Part shown: positions 1 through 54,274 of the stretch, piece by piece
Layout of the letters: each line of letters opens with the position of its first letter
Numbering within the stretch: position 1 is the first letter of the stretch
NCBI GenBank assembly: GCA_002345845.1
Contig: DDWF01000073.1
Location: 1 to 54,274, forward strand
Reading direction: 5' to 3'
Source of the DNA: Betaproteobacteria bacterium UBA2293
GTDB taxonomy: Bacteria > Pseudomonadota > Gammaproteobacteria > Burkholderiales > Rhodocyclaceae
DNA: 54,274 bases
Made by a program: the position numbers and the translations under genes
Notes under the pieces: generated by a model
What the model was told of the DNA's origin: nothing
Databases searched by the model: none
The model's input: only the letters and a program-made list of their open reading frames with translations

Positions 1-605
1 TCGGCCCGAACGGCGCCGGCAAATCGACGCTGTTCAAGATGATCACCGGCCAGCAACAGCCGGATTCCGGCGAGGTCATCGTCGGCCCGACGGTCAAGAT
101 GGCCTACGTCGACCAGTCGCGCGACTGCCTCGATGGCAACAAGACAGTGTTCGACGAACTGGCCCAGGGCAGCGACATCCTGCAGATCGGCAAGTTCGAG
201 ATGCCGTCGCGCGCCTACATTGGCCGCTTCAACTTCAAGGGTGCTGACCAAGGCAAGCTGGTCGGCAACCTGTCCGGCGGCGAGCGCGGCCGCCTGCATC
301 TGGCCAAGACGCTGATGGCCGGCGGCAACGTCCTGCTGCTCGACGAACCGTCCAACGACCTTGACGTCGAAACGCTGCGGGCGCTGGAAGATGCGCTGCT
401 CGAATTTGCCGGTTGCGCGCTGGTCATCTCGCACGACCGCTGGTTCCTCGATCGCATCTGCACCCACATCCTGGCCGCCGAAGGCGATTCGCAGTGGAAC
501 TTCTTCGCCGGCAACTATCAGGAATACGAGGAAGACAAGCGCAAGCGCCTCGGTGAAGAAGGTGCCAAGCCGAAGCGGATTCGCTACAAGCCGATCACCC
601 GCTGA
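1..605 (+). CDS. ettA: Energy-dependent translational throttle protein EttA, C-terminal part
   Basis: The gene enters from the left edge, so only the last 200 residues are present. The visible part begins in the Walker A loop of the second nucleotide-binding domain (GPNGAGKST). It continues with the ABC signature LSGGERGR, Walker [12 protein letters not shown], the switch histidine in SHDRWFLDR and a basic tail ending KPITR. There are no membrane segments, as expected for the ABC-F class. EttA binds the ribosomal E site and couples the ATP/ADP ratio to the start of elongation (family knowledge). The [12 protein letters not shown] stretch and the tail favour EttA over Uup or other ABC-F proteins. 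A strong hairpin terminator follows 43 bp after the stop. Confidence 0.93.
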
Positions 606-647
606 TCACCTGGCTCATTCCCGCGGCCGCCGCGGGGATGAATGCAA

Positions 648-678
648 AACGGGCGCCGTTGCGGCGCCCGTTCGTTTT
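648..678 (+). terminator. Rho-independent terminator after ettA
   Basis: An 11-bp perfect stem (648-658 with 662-672, arm AACGGGCGCCG) closes a 3-base loop and is followed by a T-run at 674-678. A-residues at 646-649 give a short U-run on the other strand, so it may also stop the minus-strand gene ending at 716. Confidence 0.85.
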
Positions 679-715
679 TGCCCTTCGCCGTTGCGAAAGG
701 CGGTAAAAATGTCGA

Positions 716-994
716 TCAGTGCTTCAGGTTAGCAGAGAAAACCGCCCTGCTCTTTTCGGAAAATGCGAATTCGTTGAATGCCCGCTCGATTTCGGCTTCG
801 TTGCGACCTTCCGAGCGATCTTCGAAGCTGATGCCGATGATCTTGCCGTTGGCGGCCAGAGTCTGGAAGGCGTAGCGCCAACGCTGGGCTTCCGCTAGGC
901 GTTCACGCAGTTCAGTCTCGTTGGAAATTGCAATGCCAGCCTTTTTCAGGGAATCCAGAAACTGCTCGAAGGATTCGTTGCTCAGACTACCCAT
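716..994 (-). CDS. Hypothetical protein, 92 aa
   Basis: I do not recognise the family. The start is supported by a CGGAGA ribosome-binding sequence seven bases upstream of the ATG. The product is a small, acidic, probably helical and soluble protein without signal peptide or membrane segment. A central stretch (roughly residues 40-60, WRYAFQTLAANGKIIGISFE) could form a short beta-hairpin. It stands alone between the convergent ettA terminator and the divergent methyltransferase gene at 1105, so context gives no function. Confidence 0.6.
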   Translation of the reverse strand: MGSLSNESFEQFLDSLKKAGIAISNETELRERLAEAQRWRYAFQTLAANGKIIGISFEDRSEGRNEAEIERAFNEFAFSEKSRAVFSANLKH

Positions 995-1060
995 TTATTT
1001 CTCCGTTGAAGTTCGGTGCGCTAGCACCATGTGTCGATTAACGAGGCGATTTCGATTCGG

Positions 1061-1096
1061 TTGACACGAAAGTCATAGTTCTTTGAATGCGATAAT
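1061..1096 (+). promoter_or_regulatory. Possible promoter of the 1105 methyltransferase gene
   Basis: TTGACA at 1061-1066 is a perfect -35 hexamer. GATAAT at 1091-1096 looks like a -10 but is 24 bp away, too far for one promoter. TTGAAT at 1083-1088 would give 16-bp spacing. The elements are seen; their pairing is uncertain. Confidence 0.35.
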
Positions 1097-1104
1097 CACG
1101 CCCC

Positions 1105-1926
1105 ATGAAGAAGCCGAATCCCAACTCCGCGATCCAGGAAATCCGTCCCGGCCAGTCTGTCGACCTGCTCAAGGAACTGCACATCCTGACCCGTGATGGA
1201 AAGCTCAACCAGGACAGCCGCCGCAAACTGAAACAGGTCTATCACCTGGTCCAGTTCATCGAACCGCTGCTGGCGGAAGCCGAGACACTGGTCGACCATG
1301 GAGCCGGCAAGTCCTACCTCGGTTTCATCCTCTACGATCTCTGTATCAAGGAACGTGCCAGCGGCGAAATAATCGGTATCGAAAGCCGCCCGGAACTGGT
1401 CGACAAATCGTGTGAACTGGCCAGCCGGCTTGGCTTTCCGCGCATGCGCTTCCTTGCCTGTACTGTCGAGGATTCACTGACCTCAGCCGAGCTGCCGGAA
1501 CGCGTGGATGTCGTTACTGCGCTACACGCCTGCAACACGGCGACCGACGACGCGATCCGTTTCGCCCTGGCCAAGGACGCCCGGCATATCGTCCTCGTCC
1601 CTTGCTGCCAGGCCGAAGTGGCCGCCGCCATGCGGGCCAGAAAGAACGAATCGCTGGGCAAGACGCCACTGTCGGAACTGTGGCGACATCCGATCCATAC
1701 CCGCGAACTCGGCAGCCACCTGACCAACGTGCTGCGCTGCCTGCTGCTTGAATCGCACGGCTACGACGTCACCGTCACCGAACTGGTCGGCTGGGAGCAT
1801 TCGATGAAGAACGAGCTGATCATCGCCAGCAAGCGCGGCGCCCCCCGCAAGAATGCCCGCGAACGGGCCGAAGCCATCCTGCACGAGTTCAATATCGAGG
1901 AACTTGCGCCCCGGTTCACCTACTAA
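1105..1926 (+). CDS. SAM-dependent methyltransferase
   Basis: The 273-residue protein has a class I Rossmann methyltransferase core. Motif I is the glycine-containing VDHGAGKSYLGF at about residue 64, the acidic ribose-binding end is IGIESRPELVD, and LHACNTATDDAI occupies the motif IV region. The order resembles the GSTCD-like Methyltransf_32 group, whose substrates are mostly unknown. A VPCC motif at about residue 170 carries two adjacent cysteines. No signal peptide is present. The stop is 8 bp before the rlhA start, so the two are probably co-transcribed, which hints at an RNA substrate. That hint is inference only. Confidence 0.8.
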   Translation: MKKPNPNSAIQEIRPGQSVDLLKELHILTRDGKLNQDSRRKLKQVYHLVQFIEPLLAEAETLVDHGAGKSYLGFILYDLCIKERASGEIIGIESRPELVDKSCELASRLGFPRMRFLACTVEDSLTSAELPERVDVVTALHACNTATDDAIRFALAKDARHIVLVPCCQAEVAAAMRARKNESLGKTPLSELWRHPIHTRELGSHLTNVLRCLLLESHGYDVTVTELVGWEHSMKNELIIASKRGAPRKNARERAEAILHEFNIEELAPRFTY

Positions 1927-1933
1927 GCACGCC

Positions 1934-3811
1934 ATGAACCGTCCCCAACACCCGCTCGAACTCCTCGCCCCGGCCAAGAACGCCGATTTCGGCATCGAAG
2001 CCATCAAGCACGGCGCCGATGCCGTCTATATCGGCGGCCCTGCCTTTGGCGCCCGTTACGGCGCCGGCAACGATGTCGCCGAAATCCGACGCCTCTGTGA
2101 TTTCGCCCATCGTTACCGGGCGAAAGTCTTCGTCACGGTCAATACGATCCTGCACGACGAGGAACTCGAAGGCGGCCGGCAAATGGCCTGGCAACTGTAT
2201 GAAGCCGGGGCCGACGCACTGATCATTCAGGACATGGGCCTGCTGGAAATGGATCTGCCGCCGATCCAGCTGCACGCCAGCACCCAGACCGACATCCGCA
2301 ACCCGGCCAAAGCGCGGTTCCTGGAAGACGTCGGCTTCTCGCAGATCGTCCTGGCACGCGAGATGAGCATCGGCGAAGTGGAAGCCGTGGCCAGGGAGAC
2401 GACGCTGTCTCTCGAGTACTTCGTCCATGGCGCGCTCTGTGTCGCCTATTCCGGACAGTGCTACATCAGTCACGCGCACACCGGGCGCAGCGCCAATCGC
2501 GGCGAATGCTCGCAGGCCTGCCGTCTGCCGTACACGTTGGTCGACGACAAGGGCAAGGTGCTCACCGAGAACCAGCACCTGCTGTCGATGAAGGACAACA
2601 ACCAGACGGAAAACCTGCTGGCGCTTGTCGAGGCCGGGATCAGCTCATTCAAGATTGAAGGCCGGCTGAAAGATCTCTCCTACGTCAAGAACATCACCGC
2701 CCACTACCGTACGCTGCTCGACGAAATCATCGCCGCCAACCCGAATTACGTCCGCGCCTCCAGCGGCCGCTCGACCTTCAGCTTCACGCCGCAGCCGGAC
2801 AAGACCTTCAATCGCGGCTATACCGACTACTTCGCCAACGACCGCCAGGACGACATCGGCGCCTTCGATTCGCCAGCCTTTGTCGGCGAGTTGATCGGCG
2901 AGGTGGACGAAATCGGCGACGGCTGGATCGTCGTCAATGCCGAGCAGGAATTCCACAACGGCGATGGCGTCTGCTTCCACGATGCGCACGGCGATGTGCA
3001 GGGCATGCGCATCAACCGCGCCGAAGGCAAGCGGCTGTACCCGGCCGAGATTCCGGCCGAATTGACCGTGGGCGCCACGCTGTTCCGTAATCGGGACCAG
3101 GAATTCGAGCGGGCGCTGGAGAAGGAATCGGCCGAGCGGCGCATTGCCGTGACGCCACACTTCACCGAAACCGCTGAGGGCTTCGCCCTGACACTGCGCG
3201 ACGAGGACGACGTGGCGGTCACCGTCGACCTGACGCACGCCAAGGAAGTCGCGCAGAACGCCGAGCGGGCACTGAACACCTTGAAGGACAGCCTGGGAAA
3301 ATTCGGCAACACGATGTTCGTCGCCGAGCCAGTCGAGCTGGCTTTGTCACAAGCCTGGTTCCTGCCGGTCAGTACCCTCAACGCCCTGCGCCGTGACGCC
3401 AGCGAACGGCTGGAAGCCGCTCGCTTGGCCAGCCACCCGCGCCCGCCGCGCGCCGTGCCGGCTCCGAACCCGGTACCCTATCCGCAGGACGAACTGACCT
3501 ATCTCGGCAACGTCTTCAACGCCAAGGCCCGCACTTTCTACGAGAAACACGGCGTCAAGCTGATCGAGGAGGCCTACGAGGCCGGCAACGAAAAAGGCAT
3601 GGTGTCGCTGATGATCACTCGCCACTGCCTGCGTTACAGCTTCAACCTGTGCCCGAAGGAAGTGAAGCACCTGAAGCCGGACCCGATGACGCTAATCAAT
3701 GGCAGCGAAAAACTGATCCTCAAGTTCGACTGCAAGGCCTGCGAAATGCACGTCGTCGGCAAGATGAAGAAGGGCGTCAAACTTAACCTCGGCACCATCC
3801 GTCCGGCATAA
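1934..3811 (+). CDS. rlhA: 23S rRNA 5-hydroxycytidine C2501 synthase RlhA (U32 peptidase family)
   Basis: The 625-residue protein opens with LELLAPAKNADFGIEAI and GADAVYIGGPAFGARYGAGN, the hallmark of the U32 family. It matches E. coli RlhA (YdcP, about 653 aa) over its length by recall. That includes the HGALCVAYSGQCYISHAHTG and RSANRGECSQACRLPY cysteine segments and the C-terminal FDCKACEMHVVGK cysteines. The length excludes the shorter TrhP/YegQ paralog. The enzyme hydroxylates C2501 of 23S rRNA with prephenate dependence (family knowledge). The ATG at 1934 is chosen because an upstream in-frame start at 1853 would overlap the preceding gene and add non-conserved residues. Confidence 0.92.
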   Translation: MNRPQHPLELLAPAKNADFGIEAIKHGADAVYIGGPAFGARYGAGNDVAEIRRLCDFAHRYRAKVFVTVNTILHDEELEGGRQMAWQLYEAGADALIIQDMGLLEMDLPPIQLHASTQTDIRNPAKARFLEDVGFSQIVLAREMSIGEVEAVARETTLSLEYFVHGALCVAYSGQCYISHAHTGRSANRGECSQACRLPYTLVDDKGKVLTENQHLLSMKDNNQTENLLALVEAGISSFKIEGRLKDLSYVKNITAHYRTLLDEIIAANPNYVRASSGRSTFSFTPQPDKTFNRGYTDYFANDRQDDIGAFDSPAFVGELIGEVDEIGDGWIVVNAEQEFHNGDGVCFHDAHGDVQGMRINRAEGKRLYPAEIPAELTVGATLFRNRDQEFERALEKESAERRIAVTPHFTETAEGFALTLRDEDDVAVTVDLTHAKEVAQNAERALNTLKDSLGKFGNTMFVAEPVELALSQAWFLPVSTLNALRRDASERLEAARLASHPRPPRAVPAPNPVPYPQDELTYLGNVFNAKARTFYEKHGVKLIEEAYEAGNEKGMVSLMITRHCLRYSFNLCPKEVKHLKPDPMTLINGSEKLILKFDCKACEMHVVGKMKKGVKLNLGTIRPA

Positions 3812-3818
3812 TCCCGGC

Positions 3819-4538
3819 ATGCGACCAACCGCCTGCCCCTCCTGCCGCCAACCGATGAGCAAGCACCGCTTTGAGCGCCTGCTGCACGGCGAAGTGGTTC
3901 TCGACCTGTGCTTCCACTGCAACGGCATCTGGTTCGACGAATACGAAAGCGCCCAGATCACGCCCGGCGGCATCGTCGAACTGTTCAAACTGCTGCACCA
4001 GCACCAGGATGACCAGCGCCTGCCGCTGCGCGACCCGCTGGCCTGTCCGCGCTGCCAGGAACGCCTGCTGCACGGCCTCGACGTCGCCAAGCATGGCGGC
4101 CGCTTCAATTACCACCGCTGCCTGCAGAAGCACGGACGCTTCACCACCTTTGCCCAGTTCATGATCGAGAAGGGTTTCGTCCGCCAGCTCAATGTGGCCG
4201 AAATCGATGAACTATCGGCCAAGGTCGGCATCATCCGCTGCATGGGCTGCGGCGCCCCGGTCGATATCCGCCGCGAGCATGCCTGCGGCCACTGCCGGGC
4301 GCCGATCAGCATCCTTGACCCGGGTGCCATCGAACAGGCACTGTCGCGCTTCCACACCGCCGAAGTCCGCCGTACCACGGCCGATGTGGAAGCCCTGGGT
4401 GACGCGATCGTCATGCGCGAACGGGAAAAATCGCGCCTGAAGCGCCTCAAACAGGAGCCGGAGAACGCCGGCATCGGCGACGCTATCGACTTGCTGTCAG
4501 CCGGTGTCGAGTTCGTCTGGAACCTGGTCCGGCGCTGA
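3819..4538 (+). CDS. Zinc-ribbon (zf-TFIIB-like) protein
   Basis: The 239-residue protein starts 7 bp after rlhA and is probably in the same transcript. It carries several CxxC pairs. CPSC at residues 6-9 pairs with CFHC near residue 32 and is followed by GIWFDEYE, the typical zf-TFIIB core. A second set is CPRC plus a later cysteine near residue 98, and a third is CMGCG with CGHC near residues 142-160. The C-terminal third is charged and helical, ending in a short hydrophobic stretch. Such proteins are predicted metal- or nucleic-acid-binding proteins of unknown role. Confidence 0.75.
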   Translation: MRPTACPSCRQPMSKHRFERLLHGEVVLDLCFHCNGIWFDEYESAQITPGGIVELFKLLHQHQDDQRLPLRDPLACPRCQERLLHGLDVAKHGGRFNYHRCLQKHGRFTTFAQFMIEKGFVRQLNVAEIDELSAKVGIIRCMGCGAPVDIRREHACGHCRAPISILDPGAIEQALSRFHTAEVRRTTADVEALGDAIVMREREKSRLKRLKQEPENAGIGDAIDLLSAGVEFVWNLVRR

Positions 4539-4543
4539 TCAGG

Positions 4544-4571
4544 CAAAGAAAAGGCGGGCCGCAGCCCGCCT
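4544..4571 (-). terminator. Terminator between convergent genes
   Basis: An 8-bp stem AGGCGGGC (4552-4559) pairs with GCCCGCCT (4564-4571) around a CGCA loop. On the minus strand it is followed by a U-rich tail (complement of 4544-4552), fitting termination of the OmpA-like gene. It can also fold for the plus strand. Confidence 0.75.
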
Positions 4572-4589
4572 CGTCTCGCTACAGCATTT

Positions 4590-5066
4590 CTACTGAACGC
4601 GGATCTCGACCCGCCGACCCTCCTCATCGCTGCCACTGCCCAGCGTCGTTTCCGGTTTGCGCAGCTTGACCCGCTCGGCAGCAACGCCACCGGCAACCAG
4701 CGCGTCACGCACGGCAACGGCGCGCTCCCTGGCCAGCTCGGCATTGCGCACCGCGTCGCCGGAGGGATCGTGAAAACCGGAAAGCAGGACGATAGCTGAG
4801 GAATTGGCCGCCAGGGCGTCCAGCGTCTTGCTGACCACCGCCTGATCGGCCGCGCTCAGCGCCGCTGAACCAACAGCGAAATAAACCTTGGCCAGCGCCT
4901 CGCCGACCGGCGCGATATCCGCCCCCTGTTCCATTGGTGCCTTGGCATCGGGTAGCGCCAGCTTGCCGGCACTGGCACCATAGATCACAGCAATAACTGC
5001 CAGCGCTATGCCGGCGAGGACACCCACTACGACTGCCGTCGATTCGTCTTCGTCATTTGCTGCCAT
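4590..5066 (-). CDS. OmpA-family peptidoglycan-associated protein
   Basis: The 158-residue protein has a short acidic N-terminus, one transmembrane helix at about residues 10-30 (VVVGVLAGIALAVIAVIYGA) and a C-terminal OmpA domain. VYFAVGSAALS is the first strand motif. SGFHDPSGDAVRNAELARER contains the family Asp and Arg that contact diaminopimelate. The helix is not followed by a cleavage site, so I expect an inner-membrane anchor with the OmpA domain in the periplasm. It is separated from yaeQ by 43 bp on the same strand. Its specific role is unknown. Confidence 0.82.
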   Translation of the reverse strand: MAANDEDESTAVVVGVLAGIALAVIAVIYGASAGKLALPDAKAPMEQGADIAPVGEALAKVYFAVGSAALSAADQAVVSKTLDALAANSSAIVLLSGFHDPSGDAVRNAELARERAVAVRDALVAGGVAAERVKLRKPETTLGSGSDEEGRRVEIRVQ

Positions 5067-5109
5067 ATCTACCTCACAAGGGAAATTGGTCGGACAACTG
5101 ACGGTAATT

Positions 5110-5661
5110 CTATGCCGAATCGCTGGCCAAAAGCACCTGCGGCCGCAACTCGACCTGCTGACGGTCGCTGCCCAGCCAGACCACGCCGTCCTGGATCGTG
5201 CATTGCAGCTTCATGCCACGCTCGGCCAGCGCCGCCAGGGCCTTGCCCTCCTCGGCCGTCAGCATCAGCACGCGCAGGTTTTTCTGCCCCTTGACCTTGT
5301 CCACGGTCTGTTGCCACCAGATCTCGGCCGAACGGCCACCGTAGGCCAGTACGCAGACCTGGCGCGAGCGGTTGCAGGCCCGGCGGATGTTCTTTTCGTC
5401 AGGCAAACCGACATCGACCCAGCGCTCGATGGAACCGGTGGCGTCGAGATCCTGTAGGTCTGCCTCGTCCTCGGTTGACAGGCCGCGGCCGAAAGCCAGC
5501 GTTGCCGAGGCGTTGAGCGCGAAGGCCAGCAGGCGGACCATCATCCGTTCATCGGTTTCCGAGGGATGGCGGGCCAGCGTCAGGGCGTGCTCGGCGAAGT
5601 AGCCGCGGTCGAGATCGGCCAGTTGCAGCTCGGCCTTGAAAATGGTGGATTTGAGTGCCAT
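5110..5661 (-). CDS. yaeQ: YaeQ family protein
   Basis: The 183-residue protein matches the length and pattern of YaeQ (E. coli 181 aa). It starts MALKSTIFKAELQLAD, has HPSETDERMMVRLLAFALNA near residue 32, and a nuclease-like core with EDEADLQ and RWVDVGLPDEKNIRRA. YaeQ folds like a PD-(D/E)xK endonuclease but its role is not established. The ATG at 5661 is chosen because the family begins exactly here. The longer open frame to 6291 lies antisense to the DUF3617 gene and has no family match. Confidence 0.9.
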   Translation of the reverse strand: MALKSTIFKAELQLADLDRGYFAEHALTLARHPSETDERMMVRLLAFALNASATLAFGRGLSTEDEADLQDLDATGSIERWVDVGLPDEKNIRRACNRSRQVCVLAYGGRSAEIWWQQTVDKVKGQKNLRVLMLTAEEGKALAALAERGMKLQCTIQDGVVWLGSDRQQVELRPQVLLASDSA

Positions 5662-5748
5662 GCGGGCGCCGAAAAAAGTGCGGATTATCCCATGACGACC
5701 ATGGCAAAGCCGGCTAGGATTAAATCCACAGCCCTTACGGAGAAGCGC

Positions 5749-6300
5749 ATGAAGACCACACGCCTTGCCCCCTGCCTGCTGGCCCTGCTCTTTGCCGGCG
5801 CCGCCAGCGCTGCCGACGTGCCGAAGCGCAAATCCGGCCTGTGGGAGGTGAACACCCAGATGACGGGCATGCCCGCCGGCATGCCGGGCCAGGGACCGAT
5901 GCAGATGTGTATCGACCAGGCCAGCGACAACGTCATGAACGGGCGCAGCGATCCCCGCGCCAAGGCCGATTGTCCGGTCATGGAAGTCCGTCCCGGAGCC
6001 GGCAAGGTGACGGTGCACTCGGTCTGCCGCCACGGTGCCACGACGGCAACGACGGATGCCGTGATCACCGGCGATTTCGACAAGAGCTACCGTAGTGACA
6101 TGGTCACCCGCTTCAATCCGCCGCAGAATGGCATGAAGGAAATGAAGATGACCCAGGAAGCGCGCTGGCTCGGCCCATGCAAGCCGGGGCAGAAGCCGGG
6201 CGACATCATCATGCCCGGCGGCGGCAAGATGAATATGGAGGAGATGATGAACGATCCGCAGATCCGCGAACTGATGAAGCGCCAGCAGCAAGCGCGCTGA
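5749..6300 (+). CDS. DUF3617 family periplasmic protein
   Basis: The 183-residue product has a signal peptide (MKTTRLAPCLLALLFAGAAS, cleavage near ASA-AD). The following RKSGLWEVNTQMTG is the start typical of DUF3617, a family of about 150-190 aa with unknown role. Cysteines at CIDQ, DCPVM, VCRHG and GPCKPG are spaced as in the family and may form disulfides. The last 60 residues are rich in Met, Lys and Gln. The chosen start has an AGAAG ribosome-binding sequence and opens the signal peptide. It is divergent from yaeQ. Confidence 0.78.
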   Translation: MKTTRLAPCLLALLFAGAASAADVPKRKSGLWEVNTQMTGMPAGMPGQGPMQMCIDQASDNVMNGRSDPRAKADCPVMEVRPGAGKVTVHSVCRHGATTATTDAVITGDFDKSYRSDMVTRFNPPQNGMKEMKMTQEARWLGPCKPGQKPGDIIMPGGGKMNMEEMMNDPQIRELMKRQQQAR

Positions 6301-6309
6301 GCCGGGTCT

Positions 6310-6315
6310 TATAAT
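6310..6315 (+). promoter_or_regulatory. Possible -10 element of the rhodanese gene
   Basis: A perfect TATAAT lies 27 bp before the ATG at 6342. No convincing -35 hexamer is seen 16-18 bp upstream, so this is only a candidate. Confidence 0.4.
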
Positions 6316-6341
6316 CAGCGTTTTCTTATTTTCCCGACACC

Positions 6342-6785
6342 ATGCGCCAACTTTTCCTTGCTTGCTCCCTTGCCCTGTGCAGTCTCTTCGCCCAGGCCGA
6401 AGTCATCGACATCGACAATGCCCAACTGGCCAAGCTGATGCAGGATGGCGTGCCGGTCATCGACATCCGCCTGCAGTCGGAATGGGAAGAAACCGGCATC
6501 GTCGGTGGCAGCAAGTTGCACACCTTCTTCGACGAACGCGGTCGCGCCGATCCGGCGGCCTGGCTCAACCAGGTCAGCCCCTACGCCAGGAAGGACCAGC
6601 CGGTCATCGTCATCTGCCGCACCGGTAACCGGACCAAGGCGGTCAGCCAGTTCCTCTCGCAGCAGGCGGGCTATGCCACGGTCTATAACGTCAAGGCCGG
6701 CATCAAGGGCTGGATCCGTGAAAGCCGGCCGGTCATTCCGGCGGCCCCGGTGATTGCTGCCTGCCGCAGCGCCAGGGCTTGCTGA
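6342..6785 (+). CDS. Periplasmic rhodanese-domain sulfurtransferase
   Basis: The 147-residue protein has a signal peptide (MRQLFLACSLALCSLFAQAE) and one rhodanese domain. VPVIDIRLQSEWEETGIVGG is the entry motif. The active-site loop VICRTGNRTKAV carries the catalytic cysteine near residue 94, and YNVKAGIKGW is the C-terminal motif. It may transfer sulfur or act as a thiol-binding protein in the periplasm; the true substrate is unknown. Its end overlaps the start of a small cysteine-containing frame at 6779, suggesting translational coupling. Confidence 0.85.
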   Translation: MRQLFLACSLALCSLFAQAEVIDIDNAQLAKLMQDGVPVIDIRLQSEWEETGIVGGSKLHTFFDERGRADPAAWLNQVSPYARKDQPVIVICRTGNRTKAVSQFLSQQAGYATVYNVKAGIKGWIRESRPVIPAAPVIAACRSARAC

Positions 6786-7003
6786 ACCAGGCCATCGCCC
6801 GCAAGCGCTGCGCCAGTTGTGAACGCTGGCAGGGGCCGCGCCAACCCGGCGCGACGCCGGATAGCGTAGGCATCGAAGCGGAAACCGATACTGGGCTGTG
6901 CATCGGCGGCGGCTGGGATGGTGATGAGCGGCGCGCCCGCTCCGCTTGCGGCCACTGGCAGATCTGGTCCGCCCTGGTTCGCCAGGATCTGCCTCAGGAA
7001 TAA
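6779..7003 (+). CDS. Small cysteine-rich protein with TTG start (probable)
   Basis: The 74-residue frame starts at a TTG inside the end of the rhodanese gene and overlaps it by 7 bp. It has an ordered pattern CASCERWQGPRQP, then GLCIGG, then SACGHWQIW. This Cys-x2-Cys-x2-Trp ... Cys ... Cys-Gly-His-Trp layout looks like a small metal-binding fold rather than random sequence. I recall similar short uncharacterised proteins in Rhodocyclaceae but cannot name a family. The start is uncertain because TTG is weak and no clear ribosome-binding site is visible; coupling to the upstream gene may compensate. Confidence 0.5.
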   Translation: MLNQAIARKRCASCERWQGPRQPGATPDSVGIEAETDTGLCIGGGWDGDERRARSACGHWQIWSALVRQDLPQE

Positions 7004-7124
7004 CGTCGCTGGCGCCGGGTGCGGCCAATGAGCCGCTGTGGCCGCCACGGCCTCCGGTAGAATGCGCGGTTTACCGGCTTTCCGGCGCCCGGCGCAGATG
7101 GCTGTCACTCCACCGGAAACCGCC

Positions 7125-8144
7125 ATGTACACCAGTCCGCTGACCGCTCTCCTGCAATCCGCCTTCACCGCCCGCCAGCCGCTCATCGAGCGCCTGCAGG
7201 CCGAAGACACCAATGCCTACCGCCTGTTCAACGGCAGCAGCGAAGGTCTGCCCGGCCTGACCATCGACCGCTACGGCGACCTGTTGCTGGTACAGACCTT
7301 CCATGAACCCCTGGATGGCCACGACCGGCCGGAAATCGAAGCCTTCTACGCCGCCGCCCTGCCCGGCCTGGTCTGCATCTACAACGACCGCAGCCGCGCC
7401 AACTCGCGCATTGTCAATCCGCTGCCGGCCGATGTCCTGGCGGAAGCCCAGAAACCCCGCGAATTCCACGAGATGGGGCTGCGCTACCTGGTTCAGGGGC
7501 GCCACGCCGGGCAAGACCCCTGGCTGTTTCTCGACATGCGCGCCGGCCGTCGCCGCGTCCTGCAGGAAACCGCCGGCAAGTCGGTACTCAACCTGTTCGC
7601 CTACACCTGCGGCATCGGCATCGCCGCCGCCAAGGGCGGTGCGGCGCATGTAGTCAATGTCGATTTTGCCGAATCGAACCTCAAGGTCGGCAAGGACAAC
7701 GCCCGCCTCAACGACCTGCCGATCCGCCTGCGCTTCGTCCATAGTGATGCCTTTGCCGCCATGCGCCAGCTGGCCGGCATCGGTCAGCCCGGCATGGTCC
7801 GCGGCAAGAAGATGCCGGCCTTTCCGAAACTGGAAAAGCATGGCTTCGATCTGGTCTTTCTCGACCCGCCGCGCTTCGCCAAGAGCGCCTTCGGCGTCGT
7901 CGACATCGTCAACGATTATGCAGCGCTGATGAAACTGGCCTTGCTGTGCACCAACGAGGGCGGCACGCTGATCTGCTGCAACAATGCCGCGCAGATTACC
8001 CGTGAGGTCTGGGCCGATCAGTTGCAACGCTGCGCCACGAAGGCCGGACGCAGCATTCGTCAGATCGAATGGATTGCGCCGGAGGAAGACTTCCCCAGCC
8101 ACGATGGACAACCGCCGCTAAAGATTGCCTTGCTCAGGGTTTAG
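7125..8144 (+). CDS. RlmI/RlmK-like class I SAM-dependent RNA methyltransferase
   Basis: The 339-residue protein has an N-terminal substrate-recognition region with GLPGLTIDRYGD, then a Rossmann methyltransferase domain. SVLNLFAYTCGIGIAAAKGG is motif I, and VFLDPPRFAKS is motif IV with the DPPxF signature of m5C/m2G rRNA methyltransferases. It most resembles the PF10672 group (RlmI, RlmL/K C-terminal part) but lacks an obvious PUA domain. The ATG at 7125 is preferred over in-frame starts at 7098 and 7038 because similarity begins about here, but no strong ribosome-binding site decides. A TAGAAT at 7058-7063 could be a -10. Confidence 0.8.
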   Translation: MYTSPLTALLQSAFTARQPLIERLQAEDTNAYRLFNGSSEGLPGLTIDRYGDLLLVQTFHEPLDGHDRPEIEAFYAAALPGLVCIYNDRSRANSRIVNPLPADVLAEAQKPREFHEMGLRYLVQGRHAGQDPWLFLDMRAGRRRVLQETAGKSVLNLFAYTCGIGIAAAKGGAAHVVNVDFAESNLKVGKDNARLNDLPIRLRFVHSDAFAAMRQLAGIGQPGMVRGKKMPAFPKLEKHGFDLVFLDPPRFAKSAFGVVDIVNDYAALMKLALLCTNEGGTLICCNNAAQITREVWADQLQRCATKAGRSIRQIEWIAPEEDFPSHDGQPPLKIALLRV

Positions 8145-8231
8145 CCATCAGCCGATCCATGGACGGTACTGACAGCCCATGGCCATGCCGGGATAATTAG
8201 CAGCTCTCCATCGCCCATCCGGAAGCCGCAC

Positions 8232-8864
8232 ATGCAAATCGATCCCGCCCAGCAGTCCAAAGCAGACAACTACAAGCTCTTGACCAATCTGGTGATTCCA
8301 CGCCCGATCGCCTGGATCACCAGTCAGAGCCCGAGCGGCGTGATCAATCTGGCGCCCTTCAGTTTTTTCAATGCCGTCGGCGCCGACCCGCTTTATGTGC
8401 TCTTCAGCGTCAGCCACAACGAGCGCGGCCAGCCCAAGGACACCGCCAACAACATCAAGGCTGGCGGCGAGTTCGTGGTGAACATGGTCACCGAGGATCT
8501 GTTCGACGCGATGAATATCTCGGCGGCCGACTTCCCGGCCGAACTGGGCGAGCTCGCAGCCGCCGGGCTGCATGCGGCGCCCTCCGCCCGCATCAAGGTG
8601 CCGCGCGTCGCCGAAGCGCAAGTCAGTCTCGAATGCACCCTGTTCAGCCACCAGCCACTGGGGGCGAACACCCTGTTCATCGGCGAAGTCGTGATGTTCC
8701 ATGTGGCCGACCAATTGATCGGCCCGCGCCTGCACATCAATGATTTTTCGCCCATTGGCAGACTCGGCTCGCCATCCGTTTACTGTCGCACGACGGATCG
8801 CTTTGATATTCCCCGGATCACCTACGCCGCCTGGGAAAACGCCAGGTCGGACCTGGCTAAGTAG
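8232..8864 (+). CDS. Flavin reductase family protein
   Basis: The 210-residue protein is a single flavin-reductase-like split-barrel domain. VIPRPIAWITSQSPSGVINLAPFSFFNAVG is the conserved FMN-binding entry segment, shown here across residues 22-51. DTANNIKAGGEFVVNMV and RLGSPSVYCRTTDRFDIPR follow. These proteins bind FMN and often work with a partner oxygenase or act as oxidoreductases. No partner oxygenase is adjacent. It is soluble, with no signal peptide, and its physiological substrate is unknown. Confidence 0.85.
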   Translation: MQIDPAQQSKADNYKLLTNLVIPRPIAWITSQSPSGVINLAPFSFFNAVGADPLYVLFSVSHNERGQPKDTANNIKAGGEFVVNMVTEDLFDAMNISAADFPAELGELAAAGLHAAPSARIKVPRVAEAQVSLECTLFSHQPLGANTLFIGEVVMFHVADQLIGPRLHINDFSPIGRLGSPSVYCRTTDRFDIPRITYAAWENARSDLAK

Positions 8865-8976
8865 CGATACCAGCCTCGGTTCGCCAGAAGCAAATAAGAC
8901 AGCATTGAGTCGATTGGAGTCGTGTCCCCAACCCTAAAATGCAGACAGCCGCCGAATCCATATTAAAGAGTACGCC

Positions 8977-9618
8977 ATGCAGATTGCCACCGCTCCCGTC
9001 ATCCATCTGCTGCACGAAGCGCCGCACGCCATCCTGTCGACGCATTCGACGCAGCTGCCCGGCTACCCCTACGGCACCGCCGTGCCGCTGGTGCTCGATG
9101 AAGCACAACGGCCGCTTCTGCTGATCAGCGCCCTGGCCGAACACACGAAAAACCTGCTGGCCGATCCGCGCGCCAGCCTGGCCGTCGTCGAAGCCGGGCA
9201 GGCCAACGTCCAGGATGCTGCCCGGGCGACGCTGGTCGGGCGTATCGAGCCCTTTCAGCCAACGCCCGAACTGGTGCAACGCTATCTGCGTTACCAGCCG
9301 GATGCCGATCAATATCTGCAGCTCGATTTCATGTTTTTCCGCCTGCACGTCGAGCGCCTGCGCTACATCGGCGGCATCGGCAGGATGGGCTGGCTGGATG
9401 CGGAAGCCTGGCAGGGCACCAGCGCCCTTGACGCAGCCGAGGAAAGCCGGCTGCTGGCCGAGGCGCCGCAAACCCCGGGCAGCCGCCTGCTCGGCGTCGA
9501 TCCCCTGGGTATCGATTACGAGATCAGCGGCTGGCGCCGGCGTCAGCGTTTCGCCGACCCGCTGTCGGCCGGCGCTATCGCCAGCCAGTTGAAAGCCCTG
9601 CCCGCCTCAGCAAGCTGA
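8977..9618 (+). CDS. HugZ-like pyridoxamine 5'-phosphate oxidase-fold protein with DUF2470-like end
   Basis: The 213-residue protein starts with a PNPOx-like split barrel. HAILSTHSTQLPGYPYGTAVP and LISALAEHTKNLLADPRASL are typical of the heme-utilisation HugZ/HutZ group. The end (LLGVDPLGIDYEISGW, then RRRQRFADP) matches the C-terminal DUF2470 module that sits in these proteins. HugZ proteins bind or degrade heme in some bacteria, but many relatives have no proven activity. No heme transporter is adjacent. It converges with the old yellow enzyme gene, 16 bp apart. Confidence 0.78.
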   Translation: MQIATAPVIHLLHEAPHAILSTHSTQLPGYPYGTAVPLVLDEAQRPLLLISALAEHTKNLLADPRASLAVVEAGQANVQDAARATLVGRIEPFQPTPELVQRYLRYQPDADQYLQLDFMFFRLHVERLRYIGGIGRMGWLDAEAWQGTSALDAAEESRLLAEAPQTPGSRLLGVDPLGIDYEISGWRRRQRFADPLSAGAIASQLKALPASAS

Positions 9619-9634
9619 GGCGGCAGCTGCCGCA

Positions 9635-10717
9635 TCAGGCGAGGCTGAGGGTCTCCATGACTGGATAGTCGGTATAGCCGGCGGCACCCGGCGTATAGAA
9701 CGTTGCCGGATTGGCCTCGTTCAGCGGTGCGCCGGCCTTGAAGCGGGCCGGCAGGTCCGGGTTGGCCAGGAAGGGAACGCCGAAGGCGACGGCATCAAGC
9801 TGGCCGCCGTTGATGGCGGCAGCCGCTTCTTCTGCCGAATAGCCCATGTTGCCGATCAGTACGCCGCTGTAGTTGTCCCGCGCCGGGGTCATCACATCAC
9901 CCTGCTGCTGGCCGAAAAAGTCGGCACGCATCACATGCCAGTAGGCCAGGTGATAGTCGTTGAGCCGTTTGCCGAGCCAGGTGGTCAGCGCCACCGGGTC
10001 GCTGTCGATCATGCTGTTGTAGCTGTTCAGCGGCGAACTGCGCAGGCCGACCCGGTCGTTGCCCCAGACGGCGCACACCGCATCGAGCACTTCCAGCGTC
10101 AGCCGGGCACGGTTCTCGATGGCGCCACCATAAGGACCGCTGCGCCGGTTGGCGCCATCGCGCAGGAATTCGTCGAGCAGATAGCCGTTGGCGCCATGAA
10201 TCTCGACCGCGTCGAAGCCGGCCGCCAGGGCATTCTGCGCGGCGCGGGCGAAGCCGGCGACGATGGACGGCAGTTCCTCGTCACGCAGTTCGCGCGGCAC
10301 GACATAGGGCTGCTTGCCTTGCGGCGTATGCACCTCGTCGTTGGTGATCGCCAGCGCACTCGGTGCCACTGGCTGCTGGCCGTCGTTGAGCAGCGGATGG
10401 CAGGCGCGGCCGCCATGCCAGAGTTGCAGAGCGATCTGTCCGCCGGCGCCATGCACGGCATCGGTGACTTTCTTCCAGCCGGCCACCTGGGCTTCGGAAT
10501 AAATGCCCGGCTCGTGCCAGAAGGACGAATTGCCGGCCATGACCATGGTCGCCTCGGCAATGATCAGGCCGGCGCTGGCGCGCTGCGCGTAATGCTCGGC
10601 CATCAACGGGCCGGGCACATGTCCATCCTCGGCCCGGCAACGCGTCAGCGGCGCCATCAGGATGCGGTTGGGCAGGCGCAGGGCGCCGGCCTGGAGCGGC
10701 TGGAACAATGCCTTCAT
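9635..10717 (-). CDS. NemA-type old yellow enzyme (NADH:flavin oxidoreductase / alkene reductase)
   Basis: The 360-residue protein has the complete old yellow enzyme barrel. LPNRILMAPLTRCRAEDG is the FMN-binding entry and GGQIALQLWHGGR follows. AVEIHGANGYLLDEFLRDG carries the substrate-binding His and Asn, and NRRSGPYGGAIENR is the family signature. It ends in a short YTDYP segment. OYE enzymes reduce activated C=C bonds and nitro compounds with NADPH and FMN in the cytoplasm. The start at 10717 has an AGGAGA ribosome-binding sequence just upstream. The gene lies 107 bp downstream of rbgA on the same strand. Confidence 0.92.
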   Translation of the reverse strand: MKALFQPLQAGALRLPNRILMAPLTRCRAEDGHVPGPLMAEHYAQRASAGLIIAEATMVMAGNSSFWHEPGIYSEAQVAGWKKVTDAVHGAGGQIALQLWHGGRACHPLLNDGQQPVAPSALAITNDEVHTPQGKQPYVVPRELRDEELPSIVAGFARAAQNALAAGFDAVEIHGANGYLLDEFLRDGANRRSGPYGGAIENRARLTLEVLDAVCAVWGNDRVGLRSSPLNSYNSMIDSDPVALTTWLGKRLNDYHLAYWHVMRADFFGQQQGDVMTPARDNYSGVLIGNMGYSAEEAAAAINGGQLDAVAFGVPFLANPDLPARFKAGAPLNEANPATFYTPGAAGYTDYPVMETLSLA

Positions 10718-10824
10718 TGCTGTTTCTCCTGGTTGTTCTTTATCAGCGTCAAGCGGCCAAGGGCGGGAGGCACTATGACGCCACGATGCCCGGCGAGTTC
10801 CGCCAATGCGTCGCCCGGATTGGC

Positions 10825-11724
10825 TTATTCGGCCTCGGGTTCGGCCGGCGCCGGCTCGGCCAGTTGCCTGGCGCGCGCTTCACGCAGTGTCGGCGTTTCC
10901 AGGCTGATGCGGCCAAGGGCACCGCTGCGGTAGTCAGTCAGCAAAATGGCCGAGGCCTTTTCCCGGTCGTATTCACCGCCGCGGCCCTTGAGCAGGCAAC
11001 CGCGCTTCTTGGCCACCGCCTCGATCACCGCGACGCCGTCGAGGCCGTCGGTAGCGAAGCCGTAGCGGGCGGTCAGCAGCACCGGATAGGCCTGCAGCAG
11101 GTAGTCAGCGAGAAAGATGGCGACGTCCTCGCCGATATAGGCATTGACGCCGACGGCATGGCTGGCGGCGAGCATCAGGCCGTCGACCGGATGGGCGATC
11201 TTCGGCCAGAGCATGCCCGGGGTGTCGTAGAGGGTCAGCCGCGAGCTGATGTCGATGCGCTGCTGGCTCTTGGTCACCGCCGGCTGGTCGCCGACGGCGG
11301 CGACCTTCTTCTTGACCAGGGCGTTCATCAGCGTCGATTTGCCGACGTTGGGAATGCCCATGATCATCAACCGCAAGGGCTTCACCGCATCATTGCGGTG
11401 CGGCGCCAGCTTCTGCGCCAGCCCGGGAATGCGCGCCACGTCGCTGGCCTTCTTGCAGGAAATGGCCACCGCCATGACGCCCGGCTGCCGGGCGAAATAG
11501 TCGAGCCAGGCCTTGGTCGCCAGCGGATCGGCCATGTCGGCCTTGTTCAGCAGCTTCAGGCAGGGCCGCTGACGGAAGGCGCGCAGCTCGTGAATCATCG
11601 GATTGCTGGAAGCGACCGGCAGCCGGGCGTCGAGCACCTCGACCACGACGTCGGCCATGGCCAGCGTCTCGCCGGCCTTCTTGCGGGCCTGGGTCATGTG
11701 CCCCGGGAACCATTGAATGGACAT
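10825..11724 (-). CDS. rbgA: Ribosome biogenesis GTPase RbgA/YlqF
   Basis: The 299-residue protein is a circularly permuted GTPase. G4 (LLNKADM) comes first at about residue 60, then G1 (GIPNVGKSTLMN) at about 123 and G3 (YDTPGMLWP) at about 166. It begins MSIQWFPGHMTQARKK, the classical start of the YlqF/RbgA family, which helps late 50S subunit assembly. The last 20 residues are Ala/Pro/Glu rich. An AGGAAA ribosome-binding site supports the start. It follows moaD by 12 bp and so probably shares the molybdopterin-gene transcript. Confidence 0.92.
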   Translation of the reverse strand: MSIQWFPGHMTQARKKAGETLAMADVVVEVLDARLPVASSNPMIHELRAFRQRPCLKLLNKADMADPLATKAWLDYFARQPGVMAVAISCKKASDVARIPGLAQKLAPHRNDAVKPLRLMIMGIPNVGKSTLMNALVKKKVAAVGDQPAVTKSQQRIDISSRLTLYDTPGMLWPKIAHPVDGLMLAASHAVGVNAYIGEDVAIFLADYLLQAYPVLLTARYGFATDGLDGVAVIEAVAKKRGCLLKGRGGEYDREKASAILLTDYRSGALGRISLETPTLREARARQLAEPAPAEPEAE

Positions 11725-11736
11725 TGCGTTTCCTGT

Positions 11737-11985
11737 TTAGCCGCCGGTTACCGGCGGGAAGAAGGCGATTTCGTCGCCCTCCCTGACCGGCGCATCGAGC
11801 CCGGCCATATCCTGATTGACGGCGCAGCGCAAATTCTTGGCGCTGGCCAGCTTGTCGCGTCCCTGGCCGACCAGCCAGTCGCGCAGCGCACCGACGGTGG
11901 CGACGCCGGCCGGCAGTTCGACGCTTTCACCGGAGCGGCCGAGCGCCTCGCGCAGGCCGGCGAAATACAGCACCTTGACGCTCAT
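11737..11985 (-). CDS. moaD: Molybdopterin synthase sulfur-carrier subunit MoaD
   Basis: The 82-residue ubiquitin-like protein ends in FFPPVTGG. The terminal Gly-Gly is adenylated and thiocarboxylated by MoeB and then donates sulfur with MoaE to make molybdopterin. It begins MSVKVLYFAGLREALGRSGE, as in the family. Its ATG overlaps the moeA stop in an ATGA, indicating translational coupling. MoaE is not adjacent in this window. Confidence 0.92.
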   Translation of the reverse strand: MSVKVLYFAGLREALGRSGESVELPAGVATVGALRDWLVGQGRDKLASAKNLRCAVNQDMAGLDAPVREGDEIAFFPPVTGG

Positions 11986-13193
11986 GACAGCAACTCCGAG
12001 AAGGGCACGAAGCGCACCGCATCGCCCCGGTTGATCGCCAGGCCTGGCTTGTTCAACACCAGGCCGTCACCCCAGCACAGCGAGGTGACGACGCCAGCGC
12101 CCTGGTTCGGGTACAGCTCGACGCCGCCGTTGTCGTTCATCCGGCCACGCAGGAACTCGGCGCGGGCATCCGGGCGCAGCCAAGCGAAATCGGCGCGCAA
12201 GGTGAAGCTGCGCGGCGTCACCTCGGTGATGCCCTGCAGGCGCAGCACGAAGGGCCGGACCATGATCAGGAAGGTGACGATGGCCGACACCGGGTTGCCC
12301 GGCAGGCCGATGAACCAGGCCTTGCCGCCGCCTTCGCCGCGGCGGACTTCGCCGAACGCCAGCGGCTTGCCCGGCTTGATGGCGATCTTCCACATGTCGA
12401 GCTGGCCTTCGGCCTCGACTGCCGGCTTGACGTGATCCTCCTCGCCGACCGAAACGCCGCCGCTGGTGATGATCAGGTCGTTATCGGCCGCCGCCTTGCG
12501 CAGCGCCTCGCGCGTCGCCGCCAGGGTGTCGGGCACCGTGCCGAGGTCACGCACTTCGCAGCCCAGCCCTTCGAGCAGCGCGCGCAGCGCGTAGCGGTTG
12601 GAGTTGTAGATGCCACCCGGCGGTAGCGGCTCGCCCGGCTGGTATAACTCGTCGCCGGTGAAGAAGACGCCGACGCGCAGCCGGCGGTAGACCGGCAGCT
12701 CCGGCAGGCCGGCCGAGGCGGCCAGGGCGATGTCCTGCGGCCGCAGCTTGCTGCCGGCCGGCAGGATCTCGGCGCCAATGGCGATATCCTCGCCGGCGCG
12801 ACGGATGTTCTCGCCGAGGCGCGGCAGGTGGTTGATGACCACCCCGCCCTCAGCGTGCTCGCACAGCTCCTGCATGATCACCGCGTCGGCGCCCGGCGGC
12901 ACCGGGGCGCCGGTGAAGATGCGGGCGGCGCTGCCCGGCTGCAGCGTGCTGCCGATGCTGCCGGCCGGAATGCGCTGGCTGACCGGCAGGCAGACGCCGG
13001 CGGCAGTGATGTCGGCGCAGCGCACGGCATAGCCGTCCATCGCCGAATTGTCGAGCGGCGGCGACGCCACCGTGGACTGCTGGGCAACGGCCAGCACGCG
13101 GCCGGCGGCGGCGGTCAACGGCAGACTACGGATTTCCTCGACCGGCCGGGCGGCGGCCAGCAGCTTGGCGAGGGCTTGTTCAAAACTCAGCAT
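11982..13193 (-). CDS. moeA: Molybdopterin molybdenumtransferase MoeA
   Basis: The 403-residue protein inserts molybdate into adenylated molybdopterin. PLDNSAMDGYAVR is present at about residue 50, followed by RIFTGAPVPPGADAVIMQE and FFTGDEL. The catalytic-domain motif ITSGGVSVGEEDHVKPAVE and FIGLPGNPVSAIVTF complete the family signatures. The ATG at 13193 is chosen by family length and MLSFEQAL start. The longer frame up to 13415 is the mobB gene read in another frame. It overlaps mobB by 7 bp and moaD by 4 bp, so the three are one translation-coupled unit. Confidence 0.94.
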   Translation of the reverse strand: MLSFEQALAKLLAAARPVEEIRSLPLTAAAGRVLAVAQQSTVASPPLDNSAMDGYAVRCADITAAGVCLPVSQRIPAGSIGSTLQPGSAARIFTGAPVPPGADAVIMQELCEHAEGGVVINHLPRLGENIRRAGEDIAIGAEILPAGSKLRPQDIALAASAGLPELPVYRRLRVGVFFTGDELYQPGEPLPPGGIYNSNRYALRALLEGLGCEVRDLGTVPDTLAATREALRKAAADNDLIITSGGVSVGEEDHVKPAVEAEGQLDMWKIAIKPGKPLAFGEVRRGEGGGKAWFIGLPGNPVSAIVTFLIMVRPFVLRLQGITEVTPRSFTLRADFAWLRPDARAEFLRGRMNDNGGVELYPNQGAGVVTSLCWGDGLVLNKPGLAINRGDAVRFVPFSELLS

Positions 13194-13702
13194 GGGCGCT
13201 CCTGCAACTGGAGGGTGGTCATCACGAACTCGGCGATGCTCTCGACGTCGTTGAGCGGCAAGCACGGGAGCGTGGTGTCGAGGACGACATCGGTGGCTAC
13301 CGCGACGATATCCTGGCGCTCGGGAAACAGCGGCGGCTTGCCGTTCTCCGGCCGATAGACTTCCAGCTTCGGCACGGGTTCCTGCTTGAAGCCCTCGATC
13401 AGCACCAGATCGCACGGCGCCAGTCGGCCGAGCAGCTCGTCGAGGCTGATATCGCCGCCGTCACGCCGCTCGTGCATCAGCGCCCAGCGGTCGTTACAGG
13501 ACAACAGCACTTCACTGGCGCCGGCCTCGCGATGGCGATAGGAATCCTTGCCCGGACGGTCGATGTCGAAGCCATGGTGGGCGTGCTTGATCACCGACAC
13601 TTTCAGTCCGCGAGCGGTGAAACAGGGAATCAGTTTTTCCAGCAGGGTGGTCTTGCCGGAGCCGGAATAACCGGCGATGCCGAATACTTTCATGGGCTGC
13701 AT
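13187..13702 (-). CDS. mobB: Molybdopterin-guanine dinucleotide biosynthesis adapter MobB
   Basis: The 171-residue P-loop protein carries Walker A GYSGSGKTT at about residue 11. It then has VIKHAHHGFDIDRPGKDSYR, typical of MobB, and LVLIEGFKQEPVPKLEV. MobB assists MobA in forming Mo-bis-MGD; MobA is not in this window. An alternative start three codons later (MKVFGIAGYSG) is equally plausible. It is followed directly by moeA with a 7-bp overlap. Confidence 0.92.
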   Translation of the reverse strand: MQPMKVFGIAGYSGSGKTTLLEKLIPCFTARGLKVSVIKHAHHGFDIDRPGKDSYRHREAGASEVLLSCNDRWALMHERRDGGDISLDELLGRLAPCDLVLIEGFKQEPVPKLEVYRPENGKPPLFPERQDIVAVATDVVLDTTLPCLPLNDVESIAEFVMTTLQLQERPC

Positions 13703-13711
13703 TTTACGCGC

Positions 13712-14905
13712 TCAGGCCGGGAAGACCGGGGCGAAGCCACCGCCGGGGGTACGGAAATTGGTCGTCTGCCCCTGGTAGAGGCGGGCGGCGAACAACTGCA
13801 CGTGGCCCTGATAGACATAGGCACGGATGTCGGCCTTCATCACCTGCGATTCTTCCTCGACCAGCACCGGATGCTCCGACGGCAGCGCAATTTCCTGGGC
13901 GATGTAGCCGCCCTGCAGGATTTCCTCGAAGACGCGTTTGGTCAGCTTGTCGCCGCGATAGGCGGCGCGGCTGCCGAAGCCGGCGGCTGGTTTGAAGAAC
14001 CAGCGCTTGCGCTCGGCCCAGAAACGCTCGCCCTCGTCCGCCCGCACCGCCACCGTACGCGGCACACCGGCCAGCAGGATGGCCCGCGTCGGTTCCGCCA
14101 CGCCGAGTTCGTCGAGCACCAGCGGATCGGAGAGCAGCATCAGGTTACGCTTGTCAGCGTAGAGCGCATGAGCGAACGGATACGGGGTGACGACCACGCC
14201 ACCGGCGGCGAACACCGTGCGCAACTCGGCATTGGCCGTCGTATCCAGGGAAAAATCGGTGAGCCGGTTGTAAATCAGGTCGACGACCTCGCCCTGATGC
14301 AACAACTGGCTGCCGACCCGGGTGAAATCATCCGGGTCGGCAATCGCGGCAGCGATGCCGTGACGCTCGAAGAGGCGACGGAATAGCTCGAACTCCGGCG
14401 CCAGATACTGCTGCGCCGGCTTCTCGTCGACGATGGCGATGCGCCGCAGCGGCGCGTCGCCGCGCGACAGGCGCCATTCCTCGCGGAACATGGCGACGAA
14501 TTCCTGCTCGATACGCTCGGCCGCGGCGCCAGCGCCATGCGCCATCAGCAGACGGGTATTGAGCATGCCGCCGCCGGCATTGGTGTTGATCTCGATCAGC
14601 CGCGGCTGGCCGTCGACCAGGTGGAAGTCGTAGCCGAAGAAGACGCTGCGCGCCGGCAGTTCGCCACCAGCGCCAGGCGGCGCCCAGGCGAGCACACGAC
14701 GGCGGTACTCGGGCAGTGCGACGACCGATTCGATGGCCGCCACGAGATCGGCCATCGCCTGCAGCGAGGCCTGCGGCAGGGCGATGGCGGCCTGCGAGAA
14801 CAGTGCCGGATGGCTGACGGCCAGGCTGTCGAGATCGAGTCCGGCACCATCCACCAGCGCCGCCTTGAAGGCATCACGGTCAAACACGGTCGTTCCGGCG
14901 GGCAA
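13712..14905 (-). CDS. Uncharacterised ATP-grasp-like protein
   Basis: The 397-residue protein has no family I can name with certainty, but it shows ATP-grasp features. RLIEINTNAGGGMLNTRLLM appears at about residue 108. KRWFFKPAAGFGSRAAYRG, a nucleotide-binding loop, is near residue 285. Later come GGYIAQE and KADIRAYVYQGHVQLFAARL, like the distal metal-ligand strands of glutathione- or peptide-forming enzymes. It is soluble, without signal peptide. Its start overlaps the yoaA end by 26 bp; an in-frame GTG at 14887 would shorten that overlap. It lies 9 bp before mobB, so it may be transcribed with the Mo-cofactor genes. Confidence 0.7.
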   Translation of the reverse strand: MPAGTTVFDRDAFKAALVDGAGLDLDSLAVSHPALFSQAAIALPQASLQAMADLVAAIESVVALPEYRRRVLAWAPPGAGGELPARSVFFGYDFHLVDGQPRLIEINTNAGGGMLNTRLLMAHGAGAAAERIEQEFVAMFREEWRLSRGDAPLRRIAIVDEKPAQQYLAPEFELFRRLFERHGIAAAIADPDDFTRVGSQLLHQGEVVDLIYNRLTDFSLDTTANAELRTVFAAGGVVVTPYPFAHALYADKRNLMLLSDPLVLDELGVAEPTRAILLAGVPRTVAVRADEGERFWAERKRWFFKPAAGFGSRAAYRGDKLTKRVFEEILQGGYIAQEIALPSEHPVLVEEESQVMKADIRAYVYQGHVQLFAARLYQGQTTNFRTPGGGFAPVFPA

Positions 14906-16817
14906 AAAAGTCGAGCACGTCGCCTAGCTCCTTGGTTCGTTTCATTGGCGGCAGACTTTGCCACACCCGGCGGCCATACGGCTTTGACAGAAGTCGGGGA
15001 TCGCAGATCATCAGCACGCCGGTGTCGGTCTCGTCGCGGATTAGCCGCCCAGCGCCCTGCTTGACGTTGATCACCGCCCGCGGCAGCTGGTATTCGATGA
15101 AGGCATTGCGCCCCTGGCGTTTCATCTGCTCGATGCGCGCCGACAGCACCGGATCGTCGGGCGGGGCGAAGGGAATCTTGTCGATGACCACCAGCGACAG
15201 CGCCTCGCCGCGCACGTCGACGCCTTCCCAGAAGCTCTGGCTGCCGACCAGGATGGCGTTGCCGAGGTGGCGGAAACGCTGCAACAAGTCGTTCTTGCTG
15301 CCCTCGCCCTGCAGCAGCAGCGGCATGTCGATGCCTTCATCCTCCAGCCGCGCCTGCAACAACTCATGGGTGCGGCGCATGGCGCGCAGGCTGGTGCACA
15401 GAAAGAAGGCGCCGCCGCCGGAAGCGACCACCGCCGGGAAGGCGGCATCGACGACGGCATCGGTATAGCCGTAGGAGTTCGGCTCGGGCATGCCAAGCGG
15501 CGCGTAGAGCACGGCCTGGCTGCCGTAATCGAAGGGACTGTGCCAGCAGGCCGATTCCGGTTCGCCGAGACCGAGTTCGGCGCAGTAATGGTGGAACTTG
15601 CCCTGCACCGCCAGCGTTGCCGAGGTGAAGATCCAGGCGCGCGGGTGGCCACCCATCTGTTTGCGGAAAATCTCGGCGACATCGAGCGGCGTTGCGTTCA
15701 GCTGCAGCGAATGGGTGAAGGCCTCGGCCCAGCGCACGTAGCCGTCATCGGTCAGCTGGCGCCATTCACCAAGCGCCCGCGCCAGATCGCCAGCGCGCTG
15801 CCAGCACTTTTCCAGGCCTTCGGCCCGCTCGGCCTGCGTTTCAAGCAGGGCAGCGAAGGCGATGACTTCATCTTCCAACGCCTGCAGTGCCGGTGCGAAT
15901 TCCGGCTTTTCCTGCAGCTGCCCCCAGGAAAAACGGCCGGCGTCGATGCCGACAGCCAACCGCAGGTCGCGCGCCACCTTGTCGAGCTGCCGGGCCGCCG
16001 TCTGCAATTGCGTGCAGTCGCGAGCATGGGTCAGGCCTTCGGCGCGGGCATCGCGGGCCAGATCGATGACCTGCGCCGTCGATACCGTGTCGCCGAAGAA
16101 CAGCGTCGCCACTTCCGGCAGCTGGTGCGCCTCGTCGAAGATCACCGTGTTGCAGGCCGGCAGCAGTTCGGCCATGCCCTCGTCGCGCAACATCACGTCG
16201 GCGAAGAACAGGTGATGATTGACCACCACCAGGTCGGCGGCCATCGCCTCGCGCCGCGCCTGCATGACGAAGCAGTCCTTGTAGTCCGGGCAGTCCTGGC
16301 CGAGGCAGTTTTCGCGCGTCGAGGTGGCGTGGCTCCAGACCGGCGAGTTTTCATTGACTTCCAGGCATTCCGCCTTGTCGCCGGTCTTGGTGACCTTGGC
16401 AAAGACCGAGATGCGGCGGGCATCGGCAGCATCCTCGCGAGTCAGGAAGCGGCCGTCGGCCAGCGCCCGTTCGAGGTGGTAGGGACAGACGTAATTGGCC
16501 CGCCCCTTCAACAGCGCGATTCTGGCCGGCGCCTTCAGCGCGTCGCGGACCATCGGCAGGTCTTTGTTGAACAACTGGTCCTGCAGGGTCTTGGTGCCGG
16601 TCGACACGATCACCTTGCCGCCCGAGCGCAACGCCGGGACCAGGTAGGCGAAGGTCTTGCCCGTGCCGGTGCCGGCCTCGGCGATGAAAACCGAACAGCT
16701 ATTGATGGCGGCGGCGATGCGTTCGGCCATCTCGACCTGCTGTTCGCGCACGCGATAGCCGTGGATGGCCTTGGCCAGCGGCCCGTCGGGAGAAAAAATT
16801 TCCGGAAGGGAGGACAA
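14880..16817 (-). CDS. yoaA: YoaA-type iron-sulfur DNA helicase (DinG/XPD family)
   Basis: The 645-residue protein has Walker A AEAGTGTGKT at residues 46-55 and motif Ia STGTKTLQDQLF. Four cysteines (YVCPY, ENCLG, QDCPD, KDCFV) lie where XPD-family helicases bind a 4Fe-4S cluster. VIFDEAHQ is motif II, and the C-terminal motifs GSQSFWEGVDVRG and QGAGRLIRDETDTG are intact. Length and order match E. coli YoaA (636 aa) better than DinG. YoaA acts in replication-fork damage tolerance with the Pol III chi subunit (family knowledge). Confidence 0.9.
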   Translation of the reverse strand: MSSLPEIFSPDGPLAKAIHGYRVREQQVEMAERIAAAINSCSVFIAEAGTGTGKTFAYLVPALRSGGKVIVSTGTKTLQDQLFNKDLPMVRDALKAPARIALLKGRANYVCPYHLERALADGRFLTREDAADARRISVFAKVTKTGDKAECLEVNENSPVWSHATSTRENCLGQDCPDYKDCFVMQARREAMAADLVVVNHHLFFADVMLRDEGMAELLPACNTVIFDEAHQLPEVATLFFGDTVSTAQVIDLARDARAEGLTHARDCTQLQTAARQLDKVARDLRLAVGIDAGRFSWGQLQEKPEFAPALQALEDEVIAFAALLETQAERAEGLEKCWQRAGDLARALGEWRQLTDDGYVRWAEAFTHSLQLNATPLDVAEIFRKQMGGHPRAWIFTSATLAVQGKFHHYCAELGLGEPESACWHSPFDYGSQAVLYAPLGMPEPNSYGYTDAVVDAAFPAVVASGGGAFFLCTSLRAMRRTHELLQARLEDEGIDMPLLLQGEGSKNDLLQRFRHLGNAILVGSQSFWEGVDVRGEALSLVVIDKIPFAPPDDPVLSARIEQMKRQGRNAFIEYQLPRAVINVKQGAGRLIRDETDTGVLMICDPRLLSKPYGRRVWQSLPPMKRTKELGDVLDFFARRNDRV

Positions 16818-17133
16818 GGAAAAGAGCCTGAAAAAACCGGGCGAATCTTAGCAGATGGGGCGTCTTTTAACGACTGCCGGCGGGCCGGCGAAGAGCGCTG
16901 GAGGGCCTGCCCATGTTGCTATTCCGGCAGCAAACCGTGAATTATTGCTGCACCGCACCAAATATTCCATATGGCGTGCAATCCCTGTGCTAGAGTGAAT
17001 TCATAACAAAAAGGTGGGGAAGACAATCATGCTGGACGCCTGCGTTCGAGCACGGTTACCCACCGTCGCGTCGTTGCCGGTCACCAGCGCTTCGCCCACA
17101 CGGTAAGCAGGCTAATGGCAAGGACGCAACATC
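16818..17133. other. Intergenic region between yoaA and frdC
   Basis: This 316-bp stretch separates divergent yoaA and frdC. It holds an 8-bp palindrome CCATATGG (16967-16974), a possible -10 TAGAGT at 16991-16996 without a clear -35, and a short frame with a good ribosome-binding site (17029-17106). I see no FNR box (TTGAT-N4-ATCAA) despite the anaerobic nature of the downstream operon. Confidence 0.6.
17029..17106 (+). CDS. Possible 25-aa leader peptide upstream of frdC
   Basis: An ATG frame of 25 codons (MLDACVRARLPTVASLPVTS start) is preceded by AGGTGGGGA, a ribosome-binding sequence better than that of frdC. It ends 27 bp before the frdC ATG. No similarity is recognised. It could be a leader that tunes frd translation, or a chance frame; the good ribosome-binding site is the only support. 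Confidence 0.35.
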   Translation: MLDACVRARLPTVASLPVTSASPTR

Positions 17134-17967
17134 ATGACGGCACTGATCGATAACAAGGGCAGCAACGAACTGCTCGCCGCGGATACCTCCGGGCAACTGG
17201 TAATCCACGCGCCAACGGTAATGCCGCTTCGCCAAAGCCAGCGCAAAAGCCGCTGGCCAGCCCGTTTCGACCTGCTGCAGAGCGCCTCCGGCCTGTTCCT
17301 GGCGCTCTTCCTGATGGCCCACATGTTCTTCGTGTCGACCATCCTGATCAGCAACGAGGCCTTCTACACCGTCGCCCGCTTCTTCGAGGGCGCCTATTTC
17401 CTCGGCAAGCCCTATCCGATCCTGGTCTCGGCCGTGGTCATCGTCATCATGGTGATCTTCATCGCCCACTCCTGGCTGGCGATGCGCAAGTTCCCGGCCG
17501 GCTATCGCCAGTACCGCGCCTTCATCGACCACAAGAACCGTCTGCGCCACAGCGACACCTCGCTGTGGTGGCTGCAGATCTGGACCGGCTTTGCCCTGTT
17601 CTTCATGGCCACCATCCATCTTTACGACATGCTGACCCAGCCGGCGCTGATCGGCCCCTATGAATCGGCCGACCGGGTGTGGACCGGCAGCATGTGGCCG
17701 CTCTACCTGTTGTTGCTGTTCGCCGCCGAACTGCATGCCAGCATCGGCCTCTACCGACTGGCCATCAAGTGGGGCTGGTTCACCGCCGCCACGCCCAACC
17801 GCAGCCGCCGTCGCCTGCGCTGGGCCAAGCATGCCCTCAGCGCCTTCTTCATCACTCTCGGTCTGGTCACCCTCGTCGCCTACATCGACCTCGGCCGTAA
17901 TCACGCCGCGCATGCCGGCGAACGCTACGTTTCGCCTCAACATAGCAACGCGCCAGCCAGGCACTGA
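17134..17967 (+). CDS. frdC: Fumarate reductase diheme cytochrome b subunit FrdC
   Basis: The 277-residue membrane protein has five predicted transmembrane helices. Candidate heme ligands are His63, His112, His162 and His201. Their spacing (49, 50, 39) equals that of His44/93/143/182 in Wolinella succinogenes FrdC. Glu85 and Glu199 fall where Wolinella has Glu66 (menaquinol site) and Glu180 (proton E-pathway). This marks a menaquinol:fumarate reductase of the diheme type rather than the FrdCD or SdhCD type. Compared with Wolinella (256 aa) it has a hydrophilic N-terminal extension of about 19 residues. It is followed by frdA after 1 bp. Confidence 0.92.
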
Positions 17968-17968
17968 C

Positions 17969-19948
17969 ATGGAAATCATCCATACCGACGTCCTCGTCAT
18001 CGGCGGCGGACTGGCTGGCCTGCGCGCCGCGCTCGCCGCCCGCAAGCGTGGGCAGAAGGTCATCATCCTCAGCCTGGTGCCGCCCAAGCGCTCGCATTCG
18101 GCCGCCGCCCAGGGCGGCATGCAGGCCAGTCTGGGCAATACGGCGAAGGGCACCGGCGACAATGAGGATGTGCATTTCGCCGACACCGTGCGCGGCAGCG
18201 ACTGGGGTGCCGACCAGGAAGTCGCCCGCATGTTCGTCCATACGGCGCCCAAGGCCGTGCGCGAACTGGCCGCCTGGGGCGTGCCGTGGAACCGTGTGCA
18301 AGCCGGGCCGCACGAGGTCATCATCGACAGCCAGCGGGTCACGCTGAACGAACCGGAAGCTGCCCACGGCCTGATCACCGCCCGCGACTTTGGCGGCACC
18401 AAGAAATGGCGCACCTGCTACGTCTCCGACGGCACCGGCCACGCCATGCTCTACGCCGTCAGCGACCAGGCCATCGCCGCCGGCATTCCGGTGCATGAGC
18501 GCATGGAAGCCGTCGCGCTGATCCACGACGGCAGCCGCTGCTACGGTGCCATCGTCCGCAACCTGAGCAACGGCAAGCTGCTCGCCTACGTCGCCCGGGC
18601 CACCTGCATCGCCACCGGCGGCTTCGGCCGCATCTACCGGTCGACGACCAATGCCGTGATCAATGAAGGCATCGGCGCCGCCATCGCCCTGGAAACCGGC
18701 GTCGTGCCGCTGGCCAACATGGAGGCGGTGCAATTCCACCCGACCGCCATCTTCCCGGCCGGCATCCTGGTCACCGAGGGCTGTCGTGGCGACGGCGGCC
18801 TGCTGCGCGATGTCGATGGCCACCGCTTCATGCCGGATTACGAGCCGGAGAAGAAGGAACTGGCCTCGCGTGACGTCGTCGCCCGCCGTATGGAAGCCCA
18901 TATCCGCAGCGGCAAGGGGGCCAGTAACCGCTTCGGCGAACACCTGTGGCTCGACATCACGCTGCTCGGCGAAGCGCACATCAACGGCAAGCTGCGCGAA
19001 GTGAAGGAAATCTGCCAGCACTTCCTCGGCATCGATCCGGCCCGGGAGTGGATTCCAGTACGCCCGGCCCAGCACTATTCGATGGGCGGCATCCGCACCG
19101 ACGCCCATGGTGCGGTGCGCGGCCTGAAAGGCCTGTTCGCCTGCGGCGAGGCCGCCTGCTGGGATCTGCACGGTTTCAACCGCCTGGGCGGCAACTCGGT
19201 CGCCGAAACCGTCGTCGCCGGCATGATCGTCGGCGAGGCCATCGCCGATTTCTGCACCTCGGCGGACGGCGACATGCATGTATCGACAGCCCTGGTCCGC
19301 GATTGCTGGGAGCAGGAAAGCAGCCGCTTCAGCCAGCTGGCGGCCAGCCGTGGCGGTGAAAGTGCCAGCCAGTTGCTGCTGCGCATGCAGACGATCATGA
19401 GCGATCAGGTCGGCATCGTGCGCCACGGCGAAGCCCTGGCTGCCGCCGTCGACGAACTGAAATCGCTGTTGCTGCGTAGCCGGCAGATCGGCCTGCGCAC
19501 TTCAGCCCCCGGGGCCAATCCGGAACTGGCCACCGCCTGGCGCCTGCAGAAAATGCTCAAGCTGGCCCTGTGCGTGGCCTACGGCGCGCTGCAACGAACC
19601 GAGAGCCGCGGTGCCCACTTCCGCGAAGATCATCCGCAGCGCGACGACGCCCGCTGGCTGAAGCGCACGCTTGCCTACTGGCGCGATGCCGAACAGCGCG
19701 TGCCGACCCTCGAGTATGAAGCGCTCGACATCCGCCGCATGGAACTGCCGCCCGGCTGGCGCGGTTACGGCGCGCGCGATGCCATCGAACACCCGGAAAC
19801 CGCGCTACGCCTGGCAAAAATCGAACAGATCCGCAGCGAACTCGGCACCGCCGACCGCCACACCGTGCAGCAGGCGCTGATGCCCTTCCTGCACCTGCTG
19901 CCGGCACACCTGCGCGGCACGAACGCCCGTCTGGAGGAAAACGCATGA
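17969..19948 (+). CDS. frdA: Fumarate reductase flavoprotein subunit FrdA
   Basis: The 659-residue protein has the FAD-binding motif [17 protein letters not shown] at residues 8-24. His43 in [17 protein letters not shown] is at the position of the covalent FAD ligand of Wolinella FrdA. Active-site motifs include [20 protein letters not shown], the substrate arginine region [11 protein letters not shown], and [14 protein letters not shown]. It has the C-terminal helical domain ending in [10 protein letters not shown]. The ATG at 17969 begins exactly at the family start; the longer frame to 17660 overlaps frdC. It overlaps frdB by 4 bp. Confidence 0.94.
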
Positions 19949-20703
19949 TCGGCATCCTGCATCGCCAGCGCAAGAACCAGGAACAGCGCCGCCTGGAGAT
20001 CGCCATCCTCCGCCACAATCCGGCCGACCCGGCGAGCACGCCACGGCTGCAAAGCTTCCACATCGAGGAAGCCGAAGGCATGACGCTGTTCATCGCCCTT
20101 AACGAAATCCGCAGCACGCAGGATCCTTCGCTGCAGTTCGACTTCGTCTGCCGCGCCGGCATCTGCGGCAGCTGCGCCATGCTCATCGACGGCCGGCCTG
20201 GCCTGGCCTGCCGGACCCTGACCCGCGATCTCGGCCCGCGCATCACCCTGGCACCGCTGCCCTTCTTCGAATTGATCGGCGACCTGTCGGTCAATACCGG
20301 CAAATGGATGCGCGGTACCAGCGAACGGCTGCAGACCTGGATTCACGAGGCCACGGCGGTCAATATCGATGCCCTGGAAGCGCGCATGGAACCGGAGTTG
20401 GCGGAGGCCATCTACGAACTCGACCGCTGTATCGAATGCGGCTGTTGCATCGCCGGTTGCGGCACGGCGCAGATGCGCGAGGACTTCGTCGGCGCCGTCG
20501 GCCTCAACAAGATCGCCCGCTTCCGCCTCGATCCGCGCGATCAGCGCAATGACGAGGATTTCTACGAACTGATCGGCGACGACGACGGCGTGTTCGGCTG
20601 CATGGCCCTGCTCGGCTGCCACGACGTCTGCCCCAAGCAACTGCCGCTGCAGACGCAGATCGCCTACCTGCGCCGCAAGATGGCCCTCATTGGCCTGACC
20701 TGA
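19945..20703 (+). CDS. frdB: Fumarate reductase iron-sulfur subunit FrdB
   Basis: The 252-residue protein carries all cluster ligands. Cys69, 74, 77 and 89 ([12 protein letters not shown] and ACRT) hold the 2Fe-2S centre. [11 protein letters not shown] gives most ligands of the 4Fe-4S centre, and [13 protein letters not shown] completes the 4Fe-4S and 3Fe-4S sites. It moves electrons between the FrdC hemes and the FrdA flavin. Its ATG overlaps frdA in an ATGA. The operon order C-A-B is that of epsilonproteobacteria. Confidence 0.94.
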
Positions 20704-20710
20704 CCGGTGC

Positions 20711-21370
20711 TCAGCGCACCTCGATACTGACGCTGCGCCCCGATTTGCCGCCGGCCTTGCGCAGGCGGTCGGCGATGTCCGTGTTCTGATTCTTCAGCGC
20801 CATATCGAGCGCCGTTTCGCCCGATTCCAGCTTCCGATTGGTATCGGCACGTTGGGCCAGCAACAGTTCGACAACCGCCATATGGCCATTGCGGGCCGCT
20901 GCAATCAGCGGCGTCGTGCCGTTTTCACTCGCCGCATTGATATCGGCACCGGCCTTGATCAACACGCCAACGATCTCCGCATGGCCGGCAAAGGCTGCAT
21001 AAGCAAGCGGCGTCCAGCCCGGATTGTTGAGTGCCGCCCCGGCCGCCACCAGCAGCTCGACCGATTTCAGATGACCGCGGAAAGCGGCCAGGCGCAGCGC
21101 CGTGTCGCCGGCGGTATTGCGGGCGTTCAGCTTGACCCGCTGGCGAATCAGCAGATCAACCAACTGGTCATGACCGTCGCGGGCGGCCAGCATGAGCAGC
21201 GTATTGCCGTCGATATCGGTGGTATCGGCCGATGCTCCCTTGCCGATCAGTGCCGCCACCTCGCGGCTGTCACCCATACGCGCGGCATTGATCAGGTCAT
21301 CGTAGGTGGCGCCGCTGACGGGAGCCGCCAGGGAGAACGCCAGAAGGGCCAGCGAAAGCAGTTTTTTCAT
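20711..21370 (-). CDS. Secreted ankyrin-repeat protein
   Basis: The 219-residue protein has a signal peptide (MKKLLSLALLAFSLAAPVSG) and five to six ankyrin repeats. These are recognisable by DGNTLLMLAARDGHDQLVDLL, AGDTALRLAAFRGHLKSVEL, GWTPLAYAAFAGHAEIVGVL and GTTPLIAAARNGHMAVVELL, each about 33 residues apart. It probably acts in the periplasm as a binding scaffold; the partner is unknown. Its ATG overlaps the tatD stop by 4 bp, and it ends the mltG-to-ankyrin operon, converging on frdB with a 7-bp gap. Confidence 0.88.
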   Translation of the reverse strand: MKKLLSLALLAFSLAAPVSGATYDDLINAARMGDSREVAALIGKGASADTTDIDGNTLLMLAARDGHDQLVDLLIRQRVKLNARNTAGDTALRLAAFRGHLKSVELLVAAGAALNNPGWTPLAYAAFAGHAEIVGVLIKAGADINAASENGTTPLIAAARNGHMAVVELLLAQRADTNRKLESGETALDMALKNQNTDIADRLRKAGGKSGRSVSIEVR

Positions 21371-22149
21371 GATGACATGGGCCTCGGAACGTCCCGGAAA
21401 AGCGCAAAAAAGTTATCGGTCGTCGCCTGCGCCACGGCCTCTGAGGAAAGTCCACGCAGCCGCGCGATCTCTTCGGCAACGTAACGGACATAGGCTGGCT
21501 GGTTGGGCTTGCCGCGAAACGGCGTCGGCGCCAGATAAGGTGAATCGGTCTCGACCAGGATGCGGTCGAGCGGGCATTTCATCGCCACATCCTTGACGAT
21601 GGCCGCGTTCTTGAAAGTGACGATGCCGGAGAACGACAGGTAGAAACCGAGGTCGAGGGCGACGCGGGCAACCTCCCAGTCCTCGGTGAAACAGTGCATG
21701 ACGCCACCGACCGTATCGGCACCCTCTTCGCGCAGCAGACGCAGGGTGTCAGCCGCCGATTCGCGGGTATGCACCACCAGCGGCTTGGCGCAGCGTCGAG
21801 CCGCCTCGATGTGGTTGCGGAAACGCTGCCGCTGCCACTCCGGCTTGTCCTTCTGCCAGTAATAATCAAGGCCGGTCTCGCCGATGGCGACGACGCGTGG
21901 ATGGCTGGCCAGTTCGACCAGACGCTCGACCGTCGGCTCCTCGACATCCGTGTACTCAGGATGAACGCCGACCGTCGCGTACAGGCGCGGATCGCGTTCG
22001 GCCAGCGCCAGCACCTGCGGAAAATCCTCGAGATTGACGCCGATGCACAGGGCCAGGCCGACACCGTTGTCCTGCATGGCGCCCAGCACGTCGGGCAGGC
22101 GCTCGGCGAGACCGGGGAAATCGAGATGACAGTGCGAATCGACCAGCAT
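21367..22149 (-). CDS. TatD family hydrolase (YcfH-like metal-dependent DNase)
   Basis: The 260-residue protein opens MLVDSHCHLD, whose HxH binds the first metal. AIGETGLDYYW gives the bridging Glu. KPLVVHTRESAADTL gives a metal His, GGVMHCFTEDW another, and LVETDSPYLAPTPFRGKPNQP contains the catalytic Asp. Position next to tmk and holB matches the usual setting of ycfH. It probably has 3'-5' DNase or related phosphoesterase activity in the cytoplasm. Confidence 0.92.
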   Translation of the reverse strand: MLVDSHCHLDFPGLAERLPDVLGAMQDNGVGLALCIGVNLEDFPQVLALAERDPRLYATVGVHPEYTDVEEPTVERLVELASHPRVVAIGETGLDYYWQKDKPEWQRQRFRNHIEAARRCAKPLVVHTRESAADTLRLLREEGADTVGGVMHCFTEDWEVARVALDLGFYLSFSGIVTFKNAAIVKDVAMKCPLDRILVETDSPYLAPTPFRGKPNQPAYVRYVAEEIARLRGLSSEAVAQATTDNFFALFRDVPRPMSS

Positions 22150-22157
22150 GGCGCCGA

Positions 22158-22520
22158 TCAGAGCGTGTGCGTCGGGCGCGACGACTGCATGACGCCGCCC
22201 AGCAAGCCTTCGATCTTGCGGCGGGCTTCCTGGCCGCTTTCGTCATTATTGAAATGCACGCCGATGCCCTGTGCCCGGCCATTCTGGGCGCCGGCCGGCG
22301 TCACCCAGACAACGGTACCGGCGATCGGCAGCTTGGCCGGATCCTCCATCAGCGACAGCAGCATGAAGACTTCGTCGCCGATGCTGTAACTGCGCGTGGT
22401 CGGAATGAAGATGCCGCCGGCACGCAGGTGTGGCATGAAGGCGGCGTAAAGCGCCGACTTGGAATTGATGTTCAGCGACAGGACGCTAGGGCGCAGCGGC
22501 GGGGGTTTGGCTTCGCTCAT
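22158..22520 (-). CDS. pilZ: Type IV pilus PilZ-domain protein
   Basis: The 120-residue protein is a single PilZ domain. Its position between holB and tatD is the standard context for PilZ of the type IV pilus apparatus in Proteobacteria. FMPHLRAGGIFIPTTRSYSIGDEVFMLLSL and GTVVWVTPAGAQNGRAQGIGVHF (here described by segments) match. The RxxxR and DxSxxG c-di-GMP motifs are absent, as in PilZ proper, which does not bind the nucleotide. It starts 3 bp after holB. Confidence 0.9.
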   Translation of the reverse strand: MSEAKPPPLRPSVLSLNINSKSALYAAFMPHLRAGGIFIPTTRSYSIGDEVFMLLSLMEDPAKLPIAGTVVWVTPAGAQNGRAQGIGVHFNNDESGQEARRKIEGLLGGVMQSSRPTHTL

Positions 22521-22523
22521 CGG

Positions 22524-23552
22524 CTATCGATTGGCAAACAGGGCACGGTAGTCCAGAAAAATGCCTTCGAGAAACAGGCGCGCATTCAAAGGTTGTTCAG
22601 CTTCCCGGCGCCGCACGATGGTCGCTCGATACGACTGAATCAGGCGCGCCGGCGGAATCATAGCAGCGAGGCTGGCGATTGTGGCCGCTTGCGGCAGAAA
22701 ATAGCGCACCGGCAAGCCATTCCCGGCGAGCATCAGATCAACCAGCCATTTCTGCAGGCCTTCGATAATCGCCTTCAGCGGCAGGCGCCCCTTGCTGTCC
22801 TTGACCGCCTTTTCCAGTTCGCCAGCCAGCACCAGCGGCTCCACCGCCTTGCCGGCAGCCAGCCGGCGAGTCAACGCCTCGAGCCAGTCAGTCTGGCCGG
22901 AGGCCGACCATTCCAGAGCCAGTCCCGGGGCGCCGCCGGCCAGCGCCAGCCAGCGCCTGGCATCGGCCACGCCATGCTCGGCCAGCAACTGCTCGGCCCG
23001 CGCTGCCGATGGCAAGGGAACCGGTACCACCTGACAGCGGCTGCGGATCGTCGGCAACAAACGCATCGGGTCACTTGAAACCATTAAAAACAATGTACTT
23101 GGCGCTGGTTCTTCAAGTGTTTTAAGAAGTGCGTTCGCGGTCGCCCGATTCATCGCTTCAGTCGGATTGACGATGATGATGCGCAGGCCACCGCGATGCG
23201 TGCCGACGTTGAGGAACTCGTCGAGACCCCGCACCTGGTCGATAGTGATCTGCTGGCTGGCCTTCTTCTTGCCATCTTCCGCTTCCGCCTCTTCAGCCAT
23301 GGCCTCCGGCTGCAGCAGACGAAAATCCGGATGATTGCCCTGGGCATACCAGTTGCAGGCCAGGCAGCGTCCACAGGCCAAGCCATCGACCTGCGGCTGT
23401 TCGCAGAGCAGGCTGGCAGCGAACTGGCGGGCCAGATCGAACTTGCCCAAGCCGCGCTGACCGAGGAGCAGCAAGGCATGCGGCATTTGCGCCCGCCGCC
23501 CCTGCAGCGATTTCCAGACTTGATCGTGAAGATTTATAACGTTCATTATCAA
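22524..23552 (-). CDS. holB: DNA polymerase III delta' subunit HolB
   Basis: The 342-residue clamp-loader subunit starts with a RecA-like AAA+ domain. [18 protein letters not shown] is a degenerate P-loop, normal for delta'. The zinc module [10 protein letters not shown] is followed by [39 protein letters not shown] sequence ([20 protein letters not shown]) and TIRSRCQ with the SRC motif are present. The start overlaps the tmk stop by 4 bp. An Asp/Glu/Lys-rich insertion lies near residue 90. Confidence 0.93.
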
Positions 23553-24157
23553 ATCGTTACAATGATTTCTTCAAGTCGTTTGCGAATATCGTCCAGGGTA
23601 TTGTTGGCATCGATCACGCGCATCCGCTCGGGGTGGGCATGCGCCCGTTCCAGATAGGCATGACGCACCCGCTCATGAAAATCGGCACGCTCCTGCTCGA
23701 AGCGATCGAGGTCGCGACTGGCGACGGCAATGCGCTCGCGCGCCACTTCCAGCGGCAGATCGAAGAGCAGTGTCAGGTTCGGCTGCAGATGCTCATGCAC
23801 CCAATGCTCCAGCACTTGCAGCTTGCTCCGCTCGAGACCGCGACCACCGCCCTGGTAGGCATGGGTGGCATCGGTGAAACGGTCACAGACCACCCATTCG
23901 CCCCGAGCCAGCGCCGGTTCGATGACCTGCGCCAGATGCTCACGGCGGGCGGCGAACATCAGCAAGGTCTCGGTTTCCAGATGCATTGGCTGATTGAGCA
24001 GTAGGTCGCGCAGTTTTTCGCCGAGCGCCGTGCCCCCCGGTTCGCGCGTCACCTGCACCGTCAGCCCGCGCTGGCGCAAACGCTCAGCCAGCCAGTCGAC
24101 GTGACTGCTCTTGCCGGCCCCGTCGATGCCTTCGAAAGTGATGAACTTGCCCTTCAC
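23549..24157 (-). CDS. tmk: Thymidylate kinase
   Basis: The 202-residue protein has P-loop [12 protein letters not shown] at residues 8-19 and the DR(E/P) region [33 protein letters not shown] follows. It phosphorylates dTMP to dTDP with ATP. Its stop overlaps holB and its start overlaps the mltG stop by 4 bp, an arrangement common in Proteobacteria (yceG-tmk-holB). Confidence 0.95.
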
Positions 24158-25149
24158 TGCCCACCTCGCTGGTATTTATTGACCGCCCGGTTGTGTTCGT
24201 CGAGCGTAGTGGAAAACTGGCTGCTGCCATCGCCGCGGGCGACGAAATACAGCGCACTGGATTCTGCCGGATGCAGGGCGGCGCGGATGGAGGCCAGGCC
24301 GGGCATGGCGATCGGCGTCGGCGGCAGGCCGCGGCGGGTGTAGGTATTGTAGGGCGTATCGGTCTGCAGGTCGCGCTTGCGCAGATTGCCATCAAAGGCT
24401 TCGCCCAGGCCGTAGATGACGGTCGGATCGGTCTGCAGCGGCATGCCGATACGCAGGCGATTGACGAAGACGGAGGCGACCAGTTGGCGATCGGCCTCGC
24501 GGCCGGTTTCCTTCTCGATGATCGATGCCATGATCAAGGCTTCGTACGGCGTCCGGTAGGGCAAGCCCGGATCACGCGCCGCCCACTCCTCGGCCAGACG
24601 CCGCTGCATTTCGCGCACCGCCCGGGCAACCAGATCCAGCGCGCTGGATTGCTTGTCGAACAGATAGGTATCGGGGAACAACCAGCCTTCGAGGTGTTGA
24701 TGCTCAAGACCCAGCCGACGGCTGATCTCGGCTTCACTCAAGCCGCGGCTGTCGGGCAGCAGATCGGGATGGGCATCCAGCCGGGCGCGCCACTGACGCA
24801 GGGTCCAGCCTTCGATCAGGGTGACATCGCCCTGCGTCACCTTGCCCCGGGTCAGTTTGTCCAGCAACTGGCGGGCGGTAATTCCCTGCTTGACCGAATA
24901 GCTACCCGCTTTGATGCCGGTGTCGGCTCCCTGCAGACGCGCCACCAGCAGCAGCAAGGTCGGCTGGAGCTGGATGCCGGCCGCGCGCATCTGCAGGATG
25001 GCGGCCCGCAGGCTGCTACCGGCGGTCACATGAAAGTCGACCGGCGAGCCACGCAACACCAGCGGTTGGTTCACCCACCACCACAGGCCGCCGGCAGCAA
25101 TGCCGAGCAGCAGCAGAATCAGAAGCAATAGTTTTTTCAGGAAACGCAA
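24154..25149 (-). CDS. mltG: Endolytic murein transglycosylase MltG
   Basis: With a TTG start at 25149 the product is 331 residues, close to the E. coli 340. It begins [20 protein letters not shown], a membrane anchor. A LysM-like region follows and then the YceG catalytic domain. This includes [29 protein letters not shown] with the catalytic Glu, and [29 protein letters not shown]. The only ATG starts in frame (25242, 25299) would cover the ygfZ promoter and start region, so I prefer the TTG. It cuts nascent glycan strands in the periplasm. Confidence 0.85.
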
Positions 25150-25210
25150 GGGAACTCGTCGGCGAGAGGCGGGTCTTGCCCGTGTGAAACGAGCAGGTGA
25201 ATTCGGGCGA

Positions 25211-25216
25211 TATAAT
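25211..25216 (+). promoter_or_regulatory. Probable -10 element of ygfZ
   Basis: TATAAT lies 24 bp before the ygfZ ATG, preceded by GCGA. No good -35 is seen 17 bp upstream. An AGGAG ribosome-binding site follows at 25231-25235. Confidence 0.45.
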
Positions 25217-25240
25217 ATCGCAAACCCCTCAGGAGCCCTC

Positions 25241-26254
25241 ATGAACCCCAACTGGCGCAGTTTTCTCGAATCGACGGAAGCCGTTTTTGCCGGCGACACA
25301 TCCGAAATCAGCAGCTTCGGCGACGGCGCCGGCGAACTTCAGGCTGCCGGCCGCCAGACGGTCATCGTCCCCCTCACGCACCTGGCCATGATCGAGGCTG
25401 GCGGCGAAGAGGCCAAATCCTTCCTGCACAGCCAGTTCACCAGCGACGTCAATCATCTGGCTGATGGTCAGGCGCAGCACGCCGGCTGGTGTTCGGCCAA
25501 AGGGCGCATGCAGGCCAGCTTCGTCCTCTGGCACACCGGTGCCCGCTACCACCTGGTGCTGGCGGCCGACCTTCTCGAAGCCACCCTGAAGCGCCTGAAA
25601 ATGTTTGTTCTGCGCGCCAAGGTGACGCTGGCGGCGGACGAGCAGATCCTGCTGGGCCTGTCCGGCCCGCAAGCCGCCGCCGCACTGGCCGACGCCGGGC
25701 TGGCGGTACCGGAGGACGTGCTGCAAACTGCCGCAGCGAACGGCTGCACCGTGTTGCGCCTGGATGCCGGGCGCTTCATCGTCGCTGCCCCGGCAGCCGC
25801 CGCCCCTGACCTGTGGCAGAAGCTGACGCTCAAGGCGCGCCCGGCCGGTACGCCGGCCTGGCGCTGGCTGGACATTCAGGCCGCCTTCCCGCTGGTGACG
25901 CTGGCGACCAAGGAAGAATTCGTGCCGCAGATGGCCGACTTCGAGAAAATTGGCGGCATCAGTTTCCACAAAGGCTGCTACCCGGGGCAAGAAGTCGTCG
26001 CCCGCACCCAGTACCTGGGCAAGGTCAAACGTCACCTCTATCGGCTGAGCAGTGGCGTGCCGCTGCAGGCCGGGGACGACCTGTTCTCGCCGGAAAACCT
26101 CGACCAGGCCAGTGGCAAGGTGATGAGCGCGGCACCGACGCCGGACGGCGGCTTTGCCGCGCTGGCCGTCGTCCAGTCGAATTTCGCTGCCAACCTGCAC
26201 CTGGGTTCGCGCGAAGGTCCGCAGCTCCAGGCCGTCGCCGTCAATCCGGCGTAG
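25241..26254 (+). CDS. ygfZ: YgfZ/GcvT-like folate-binding protein
   Basis: The 337-residue protein has the aminomethyltransferase-like fold and the signature KGCYPGQEVVART near residue 245. Its invariant cysteine is needed for the tetrahydrofolate-dependent role of YgfZ in Fe-S cluster enzyme maintenance (family knowledge). VPLTHLAMIEAGGEEAKSFLHSQFTSDV marks the N-terminal domain, given here as residues 44-71. An AGGAG site five bases before the ATG fixes the start. NRDE gene follows after 2 bp. Confidence 0.92.
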   Translation: MNPNWRSFLESTEAVFAGDTSEISSFGDGAGELQAAGRQTVIVPLTHLAMIEAGGEEAKSFLHSQFTSDVNHLADGQAQHAGWCSAKGRMQASFVLWHTGARYHLVLAADLLEATLKRLKMFVLRAKVTLAADEQILLGLSGPQAAAALADAGLAVPEDVLQTAAANGCTVLRLDAGRFIVAAPAAAAPDLWQKLTLKARPAGTPAWRWLDIQAAFPLVTLATKEEFVPQMADFEKIGGISFHKGCYPGQEVVARTQYLGKVKRHLYRLSSGVPLQAGDDLFSPENLDQASGKVMSAAPTPDGGFAALAVVQSNFAANLHLGSREGPQLQAVAVNPA

Positions 26255-26975
26255 CCATGTGCCTGATCGTCGTCGGCTGGCGGGCCCATGCGGACTACCC
26301 GCTGGTCGTCGCCGCCAACCGCGACGAGTTTTACGCCCGGCCGACCGCCGATGCAGCGGCCTGGCCGGAGGCGCCAGCGGTCTTCGGCGGCATCGACCTG
26401 GAAGCCGGCGGAACCTGGCTGGGCATTACCCGTAACGGCCGCTTCGCTGCCGTCACCAACGTGCGCGAACCGGGCACGGGCAAAGGCCGGCTCTCGCGTG
26501 GCAGGCTGACGCGCGATTTCCTGCTCTCCGGGCAAGCGGCCCTCGCTTACGCCCAAGGCCTCGATGGCGAGGATTACTCCGGGTTCAACCTGCTGCTGAG
26601 CGATGGCGCGACGCTCGTCTATTGCTCCAATCGCGACGGCGCACCGCGCCTGCTGCCGCCGGGCGTCTATGGCCTGTCCAACCACCGGCTCGACAGCCCC
26701 TGGCCGAAGCTATTGACCGCCCGTCAGCGCTTTGCCACGGCGCTCCCTGCCCTGCCCGATGAAAGCGCTCTCTTCGCGCTGCTTGCCGACGACACCATCG
26801 TCGCCGACGACGAACTGCCGCAGACCGGCGTTTCACTCGAATGGGAGCGGCGGCTCTCGGCCATTTTCGTCAGGTCGGAAAACTACGGGACGCGCGCCTC
26901 GACGGTCGCCTGGCAGCGCCGCGACGGCGCCGTGCATCTGCACGAGCAGCGCTTCGGGCCGAACGGCCAGGCGCT

Positions 26976-28033
<1,058 letters not shown>

Positions 28034-28047
28034 TCACAGGCAAGATC

Positions 28048-29136
28048 ATGCTCGAACACATCCTGATGTTCATCCTCGGCCTCGTCGCCCTGACCATCGG
28101 CGCCGAACTGATGGTCCGCGGCGCCGCCCGCCTCGCCCTCACTTTCGGCATCTCGCCGCTGGTTGTCGGCCTGACCATCGTCGCCTTCGGCACCAGCGCG
28201 CCGGAAATGGCGGTTTCCGCCGGTGCTGCGCTAAGCGGCTCGGGCGATCTGGCGATCGGCAATATCGTCGGCAGCAACATCGCCAACGTCCTGCTCATCC
28301 TCGGCCTGTCGGCGCTGATCGTGCCGTTGGCGGTCAACGAACAGATCATCCGCCAGGAAATCCCGATCATGATCGGCGCCAGCCTGCTCTTCGTCGTGCT
28401 TGCCCTGGACGGCAACATCAGCCGCGGCGAAGGCGTGCTGCTGTTCGCCCTGGTCATTGTTTACAGCGCCTTCCTGGTCATCCAGTCACGGCGGGCGAGC
28501 AAGGCGGTCCAGGACGAGTTCGCCGAGGAAATGCCAGACACGGCCAGCCAATGGGATGCCCACTGGAGCGTCCAGGCACTGCTGGTCATCGGTGGTTTGG
28601 CCCTGCTCGTCGTCGGCGCCGACTGGCTGGTCGATGCCGCGGTCGCCGTTGCCCGCGCCTTTGGTGTCAGCGATCTGGTGATCGGCCTGACCGTCGTCGC
28701 CGTCGGCACCTCGATGCCGGAAATCGCCACCTCGCTGGTCGCCGCCTTCCGCGGCCAGCGCGATATCGCCATCGGCAACGTCGTCGGCAGCAACATTTTC
28801 AACATTTTCGCCTGCCTCGGTTTTGCCAGCATCATCGCCGATGGCGGCATCGCCGTTTCCGAAGCGGCGCGCAACTTCGACCTCTGGGTCATGCTGGCCG
28901 TGGCCTTTGCCTGCCTGCCCATCGTCATCACCGGGCGGGAAATCGCCCGCTGGGAAGGCGGCGTCTTCATCGCCTACTACGCGGCCTACACCACCTACCT
29001 GGTGCTCGCCGCCACCCAGCACGGCAGCTTGCCGACCTTCTCCGGCGTCATGCTGAGCTATGTGTTGCCGCTGACCGTGATCACGCTGATTGTCAGCCTG
29101 GTCCACGGCCACGGCAAGCCGCCAGCCAACAGCTGA
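28048..29136 (+). CDS. Calcium/sodium antiporter (YrbG-like, CaCA family)
   Basis: The 362-residue membrane protein has about ten helices in two inverted repeats. The alpha-1 repeat has GLTIVAFGTSAPEM and GNIVGSNIANVLLILG. The alpha-2 repeat has GLTVVAVGTSMPEIATSL and GNVVGSNIFNIFACLG. Both carry the Glu and Asn used for Ca/Na binding. An acidic cytoplasmic loop lies between them near residue 155. It exchanges Ca2+ for Na+ or H+ across the inner membrane. Confidence 0.92.
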   Translation: MLEHILMFILGLVALTIGAELMVRGAARLALTFGISPLVVGLTIVAFGTSAPEMAVSAGAALSGSGDLAIGNIVGSNIANVLLILGLSALIVPLAVNEQIIRQEIPIMIGASLLFVVLALDGNISRGEGVLLFALVIVYSAFLVIQSRRASKAVQDEFAEEMPDTASQWDAHWSVQALLVIGGLALLVVGADWLVDAAVAVARAFGVSDLVIGLTVVAVGTSMPEIATSLVAAFRGQRDIAIGNVVGSNIFNIFACLGFASIIADGGIAVSEAARNFDLWVMLAVAFACLPIVITGREIARWEGGVFIAYYAAYTTYLVLAATQHGSLPTFSGVMLSYVLPLTVITLIVSLVHGHGKPPANS

Positions 29137-29151
29137 AGCAGGTTCGCCCGC

Positions 29152-29388
29152 TCAGTGGCCGTGCAAGGCTGCATTCAGCGCATCAGCGATGGCTGCCCAA
29201 TCGGCATCATCGCTGATGGCTTCACGCAGAAAGCCGGCCTGGGAAACGTTCCAGAACATCGCTTCGTGCAATAGAACGCTACCTTCCAGTGGCCGGTTGG
29301 CACTGATGAAGCGCTCGATGCTGCCCCTGTCATCGGCTTCGCCGAGTTGGGCAAAAAGCTGGCTCATGCTGTGCTGATCGTGTTCCAT
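29152..29388 (-). CDS. DUF2789 family protein
   Basis: The 78-residue protein matches the DUF2789 pattern by recall: HSMSQLFAQLGEADDRGSIE, FISANRPLEGSVLLHEAMFW and the DADWAAIADALNAAL end. Function is unknown. It lies 23 bp behind the 43-aa basic protein gene and likely shares its transcript from the operator at 29628. Confidence 0.8.
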   Translation of the reverse strand: MEHDQHSMSQLFAQLGEADDRGSIERFISANRPLEGSVLLHEAMFWNVSQAGFLREAISDDADWAAIADALNAALHGH

Positions 29389-29411
29389 GCTGATCGGCGA
29401 TCTACCTCGCC

Positions 29412-29543
29412 TCAGCGCGGCGGGATCAGTACGTGAACGGCTGACTTCTCTTCTTTCTTCGACTGCTTGGCGGCCTTCTTCTCCTTCGGCGTCAGCACAG
29501 CCTGCTTCTTGTTTTCCCGTGTTCCGTGCGTTTCCTTACCCAT
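29412..29543 (-). CDS. Small lysine-rich protein, 43 aa
   Basis: The frame MGKETHGTRENKKQAVLTPK continues with KEKKAAKQSKKEEKSAVHV and ends LIPPR. It is strongly basic and probably disordered or helical. The ATG at 29543 is chosen over one two codons upstream because AAGGAG lies seven bases before it, while the upstream ATG is too close. The gene is preceded at a proper distance by operator and -10, so expression as part of the regulon is likely. No known family is recognised. Confidence 0.75.
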   Translation of the reverse strand: MGKETHGTRENKKQAVLTPKEKKAAKQSKKEEKSAVHVLIPPR

Positions 29544-29627
29544 GGTCATGCTCCTTCCAAATAGCCTGCGGCCAGCCGGCGGCTGCGCGCATGCCGTTCA
29601 GACTAGCAGTGCCCACGGCCAGCGCTC

Positions 29628-29643
29628 TGTCTGCCAGCGTACA
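29628..29643. promoter_or_regulatory. Regulon operator A (43-aa protein and DUF2789)
   Basis: TGTCTGCCAGCGTACA matches the consensus TGTGCGCTGGCGCACA at 11 of 16. The minus-strand -10 TAGTCT (29605-29600) starts 30.5 bp from its centre. The predicted transcript start is about 50 nt before the ATG at 29543. Confidence 0.7.
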
Positions 29644-29659
29644 TAAGCCGCAACCGGCC

Positions 29660-29685
29660 AAAAAAAACCCCGCCAAGCGGGGTTT
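29660..29685 (-). terminator. Terminator of the phasin gene
   Basis: A 9-bp stem AAACCCCGC (29665-29673) pairs with GCGGGGTTT (29677-29685), loop CAA, followed on the minus strand by a run of eight U. It lies 14 bp after the phasin stop. Confidence 0.9.
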
Positions 29686-29698
29686 CTTCCAGCAACGT

Positions 29699-30178
29699 TC
29701 AGGCCGCTCGTTTGGCCTGCTGCGTCACTTTTGTAACAACGTCCGAACCGGCATCGGCGGCAGCGCGCATATTGTCGGCGGCGATGTCGGTGAATTGCTG
29801 GCCACCCTTGGTGATCATGTCGCCCATCGCCGACCAGCTTTCCGGCATGCTGGCCCCGATATTGATCTGCGAGAACTGATCGAGCAGAGCCCGCGTGAAC
29901 TGCTCCTGGGTTGAGGCGATGATTTCATAGGCGCTGCGCGAGTACTCGACCGACTTGTCGAGGGCGGCCTGACCGAGCACGGCCGAGAGGGCGGTCGCCG
30001 GCTGGCCGCCATTTCTGTCCGCCATGGCTGTGCTGCAGGCATCGAAGGTCTCGCGGCAGGTGCTGAAGCCGAGAGCCGACAGGCGGATGACGCCATCCAT
30101 ATAGACAGCAGACAGCTTGCTCATGCTGTCGGCAGAAGCGGTATTGGCATTGCGGGTGTCATTGAGGATTTTGGACAT
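29699..30178 (-). CDS. Phasin family protein
   Basis: The 159-residue protein is mostly helical and amphipathic. The region SVEYSRSAYEIIASTQEQFT and FSQINIGASMPESW matches the Phasin_2 type that coats polyhydroxybutyrate granules. A PHB-depolymerase-like esterase lies 6 kb away at 36346. A 17-bp palindrome (30212-30228) sits 34 bp upstream of its start and may be its operator. No copy of the regulon operator is seen in front of it. Confidence 0.78.
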   Translation of the reverse strand: MSKILNDTRNANTASADSMSKLSAVYMDGVIRLSALGFSTCRETFDACSTAMADRNGGQPATALSAVLGQAALDKSVEYSRSAYEIIASTQEQFTRALLDQFSQINIGASMPESWSAMGDMITKGGQQFTDIAADNMRAAADAGSDVVTKVTQQAKRAA

Positions 30179-30211
30179 TTTTTCTCTCTTGGGATGGTCT
30201 GAAGGAAAGGG

Positions 30212-30228
30212 CGTTACCGTCGGTAACG
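30212..30228. promoter_or_regulatory. 17-bp perfect palindrome upstream of phasin gene
   Basis: Arms CGTTACCG and CGGTAACG flank a single T. It lies 34 bp before the phasin ATG on the minus strand, a typical repressor position. The sequence differs from the regulon operator. Confidence 0.5.
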
Positions 30229-30400
30229 GGGCGTTCGCTTCAGGGGGTACGCCGGGCGCTCTCCCGACCTCTCTCAGGGCAGCGGAAATGCTGTACCAAT
30301 CAAGAATTACAGGTTAGCGGCCGACTGCCGCAGGGTCTGCCCGGAAGCCGCTACAACGGGAATATTTCCGGGCGCTACCTGACCTCCATCGGCGATGCCA

Positions 30401-30419
30401 GTGCGTTGGCCAACGCACA
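30401..30419. promoter_or_regulatory. Candidate operator B, possible autoregulatory site of the Crp-like gene
   Basis: GTGCGTTGG and CCAACGCAC form a perfect 18-bp palindrome; the 16-mer at 30404-30419 matches the regulon consensus at 11 of 16, mainly in the CGCACA half. CATGAT at 30441-30446 starts 29.5 bp from the 16-mer centre, as at other sites. The spacing of the palindrome arms differs from the other operators, so this is less sure. Confidence 0.45.
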
Positions 30420-30501
30420 TATACGCCCCGGCGTTTCGGTCATGATGACAACCCCTGCCGTCGCCTCAGCGCTGGCGCCATTCGCCCCGATCGACAAGCT
30501 G

Positions 30502-31215
30502 ATGCCCACGTCCCATCTGCATTACCAGAACCAACTGCTCGCCGCCCTGCCAGCCGATGAGCGCCGGCGCCTGGGGGTCAACCTGGAACTGGTGCCGATG
30601 CACTATGGTCAGTCGCTCTACGAGCCAGGAACCCAGATTCTCGATGTCTTCTTCCCGACGACGGCCATCGTCTCGCTGCTCAGCGACATGGAGGACGGCA
30701 CGACCGCCGAAACTGCCGCCGTCGGCAACGAAGGCATCGTCGGTATTGCACTGTTCATGGGGGGTGAAACCACCTTGAGCCGGGCCATGGTGTACAGCCC
30801 GGGTCATGGTTACAAACTGACGGGGCGCATTCTCAAGGGGGAATTTCATCGTGCCGGAGCGCTGCAGCGATCCCTGATGCGTTACACCCAGGCGCTGCTG
30901 GCGGAGATGGCGCAAACGCTGGTCTGCATGCGCCACCACACGCTCGAGCAACAGCTCTGTCGCTGGCTGCTGCGCCGCTTCGACCGGCTGGCGCCGCAGG
31001 CGCTGGTGATGTCGCAGGAAATGATCGCCCATGTGCTCGGCGTGCGCCGGGCGGCGATCTCCGAGATCGCCATCGGCTTGCGGACGGCAGGATTGATCAG
31101 CTACGGACGCGGCCGCGTCAACCTGCTCGACCGTCCGGGCCTGGAAGCCCGTGCCTGCGCCTGTTACGCCACCATCCAGGAAGAATTCGCACGTCTGTTA
31201 CCGGGCGGAACGTAG
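30502..31215 (+). CDS. Crp/Fnr-type transcriptional regulator
   Basis: From ATG 30502 the protein has 237 residues. Residues 5-130 form a cyclic-nucleotide-binding-like barrel lacking the Arg-Ser-Ala cassette that binds cAMP and lacking FNR cysteines. Residues 140-225 form a winged HTH (Crp type) with recognition helix GVRRAAISEIAI at about 180-191. It resembles the N-terminal 235 residues of the 51055-53598 fusion, whose start aligns with this ATG. Starts at 30442 or TTG 30406 would precede or overlap the predicted promoter. The ligand is unknown. It is the best candidate activator for the operators listed here. Confidence 0.82.
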   Translation: MPTSHLHYQNQLLAALPADERRRLGVNLELVPMHYGQSLYEPGTQILDVFFPTTAIVSLLSDMEDGTTAETAAVGNEGIVGIALFMGGETTLSRAMVYSPGHGYKLTGRILKGEFHRAGALQRSLMRYTQALLAEMAQTLVCMRHHTLEQQLCRWLLRRFDRLAPQALVMSQEMIAHVLGVRRAAISEIAIGLRTAGLISYGRGRVNLLDRPGLEARACACYATIQEEFARLLPGGT

Positions 31216-31223
31216 TCCGCCGC

Positions 31224-31248
31224 CGACGGCCATCGTTGATGGCCGTCG
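31224..31248. terminator. Hairpin between convergent genes
   Basis: Arms GACGGCCATC (31225-31234) and GATGGCCGTC (31238-31247) form a perfect 10-bp stem with loop GTT, extended by one C-G pair. There is no T-run on either strand, so it may be a weak bidirectional terminator or mRNA end stabiliser. Confidence 0.5.
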
Positions 31249-31260
31249 CCAAAGCTTCTA

Positions 31261-31575
31261 CTACTTGATGCGCATGTCGTTGCGTACGGAACTGACGCCA
31301 CTGACGCCGCGCGCCAGTTCGACTGCCCGATTGGCGGAAGCCTGCGAGGTGACGAAGCCGCTCAATTGCACGACCCCCTTGTAGGTTTCGACATTGATCT
31401 CAGCCACCTTGGTCGCCGGATCGCCGAGGATGGCAGCCTTCACCTTGGAGGTGATGACGCTGTCGTCGATATATTCGCCCGTACCCGCCTGCTTCGACGA
31501 GGACGCGCAACCGCCGGCCGCCACCAGCGTGATGGCGAGAATGGCAGCGGAAAGATACTTGCTGAATGATTTCAT
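31261..31575 (-). CDS. BON-domain lipoprotein
   Basis: The 104-residue protein has a lipoprotein signal with lipobox VAAGGCAS (Cys near residue 23). One BON domain follows, seen as DDSVITSKVKAAILGDPATK and YKGVVQLSGFVTSQASANRA, ending in SVRNDMRIK. BON domains bind membranes; relatives include OsmY and DolP, which help outer-membrane integrity. An AGGAG sequence lies nine bases before the ATG. Operator C with a near-perfect -10 (TATATT) precedes it. Confidence 0.88.
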   Translation of the reverse strand: MKSFSKYLSAAILAITLVAAGGCASSSKQAGTGEYIDDSVITSKVKAAILGDPATKVAEINVETYKGVVQLSGFVTSQASANRAVELARGVSGVSSVRNDMRIK

Positions 31576-31683
31576 GATTGATGCTCCTGTTCCGGGCAGA
31601 ACCGGATGTCCCGTCCGCGGCGTCAGCCCGGCGCACCGGGCTGAGGCTTCCAGAGCAATATAGGGAAAGCGGGCCGCTGCTTC

Positions 31684-31699
31684 GGTACGCCGGCACACA
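31684..31699. promoter_or_regulatory. Regulon operator C (BON lipoprotein)
   Basis: GGTACGCCGGCACACA, 12 of 16 to consensus. The minus-strand -10 TATATT (31662-31657) starts 29.5 bp from the centre; predicted start about 31650, 75 nt before the ATG. Confidence 0.75.
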
Positions 31700-31722
31700 T
31701 AACGGGCCGACGGGCAACCGTT

Positions 31723-34245
31723 TCACTCCGGGCACCCCGCCAATGCCACGCGGCTCGTCAGCAGGCGGGCAAAATCCTCCGCCGGCAAGGGATAGCTAAA
31801 CAGGAAGCCCTGCCCTTCGTCGCAATTCTGCAGGCAGAGGAAGGCCAGTTGCTCGCCGGTTTCCACTCCCTCGGCAACCACCCGCTGCTTCAGGTTGCGC
31901 CCCATGCCGATGACGGCGCTGATGATCGCTGCGTTATCGGGATTGCTAGCCATGTCGCGAACGAAGGACTGGTCGATCTTCAGCGTGTCGATGGGAAAGC
32001 GGTTCAGGTAGCTGAGGCTGGAATAGCCGGTGCCGAAATCGTCGATGGCCAGTTGAATGCCCATCGCCTTCAGTTTTTCCAATATCTGCGCCGAGCTCTC
32101 GGCCTCGTGCATGAGCATGCTTTCGGTCAGCTCCAGTTCGAGGTAGGCCGCATCCATGCCGGTTTCGTCGAGGATGGCGGCGACGCCGTCGAGAAAATTG
32201 ACGTGGCGGAACTCGACCGCCGAAATATTGACCGACACCGGCACTGCGCTGATCCCGGCAGCCAGCCAGGCCTGCACCTGCCGGCAGGCTTCGCGCAGCA
32301 CCCAACGGCCGATCGGCACGATCAGCCCGCACTCCTCGGCAATCGGCACGAACTGTCCGGGATAAACCATGCCGAGATCCGGATCGCGCCAGCGGATCAA
32401 GGCTTCGGCGCTGTTCATCCGGCCGCTGGCAATGTCGATCTTCGGCTGGTAATGCAGTTCGAACTCTTCGTTTTTCAGGGCGCGGCGCAAACTGTTCTCG
32501 ACGAACAGACGCTGCACGGCGCGACTGTTCATCTCGCTCATGTAGAACTGGTAATTGTTGCGACCGTTGGCTTTGGCGTGATACATCGCGGCGTCGGCGT
32601 TCTGCATCACCGCCTCGGCGGTGTCGGCATCGTCGGGATAGATGCTGATGCCGATGCTCAGCGTCACATGCAGTTCATGGCCGTCGATGAAATGCGGCGC
32701 CAGCAGCGCGGTCAGCAATTTCTCGGCGATCTGCGCGGCATCCCGGTGCTGTTCGATCTCGGCCAGCAGGATGACGAACTCGTCGCCGCCCTGGCGGCAG
32801 ACGGTATCGGTCGAGCGGACGCAGCCGACCAGGCGCGCGGCAACCGATTGCAGCAGGCGGTCACCAATAACATGACCCAGCGAGTCATTGATGTTCTTGA
32901 AATAGTCGAGATCGACGAAGAGCACGGCGACCTCCTTGCGATGCCGCTGCGCCTGGCCGATGGCGCGGGAAAAGCGCTCCTGCAGCAGCATGCGGTTGGG
33001 CAACCCGGTCAGGAAATCGTGCTGCGCCAGGTGCGACATCTTCTCCGCCATCGCCCGCGATGCGCTGACATCGTGGAAGACGAGCACGGCGCCGGTGACC
33101 CGTCCATCGCGGTCGTGGATCGGCGCCGACGAATCTTCGATGGCCGATTCCGAGCCATCGCGGCGCAGCAGGATGCTGTTGGCCGCCAGGCCGACAATAC
33201 GATTTTCAGCAATGGCCAGTTGCCCGGGATTGCTGGCCGGCTCGCGGGTAACCCCGTCGACGACACGAAAAACCTCGTTCAGCGGCTGCCCCAGCGCTTC
33301 GCTGGTGGACCAACCGGTCATCTTTTCGGCGACCTTGTTGAGATAGGTCACGTTACCGGCGACATCGGTGCACAACACCGCGTCGCCGATGGAATTCAAG
33401 GTTACCTGGGCGCGCTCCTTTTCCGCGAACAGCGCCGCCTCGGCCCGTGCCAGTTCAGCCTCGGCCCCCTTGCGCGCGGAGATGTCCTCGACCGTCTGCA
33501 CCCGTCCGCAGTCGGCCGGACCATCGTCCATCACTGCCGCATTGAGGCGGGTCCAGACGATGCTGCCATCGCTGCGCAGAAACCGTACTTCGGTTTGAAA
33601 TGGCGCCTGGCCACGCACCGCATCGCGCCATTCGGCAACGATACGGGCGCGATCCTCCGGATGGATGGCCGTGCTCCAGCTGGTCCCCAGTGCCTGCGTG
33701 AAATCCAGGCCGGAAATCTTGTGGTAAGCGGCATTGGTATAGACGCATTCACCCTGTTCGTCAGAGACGAAGATGCCCAGCGGCGACTCGTCGCTCATCG
33801 CGCGGAAACGCTCTTCGCTGTCGCGCAGGGCATCCTGGCTGGCCTTGCGCTGCATCATGTAGCGCAAGGCATGGGGCAGCCAGTGGGCGTCGATGGAAGC
33901 TTTGTCGAAATACTCATGGGCACCGCGCTCGACCGCCTGGCGCGCCACCTCTTCGTCGGTGGCGCCGCTGAGGACGAGGATCAGCGCCCGTGGCGCCGCC
34001 TGGAAAATGCGATCAAAGGCCTCAATCCCCTTGCCATCAGGCAAGGTCAGGTCGAGCAGGATGACATCGCAGGCCTTCTGCTTCTGTTGCGCCAGGGCCG
34101 CCGCCAGGCTGTCGACCCGGAACACCTGATAGCCATGATGTTCGCTGGCCGCCTCCAGCGCCGCCAGGATGCGCTGCGCATCTTCCGCATCATCCTCGAC
34201 CAGCAGGACGCGGGTCACTGGCGAAGGGGCGAGTTGATCGCTCAT
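31723..34245 (-). CDS. Response regulator with REC-PAS-PAS-GGDEF-EAL domains
   Basis: The 840-residue protein has a receiver domain (residues 10-130, phospho-acceptor Asp65 in ILLDLTLPD). Two PAS domains follow (about 140-258 and 275-400). A diguanylate cyclase domain has an intact GGDEF motif at 486-490 and DLDYFKNINDSLGH. The EAL domain (about 585-830) has EAL at 614-616, ELTESML and DDFGTGYSS intact. So it could both make and break c-di-GMP, with phosphorylation and a PAS signal deciding. No histidine kinase is adjacent. It follows a zinc-ribbon gene by 8 bp, and csbD lies upstream. Confidence 0.9.
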   Translation of the reverse strand: MSDQLAPSPVTRVLLVEDDAEDAQRILAALEAASEHHGYQVFRVDSLAAALAQQKQKACDVILLDLTLPDGKGIEAFDRIFQAAPRALILVLSGATDEEVARQAVERGAHEYFDKASIDAHWLPHALRYMMQRKASQDALRDSEERFRAMSDESPLGIFVSDEQGECVYTNAAYHKISGLDFTQALGTSWSTAIHPEDRARIVAEWRDAVRGQAPFQTEVRFLRSDGSIVWTRLNAAVMDDGPADCGRVQTVEDISARKGAEAELARAEAALFAEKERAQVTLNSIGDAVLCTDVAGNVTYLNKVAEKMTGWSTSEALGQPLNEVFRVVDGVTREPASNPGQLAIAENRIVGLAANSILLRRDGSESAIEDSSAPIHDRDGRVTGAVLVFHDVSASRAMAEKMSHLAQHDFLTGLPNRMLLQERFSRAIGQAQRHRKEVAVLFVDLDYFKNINDSLGHVIGDRLLQSVAARLVGCVRSTDTVCRQGGDEFVILLAEIEQHRDAAQIAEKLLTALLAPHFIDGHELHVTLSIGISIYPDDADTAEAVMQNADAAMYHAKANGRNNYQFYMSEMNSRAVQRLFVENSLRRALKNEEFELHYQPKIDIASGRMNSAEALIRWRDPDLGMVYPGQFVPIAEECGLIVPIGRWVLREACRQVQAWLAAGISAVPVSVNISAVEFRHVNFLDGVAAILDETGMDAAYLELELTESMLMHEAESSAQILEKLKAMGIQLAIDDFGTGYSSLSYLNRFPIDTLKIDQSFVRDMASNPDNAAIISAVIGMGRNLKQRVVAEGVETGEQLAFLCLQNCDEGQGFLFSYPLPAEDFARLLTSRVALAGCPE

Positions 34246-34253
34246 CAGCCGCT

Positions 34254-34460
34254 TCAATCCCGCTGCCCGGTCGGCGGGTTGCGCAGATTGCCTTCCCAGT
34301 TGCAACGCATCTCGCGGCAGCGGTATCGGTGAACCGGCACGAAAATACTCGTCAGCAAATCGACGAAGCGGCGCGCAACGCGATTGGTCCCACCATTGCA
34401 AAGCGGGCAGCGCGGGCGACCGGAAGCCGCGCCGTAAGCGATCGGCGAAATGCTTTTCAT
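34254..34460 (-). CDS. Small zinc-ribbon protein, 68 aa
   Basis: The product has CPLC near residue 18 and a later RYRCREMRCNWEGNLR, giving a probable four-cysteine zinc ribbon around a hydrophobic helix FVDLLTSIFVPV. The RYRC...WEGNLR ending recurs in short betaproteobacterial proteins I recall, of unknown role. A GGAG site sits six bases before the ATG. It lies between csbD and the REC-GGDEF-EAL gene, probably in the same transcript. Confidence 0.72.
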   Translation of the reverse strand: MKSISPIAYGAASGRPRCPLCNGGTNRVARRFVDLLTSIFVPVHRYRCREMRCNWEGNLRNPPTGQRD

Positions 34461-34478
34461 GATTTCTCCAGGAAAATC

Positions 34479-34505
34479 CCCGGCAACCGGCAGGCCGGCG
34501 CCGGG
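34479..34505 (-). terminator. Weak hairpin between csbD and zinc-ribbon gene
   Basis: Arms CCCGGC (34479-34484) and GCCGGG (34500-34505) fold, with a short ATTTT-rich tail on the minus strand. It may attenuate read-through from the abundant csbD message into the signalling genes. Confidence 0.35.
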
Positions 34506-34511
34506 TTGAAG

Positions 34512-34721
34512 TCAGGATTTGTTGGCGTCCTCGAAGCGCTTGATCTGCGCCTCGGCCTCGTCCTTGGAAATGCCGTAGCTTTCCTGCAGCTTGCCGGCCA
34601 GTTGATCGCGCTTGCCGGCAATCACATCAAGGTTGTCATCGGTGAGCTTGCCCCACTGTGACTGGACCTTGCCCTTAAATTGTTTCCAGTTGCCTTCCAC
34701 GATATCCCAGTTCATTTTCAA
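34512..34721 (-). CDS. CsbD family stress protein
   Basis: The 69-residue protein is a clear CsbD-like protein: MNWDIVEGNWKQFKGKVQSQ, WGKLTDDNLDVIAGKRDQLA and GKLQESYGISKDEAE. CsbD proteins are small, abundant general-stress proteins of unknown action. An AAGGAG ribosome-binding site precedes the ATG. Operator E lies about 100 bp upstream. Confidence 0.93.
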   Translation of the reverse strand: MKMNWDIVEGNWKQFKGKVQSQWGKLTDDNLDVIAGKRDQLAGKLQESYGISKDEAEAQIKRFEDANKS

Positions 34722-34819
34722 CTCCTTCTGCTGTGTTTCGGCGGGCCGGATGGCCTGCTCGACGCCCCGACCATGTCAGGAGCCTGAGGCGATCTTCTTC
34801 GCGCGGTGGGGGGGCCGTC

Positions 34820-34835
34820 TGTTCGTTTCTGCACA
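34820..34835. promoter_or_regulatory. Regulon operator E (csbD)
   Basis: TGTTCGTTTCTGCACA, 11 of 16 to consensus with both half sites readable. Minus-strand GAAGAT (34797-34792) starts 30.5 bp from the centre. Confidence 0.65.
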
Positions 34836-34864
34836 TAGGCCATGCGCCCTCGCGAACGGTGTTC

Positions 34865-35176
34865 TTACCAGCGCTTGAGCAGCGCGCCGACGATCACGCC
34901 GGTCGCTGCGGCGATGCCGAGCGTCTTCCACGGGTTCTGGCGGACATAGCTGGCGGTGACCTCGGCGGCGTGCGCAGCTTGCTCGCTGACCGCCGTACCG
35001 GTATCGATCAACCGTGTTTTCGCCTGACACAGACTGGCATCAAGCCGCGTCCGGGCCTGGGCGATTTCGTCGTTGATGATTGCACTGCCATCGGCAGCCA
35101 CGGCGGCCAGATCCTTGACCAGGGTCTGTTTGGCGTTTTCGATGCTGCCCAGCGGGGGATTGATTCCATTATTCAT
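34865..35176 (-). CDS. YqjD/ElaB-like (DUF883) protein
   Basis: The 103-residue protein has a long helical, Ala/Gln-rich N-terminal part and a C-terminal hydrophobic anchor (NPWKTLGIAAATGVIVGALL) ending in KRW. That is the layout of YqjD/ElaB/YgaM, inner-membrane proteins that tether ribosomes in stationary phase. A TGGAG ribosome-binding site supports ATG 35176. It is divergent from the DUF3309 gene and shares operator F with it. Confidence 0.88.
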   Translation of the reverse strand: MNNGINPPLGSIENAKQTLVKDLAAVAADGSAIINDEIAQARTRLDASLCQAKTRLIDTGTAVSEQAAHAAEVTASYVRQNPWKTLGIAAATGVIVGALLKRW

Positions 35177-35281
35177 GATGACTCCAGGGGATTGGTCACC
35201 GATGAATGTCCCATCGGCAGGACAGGAGCCGGACGAACGCCCGGCCTCCAGCGTATGTTCGCCAACGGTCGCCGGCATGTC

Positions 35282-35297
35282 TGTGTGCTGGCGTACA
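35282..35297. promoter_or_regulatory. Regulon operator F (divergent: yqjD-like and DUF3309)
   Basis: TGTGTGCTGGCGTACA, 14 of 16 to consensus. Minus-strand -10 GAACAT (35260-35255) starts 29.5 bp away and plus-strand TAGCCT (35318-35323) 28.5 bp away, so it may serve both genes. Confidence 0.75.
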
Positions 35298-35390
35298 GAC
35301 GTGGCATGCAGCTGGCGTAGCCTTACCGGCAAGCGATGAATGCGGCCAACCAGCCGCACACCCGCTCCCCGTCAAGCAAGGAGAATTGCC

Positions 35391-35549
35391 ATGTCACTCG
35401 GAACCATATTGCTGATCGTCGTCATCCTGCTGCTGATCGGCGCCATTCCCAGCTGGCCGCACAGCCGTAGCTGGGGCTACGGCCCCAGTGGCGGTCTCGG
35501 CCTGGTCCTCATCGTCCTGCTCGTGCTGTTCCTGCTCGGCAAGATATGA
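35391..35549 (+). CDS. DUF3309 family membrane protein, 52 aa
   Basis: The sequence MSLGTILLIVVILLLIGAIP, then SWPHSRSWGYGPSGGLG, then a second hydrophobic stretch ending LLGKI is the full DUF3309 pattern. Two membrane helices flank a conserved WPHSRSWGYGPSGG loop. Function is unknown. AAGGAG eight bases before the ATG fixes the start. Confidence 0.9.
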   Translation: MSLGTILLIVVILLLIGAIPSWPHSRSWGYGPSGGLGLVLIVLLVLFLLGKI

Positions 35550-35576
35550 AAACTCGCCCCAAAGTCAGGTGATGCC

Positions 35577-35741
35577 ATGCTCTACTACACCCTCGTCTTT
35601 CTCGTCGTCGCGCTGATCGCCGGCGTCCTCGGCTTTACCGGCATCGCTGCCGGCGCCGTCGAAATCGCCCGGATCCTCTTCTTCATCTTCATCCTGCTGT
35701 TCATTGGCTCGCTGTTCATGGGCCTGCTGCGGCGCAAGTAA
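35577..35741 (+). CDS. DUF1328 (YtjA-like) membrane protein, 54 aa
   Basis: [20 protein letters not shown] starts two helices, followed by [20 protein letters not shown] and the end FMGLLRRK. This matches the small YtjA/DUF1328 family. It lies 27 bp after the DUF3309 gene and is probably co-transcribed from operator F. Function is unknown. Confidence 0.9.
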
Positions 35742-35747
35742 GTTCGA

Positions 35748-35775
35748 CTGACCGTGACGCCAGCGTCACGGTCAG
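35748..35775. terminator. Strong hairpin between convergent genes
   Basis: A 12-bp perfect stem CTGACCGTGACG (35748-35759) pairs with 35764-35775, loop CCAG. No T-run follows on either strand; position between two converging genes suggests a terminator. Confidence 0.6.
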
Positions 35776-35782
35776 CAAAAGC

Positions 35783-36226
35783 TCAGACGATGTGCTGAAT
35801 GTTGTCCGGCGTCGTGCCGTAATAGGCATGAATGCCGGCCACCCAGGCCGGGTCAGCCATGTCCGGCCACTTGTTCTTGTCGAAGCCCGGCGCCCCTTCC
35901 AGACGCTCCTTGCTGACATCCAGCTCGAAGCGCTTGTTGACGGTATCCAGCTTGAGAGCTTCCCAAGGCACGGCAAACAGCTTCTCGCCGACGCCCATGA
36001 AGCCACCGAACGACAGCACGGCATAACTGACCCGGCCGCTGCGCATGTCGATCATGATCTCCTTGATGTTCCCGACATCCTCGGACGCCTTGTTGTAGAC
36101 GTCATTGCCGACCAGCGTCTCGGCGCCCATCAGATTCGGCCCCGGGCCGTGCCGGGCATCGGGACCGGAAGCGTTGTCGGTCGCTACCTTGTACATCCCG
36201 TATTGATCGCGTTCTTCATAGTTCAT
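35783..36226 (-). CDS. PRC-barrel domain protein
   Basis: The 147-residue protein has a PRC-barrel core: GAETLVGNDVYNKASEDVGN, IKEIMIDMRSGRVSYAVLSF and GGFMGVGEKLFAVPWEALKL. Such barrels occur in photosynthetic reaction centres, RimM and many stress proteins; here the role is unknown. The C-terminal 30 residues carry PDMADPAWVAGIHAYYG. An AGGAG site precedes the ATG, and operator G lies 88 bp upstream. Confidence 0.88.
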   Translation of the reverse strand: MNYEERDQYGMYKVATDNASGPDARHGPGPNLMGAETLVGNDVYNKASEDVGNIKEIMIDMRSGRVSYAVLSFGGFMGVGEKLFAVPWEALKLDTVNKRFELDVSKERLEGAPGFDKNKWPDMADPAWVAGIHAYYGTTPDNIQHIV

Positions 36227-36313
36227 GTTGTGCTCCTGTCATGGTGTTGATGTGGTGGGTCAGCGCAAGCAGCAGTCCCGGCACCGAGCTTAGCGCCGCC
36301 CCCACAGCGGCTC

Positions 36314-36329
36314 TGTACGCCAGCCCACA
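36314..36329. promoter_or_regulatory. Regulon operator G (PRC-barrel gene)
   Basis: TGTACGCCAGCCCACA, 12 of 16 to consensus. The minus-strand -10 TAAGCT (36292-36287) starts 29.5 bp from the centre and is identical to that of operator Q. Confidence 0.75.
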
Positions 36330-36345
36330 CTGGGCTGGCCGCCGT

Positions 36346-37353
36346 TCAGCGACGGAACTGCCGGGCGGCAAAAGACCAGACCATGCGCGAGGCGTCGGGA
36401 CCGCGACCGTCGCTGAACGGCTGGCTGGCGAGGCCGCCGCTCCAGGCATGGCCCAGGTCGTCGACGACGACCAGCGTGGCGACAGCAGCGCTGCCGCGCT
36501 TGTAGTCGGTGACCGCCATCGGCAGTCGCTTGCCACGACGAACCGCACGCACGACGCCGGCCTGTGCGCCACCAGCGCTGGCCCAGAGTTGTATGGCCCC
36601 ATGGGCGTTGGCCAAGGCCACAACGCCATCGGCAGCGCCATGGATGACCAGCAGCGGCGGCCAGGTCGGAGCCACCAGCGGCAACGTCGCCGCCAGAGGC
36701 GAGGCGCCACGCCGGCCACGCATCGCGGCCAGGGCTGATAGTGATGAACGGGCCGAGCCTGGCGGAATGCCCGAATGCATGATCAACGCCTGGAAACGGC
36801 CGGGATGGCCGGTGACCAGCAACGCCGCCATGCTCGCCCCGGCGGAAAGGCCGGCAATCGCCACTCGCGCCCGGTCCACGGGCTGCAGCAGGCAGACCTG
36901 ATCAATCGCCTGCATGATCGATTCGGCTTCGCGAGCGGCCCGCCCGGAGGCGGTATCAAACCAGTTCCAGCAGCCTTGGGCGTTGGCCAGGCGATCCTGC
37001 TCGGGATAGAGGACGAGGAAGCGCTGCACCATGGCCAGACGGTTCATCCGCGTACTCGTGGCAAAGGCGTTGGCATCCTGCCCGCAGCCATGCAGCATGA
37101 CCAGCAGCGGCAAGCGCTCGGCCAAGCCGACTGCCGGTGGCCGGTACAGGCGATAGCGCCGCATTCCGCCCGGACCGGTCGCCAGACCGAGCTTCCAGGA
37201 GCCGGCGCCGGCTGGCGGCTTGCTCCTGGCCGAGACCGGCTTCAGCGCCAGCTTGACGGCCCGGCTGCCGGAGCTCACCGCCAGCCGGGTGACCCGGCTG
37301 ACGCTGCGTTGAATCAGTTTGGCCCAGCCCGAGTTACGTCGCCGCCTGCTCAC
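36346..37353 (-). CDS. PHB depolymerase family esterase
   Basis: The 335-residue alpha/beta hydrolase has LLVMLHGCGQDANAFATSTR (oxyanion region) near residue 82 and the nucleophile elbow AGLSAGASMAALL near residue 168. HGAADGVV, with the likely acid, is near residue 238, and the catalytic His is in LGHAWSGG. This is the esterase_phb (PF10503) pattern. The N-terminus is basic and lacks an obvious signal peptide. The GTG start overlaps the preceding 65-aa gene in a GTGA. Substrate could be polyhydroxybutyrate oligomers or other esters. Confidence 0.85.
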   Translation of the reverse strand: MSRRRRNSGWAKLIQRSVSRVTRLAVSSGSRAVKLALKPVSARSKPPAGAGSWKLGLATGPGGMRRYRLYRPPAVGLAERLPLLVMLHGCGQDANAFATSTRMNRLAMVQRFLVLYPEQDRLANAQGCWNWFDTASGRAAREAESIMQAIDQVCLLQPVDRARVAIAGLSAGASMAALLVTGHPGRFQALIMHSGIPPGSARSSLSALAAMRGRRGASPLAATLPLVAPTWPPLLVIHGAADGVVALANAHGAIQLWASAGGAQAGVVRAVRRGKRLPMAVTDYKRGSAAVATLVVVDDLGHAWSGGLASQPFSDGRGPDASRMVWSFAARQFRR

Positions 37354-37547
37354 CGGCGCGAGGGATCGATCGTCGGCAGCGGCTCGACCTCATCGGCGCT
37401 CTCGCCTGTCGCCGAGTTCTCGGCCGAGCGCCCGCTGGCCGGCGGCGGCTCGGCCGGCGTCCGGGTGATCGGTGTCCAACCGGCACAGCCGGTTTCGGTT
37501 GCGCGCCGCAGTACCGGCCGGCGCAGCCGGATTTCCTCATTCGTCAT
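37350..37547 (-). CDS. Hypothetical protein, 65 aa, coupled between reductase and esterase
   Basis: No family is recognised. The protein is Arg-rich at first (EEIRLRRPVLRRATETGCAG) and then Pro/Ser/Glu-rich and probably disordered. It is credible because it has AAGGAG before its ATG and overlaps both neighbours by 4 bp (ATGA with the reductase, GTGA with the esterase). It would be translated as part of a three-gene unit. Confidence 0.65.
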   Translation of the reverse strand: MTNEEIRLRRPVLRRATETGCAGWTPITRTPAEPPPASGRSAENSATGESADEVEPLPTIDPSRR

Positions 37548-38134
37548 GCTCGCTCCTTGAGTGTGAAACCGCTGGCTGCCCAGTTACTGCGAACCTGCCC
37601 GACCAGCGCGGCGACAAGTTCGCGCAGGAACTGCCGGGTCGGCCCGTGCGCCAGTTGCCCGGCGCCGGCGAATGGCCGCTCGCCATTGCCGAGTACGCCT
37701 GCCGGATGATCGACCGGGTGCATGTTCAGTTCGGCCAGCAGCCGTTGCAGCCGGGCCTGCGCCCGCGAATGGACCAGATTGCCGGCGACCGCACTGATCA
37801 CCGCCACCGGCTTGCCCTGCCAGGCGGATGCGCTTGGCGCATGTGCCACCCAGGTGATCGCGCTGTGCAGCCCGCCGGGAACGGCATGGTTGCACTCCGG
37901 CGTAGCGAAGAGGATCGCATCGGCCACTTCGACCCGACGCCGGAAGGCGATCACCGCGGGCGGCGGCAACCCTGCGCGCCGCGCTTCGAAGTAGGGAATG
38001 CCGTGCAGGTCGAGCAGTTCCATGTCCACCCCGGCCGGCAATAACTCCTGTACAGCCAGCAGGGCCAGTCGGTTGCTGGACTCGCGGCGCTGGCTGCCGA
38101 CAATTCCGAGAAGCCTGATTTCGCCCATTTTCAT
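37544..38134 (-). CDS. NAD(P)H-dependent FMN reductase
   Basis: The 196-residue flavodoxin-like protein has LLGIVGSQRRESSNRLALLA (FMN phosphate loop) at the start. ILFATPECNHAVPGGLHSAITWV, read here as PEC/YN-x-S/A-x-PG-x-L-x-x-AI-x-W, is the second family motif. Relatives are ChrR, YieF and SsuE-type quinone/FMN reductases. The ATG at 38134 has GGGGGAG five bases upstream. It opens the reductase-65 aa-esterase unit behind the strongest operator (H). Confidence 0.87.
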   Translation of the reverse strand: MKMGEIRLLGIVGSQRRESSNRLALLAVQELLPAGVDMELLDLHGIPYFEARRAGLPPPAVIAFRRRVEVADAILFATPECNHAVPGGLHSAITWVAHAPSASAWQGKPVAVISAVAGNLVHSRAQARLQRLLAELNMHPVDHPAGVLGNGERPFAGAGQLAHGPTRQFLRELVAALVGQVRSNWAASGFTLKERA

Positions 38135-38181
38135 TACGCTCCCCCTGATTGGAGAGCCAGCTTGCCAGTCGGCAGCACAAG

Positions 38182-38205
38182 CCTCTGTGCGCTGGCGCAC
38201 AGAGG
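38182..38205. promoter_or_regulatory. Regulon operator H, perfect site (FMN reductase operon and lipoprotein)
   Basis: The core at 38186-38201 is the consensus 16 of 16. Arms CCTCTGTGCG and CGCACAGAGG are perfect inverted repeats around CTGG. Minus-strand -10 CAAGCT (38164-38159) and plus-strand TACCGT (38223-38228) each start 29.5 bp from the centre. Confidence 0.85.
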
Positions 38206-38298
38206 CCGGCAGCGCTACGGCGTACCGTGTAAACGTCATGGCTTTCAGCGACTTCGCTATGTGCATGCCATCCCCTATTTTTTCCACAGGAATCCGCC

Positions 38299-38490
38299 AT
38301 GAACAAGCTCGCCATATTGCTGATCGCCGCCGCCACCCTGCTCTCGGGCTGCGTCGTTTATGACACCCCCTACCGTGACGGCGACCGCCGCGGTGAGTAC
38401 GGCCGGGACGGGCAACCTCGCGGCGATCGCGACGGCGATGGCGTGCCCAATCGCCAGGACCGTCGCCCTGGCGATCCGAGCCGTTACTGA
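38299..38490 (+). CDS. Small lipoprotein, 63 aa
   Basis: A lipoprotein signal (MNKLAILLIAAATLLSGCVV, lipobox LSGC with Cys18) precedes a short, highly charged mature part. It is rich in Asp, Arg and Gly (YRDGDRRGEYGRDGQPRGDR) with a possible single calcium-binding-like DRDGDGVPN segment. It is exported to the envelope; function unknown. It shares operator H with the divergent reductase. Confidence 0.8.
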   Translation: MNKLAILLIAAATLLSGCVVYDTPYRDGDRRGEYGRDGQPRGDRDGDGVPNRQDRRPGDPSRY

Positions 38491-38520
38491 GTCCCCCATG
38501 CCGCTTGCCGGCGCCATGAT

Positions 38521-39048
38521 TCAGGCGACGACGGCGGCATCCTTGAATTCACCGACGGCAGCGCCGATCACTTCGCGGGCCATGGCGGTTTCCTGTTCCG
38601 TCTTCGCCTGCACGACCAGAACCACCTGACCATTGGCCATGGCATCGCGGACCAGGTCCGACAGCCAGCCTTCCTTGCGTTCACCGCCAGCATCCGCACC
38701 GGCGGCAGCACCGACGAAGGCGCCGAGGCTGGCCCCCCAGCCCATCATCACCAGCGGGGCAATCAACGGACTGGCGACGAACAAGCTGACATTGGCCACG
38801 ACCAGCGCCAGTTGCGCCAGGGCGCCGAGGCCGGTGCCGACCGCGGTGCCGATCGCCCCATCGACGAGGACGTTGGTCAGCACTTCGTTGCTGTCACCAA
38901 CAGGTTTGCTGACCTGCGGGCCGGAATCGGCCGCGAAAAGCTGCATCTGCTGACGCGGCAGTCCGCCCTCGAGCAGGCGCGCCAGCGCCCCCTCGGCTTC
39001 CTGCCGGTGGGCAAAAAATCCGGATATGTGATGGCTGTAATCGTTCAT
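38521..39048 (-). CDS. Putative general-stress membrane protein
   Basis: The 175-residue protein begins with a domain like the 17M general-stress family (HISGFFAHRQEAEGALARLL and GGLPRQQMQLFAADS). A Gly/Ala-rich hydrophobic middle follows (GAIGTAVGTGLGALAQLALV and SLGAFVGAAAGADAGG) that may insert in the membrane. It closes with QVVLVVQAKTEQETAMAREV. I cannot assign a molecular role. AGGAG before ATG 39048 decides the start; the longer frame to 40035 is antisense to the hydrolase. Confidence 0.72.
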   Translation of the reverse strand: MNDYSHHISGFFAHRQEAEGALARLLEGGLPRQQMQLFAADSGPQVSKPVGDSNEVLTNVLVDGAIGTAVGTGLGALAQLALVVANVSLFVASPLIAPLVMMGWGASLGAFVGAAAGADAGGERKEGWLSDLVRDAMANGQVVLVVQAKTEQETAMAREVIGAAVGEFKDAAVVA

Positions 39049-39116
39049 GAGTGTTCTCCTTGAATGGTCCGTAGCGTACGGACGAAGGATCAGCCTGGCC
39101 GGCTTGCGCCAGCCGG

Positions 39117-39137
39117 TCTGTGCGGCAGGCCACAGAC
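39117..39137. promoter_or_regulatory. Regulon operator I (divergent: stress protein and hydrolase)
   Basis: Arms GTCTGTG and CACAGAC flank CGGCAGGC; the 16-mer at 39119-39134 matches 11 of 16. Minus-strand CAGGCT (39097-39092) and plus-strand GATAGT (39156-39161) each start 29.5 bp from the centre. Confidence 0.72.
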
Positions 39138-39192
39138 GGCGGCGACAAGCAGCCAGATAGTGCTCCTTCCTCATTGAACGATTGGATAGGCC

Positions 39193-40023
39193 ATGAGCTA
39201 CGTCACCACCAGCGACAATACCCGCCTCTATTTCAAGGACTGGGGCAGCGGCGATCCGGTGATCCTGATCCACGGCTGGCCACTTTCCGCCGATAGCTGG
39301 GACGATCAGGCGTTGGCCATCGCCGAGGCCGGATACCGGGCCATTGCCTACGACCGCCGCGGCTTCGGCCGCTCCGATCAGACCTGGAGCGGCTACGACT
39401 ACGACACGCTGGCCGACGATCTGGCCACGGTGATCGAACAGACTGGCGCCCAGGATGCGACGCTGGTCGGCTTCTCCATGGGCGGTGGCGAAGTCGCCCG
39501 TTACATGAGCCGCCACGCCGGCCGCTCGGTGGTTCGCACCGCCCTGATCTCGTCGATACTGCCCTACCGCCTGCAGAGCGACGACAATCCGCAGGGCACC
39601 GAACAGGCTGCCTTCGACAAGATCGCCGAGGCGCTGAAAGCGGATCGCCCGTCCTTCCTGAGCGGCTTTTTCAAGACTTTCTTCGGCGTCGGCATGCTCT
39701 CCAGCCCGGTCAGCAACGAGCTGCTCGCCTGGGCGGCCGGCGTTTCGATGCAGGCTGGCCTGAACGCCACGCTCGGCTGCCTGAAGGCATTCTCGACCAC
39801 CGATTTCCGCCCCGACCTGGCGGCCTTCAAGGTGCCGACCTTGATCATCCACGGCACCGCCGACGAAACGGTGCCGATCGACGCCTCGGCCCGCCCGGCC
39901 CACCAGGGCATAGCCGGCAGCCAGTTGATCGAGTACGAAGGTGCACCGCACGGCCTGTTCGCTACCGACAAGGCCCGGTTGACGCAGGACCTGCTCACCT
40001 TCCTCGGTCGCCCTCCGGCCTGA
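39193..40023 (+). CDS. Alpha/beta hydrolase (arylesterase / cofactor-free haloperoxidase type)
   Basis: The 276-residue protein has ILIHGWPLSADSW (oxyanion loop), the nucleophile Ser in LVGFSMGGGEVARY at about residue 97, and acid Asp in HGTADETVPID. The catalytic His is in GAPHGLF. AYDRRGFGRSDQ is typical of the esterase/perhydrolase group related to non-heme chloroperoxidase. No signal peptide. It is probably a cytoplasmic esterase or perhydrolase. It shares operator I with the divergent stress gene, and its predicted 5' leader is only about 25 nt. Confidence 0.9.
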   Translation: MSYVTTSDNTRLYFKDWGSGDPVILIHGWPLSADSWDDQALAIAEAGYRAIAYDRRGFGRSDQTWSGYDYDTLADDLATVIEQTGAQDATLVGFSMGGGEVARYMSRHAGRSVVRTALISSILPYRLQSDDNPQGTEQAAFDKIAEALKADRPSFLSGFFKTFFGVGMLSSPVSNELLAWAAGVSMQAGLNATLGCLKAFSTTDFRPDLAAFKVPTLIIHGTADETVPIDASARPAHQGIAGSQLIEYEGAPHGLFATDKARLTQDLLTFLGRPPA

Positions 40024-41462
40024 GCGGCTGGGCACCGCGCTACAGCATCCGCTGCAACAAGCTGGCGCCCCACTCCTTCAGCCGCAGCAGCAGCGAACGG
40101 CGCTCCCAGCTTTCCAGAATGATCGCCTCGGAGGATGCCAGGTCGCGGTCAATCATCGCCGCCATCTGGGCGGCGAAATCGCGGCCGAGAATGACGGCGA
40201 CCACCTCGTCGTTATCGACCAGGCTGCGCCAGTCCAGATTGGCCGAGCCGACACAGGACCAGACGCCGTCGATCAGTGCCGTCTTGGCATGGAGCAAGAC
40301 CCCGCGCCGCTCGTGAATGCGCACGCCGGCCCGCAGCAGTTGCGCATAGTGCGCGCGCCCGGCGTGCAGGACGATCTGCGAATCGCTCTCGCCGGGCAGG
40401 ATCAGCGTCACCGCGACGCCGCGCCCGGCGGCGTCGGTCAGCGCCTTGAGCAACTGCCCATCGGGGACGAAATAGGCATTGGTCAGCTGGATGGATTGCT
40501 CGGCGTTGCCAATCGCCGACATCAGCGTCACGTAGATCCGGCTGTACGGATCGTCCGGCGTGCTGCCGATGGCCCGCACGATGTCCTGGCCGGCGACCAC
40601 CGGCGTTGGAAAATAGTCCGCGCCGACCAGCGGCTCACCGCGCTGTTTGCGCCAGGTTTCAAGGAATAGCTTCTGCAACTCGCCGACTACCGGCCCGTCG
40701 ATCTGCAAATGGGTATCGCGCCAGGTGACCTTGTCACTGGCCACCGGGCGGTGCCGTCTCGCCCCCGAACCCGAGGCGTAGACGCTACTGATGTTGACGC
40801 CGCCGATGAAAGCCACCCGTCCGTCCACGACCAGCAATTTGCGGTGGTCGCGGTGATTGATCAGCCACGGCTGCCGGCTCGCCAGCGGGTTGAGCGGATT
40901 GAATTCGACGACATCGATGCCGCCTTCGCGCAGGCGATCGAAAAAGGCTGCCGGCGTGGCGATGCCACCGAAACTGTCATGGATCAGGTTGACCTGGACC
41001 CCACGCTGCCGCTGGGCCAGCAGCAGATCGGCGAACTGCCGGCCGATCTCGTCATCCTCGAAAATGTAGGTTTCCAGATTGATATGGTCGCGTGCCGCCG
41101 CAATCGCGGCAAACATCGCGCCATAGGTGGCCGGGCCGTCGTGCAGCAGAACAACCTTGTTGCCAAGCACCAGCGGGCTGCCGACGATCGCCTGTTCGAG
41201 GGCGATCTGCTTGTCGAGGATGTCGATATCGCCGGAGCGGCTTTTCAGCCCGGCGACGACGGCCGCACTTTGCGGCGCCGAAAGCGCCCCCCGGGCATTT
41301 TCCAAACGCGCCGGCCGCTCGCCATCATGGCGATCGATCACCGCCTCGGCATCGGGCAAGGAGGCACAGCCCGCGGCAACGAACAGGACGACCGCCGCCA
41401 ACAGCAGGCGACCGGCCCCGCTTGGCCAGGCCGACAGGCCAGCCGACGGAGCCGGCTGCTGC

Positions 41463-41838
<376 letters not shown>

Positions 41839-41861
41839 TAGACCGGCCACCAGCCAATTTC

Positions 41862-41877
41862 TGTGCGCTGGCGCACG
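41862..41877. promoter_or_regulatory. Regulon operator J (collagen-like and cls-like genes)
   Basis: TGTGCGCTGGCGCACG, 15 of 16 to consensus, within near-perfect arms TTCTGTGCG / CGCACGGAA. Minus-strand -10 TACTCT (41840-41835) starts 29.5 bp from the centre; predicted leader about 63 nt. Confidence 0.82.
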
Positions 41878-41958
41878 GAAAGCCGGCGCAGAGCTCTCTG
41901 CAGCGCCAATCGCAAGATCCACGCTTGCCATTGCCGGCAGCAAAACGATGCTAAAGGT

Positions 41959-43818
41959 CTACCGTTGCCCCTGGCGCGGCTCCGCCAAATACCTTTCGCC
42001 TTGCTGCTCACGCGCCTTGTCGCGTGCCCGTCCGGCGTCCGCCCTACCCCGAGCCGCCCTCCCTTCGACCGGGCTGGCATCGCCGCGCACCGGAAATCGC
42101 GGCAGGTCATTCTTCTCCCACGCCGGCTTGGGGGCACGCTCCGGCTTGCCGGCGGGTTCGCCGGGTGAGCTGGCGGGGGGTACGGCAACCGGCGGCGCGG
42201 GCGTGACGCCGCGCTTCGGCGCCTCGCTTTTGTCGCGCCCGGCGGCCGGCGGCGACAAAGGCTTCTTCTCGATTTCACCCGGGACCAGCACCGCGAGCAG
42301 CGGAGCCGGGGCCGGCGCCGGGTCAGCGCGCTTCAATTGCTGCCGACTGACGCTATCGAGCGGCCGACCGGGTTTCTGCGCCAACTGCTCGCGCTGCCCG
42401 GCCAGACCCGGATGCGGGGGCGGCTCGGCGCTGCGGACGACGGCACGGCGCGCAATCCCCCACGGCGGCGGCTCGCTCTTCGTCGTCGTGCCGCGCACGC
42501 TCTGTTCGCCCGGGACCACGGCCGGAACGAGTTGCACCGGATGGCCGACGAGAGCCTCGCGGGAGAGACGCTGGCGGCCCTGGGCTACTGGTTGCGCCTG
42601 CCTGAAGGCAGTTGTCGGCACGGCCACGATGGCCCCGGCGACCTGCCGGTTGGCGTAGCTGACATGTCTCACCGGGGTGCTGTCGTACTGGCTGACGATG
42701 AGCGTATTGCTGATCGTCGTGTTGCTGCGATTGACCTTGGCGAAATAGCGACGGCTGACCGGGTAGGACGGCCGATAGACCTCATGCGGGGCAAGCGGAA
42801 ACCAGGCGATGGCGCTGACCATGCCGGTAGCGCTGGTCATTTGCAAGTGCTCGCCGCCGACAAAGGCGACCAGGGCCGGCGCGTAGTGGGCCTGGGCACG
42901 AACCGGCCCCGGCACCCAGGCCCAGCTGGCGTGCAGCCTGGCCCAGCGACCGTAATGGGAAACGGCAAAACCCCACGGGGCATCGTCGATCCAGCTCCAG
43001 CCCCAGGGATCGACCCAGGCCCAGTGGCCGTCGCTGTATGGCGACCAGTCGGCGGCCACGCGATCTGGCACCCAGACATGGCCATAGCCTGCATCGGCAC
43101 GCCAGCTACCGTGGGCATCGAGATCCTGATAACCGATGACGTCAGCCGACAGGTAACGGGCCGAGCGCGAATTGCCGTCACTGTCATCGCGGCTGGCCGC
43201 CCAGTGATCGAAAGCAGTACGCTGCGGTACGCCGATCTGTTCGTAGTCGTGCAGGCGGCTGCCGACAAAACGCCAGGCTTGCTGGGCCTTCAGCGCATGC
43301 ATTGCCTCGTCGCCCCAGGCTTCGCCCCGGCCCTGATGGATGACGACGGTCGTCACGTCATGGCGCAGATCGACCTCGATCCGGTATTCGCCAGGATGGC
43401 GCACCGTGAACGCCAGGTTGGGCGTTGCCACCTCGAAGGATTGCCGCCTGCCGAGGCTGCGGACGCGAATGTGCAGACTGCCCTGGGACAACAATATCTG
43501 GGCAATCTCATCGTCGAGATTGAGCACCGCCAGACTGCTGCCGGCATCCATCCGGATGGCCGCGCCAGCGACCTGGATTTCGGCCCGGGTATTGTCCGCC
43601 ATCGCGGTCCACAACCGGTCGCCGGTCGCCAAAGGCCGATTCAGTGAAGCGCGAACCCAATCGTCCTCACCGGCCGGTGAGAAGCTGACAACGCCGCTCA
43701 GGTAACCGAGGCGGCCGACCCGGGACGGCGGATCGGCGGCAACCCACGGGCTGGCAGCGCTCATGGCGAGCCCGCTGGCCAGGAACAGGATGTGTCGGCG
43801 AATGAAGTCCATGTGCAT
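41959..43818 (-). CDS. DUF6600/FecR-like secreted protein
   Basis: The 619-residue protein has a signal peptide (MHMDFIRRHILFLASGLAMS...) and a FecR-like beta domain (about residues 60-165, with RMDAGSSLAVLNLDDEIAQI and FEVATPNLAFTVRHPGEYRI). A tryptophan-rich module at about 240-330 has many Trp in WVPDRVAADWSPYSDGHWAW and WGWSWIDDAPWGFAVSHYGR. A long Pro/Ala/Arg-rich, probably disordered tail ends it. This is the DUF6600 layout; function unknown, likely periplasmic. AAGGA lies before ATG 43818. Operator K is about 70 bp upstream. Confidence 0.82.
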   Translation of the reverse strand: MHMDFIRRHILFLASGLAMSAASPWVAADPPSRVGRLGYLSGVVSFSPAGEDDWVRASLNRPLATGDRLWTAMADNTRAEIQVAGAAIRMDAGSSLAVLNLDDEIAQILLSQGSLHIRVRSLGRRQSFEVATPNLAFTVRHPGEYRIEVDLRHDVTTVVIHQGRGEAWGDEAMHALKAQQAWRFVGSRLHDYEQIGVPQRTAFDHWAASRDDSDGNSRSARYLSADVIGYQDLDAHGSWRADAGYGHVWVPDRVAADWSPYSDGHWAWVDPWGWSWIDDAPWGFAVSHYGRWARLHASWAWVPGPVRAQAHYAPALVAFVGGEHLQMTSATGMVSAIAWFPLAPHEVYRPSYPVSRRYFAKVNRSNTTISNTLIVSQYDSTPVRHVSYANRQVAGAIVAVPTTAFRQAQPVAQGRQRLSREALVGHPVQLVPAVVPGEQSVRGTTTKSEPPPWGIARRAVVRSAEPPPHPGLAGQREQLAQKPGRPLDSVSRQQLKRADPAPAPAPLLAVLVPGEIEKKPLSPPAAGRDKSEAPKRGVTPAPPVAVPPASSPGEPAGKPERAPKPAWEKNDLPRFPVRGDASPVEGRAARGRADAGRARDKAREQQGERYLAEPRQGQR

Positions 43819-43881
43819 GCTGGTTCCTTGGGCGATTGCGCATAAGAGACTTGCAGGTTGCCCAGCGAGCGGAAGTGCATC

Positions 43882-43897
43882 TGTGCGCCGGCGCACG
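43882..43897. promoter_or_regulatory. Regulon operator K (divergent: DUF6600 and BON-mla operon)
   Basis: TGTGCGCCGGCGCACG, 14 of 16 to consensus, with a perfect 14-bp palindrome GTGCGCCGGCGCAC inside. Minus-strand CAACCT (43860-43855) starts 29.5 bp away; on the plus strand CCTAAT (43919-43924) is at the same distance but is a weaker -10. Confidence 0.78.
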
Positions 43898-44030
43898 GAA
43901 GACCCCGGCGATGTCGGGCCTAATCGGCGCTGCGATGCTCGGGCAGACGCTGCATGGTGCTGCCCGACCCATCGCCGACGCCCGGCGCGGCCGGGTTTTC
44001 CGCTGCTCCATCCAGATGAAAGGATTCACC

Positions 44031-44348
44031 ATGAAGCACACACTTAGCACCAGTCTGCTCGTCGCCGGTCTGCTCCTGCTGCCGGTCGCCGGCCATGCCG
44101 CCAATGACGGGAAAACCACCGAATACGTCAAGGATTCGGTCATCACCACCAAGATCAAGGCCGAACTGGCCGCCGAAAAGATGTCGAGCCTGGTCAAGAT
44201 CAATGTCGATACCGACAATACCGGCGCCGTCAGGCTGACCGGCACGACCGCGACCAAGGCAGGTGCCGAACGGGCGGAAGCCATTGCCAAGAGCGTGACC
44301 GGCGTCACCTCGGTGAAGAATGAGATCAAGGTCGTCGCCGACAAGTAA
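44031..44348 (+). CDS. Periplasmic BON-domain protein
   Basis: The 105-residue protein has a cleavable signal peptide (MKHTLSTSLLVAGLLLLPVA, cleavage near GHA-AN) and one BON domain: KDSVITTKIKAELAAEKMSS, VDTDNTGAVRLTGTTATKAG and GVTSVKNEIKVV. Unlike the 31261 protein it is not a lipoprotein. AAAGGA precedes ATG 44031. It is 21 bp before the STAS-MlaE gene, which suggests that it works with the lipid transporter, as DolP-type BON proteins act at the outer membrane (inference). Confidence 0.88.
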   Translation: MKHTLSTSLLVAGLLLLPVAGHAANDGKTTEYVKDSVITTKIKAELAAEKMSSLVKINVDTDNTGAVRLTGTTATKAGAERAEAIAKSVTGVTSVKNEIKVVADK

Positions 44349-44369
44349 GGCGTGCGCCGCCGGCACGCC

Positions 44370-45506
44370 ATGACTGATCTTGCTGCCGGACCGGCGACGC
44401 TTGCCTGGAACGCGCAGCAGCAATTGCAGCTGGCCGGTTCCTGGACGGCCCGCGGCCTTGGCCGCATCGACCGGCAACTCGACGCGTTGGCCCAACCAGC
44501 CGGCGCGCCGCTGGTCATCGACGCCGCGGCGGTCGAAGCTTTCGATACGGCGGGCGCCTGGGTCATGCACAAGCTGCTGCAACGCCTCGGCAGCGAAGCG
44601 GCCGGCATCGAACTGCGCGCCCTGCGCCCGGAGTTCGACCATCTGCTGACGCTGGTCGGCGAGGAAATCGCCCGCCAGGGCGAAATCCGCGAACCTGCTG
44701 GCCGGCCACCGGCGACCCCGCTCGCCGGCCTCGGACGGCGCACCGTCAATGCGCTGGAACACGCCCGCGCGCTACTCGCCTTCATCGGCGAATGCGCCGT
44801 CGCCGTCGGCGGCTGGCTACGTCACCCGACGCGCATCCGCTGGCGCCCCATCCTCTACAACATTCGCAGCGCCGGCTTCGATGCCCTGCCCATCGTCGGC
44901 GCGCTGTCCTTCCTGCTCGGTGTCGTCGTCGCCTACCAGGGCGCCGACCAGTTGCGCCAGTACGGCGCCAACATCTTCGTCGCCGATCTGGTCGGCCTGT
45001 CGATGCTGCGCGAATTCGCCCCGCTGATCACCGCCATCATCGTCGCCGGTCGCTCGGGTTCCGCCTACGCGGCGCAGATCGGCACCATGGCGGTGACCGA
45101 GGAGATCGATGCCATGCGCACCATCGGCCTGCCGCCACTGGACGTCCTGGTGCTGCCGAAGTTCTTCGCCTTATTGCTCGCCCTGCCGCTGCTGACCGTC
45201 TTCGCCGATGTGCTCGGCGTCCTCGGCGGGATGATCATGGCGCGCAGCCAACTGGGCGTCGGCTATGGTGAATTTCTCGACCGCTTCGTCCGCACGGTCA
45301 GCCTCGGCACCTTGCTGATCGGCATCGGCAAGGCCCCGGTATTCGCCGCCATCATCGTCACCGTCGGCTGTTTTCAGGGCCTGCGCACGCACGGCGGCGC
45401 CGATAGCGTCGGCCGCCAGACCACGCGCAGCGTGGTCCAGTCGATCTTCCTGATCATCGTCGCCGACGGCCTGTTTTCCGTCGTCTTCAGCCTGCTGAAA
45501 CTGTGA
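44370..45506 (+). CDS. MlaE-type ABC permease with N-terminal STAS domain
   Basis: The 378-residue protein joins a STAS domain (about residues 1-100, VIDAAAVEAFDTAGAWVMHK) to an MlaE permease domain with five helices. The permease shows GALSFLLGVVVAYQGADQLR, MLREFAPLITAIIVAGRSGS and AYAAQIGTMAVTEEIDAMRT. The STAS part probably takes the place of the separate MlaB protein, which is absent here. It is the inner-membrane channel part of a phospholipid transporter. An in-frame GTG at 44352 is a possible longer start. It lies 1 bp before mlaF. Confidence 0.88.
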   Translation: MTDLAAGPATLAWNAQQQLQLAGSWTARGLGRIDRQLDALAQPAGAPLVIDAAAVEAFDTAGAWVMHKLLQRLGSEAAGIELRALRPEFDHLLTLVGEEIARQGEIREPAGRPPATPLAGLGRRTVNALEHARALLAFIGECAVAVGGWLRHPTRIRWRPILYNIRSAGFDALPIVGALSFLLGVVVAYQGADQLRQYGANIFVADLVGLSMLREFAPLITAIIVAGRSGSAYAAQIGTMAVTEEIDAMRTIGLPPLDVLVLPKFFALLLALPLLTVFADVLGVLGGMIMARSQLGVGYGEFLDRFVRTVSLGTLLIGIGKAPVFAAIIVTVGCFQGLRTHGGADSVGRQTTRSVVQSIFLIIVADGLFSVVFSLLKL

Positions 45507-45507
45507 C

Positions 45508-46284
45508 ATGAGCAACCGGCAAGCCCTCGCCGATGCGGTCATCGAGATCAGCGGCCTGACCACCCGCTTCGGCTCGCGGGTCGTCCATGACAACCTCGAC
45601 CTGCTCGTCCGCCGCGGCGAGATTTTTGCGCTGGTCGGCGGTTCCGGCTCGGGCAAATCGACCCTGCTGCGCGAAATGATCCTGCTGCAGCAACCGGCAT
45701 CGGGTTCGCTCAAGGTGCTTGGCGTCGATCTGCAGGACATTGGTGAAGCGGCCGCCCTCGCCCTGCGCCGGCGCTGGGGCGTGATGTTCCAGAGCGGTGG
45801 CCTGTTCGGCTCGCTGAGCGTGCGCGAGAACATTGCTTTGCCGCTGCACGAGCACAGCGCCCTGGCGGCGCCGCTGATCGACGAAATCGCCAATTGGAAG
45901 CTGGCCATGAGCGGCCTCGATCCGGCAGTCGGCGACCAGATGCCGGCGGAACTGAGCGGCGGCATGCTGAAACGGGCGGCCCTCGCCCGCGCCCTGGCGC
46001 TCGACCCGGAGCTGCTCTTTCTCGACGAACCGACCGCCGGCCTCGATCCCGAAAGCGCCGGCGACGTCGACCGGCTGATCGCCAGCCTGCGCCAACTGTT
46101 CGGCCTGACCTGCGTCATCATCACCCACGATCTCGACCTGCTCTGGCAGATCACCGACCGCGTCGCCTTCCTCGCCGATGGCAAGGTACAGGCGCTCGGC
46201 AGCATGGCCGAACTGGCCGCCAGCGACGATCCGGCCGTGCGCCGCTTCTTCGACGGCCGGCACGACCAGACAGGCGCAGCATGA
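45508..46284 (+). CDS. MlaF-type ABC transporter ATPase
   Basis: The 258-residue protein has Walker A LVGGSGSGKSTLLREM near residue 42 and Q-loop VMFQSGGLFGSLSV. The Mla-type signature is LSGGMLKRAALARAL, Walker B is LLFLDEPTAGLD, and ITHDLDLLWQ is the switch. LSGGM with FQSGGLF is the hallmark of MlaF/Ttg2A rather than of other ABC ATPases. It powers lipid transfer with the STAS-MlaE permease. Its stop overlaps the mlaD start by 4 bp. Confidence 0.92.
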   Translation: MSNRQALADAVIEISGLTTRFGSRVVHDNLDLLVRRGEIFALVGGSGSGKSTLLREMILLQQPASGSLKVLGVDLQDIGEAAALALRRRWGVMFQSGGLFGSLSVRENIALPLHEHSALAAPLIDEIANWKLAMSGLDPAVGDQMPAELSGGMLKRAALARALALDPELLFLDEPTAGLDPESAGDVDRLIASLRQLFGLTCVIITHDLDLLWQITDRVAFLADGKVQALGSMAELAASDDPAVRRFFDGRHDQTGAA

Positions 46285-47234
46285 TCGAAACCAAGGTCAA
46301 TTACCCCGCCGTCGGCGCCTTCGTGCTGGTGCTGGCGGCCGTGCTCGTCGCCGCCATCCTGTGGCTGGCCACCGGCGGCGCCTTCCAGCAGCGCTACGAC
46401 CTGTACCGGGCGATTTCCGAAGAATCGGTCAGCGGCCTGAACCTGAACGCGCCGGTCAAATACAACGGCGTCGAGGTCGGTAAAGTGCGCGCGATCCGGC
46501 TCGACCCCGACAACCCGGAGCGGGTGAATCTGCTGTTTGCCATCGAACACGGCACGCCGATCAGGGAAGACACCCTGGCGGTGCTAAAGACGCAGGGACT
46601 GACCGGCATCGCCTATGTCGAACTGAGCGGCGGTGCCGCTGACTCGCCATTGCTGGAGGCCGCCGCTGGCGGCGACTATCCGCTGATCCGCACCAAGCCG
46701 TCGCTGGGCAACCGTCTGGAAAGCGTCCTGACCAACGTCCTGGCCAAGGTCGACAGCACCTCGAACAACCTCAATGTCCTGCTCGGCGCGGAAAATCAGG
46801 CCGCCCTGAAGAGCCTGCTCGCCGATCTGGCCAGCGTCGCCCAGACCCTCGCCGCCCGCCGCGACAGCCTTGATGGCGGACTGCGCGACGCCGCCCGCAC
46901 CTTCCAGCAGACCGCCGCAGCGGCGGACGGACTGGCGCCAGCAATCGAACGCATCGACAAGGCGGCAGCCGCCGTCGAAAAGATGGGCAACGAAGTGAGC
47001 CGCACCAGCGCCAGCGCCGGCCAGACCATCCAGGTCGTCGGCGCCGATATCGAGCGCTTCACGGCGGAAACCCTGCCCGAACTGGAGCGCCTGCTCGGCG
47101 AACTGCGCGAGCTGACGACCTCGCTGCGTCGTCTCAGCGAACAGACCGAACGCAACCCCTCCGGCCTGCTCTTCGGTCGCCAGCCGGTGCCGGCCGGCCC
47201 GGGAGAAGGACCGCGTGAAAGGCCGAAACCATGA
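46281..47234 (+). CDS. MlaD/MCE-domain lipid-binding protein
   Basis: The 317-residue protein has one N-terminal helix (about residues 10-33) and an MCE domain at about 40-115 (YDLYRAISEESVSGLNLNAP, VKYNGVEVGKVRAIRLDPDN and LKTQGLTGIAYVELSGG). A long helical tail (residues 150-290) may form a needle across the periplasm, as in longer MCE proteins, because it exceeds E. coli MlaD (183 aa). The end is Pro-rich. It overlaps the next lipoprotein gene by 4 bp. Confidence 0.9.
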   Translation: MIETKVNYPAVGAFVLVLAAVLVAAILWLATGGAFQQRYDLYRAISEESVSGLNLNAPVKYNGVEVGKVRAIRLDPDNPERVNLLFAIEHGTPIREDTLAVLKTQGLTGIAYVELSGGAADSPLLEAAAGGDYPLIRTKPSLGNRLESVLTNVLAKVDSTSNNLNVLLGAENQAALKSLLADLASVAQTLAARRDSLDGGLRDAARTFQQTAAAADGLAPAIERIDKAAAAVEKMGNEVSRTSASAGQTIQVVGADIERFTAETLPELERLLGELRELTTSLRRLSEQTERNPSGLLFGRQPVPAGPGEGPRERPKP

Positions 47235-47911
47235 ATGAAAGACCGTTAATGCAGTCTGGCCGACTGGCCGCCGGCGTCCTGCTGCTCAGCCTGCTCGCCG
47301 CCTGCGGAGCGCTGGAGCGCGCCGACCAGCCACCGCCGGTGTTCTACGCCCTGGACGGCAACGCCCAGACCAGCCAGAAGCCGGCGCCCATGGCGGCGCC
47401 GCAAGCCGCCCCGACCCTGCTGATCAGCACGCCACAAGCGGCGCCGGGGTTCACCAGCCGGCGCATCATCTACGTGCGCGCGCCCCACCAGCCGGAGCAT
47501 TTCGCCAATAGTGAGTGGATCGACACGCCGCCGCGCATGCTCGCCCCCCTGCTTGCTCCCGCCCTCGAAGGCAGCGGCGCCTTCCGCGCCATTGTCCTGG
47601 CGCCCAGCGCCACCGCCAGCGAACTTCGCCTGGATGTCAGCATCGTCCGCCTGCAACATGAATTTTTCACCTCACCCAGCCAGGTCCGCCTGACGCTGCG
47701 CGCCTACCTGGTGGACAACAAAACGCGCCAGGTGTTGGCCTGGCGCGAATTCGATGAAACGGCTGTCGCCCCGCAGGACAGCCCTTACGGTGGCGTCATC
47801 GCCGCCAATGCGGCGCTGCGGCAAGTGCTCGACGCGCTGGCGACATTTACCGCCGATGCCGCGGCGAAGCAGCCGGCAGCGTCAACTCAGCGATTGCCAC
47901 CACGGTTGTGA
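47231..47911 (+). CDS. ABC-type transport auxiliary lipoprotein (PqiC-like)
   Basis: The 226-residue lipoprotein (LLSLLAACGALERADQ, lipobox LAAC) belongs to the PqiC/DUF330 auxiliary group. FYALDG comes near the start, then RRIIYVRAPHQPEHFANSEW, IDTPPRMLAPLLAPALEGSG and LRLDVSIVRLQHEF. Such lipoproteins sit at the outer membrane and pair with MCE transporters. It closes the mla operon. Its last 25 bp overlap, tail to tail, the 47887 gene. Confidence 0.88.
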   Translation: MNERPLMQSGRLAAGVLLLSLLAACGALERADQPPPVFYALDGNAQTSQKPAPMAAPQAAPTLLISTPQAAPGFTSRRIIYVRAPHQPEHFANSEWIDTPPRMLAPLLAPALEGSGAFRAIVLAPSATASELRLDVSIVRLQHEFFTSPSQVRLTLRAYLVDNKTRQVLAWREFDETAVAPQDSPYGGVIAANAALRQVLDALATFTADAAAKQPAASTQRLPPRL

Positions 47912-48330
47912 TCGTCGTCCCGGCGGTCATCGCGACGATCATCCCGACGGTCATCACGGCGATCATCGCGCCGATCGTCGCGCCGATCGGCATGACGGCG
48001 CTTGTAACTCGGCACGTACTCACGCTCGTACCACGTGTTGCGGACGAAATAGACGCGTTCATCGCAAGCGTTGTAGCGATGGCAGTAGCGCCGCCAGTTC
48101 TTCGAATGGCCCGGCGGCACATTCAGGTAGATCGGCGGCCGGCTGACCGGCACCGCCCGCACCATGCGTGGCTCGCGATAAATCACCTGCGGTGGCGCAT
48201 AGTCGCCGATATCGAGCCGGCCATAGAAGCCGGGCTGGCCAATGTTGACCGAGACAGCGACATCGGCGGCCTGGACCGGGATGGTGCTGCTGGCGGCGGC
48301 CAACAGGACCGCAATTAAATACAGTCTCAT
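47887..48330 (-). CDS. Secreted protein with Arg-Asp repeat tail
   Basis: The 147-residue protein has a signal peptide (MRLYLIAVLLAAASSTIPVQA) and a mid part, with QPGFYGRLDIGDYAPPQVIY and PIYLNVPPGHSKNWRRYCHR. This resembles small periplasmic proteins with the YLxVPPGHxKxWxxHC motif (family unnamed to me). The C-terminal 40 residues are a near-perfect RRDD repeat encoded by 12-bp tandem units, followed by DHNRGGNR. Two cysteines, YCHRYNAC, may form a disulfide. Likely the last gene of the 49541-47887 run. Confidence 0.75.
   Translation of the reverse strand: MRLYLIAVLLAAASSTIPVQAADVAVSVNIGQPGFYGRLDIGDYAPPQVIYREPRMVRAVPVSRPPIYLNVPPGHSKNWRRYCHRYNACDERVYFVRNTWYEREYVPSYKRRHADRRDDRRDDRRDDRRDDRRDDRRDDDHNRGGNR
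47906..47993 (-). repeat. 12-bp tandem repeat encoding RRDD units
   Basis: About six to seven imperfect copies of a 12-base unit (forward strand like GTCATCGCGACG/ATCATC) encode Asp-Arg-Arg-Asp in the tail of the 47887 gene. Copy number in frame may vary between strains by slippage. Confidence 0.75.
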
Positions 48331-48424
48331 GTTCGGACTCCTGTGTTCTGAGGTGTTGCCGGCCAAACGCGGCCGCAGCGGCGGGCAAAAGGCCCGATGT
48401 TGGGGTTGGGATGCCGGGCGCTGA

Positions 48425-48622
48425 TTATTTTTTGTCGCCCTGGGCGGCGTCCTGCATCTTTTCGCCGGCATTCTCGATTTTCTGGCCGACTGTGGCGGCG
48501 GCGTTGTCGACTTCCTTGCCGGCTTTTTCCAGCGGTCCTTCCTTCTTCTCGCAGCCGGACAGCGCGACAAGCATGGCGGCGATGGCGATGGCCGAGGTCA
48601 TGGTGATTCGGTTTCTGATCAT
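48425..48622 (-). CDS. Small lipoprotein, 65 aa
   Basis: A lipoprotein signal (IAAMLVALSGCEKKEGPLEK, lipobox LSGC) leads to a helical mature part KAGKEVDNAAATVGQKIENA that resembles short apolipophorin/LEA-like repeats with 11-residue period. The AGGAG site before the ATG supports it. Function unknown; such small amphipathic lipoproteins often accompany stress. It lies 26 bp behind the glycine-zipper gene. Confidence 0.8.
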   Translation of the reverse strand: MIRNRITMTSAIAIAAMLVALSGCEKKEGPLEKAGKEVDNAAATVGQKIENAGEKMQDAAQGDKK

Positions 48623-48648
48623 GTCTTACTCCTGTTTAAAAACGTGCC

Positions 48649-48864
48649 TTATTTGCTGACTTCGTGACCAACCACACCACCGACGACGGCACCGCCGACA
48701 GTTCCGGCAGCACTGCCACCGGTCAGGACGGCACCACCGATGGCGCCGATGCCGGCACCCACGGCCGTGTTCTGGCCTTGCCTTGACATCCCGCCACATG
48801 CGCCCAGCCCCAGCGACAGGGTGATGGCAATGACGACGGGCAATATTCCATGGCTTTTATTCAT
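48649..48864 (-). CDS. Glycine-zipper lipoprotein, 71 aa
   Basis: A lipoprotein signal (LPVVIAITLSLGLGACGGMS, lipobox LGAC) precedes a glycine-zipper stretch VGAGIGAIGGAVLTGGSAAG and TVGGAVVGGVVGHEV, like the OsmB/SlyB/YmgG group. The Gly-x3-Gly pattern suggests a helical pair inserting into a membrane. A GAGGA site precedes ATG 48864; the longer frame to 48888 lacks it. Function unknown. Confidence 0.85.
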   Translation of the reverse strand: MNKSHGILPVVIAITLSLGLGACGGMSRQGQNTAVGAGIGAIGGAVLTGGSAAGTVGGAVVGGVVGHEVSK

Positions 48865-48929
48865 CAAAATTCCTCTTTGTTGACTCACCTGTTACCGGCC
48901 CGGCGGCTGCCGGGCACGGCAACCGGCGC

Positions 48930-49541
48930 TTACTTCCCGAAACTCAGTTTCGCCTTGTTCAGACAGCTGTCCTTGGTGTCGCCGGAATAGGCATCGCATT
49001 TCTCTTTGGCGACGGCGTATTGCGCATCGCTCTTGTCGGCCGTTGCATCCTTGCGCGCATCGGCACTCTTCTGGCTGGCTTCGCTGCGCGCTTCGGTCGA
49101 TGTTTCCTTGGCCGTCGCCTTGGCGTCAGCCGTCTTCATCTGCGCCTTGGCATCGGCCTTGGCCGTCGTTTCGGCCGCCTTGGCTTCCTTCACGCAGACA
49201 TCCTTGGCGTTGCCGGACAGGTCGTCGCACTTTTCCTTGGCCACGCCATAGGCCGCATCGGCCTTGGCAATACCGACGTCGTAGCGGCTCTTCTCGCTCG
49301 GCTTGTAGCCGGCTTCGAGTTCAGCCAGAGCCACCTTTTCGTTGCCCTTGGCCTGGGCCACGCAAATATCGCCAGCATTGCCGGAGTAGCTGTCGCAGCT
49401 CTTCTTGGCGCTCTTGTAATCGGCGGAGATCCTGTCCTTGCCGGCCTGATAGTCGGCCTTGCTCATGTCGGCGGCCAGGGCGGCGCCACTGAAGGCGAGA
49501 GTGACCGCGAGTACTGCCGTACGGATAGTGAAATTGTTCAT
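48930..49541 (-). CDS. Secreted Ala/Lys/Asp-rich protein with three Cys-x10-Cys repeats
   Basis: The 203-residue protein has a signal peptide (MNNFTIRTAVLAVTLAFSGA, cleavage ALA-AD). Three copies of the element C-D-x-x-S-G-(N/D)-(A/T)-x-D-x-C-x-x-x-A-K occur near residues 49, 104 and 182. The KKSC/KEKC context gives probable disulfides in helical hairpins. A 50-residue Ala/Lys/Thr/Asp linker (about 118-170) separates copies two and three. I do not recognise a function. Operator N lies about 180 bp upstream. Confidence 0.78.
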   Translation of the reverse strand: MNNFTIRTAVLAVTLAFSGAALAADMSKADYQAGKDRISADYKSAKKSCDSYSGNAGDICVAQAKGNEKVALAELEAGYKPSEKSRYDVGIAKADAAYGVAKEKCDDLSGNAKDVCVKEAKAAETTAKADAKAQMKTADAKATAKETSTEARSEASQKSADARKDATADKSDAQYAVAKEKCDAYSGDTKDSCLNKAKLSFGK

Positions 49542-49714
49542 GGTGTTCCTTGTGGGAGAGACGGTGGAAACGGGACATTGACCGAGATGGTCAGGATTCC
49601 CCGTTTCATTGCCGGAACCGCTCCGCCGCTGGGCATCGCGTATTGCCGCAGGACAGGAATTGCCCTGTTTCCGGCACCGAAGAACTCAGCATGCTGGTCA
49701 GGCAGGGCGCTGTC

Positions 49715-49730
49715 AGTCCGCTGGCGCACA
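49715..49730. promoter_or_regulatory. Regulon operator N (Cys-repeat protein)
   Basis: AGTCCGCTGGCGCACA, 14 of 16 to consensus. Minus-strand -10 CATGCT (49693-49688) starts 29.5 bp from the centre. Predicted start near 49681 gives a long leader of about 140 nt. Confidence 0.75.
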
Positions 49731-49749
49731 TAGTTCGATGGCCCACATA

Positions 49750-50772
49750 TCAAAACTGGAACAACGACAGACCTAGGCCGACGGTGGTCTGGCGATGGTT
49801 GTAGTCGAGCATGGTGGCGCCGTAACCGGAGAAGAGCTGGACGTACCAGCGCAGGCCGGCCGGCTGGCTGGCAAAGACCGGGTAGGTCCAGTCCAGCTGC
49901 AGCGAACCGCGCTTGGTCGAGTTCAGCTGGCTGCGCCAGGTCAGGCCGACGGTGCTCGCCCCGGGCGCCCAGTTCATGGCCAGCTCGCTGCGGCCGATGT
50001 AGTCGACCAGATCGGGATTGTCGTCGTTGTTCTGCACTCGCAGCCGCTGGTTGACCCGCAGCATCAAGCCGAGCTTGCCCTTTTCCAGGCCGAAGCCGAG
50101 GTACATGCGGTTCCAGCTACGAGACAGCGGCTCACTCTGGCCGTTGGACTGGTGGGCGGCCCCCAACTGGACCATACGCCAGTGCCAACCGAAGGGCAGG
50201 CGCCCGATTTGCTCGGGCACCGGCACGACGTAGATGAGTTCGGGCTGGTAATCGGTACTGCGGAACGGCGCCGAATCCTGGCTATCCCAGACCTGCCACA
50301 GCGAGCGCTGGGTATAGGCGGCCCACAGGTCGGCCCCGGGCAACAACAGGTTCTCGACAATTTTGGCGCGCAGCGAAACCTGCAGCTTGACCTCCGCCTG
50401 CCGATAATCGTCATGGCGTTCGGCAGTGCCTTGCGTCGGACTGCTCGGCGCGCGATTGATACGGCTGGTGTAATGCAGCGGCAGCAGGAAGTTCGGGTGA
50501 TAGGTACGAATGATGAAGTCGCGCCGCTTGTCGCTGGCGCCGAGTTCCCACTCGGCAGACATGGCCGATGGCTCGTCCGCCGCCATTTCTCTGGCCGGCA
50601 CAGTCGGCGGCACCACTGGCAGCGTAAGTGCGCTCGGCACATTGGCGAAGGCGCGGTCATAGCAGGCCAGACGCAACTGGTCATCCGGCTCGCCGCTGCA
50701 GCTAACGCCCGACTCGTCGGCGAGGCCGGTGCCGGTCAGCAAGGCCAGGGCAATGCAGATCCCGCTCTTCAT
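49750..50772 (-). CDS. pldA: Outer-membrane phospholipase A (PldA/OMPLA)
   Basis: The 340-residue protein has a signal peptide (MKSGICIALALLTGTGLA) and a Cys-containing mature N-terminus. A beta-barrel follows. YHPNFLLPLHY, WAAYTQRSLWQVW and the active-site segment AAHQSNGQSEPLSRSWNR give the His, Ser and later Asn of OMPLA. It ends in LSLFQF, with the terminal Phe of barrel proteins. It hydrolyses misplaced phospholipids in the outer leaflet. GGGGAGAG precedes ATG 50772. Operator O predicts a 48-nt leader. Confidence 0.9.
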   Translation of the reverse strand: MKSGICIALALLTGTGLADESGVSCSGEPDDQLRLACYDRAFANVPSALTLPVVPPTVPAREMAADEPSAMSAEWELGASDKRRDFIIRTYHPNFLLPLHYTSRINRAPSSPTQGTAERHDDYRQAEVKLQVSLRAKIVENLLLPGADLWAAYTQRSLWQVWDSQDSAPFRSTDYQPELIYVVPVPEQIGRLPFGWHWRMVQLGAAHQSNGQSEPLSRSWNRMYLGFGLEKGKLGLMLRVNQRLRVQNNDDNPDLVDYIGRSELAMNWAPGASTVGLTWRSQLNSTKRGSLQLDWTYPVFASQPAGLRWYVQLFSGYGATMLDYNHRQTTVGLGLSLFQF

Positions 50773-50853
50773 GATTCTCTCCCCGGGTGACATCGCGCTC
50801 TACCTGGCCCCGACTCACCTGGACGGATTATCGGCAGGCTCGGCGGCGCGGTC

Positions 50854-50869
50854 TGTACGCTAGCGCACG
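50854..50869. promoter_or_regulatory. Regulon operator O (pldA)
   Basis: TGTACGCTAGCGCACG, 13 of 16 to consensus. Minus-strand -10 GATAAT (50832-50827) starts 29.5 bp from the centre, the best -10 of the group after TATATT. Confidence 0.82.
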
Positions 50870-50887
50870 CTGGGCCAGCATCCAGAC

Positions 50888-50923
50888 AAAAAGATGCCCG
50901 GGACGGGCTGGCCGTGCCGGGCA
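50888..50923 (-). terminator. Rho-independent terminator
   Basis: Arms TGCCCGG (50895-50901 complement) and CCGGGCA (50917-50923 complement) fold on the minus strand and are followed by TCTTTTT (complement of 50888-50894). It closes the candidate small RNA and isolates pldA from the upstream gene. Confidence 0.75.
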
Positions 50924-50969
50924 AAGTACAGAAGGTGTCCGAGGTTGGATAAGGGGGTCGGGGACACCT
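50888..50969 (-). ncRNA. Candidate ~82-nt small RNA controlled by operator P
   Basis: The predicted start set by operator P (+1 at about 50969) falls on the first base of AGGTGTCC. This pairs perfectly with GGACACCT 21 bases later, giving a 5' hairpin. The 21-base loop contains ACCCCCTTATCC, a C-rich sequence able to pair with Shine-Dalgarno-type GGGGG/AAGG. A short linker leads to the terminator hairpin and U-run. No protein frame with a ribosome-binding site lies between. Alternative: simply the untranslated end of the upstream gene. Confidence 0.5.
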
Positions 50970-51002
50970 GCAGTCATCATCGGCACTTCGGCTGGCAAAT
51001 TC

Positions 51003-51018
51003 CGTGCGCTGCCGCACA
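51003..51018. promoter_or_regulatory. Regulon operator P (candidate small RNA)
   Basis: CGTGCGCTGCCGCACA, 14 of 16 to consensus. Minus-strand -10 GATGAT (50981-50976) starts 29.5 bp from the centre. It lies 37 bp after the stop of the Crp-PAS-GGDEF gene, with no protein gene directly behind it. Confidence 0.75.
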
Positions 51019-51054
51019 TAGCGGCCCCCGGGTAGTCGCCGGCGCACTAGCTCG

Positions 51055-53598
51055 TCATGTGACAGGCGCCGACGCCACCAGTAGCGAGCGGTCGCCGCCG
51101 GCCTGGCGGGCTGCCACCGCGGCCTCTCCGGCCAGCGTCAGAAGTTGCTCGGCGGAGTCGCAGGCGGCAGCGAAGGGCACGATGCCGATACTCATGGCGA
51201 TGGCAACTGGCTGCCCGCCGATGCGGATCGACATGCCGGCGACCTTCAGCCGCAGGCGTTCGGCAAAAATCAGCGCCGCTGCCGGATCACCCGGCAGCAG
51301 CACGGCGAATTGTTCGCCGTCGAGGTGGCCGGCAAAATCGACCTGGCGCAACTCCTCCCGCAGCAAGGCGGCGAACAGGTGCAGGAAGGCATCGCTGGCC
51401 AGCAAGCCGAGCGCCTCGCTGATCGTCGGAAAGTCATCGAGGGTGATCATCAGCAGCGAGACATCGCGCTCGACACCCCGGCGCAATGCCGACAGCGCCT
51501 GTTCCATATGGGTCAGGAAATGTGCCCGCGTCGCCAGTTCGGTCAGCGGATCGATACAGGCCCGGCGCTGCAACTCGGCCTCCTCCGCCTTCTTGGCGGT
51601 GATGTCCTTGAGCACGACCATCGCGGCGACGCGCCCTTCCCATTCGACACTGCTGACGTGAAGCAGGCAATCGATCTGCTGCCCGGCCTTGTGCATCAGG
51701 CGGATCTCGGATTGGTCGGCCAGCCGCTGACCAAGCGAATGACCCCGATGGGCCTTCATCGCCCACGGGCGGTCGGCCTCAAAGATCAGTTCCATGAAGG
51801 ACTTGCCGAGGCATTCCTCGGCGGCATAACCGAGCAGTTCCAGCCCCTTCGGGTTGATGAACTTGAGCAGGCCGTCCTGCAGGATGGCGATGCTCAGCGG
51901 CATCTTCTCGATGAAGCTGCGATAGCGCCGTTCCGAATTCTTCAGGGCCCGCCGCGCGTTGTGCTGCTCGGTCACGTCGCGGGCGAAGCCAACGGTGCCG
52001 ATCAACTGCCCGGCCAGATTGACCGGCGACTTGTACACTTCAAACCAGCGCGGCTGGCCATCCATATCGAGCAGCTGTTCATCGACCTTGCGCACCCCCG
52101 ATTCGAGCACCGCCCGGTCCTGGGCCTGGTAGATTTCGGCAGACTCGCGGCGGGTGATGTCGAAATCCGACAAGCCGACCAGGGCATCCGGCGAGTCTTT
52201 GCCGAAGATCTCGGCAAATGGCGTATTGACGGCGAGAAAGCGGGATTGCTGATCCTTCAGCCAGACCATGAAGGGAAAGTTGTCGAGCACCGCGCGCTGA
52301 TACTGCTCGCGTTCGCGCAAGCTGGCTTCGGCCTGCCGGGCGGCGGTGATGTCGAGCACCACCAGGCGGCACTCTTCGCCGCTTTCGTCGGGCACGCCCT
52401 CGACCCGGACCCAGGCCGCCGGGCGGTGCGCGGTGGGCAGCAGCGCCAGCTCGCATTGCATCTTGTGGCGCGCCTGCAGCACCTCGCTGCAATAGCGGTT
52501 GAAGGCTTCGAGATCGTCAGCGGCGACATGGGCGGCGAAACGATGGCGGCCTTTCTGCGATCCCTTGATGCCGAGCAGGATCGAACCGGCCAAGTTCATG
52601 TCGAGGATGACGCCGTGCCGGTCGAGGGTGAAGTAGCCGACCGGAGCGAAATCGTAGATATCGGCATAACGGTCGCGCAGGGCATCGGCCTCGTCGTAGG
52701 CATGGCGCAATTCTTCGTTGTGCATTTCCAGTTCGATCTGGTGCACCTGCAGTTCGTGCACCAGTTGCACGTAATCCCACTGCGTCTTCGGTGCCTCCGG
52801 GGCGCTCTGGCGGAAGCGCACTTCGGCGCGCTGGCGCAGGGTTTCCGGATTGGGTCGCGAGCGCCCCTTGAGACGGGTGGCCGGCGACAGCTGGAACAGG
52901 CGGTCGTATTCCGACTTGACGACGGCGTAGCATTCGCAGGCCCGGGCCTCGATGCCGGGGCGGTCGGTGATGGTGATATGGCCGCGGCTGTACTGGATCA
53001 GGCCGGCCGCCTGCAGCTTGCCGGCAGCCTCGGTGACGGCTTCGCGGCGCACGCCGAGCATGTTGCCGATCAGTTCCTGGGTCATGTTCAGTTGATTGCC
53101 TTGCAGGCGGTCGAGACTGAGCAGCAGCCAGCGGCACAGTTGCTGGTCCACCGAATGATGGCGGTTGCAGACGACGCTCTGCGCCATCTGCGTCATCAGC
53201 GCCTGGGTGTAGCGCAAGGCCAGATGCAGCAGCTCGCCACCCTGGTCGAGTTCCCAGCGCATGATTTCCATGCGCAGCCGGTAGGCGGTGCCGGCGCTCT
53301 GGATCACTGCCCGGTGCGTCGTCGTATCGCCACCGAGCACCAGCGGGATGCCGACCAGTCCGTCGTTGCCGGTAATCGCCAGTTCGGCGGATGACCCCTT
53401 GCTGGTGGTGAACACCAGCGAAACGATGCAGTTGGCGGGGAAATAGACATGGCTGAGGCTGTCGCCGGATTCGTAAAGCACTTGACCGAGCTTCAGCGAA
53501 ACAAGTTCGAGGTCGTCCTGCAGGCGGCCGTAGTCGTTGGCCGTCAGGGCGGCCAGGATACGGTTCTGCCTGGGATTCTGGAGTTCTTGCAAGGGCAT
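51055..53598 (-). CDS. Crp-like regulator fused to three PAS domains and a degenerate GGDEF domain
   Basis: The 847-residue protein joins a cNMP-like barrel (10-130) and Crp-type winged helix (145-225, recognition helix GVRREAVTEAAG) to a coiled linker LVHELQVHQIELEMHNEELR. Three PAS domains follow (about 310-420, 430-545, 550-670) and a GGDEF-family domain (675-840). The signature is DGEQF at 760-764 instead of GGDEF, and the D-x-D-x-F-K-x-x-N-D segment is altered, so cyclase activity is unlikely. Its N-terminal part is paralogous to the 30502 regulator. GGGAG before ATG 53598 fixes the start. Operator Q suggests autoregulation. Confidence 0.88.
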   Translation of the reverse strand: MPLQELQNPRQNRILAALTANDYGRLQDDLELVSLKLGQVLYESGDSLSHVYFPANCIVSLVFTTSKGSSAELAITGNDGLVGIPLVLGGDTTTHRAVIQSAGTAYRLRMEIMRWELDQGGELLHLALRYTQALMTQMAQSVVCNRHHSVDQQLCRWLLLSLDRLQGNQLNMTQELIGNMLGVRREAVTEAAGKLQAAGLIQYSRGHITITDRPGIEARACECYAVVKSEYDRLFQLSPATRLKGRSRPNPETLRQRAEVRFRQSAPEAPKTQWDYVQLVHELQVHQIELEMHNEELRHAYDEADALRDRYADIYDFAPVGYFTLDRHGVILDMNLAGSILLGIKGSQKGRHRFAAHVAADDLEAFNRYCSEVLQARHKMQCELALLPTAHRPAAWVRVEGVPDESGEECRLVVLDITAARQAEASLREREQYQRAVLDNFPFMVWLKDQQSRFLAVNTPFAEIFGKDSPDALVGLSDFDITRRESAEIYQAQDRAVLESGVRKVDEQLLDMDGQPRWFEVYKSPVNLAGQLIGTVGFARDVTEQHNARRALKNSERRYRSFIEKMPLSIAILQDGLLKFINPKGLELLGYAAEECLGKSFMELIFEADRPWAMKAHRGHSLGQRLADQSEIRLMHKAGQQIDCLLHVSSVEWEGRVAAMVVLKDITAKKAEEAELQRRACIDPLTELATRAHFLTHMEQALSALRRGVERDVSLLMITLDDFPTISEALGLLASDAFLHLFAALLREELRQVDFAGHLDGEQFAVLLPGDPAAALIFAERLRLKVAGMSIRIGGQPVAIAMSIGIVPFAAACDSAEQLLTLAGEAAVAARQAGGDRSLLVASAPVT

Positions 53599-53693
53599 TT
53601 CTGATCTCCCGCGGCGTTTGCTGGCCATGCATCCGGAATGGTGCACAACAGCATGCGCGCAACCTCAGCTTAGTTCGCCTTATCCGCTTTGTA

Positions 53694-53709
53694 TGTTCGC
53701 TTTCGCACA
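53694..53709. promoter_or_regulatory. Regulon operator Q (Crp-PAS-GGDEF gene)
   Basis: TGTTCGCTTTCGCACA, 13 of 16 to consensus. Minus-strand -10 TAAGCT (53672-53667) starts 29.5 bp from the centre; predicted leader about 62 nt. Confidence 0.78.
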
Positions 53710-53756
53710 TAGCATTTTTTCGCTGGCCGAGCGGCCGGACGGCAGGAATGCTTCTC

Positions 53757-53772
53757 TGTGCGCCGAAACACA
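53757..53772. promoter_or_regulatory. Regulon operator R (CheB-CheR-type gene)
   Basis: TGTGCGCCGAAACACA, 12 of 16 to consensus. Plus-strand -10 TAGGCT (53794-53799) starts 29.5 bp from the centre; predicted leader about 54 nt. Confidence 0.75.
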
Positions 53773-53859
53773 TACCGGCCGGGCATTTGATGCTAGGCTC
53801 CAGACAGTCTTCTGGCGTACGGCTCAAGTGCAGCACCGGGCGGAAGACGCCGCGTGAAG

Positions 53860-54274
53860 ATGAGTATGCCTATCCCGGAATTTGGAGCAATGCCAGCGCA
53901 AATCAGGAAACCCCGCCCCGGTCGGCCAAGCACGACTGCGCAGTCCGATGCCGGCCAGCCACTACGCACCTTTCCGATTGTCGCCATCGGTGCCTCGGCC
54001 GGCGGCCTTGAGGCACTGGAACAGTTCCTCAGCCATGTTCCGCCGGCCTGCGGCATGGCCTTCGTCGTCATTCAGCATCTCGATCCCGACCGCAAGGACA
54101 TGCTTTCCGAGCTGTTGCAGCGGGTCACGCCGATGCCGGTGATGCCGGCGCGCAACCGCCTGAAGGTCAAGCCGGAGCACGTCTACGTCATTCCCCCCAA
54201 CACCGACATCTCGATCCTGCACGGCAGCCTCTACCTGCTTGACCCGGTGGCGCCGCGCGGCCTGCGCCTGCCGA
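53860..54274 (+). CDS. CheB-type methylesterase, start of a probable CheB-CheR hybrid
   Basis: The gene runs off the right edge; 138 codons are visible. After a basic, Pro-rich N-terminus (about 35 residues) the CheB catalytic domain begins. FPIVAIGASAGGLEALEQFL has the nucleophilic Ser, and FVVIQHLDPDRKDMLSELLQ the catalytic His. VYVIPPNTDISILHGSLYLL is the next strand region. No receiver domain precedes it, which is typical of CheB-CheR-PAS hybrid proteins rather than chemotaxis CheB. The start could also be 53866 or 53890; none has an ideal ribosome-binding site. Confidence 0.85.
   Translation, partial: MSMPIPEFGAMPAQIRKPRPGRPSTTAQSDAGQPLRTFPIVAIGASAGGLEALEQFLSHVPPACGMAFVVIQHLDPDRKDMLSELLQRVTPMPVMPARNRLKVKPEHVYVIPPNTDISILHGSLYLLDPVAPRGLRLP

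Follow-up and report, generated by a model that had tools for sequence, protein, structure and literature searches.

The window, the whole stretch of 54,274 nucleotides that was analysed, contains 15 copies of one palindromic element within 24 kb, ahead of stress, envelope and signalling genes, and genes for two Crp-type regulators. The predicted operators and the regulator genes are as follows.

29628–29643, minus strand: operator; −10-like TAGTCT at offset 22; gene 29412–29543 (43 aa), then DUF2789 gene 29152–29388
30404–30419, plus strand: operator; −10-like CATGAT at offset 21; upstream of the Crp gene called at 30442–31215
30442–31215, plus strand: stand-alone Crp-type regulator, recognition helix GVRRAAISE (Ala type)
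31684–31699, minus strand: operator upstream of BON gene 31261–31575
34820–34835, minus strand: operator upstream of CsbD gene 34512–34715
35282–35297, no strand given: operator between DUF883 gene 34865–35176 (minus) and DUF3309/DUF1328 genes 35391–35741 (plus); hexamer both ways
36314–36329, minus strand: operator upstream of PRC-barrel gene 35783–36226
38186–38201, no strand given: operator with the top score; FMN reductase gene 37544–38134 (minus), then 37350 and PHB-esterase 36346; a second hexamer points at 38299–38490 (plus)
39119–39134, no strand given: operator between 38521–39048 (minus, 175 aa) and alpha/beta hydrolase gene 39193–40023 (plus)
41862–41877, minus strand: operator upstream of collagen-repeat gene 41463–41765 and PLD-domain gene 40040–41401
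43882–43897, minus strand: operator upstream of DUF6600 gene 41959–43818
49715–49730, minus strand: operator upstream of 48930–49541 (203 aa)
50854–50869, minus strand: operator, first of a pair upstream of phospholipase A1 gene 49750–50772
51003–51018, minus strand: operator, second of that pair
51055–53598, minus strand: Crp-type regulator fusion (Crp-type N-terminal half, PAS domains, degenerate GGDEF domain)
53694–53709, minus strand: operator upstream of the Crp-PAS-GGDEF gene 51055–53598
53757–53772, plus strand: operator facing a CheB-domain gene with a start near 53860, in an open frame leaving the window

Palindromic elements in the window

The element had originally been defined, in a sequence-only reading, as a 16-bp near-palindrome at 14 places. 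It is present at all 14, with the 11–16 of 16 matches to the consensus that had been counted by eye, and the copy upstream of the Crp gene (30404–30419) was added to that list as the fifteenth. Allowing up to three mismatches to the consensus yielded 16 strand-matches, against 1.97 expected and with none of 100 shuffles as high; these represent 12 places, namely 11 of the 14 original sites and position 10345. Scoring with a symmetric 22-bp matrix derived from the 14 sites gave 15 places of at least 14 bits in the window (0.07 expected in Markov-3 sequence). In the first 29 kb, where no copy had been seen by eye, no place reached 14 bits, and the best scored 8.5 bits. A matrix built from 277 sites of other genomes, with the window excluded, returned exactly these 15 sites as ranks 1–15 (14.7–29.7 bits), followed by 39065 (10.6 bits, intergenic) and 27555 (10.2 bits, coding). 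All 15 are intergenic by the gene calls made in this analysis; coding DNA does not contain the motif. The half-sites are arranged as TGTGC-N6-GCACA, both in the window and in 80 other loci (see below); the spacing TGTGC-N4-GCACA was rejected, as it showed no enrichment in the window (38 versus 39.2 expected).

Crp-type proteins of the window

The fusion protein matched HTH_Crp_2 (E 1.2e-14) and cNMP_binding (E 7.5e-7), and the stand-alone protein matched HTH_Crp_2 (E 5.2e-11), which places it among the CRP/FNR helix-turn-helix proteins; a cNMP_binding match was not found for it in the domain search. The barrel and long dimer helix of the CRP/FNR superfamily are present in the fusion, as seen from the domain match, and are predicted for the stand-alone protein by a structure model of mediocre confidence (mean pLDDT 73; strands 48–127, helix 128–162, winged helix). 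A fold search with this model gave CRP-family structures as best matches, at a modest TM-score of 0.45. The start of the stand-alone protein is likelier at 30520, a methionine where 6 of 12 aligned homologues begin. A comparison with NCBIfam gave no family for this protein, and no Crp family was among the 25 matches listed for the fusion. The family belongs to the same superfamily as FNR, ANR and DNR; unlike these, the stand-alone protein has no N-terminal Fe-S cysteine cluster (its translation contains no cysteine before residue 162), and the sites contain no TTGAT half-site.

When the family was aligned to GlxR with HMMER and the result read by eye, the cAMP-holding Glu and Arg of the phosphate-binding cassette were left unmatched. 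Across 13 aligned sequences, four Cys and two His residues are invariant. From these two observations we guess that the signal might be redox or a metal.

Recognition helix and sites in other genomes

With the stand-alone protein as query, 80 loci (1.37 Mb) were gathered. Around the Crp homologues 306 sites of at least 14 bits were found, against 3.8 expected, and 267 of the 277 sites of at least 16 bits in the other loci were intergenic, in DNA of which 75% was called coding. Of 69 loci, Ser/Pro loci (see below) excluded, 56 had a site of at least 10 bits no more than 400 bases upstream of the Crp gene. Two relatives carry a rearranged island, with 13 sites within 40 kb in one and 14 in the other. 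For nine window sites the gene behind the site is represented by an orthologue in these relatives, and 8 of 9 and 9 of 9 sites were kept ahead of it. With this retention and the absence from coding DNA, the regulon idea survives the refuting tests set for it. For several window genes that have a site, homologues (BON, 3/13; DUF3309, 3/11; alpha/beta hydrolase, 1/5) had one no more often than the background of 24.5% (283/1156).

The recognition helix of the fusion reads GVRREAVTE (Glu type), and the GlxR alignment pairs the key residue of the family with the matching Glu. Crp Glu181 contacts the C of base pair 4, according to a passage of PMC11253593. In Burkholderia-type loci the matching Glu is replaced by Ser (Pro in one). 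Counted over half-sites that are not independent, G/T outnumbered A/C at half-site position 4 by 93:25 in 12 Glu loci sharing the helix tail and by 274:134 in the remaining 44 Glu loci; the ratio was 2:88 for the 11 Ser/Pro loci. Per locus, the G/T fraction was 0.6–1.0 in the tail-matched Glu loci and 0–0.17 in the Ser/Pro loci; the Glu-to-Ser change is confined to one group of related genera, and the comparison is thus close to one event. Loci were typed by the single Crp used to retrieve each, paralogues aside, and 12 loci that the regular expression left out of the Glu/Ser grouping are Glu by eye. Proteins with Ala, Gly or Thr at the key residue also occur among the homologues.

The covariation bears on which protein of the window would act at the sites. 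The Ala-type stand-alone Crp, rather than the Glu-type fusion, could be the main regulator, as its gene lies within the block and has site 30404 upstream of it. However, the window sites favour G at position 4 (0.65) like Glu-type loci, and loci with Ser or Pro instead of Glu favour A/C at that position; the stand-alone protein, with Ala at the key residue, is thus a weaker candidate, and we consider its being the main regulator doubtful. The best candidate in the window would be the Crp-PAS-GGDEF protein, itself encoded behind a site. Among 399 genomes, 6 matches to the Ala-type Crp at E ≤1e-85 were obtained, with identity of at most 63%.

The regulators are widespread (7988 of 8000 scored candidates matched). 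Of 140 genomes from one class, 19 have the regulator when presence is defined as a homologue at E ≤1e-30. Pattern matches versus reversed-pattern controls were 454 versus 141 in these 19 and 823 versus 667 in the 121 others (rank test, P 3.7e-9), with exceptions on both sides: the excess was below 10 in 5 of the 19 positives and at least 10 in 10 of the 121 negatives, which may have distant homologues below the cut-off. The strict pattern TGTGCG-N4-CGCACA with one mismatch was little above its reversed control in ten whole genomes (11/9, 18/18, 36/35, 17/8, 15/8, 17/28, 2/8, 8/10, 52/59 and 51/68). A 20-mer pattern, calibrated on the loci after this poor performance, gave 13–55 matches against 2–22 controls in 13 Glu-type genomes, some weakly (14/7, 31/22), and also an excess in three Ser-type genomes (34/24, 41/19, 84/31) because A at position 4 also fits it. 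In 39 genomes of the genus of locus L044, the exact Ser-type pattern occurred 74 times (47 controls), 15 of the 74 being in the genome of L044 itself; it was clustered in some genomes (G587, 8 of 10 in a span of 37 kb), and 17 of the 39 had none. The same pattern gave 11 matches versus 71 controls in 41 genomes from the genus of L074, which is of the Glu type.

Promoter position and the predicted regulon

A −10-like hexamer lies 20–22 bases past one end of all 15 window sites. NANNNT at this offset in at least one direction compares with a fraction of 0.198 for random intergenic positions (binomial P 2.8e-11); the offset was picked after viewing the same 15 sites, and the other loci are thus the fair test of the spacing. 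There, of 276 and 277 strand readings, 98 and 116 had NANNNT at offset 21, with medians over 60 offsets of 13 and 11. Relative to transcription starts predicted from the hexamers, this spacing centres the palindrome near −41.5, where Crp-type activators sit at class II promoters.

RNA polymerase can also be blocked from a site that covers the −35 region, and a Crp-type protein of this subfamily might act as a repressor there; this is unlikely, however, given the predicted class II position of the centre and the hexamers (CAACCT, CATGCT and CAGGCT, for instance), which look like weak promoters needing help. As in RpoS promoters, the −10-like hexamer tends to have C as its fifth base (51% of 215 hexamers). 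This leaning and the fixed distance to the hexamer would also suit an element that is part of the core promoter for an alternative sigma factor instead of an activator operator. Oyserman et al. reportedly offered a sigma-factor reading in 2016 for a motif, perhaps the present one, that lies some 35 bp ahead of numerous Accumulibacter genes. Against a sigma-factor element, the 22-bp palindrome has two-fold symmetry and genes on both sides, as suits a dimer, one operator base covaries with the Crp recognition helix, and the number of sites per genome follows the Crp homologue, so that a sigma-factor element is very improbable. A dispersed repeat (REP-like or a terminator hairpin) without regulatory role would likewise be palindromic, intergenic and clustered, but is hardly credible for an element with fixed −10 spacing, a base that tracks a protein residue, copies that have stayed with their genes in two relatives with a rearranged island, and no constant T run after the palindrome in the flanks read by eye.

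The 15 palindromes are thus very probably operators of one subfamily of the Crp/Fnr superfamily, whose dimers are predicted to sit some 41.5 bases ahead of transcription starts and to activate in the class II manner. From the sequence we infer binding, activation over repression and the identity of the binder: a Crp-type dimer would occupy each palindrome and activate the gene behind it, and the binder in this genome would be the Glu-type fusion, or a Glu-type orthologue encoded outside the window, and not the Ala-type protein. Promoter position, conservation and helix covariation lend strong support to the proposal that one regulator family controls the whole block. Some genes of the block lack a site; the Mla operon (44424–47911), for example, has none directed at it in the window. 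The proposal that the half-site is unlike the Crp half-site TGTGA holds for base 5 only; spacing and predicted promoter position are those of Crp, and the element is a Crp-type operator with an altered base, not one remote from Crp. A description of the operator, name or target list of this subfamily was not found in searches of an open-licence library.

With class II activation by E. coli CRP the system shares the Crp-type helix-turn-helix, the 5-N6-5 palindrome with TGTG core, a centre predicted to lie near −41.5, and Arg and Glu at the places of Arg180 and Glu181. It differs in base 5 of the half-site (C instead of the A of TGTGA-N6-TCACA), in the place of Arg185, which is mostly Glu, in the cAMP-holding residues, which are not conserved in the alignment read by eye, and in its targets, small stress and envelope genes grouped in an island. 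Bcam1349 and Clp (entry 3iwz) are likewise Crp-type proteins linked to c-di-GMP, as regulators that respond to it; in 51055–53598 a degenerate GGDEF domain is seen within the same polypeptide. Passages of PMC3759415, PMC9104464 and PMC9733578 describe the Burkholderia cenocepacia lxa locus, 50 genes co-induced at low oxygen. The Burkholderia loci here, L051 and L064, both carry the Ser-type regulator; a likeness of L064 (B. arboris) to lxa was rejected, as the ten genes scanned of 15 called include no universal stress protein.

Overall, the chances are somewhat better than even that Beta- and Gammaproteobacteria carry a stress/envelope regulon with its own Crp subfamily in chromosomal islands, of which the entire DNA code has changed in the Burkholderia–Cupriavidus group: one helix change, Glu to Ser or Pro, would have shifted the half-sites from TGTGCG to GTACG or GTCCG at many promoters, while the PRC, DUF3309, CsbD and glycine-zipper target families were kept. 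In an Azonexus-like lineage the regulator would be fused to PAS and GGDEF domains, linking DNA binding to c-di-GMP signalling. For the CsbD, PRC-barrel, DUF3309 and glycine-zipper families the analysis supplies the operator, a list of targets and the residue predicted to read the site, and the Glu/Ser switch would be a natural experiment in how an entire regulon comes to use a different DNA code.

The operator set in the window

All 14 copies of the 16-bp palindromic operator listed by the sequence-only reading are real. A symmetric 22-bp matrix built from them found 15 places of at least 14 bits in the window (0.07 expected; next best 8.5 bits), the extra site lying at 30404–30419. Against circularity, an independent matrix was built from 277 sites of other genomes; its ranks 1–15 in the window were the same 15 sites, the next place scoring 10.6 bits. 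With leave-one-out scoring each site ranked 15th or better. The core is TGTGC-N6-GCACA and the extended form is about TCTGTGCGCNNGCGCACAGA. As claimed earlier, the first 29 kb hold none of the 15 sites. Nor is the motif as common in coding DNA as between genes: by our own gene calls none of the 15 overlaps a coding sequence, which for 30404 requires that the Crp gene begin no earlier than 30442 (TTG at 30406 is another formally possible start), and 267 of the 277 sites of at least 16 bits in other loci were intergenic. No description of the operator was found in the literature searched, on which its novelty rests, most subscription journals being outside that scope.

Two Crp-type proteins are encoded in the block:
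30442–31215 (+), stand-alone Crp-type protein, recognition helix GVRRAAISE
51055–53598 (−), Crp-PAS-GGDEF fusion protein, recognition helix GVRREAVTE

Conservation and promoter position

Homologues of 30442–31215 were aligned, and scanning with this alignment yielded 80 loci (the best 80 of 559; 1.37 Mb), from Beta- and Gammaproteobacteria going by most titles. These best 80 contained 306 sites (3.8 expected), and 73 had at least one at 14 bits. Setting aside 11 loci with Ser or Pro in the recognition helix left 69, and in 56 of these the Crp gene had a site of at least 10 bits within 400 bases upstream. Excluding the query Crp, 166 genes lay downstream of sites, 162 of them of at most 800 residues, and 150 were scanned: Crp-type proteins were found in 26 (9 of 150 length-matched controls), CsbD in 14 (5 in controls) and glycine-zipper proteins in 8 (absent from the 25 families listed for controls). 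Crp genes of the 80 loci often adjoin paralogues with their own sites upstream. The Crp frame seems broken in a Polaromonas locus (L070:10001–11052), where the match extends over 1052 bases and a stop interrupts the straight translation.

Among homologues of window genes in the 69 loci, those of CsbD (17/22), 48930 (7/7) and Crp (85/116) carried sites, and those of MlaF (0/8) and 48425 (1/19) largely did not, as in the window. BON (3/13), DUF3309 (3/11), DUF883 (3/8) and hydrolase (1/5) genes showed no excess over the 24.5% background of these loci.

Pattern matches were compared with reversed controls across 140 genomes of one class: 454 versus 141 in the 19 regulator-positive genomes (median excess 15), and 823 versus 667 in the 121 regulator-negative ones (median excess 0). 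Sites were clustered: in one 2.9-Mb genome 94 kb contained 29 of the 44, and in the Accumulibacter regalis genome 11 kb contained 13 of the 23.

In two relatives, with fusion proteins 67–68% identical, the island is rearranged; a 40-kb stretch holds 13 sites in one and 14 in the other. Conservation before orthologues, on which the regulon proposal had been made to depend, holds in both for most comparable genes (BON, DUF883/DUF3309, PRC, 38521, collagen-like, 48930, fusion-protein and CheB genes); the CsbD gene keeps its site in one of the two. Within these 40-kb stretches no orthologues were seen of 29412, 37544, 41959 (DUF6600) and 49750 (phospholipase A1), nor of 30442 other than the fusion protein. 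The collagen-like gene behind an operator is:
41463–41765, small protein with collagen-type Gly-X-Y repeats; its orthologues in the two relatives (54–64% identity) also have the site

On the downstream gene's strand, a NANNNT hexamer starts 21 bases past the 16-bp core (20 or 22 at a few sites); it is present in at least one direction at 15/15 window sites versus 20% of random intergenic positions in the block. The offset was picked on the window sites themselves, so that the fair test is the 277 sites of the 69 other loci: there, offset 21 carried the hexamer in 98/276 and 116/277 strand readings, as against medians of 13 and 11 across 60 offsets; with offsets 20–22 counted, it was present in at least one direction at 239 of the 277 sites. 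The hexamer lies outside the matrix. If it is taken as the −10 element, the palindrome would be centred at −41.5 from the predicted start, which is the class II position of Crp. The −10-like hexamers read (T/C)ANNCT, the fifth base being C in 51% of 215 (277 sites, 80 loci); they recall RpoS promoters by this C-rich fifth base and differ from TAnAAT, given for Burkholderia cenocepacia promoters in PMC4603805.

Covariation of recognition helix and operator

The 11 loci set aside (Burkholderia, Paraburkholderia, Trinickia, Cupriavidus and an unclassified Burkholderiaceae) had none or one standard site, and their recognition helix reads GVRRS (10) or GVRRP (1). The others read GVRRE, except L019 (GVRRG) and the broken frame of L070. 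A palindrome search in the 11 loci gave GTACG-N4-CGTAC (17 vs 0), refined to 48 sites (1.6 expected), all 48 intergenic and 45 with the hexamer at offset 20–22. The genes behind them were again PRC, DUF3309, BON, CsbD and glycine-zipper (32 of 33 genes scanned).

Half-site position 4 was compared between groups of loci by means of a matrix blind at that position, 12 loci being dropped.

Half-sites with G/T versus A/C at position 4
12 Glu loci with the shared Leu helix tail: 93:25
Other 44 Glu loci caught by the expression: 274:134
11 Ser/Pro loci: 2:88

The G/T fraction per locus was 0.6–1.0 in the tail-matched Glu loci versus 0–0.17 in the Ser/Pro loci. Crp contacts base pair 4 of T1G2T3G4A5 through Arg185 and Glu181, the latter taking the cytosine (PMC11253593), and its three base-contacting residues are Arg180, Glu181 and Arg185 (PMC12531629). 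In a GlxR alignment the Glu of the subfamily falls at the Glu181 position. Ebright reportedly obtained Glu181 mutants with altered preference at base pair 4. At the level of sequence, residue and base change jointly, as the structure predicts, and because they covary the operator is tied to the Crp subfamily far more strongly than by neighbourhood. The covariation from Glu to Ser/Pro is close to one evolutionary event. In the single Pro-type locus (L069) position 4 is also A/C (6 sites), so what counts may be that Glu is lost, not that Ser is gained.

The predicted regulator

Position 4 of the window sites favours G (0.65). The key recognition-helix residue is Glu in 51055–53598 and in 116 of its 120 listed relatives, and Ala in 30442–31215 and its nearest relatives. 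Because of this preference for G and these residues, a Glu-type regulator is favoured, predicted to be 51055–53598 or an orthologue beyond the window. In 30442–31215, Cys 162, 173, 239 and 241 and His 165 and 166 are invariant among 13 aligned sequences, with a few exceptions across the 80 loci (L019, L079); a redox or metal sensor is possible.

The fusion protein had 213 database matches at E ≤1e-100, and 79 of the 120 listed align over at least 97% of the length; the closest named relatives are HGW-Betaproteobacteria-7 (a Betaproteobacteria MAG, 93%) and Azonexus (Rhodocyclales), which makes Rhodocyclales the probable source of the window. The protein carries a degenerate GGDEF motif, DGEQF, preceded five residues earlier by RxxD, and GGDEF or GGEEF occurs in 37 of the 72 relatives in which the expression found a motif. 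The degenerate domain could conceivably bind c-di-GMP without synthesizing it.

The operator set, its promoter position, conservation and covariation are read from the DNA itself; regulator binding, activation, signal and physiology are what we infer from them. Control of the block by one regulator family, as proposed earlier, agrees with the covariation, which ties the operator to the Crp subfamily as its predicted binding protein.
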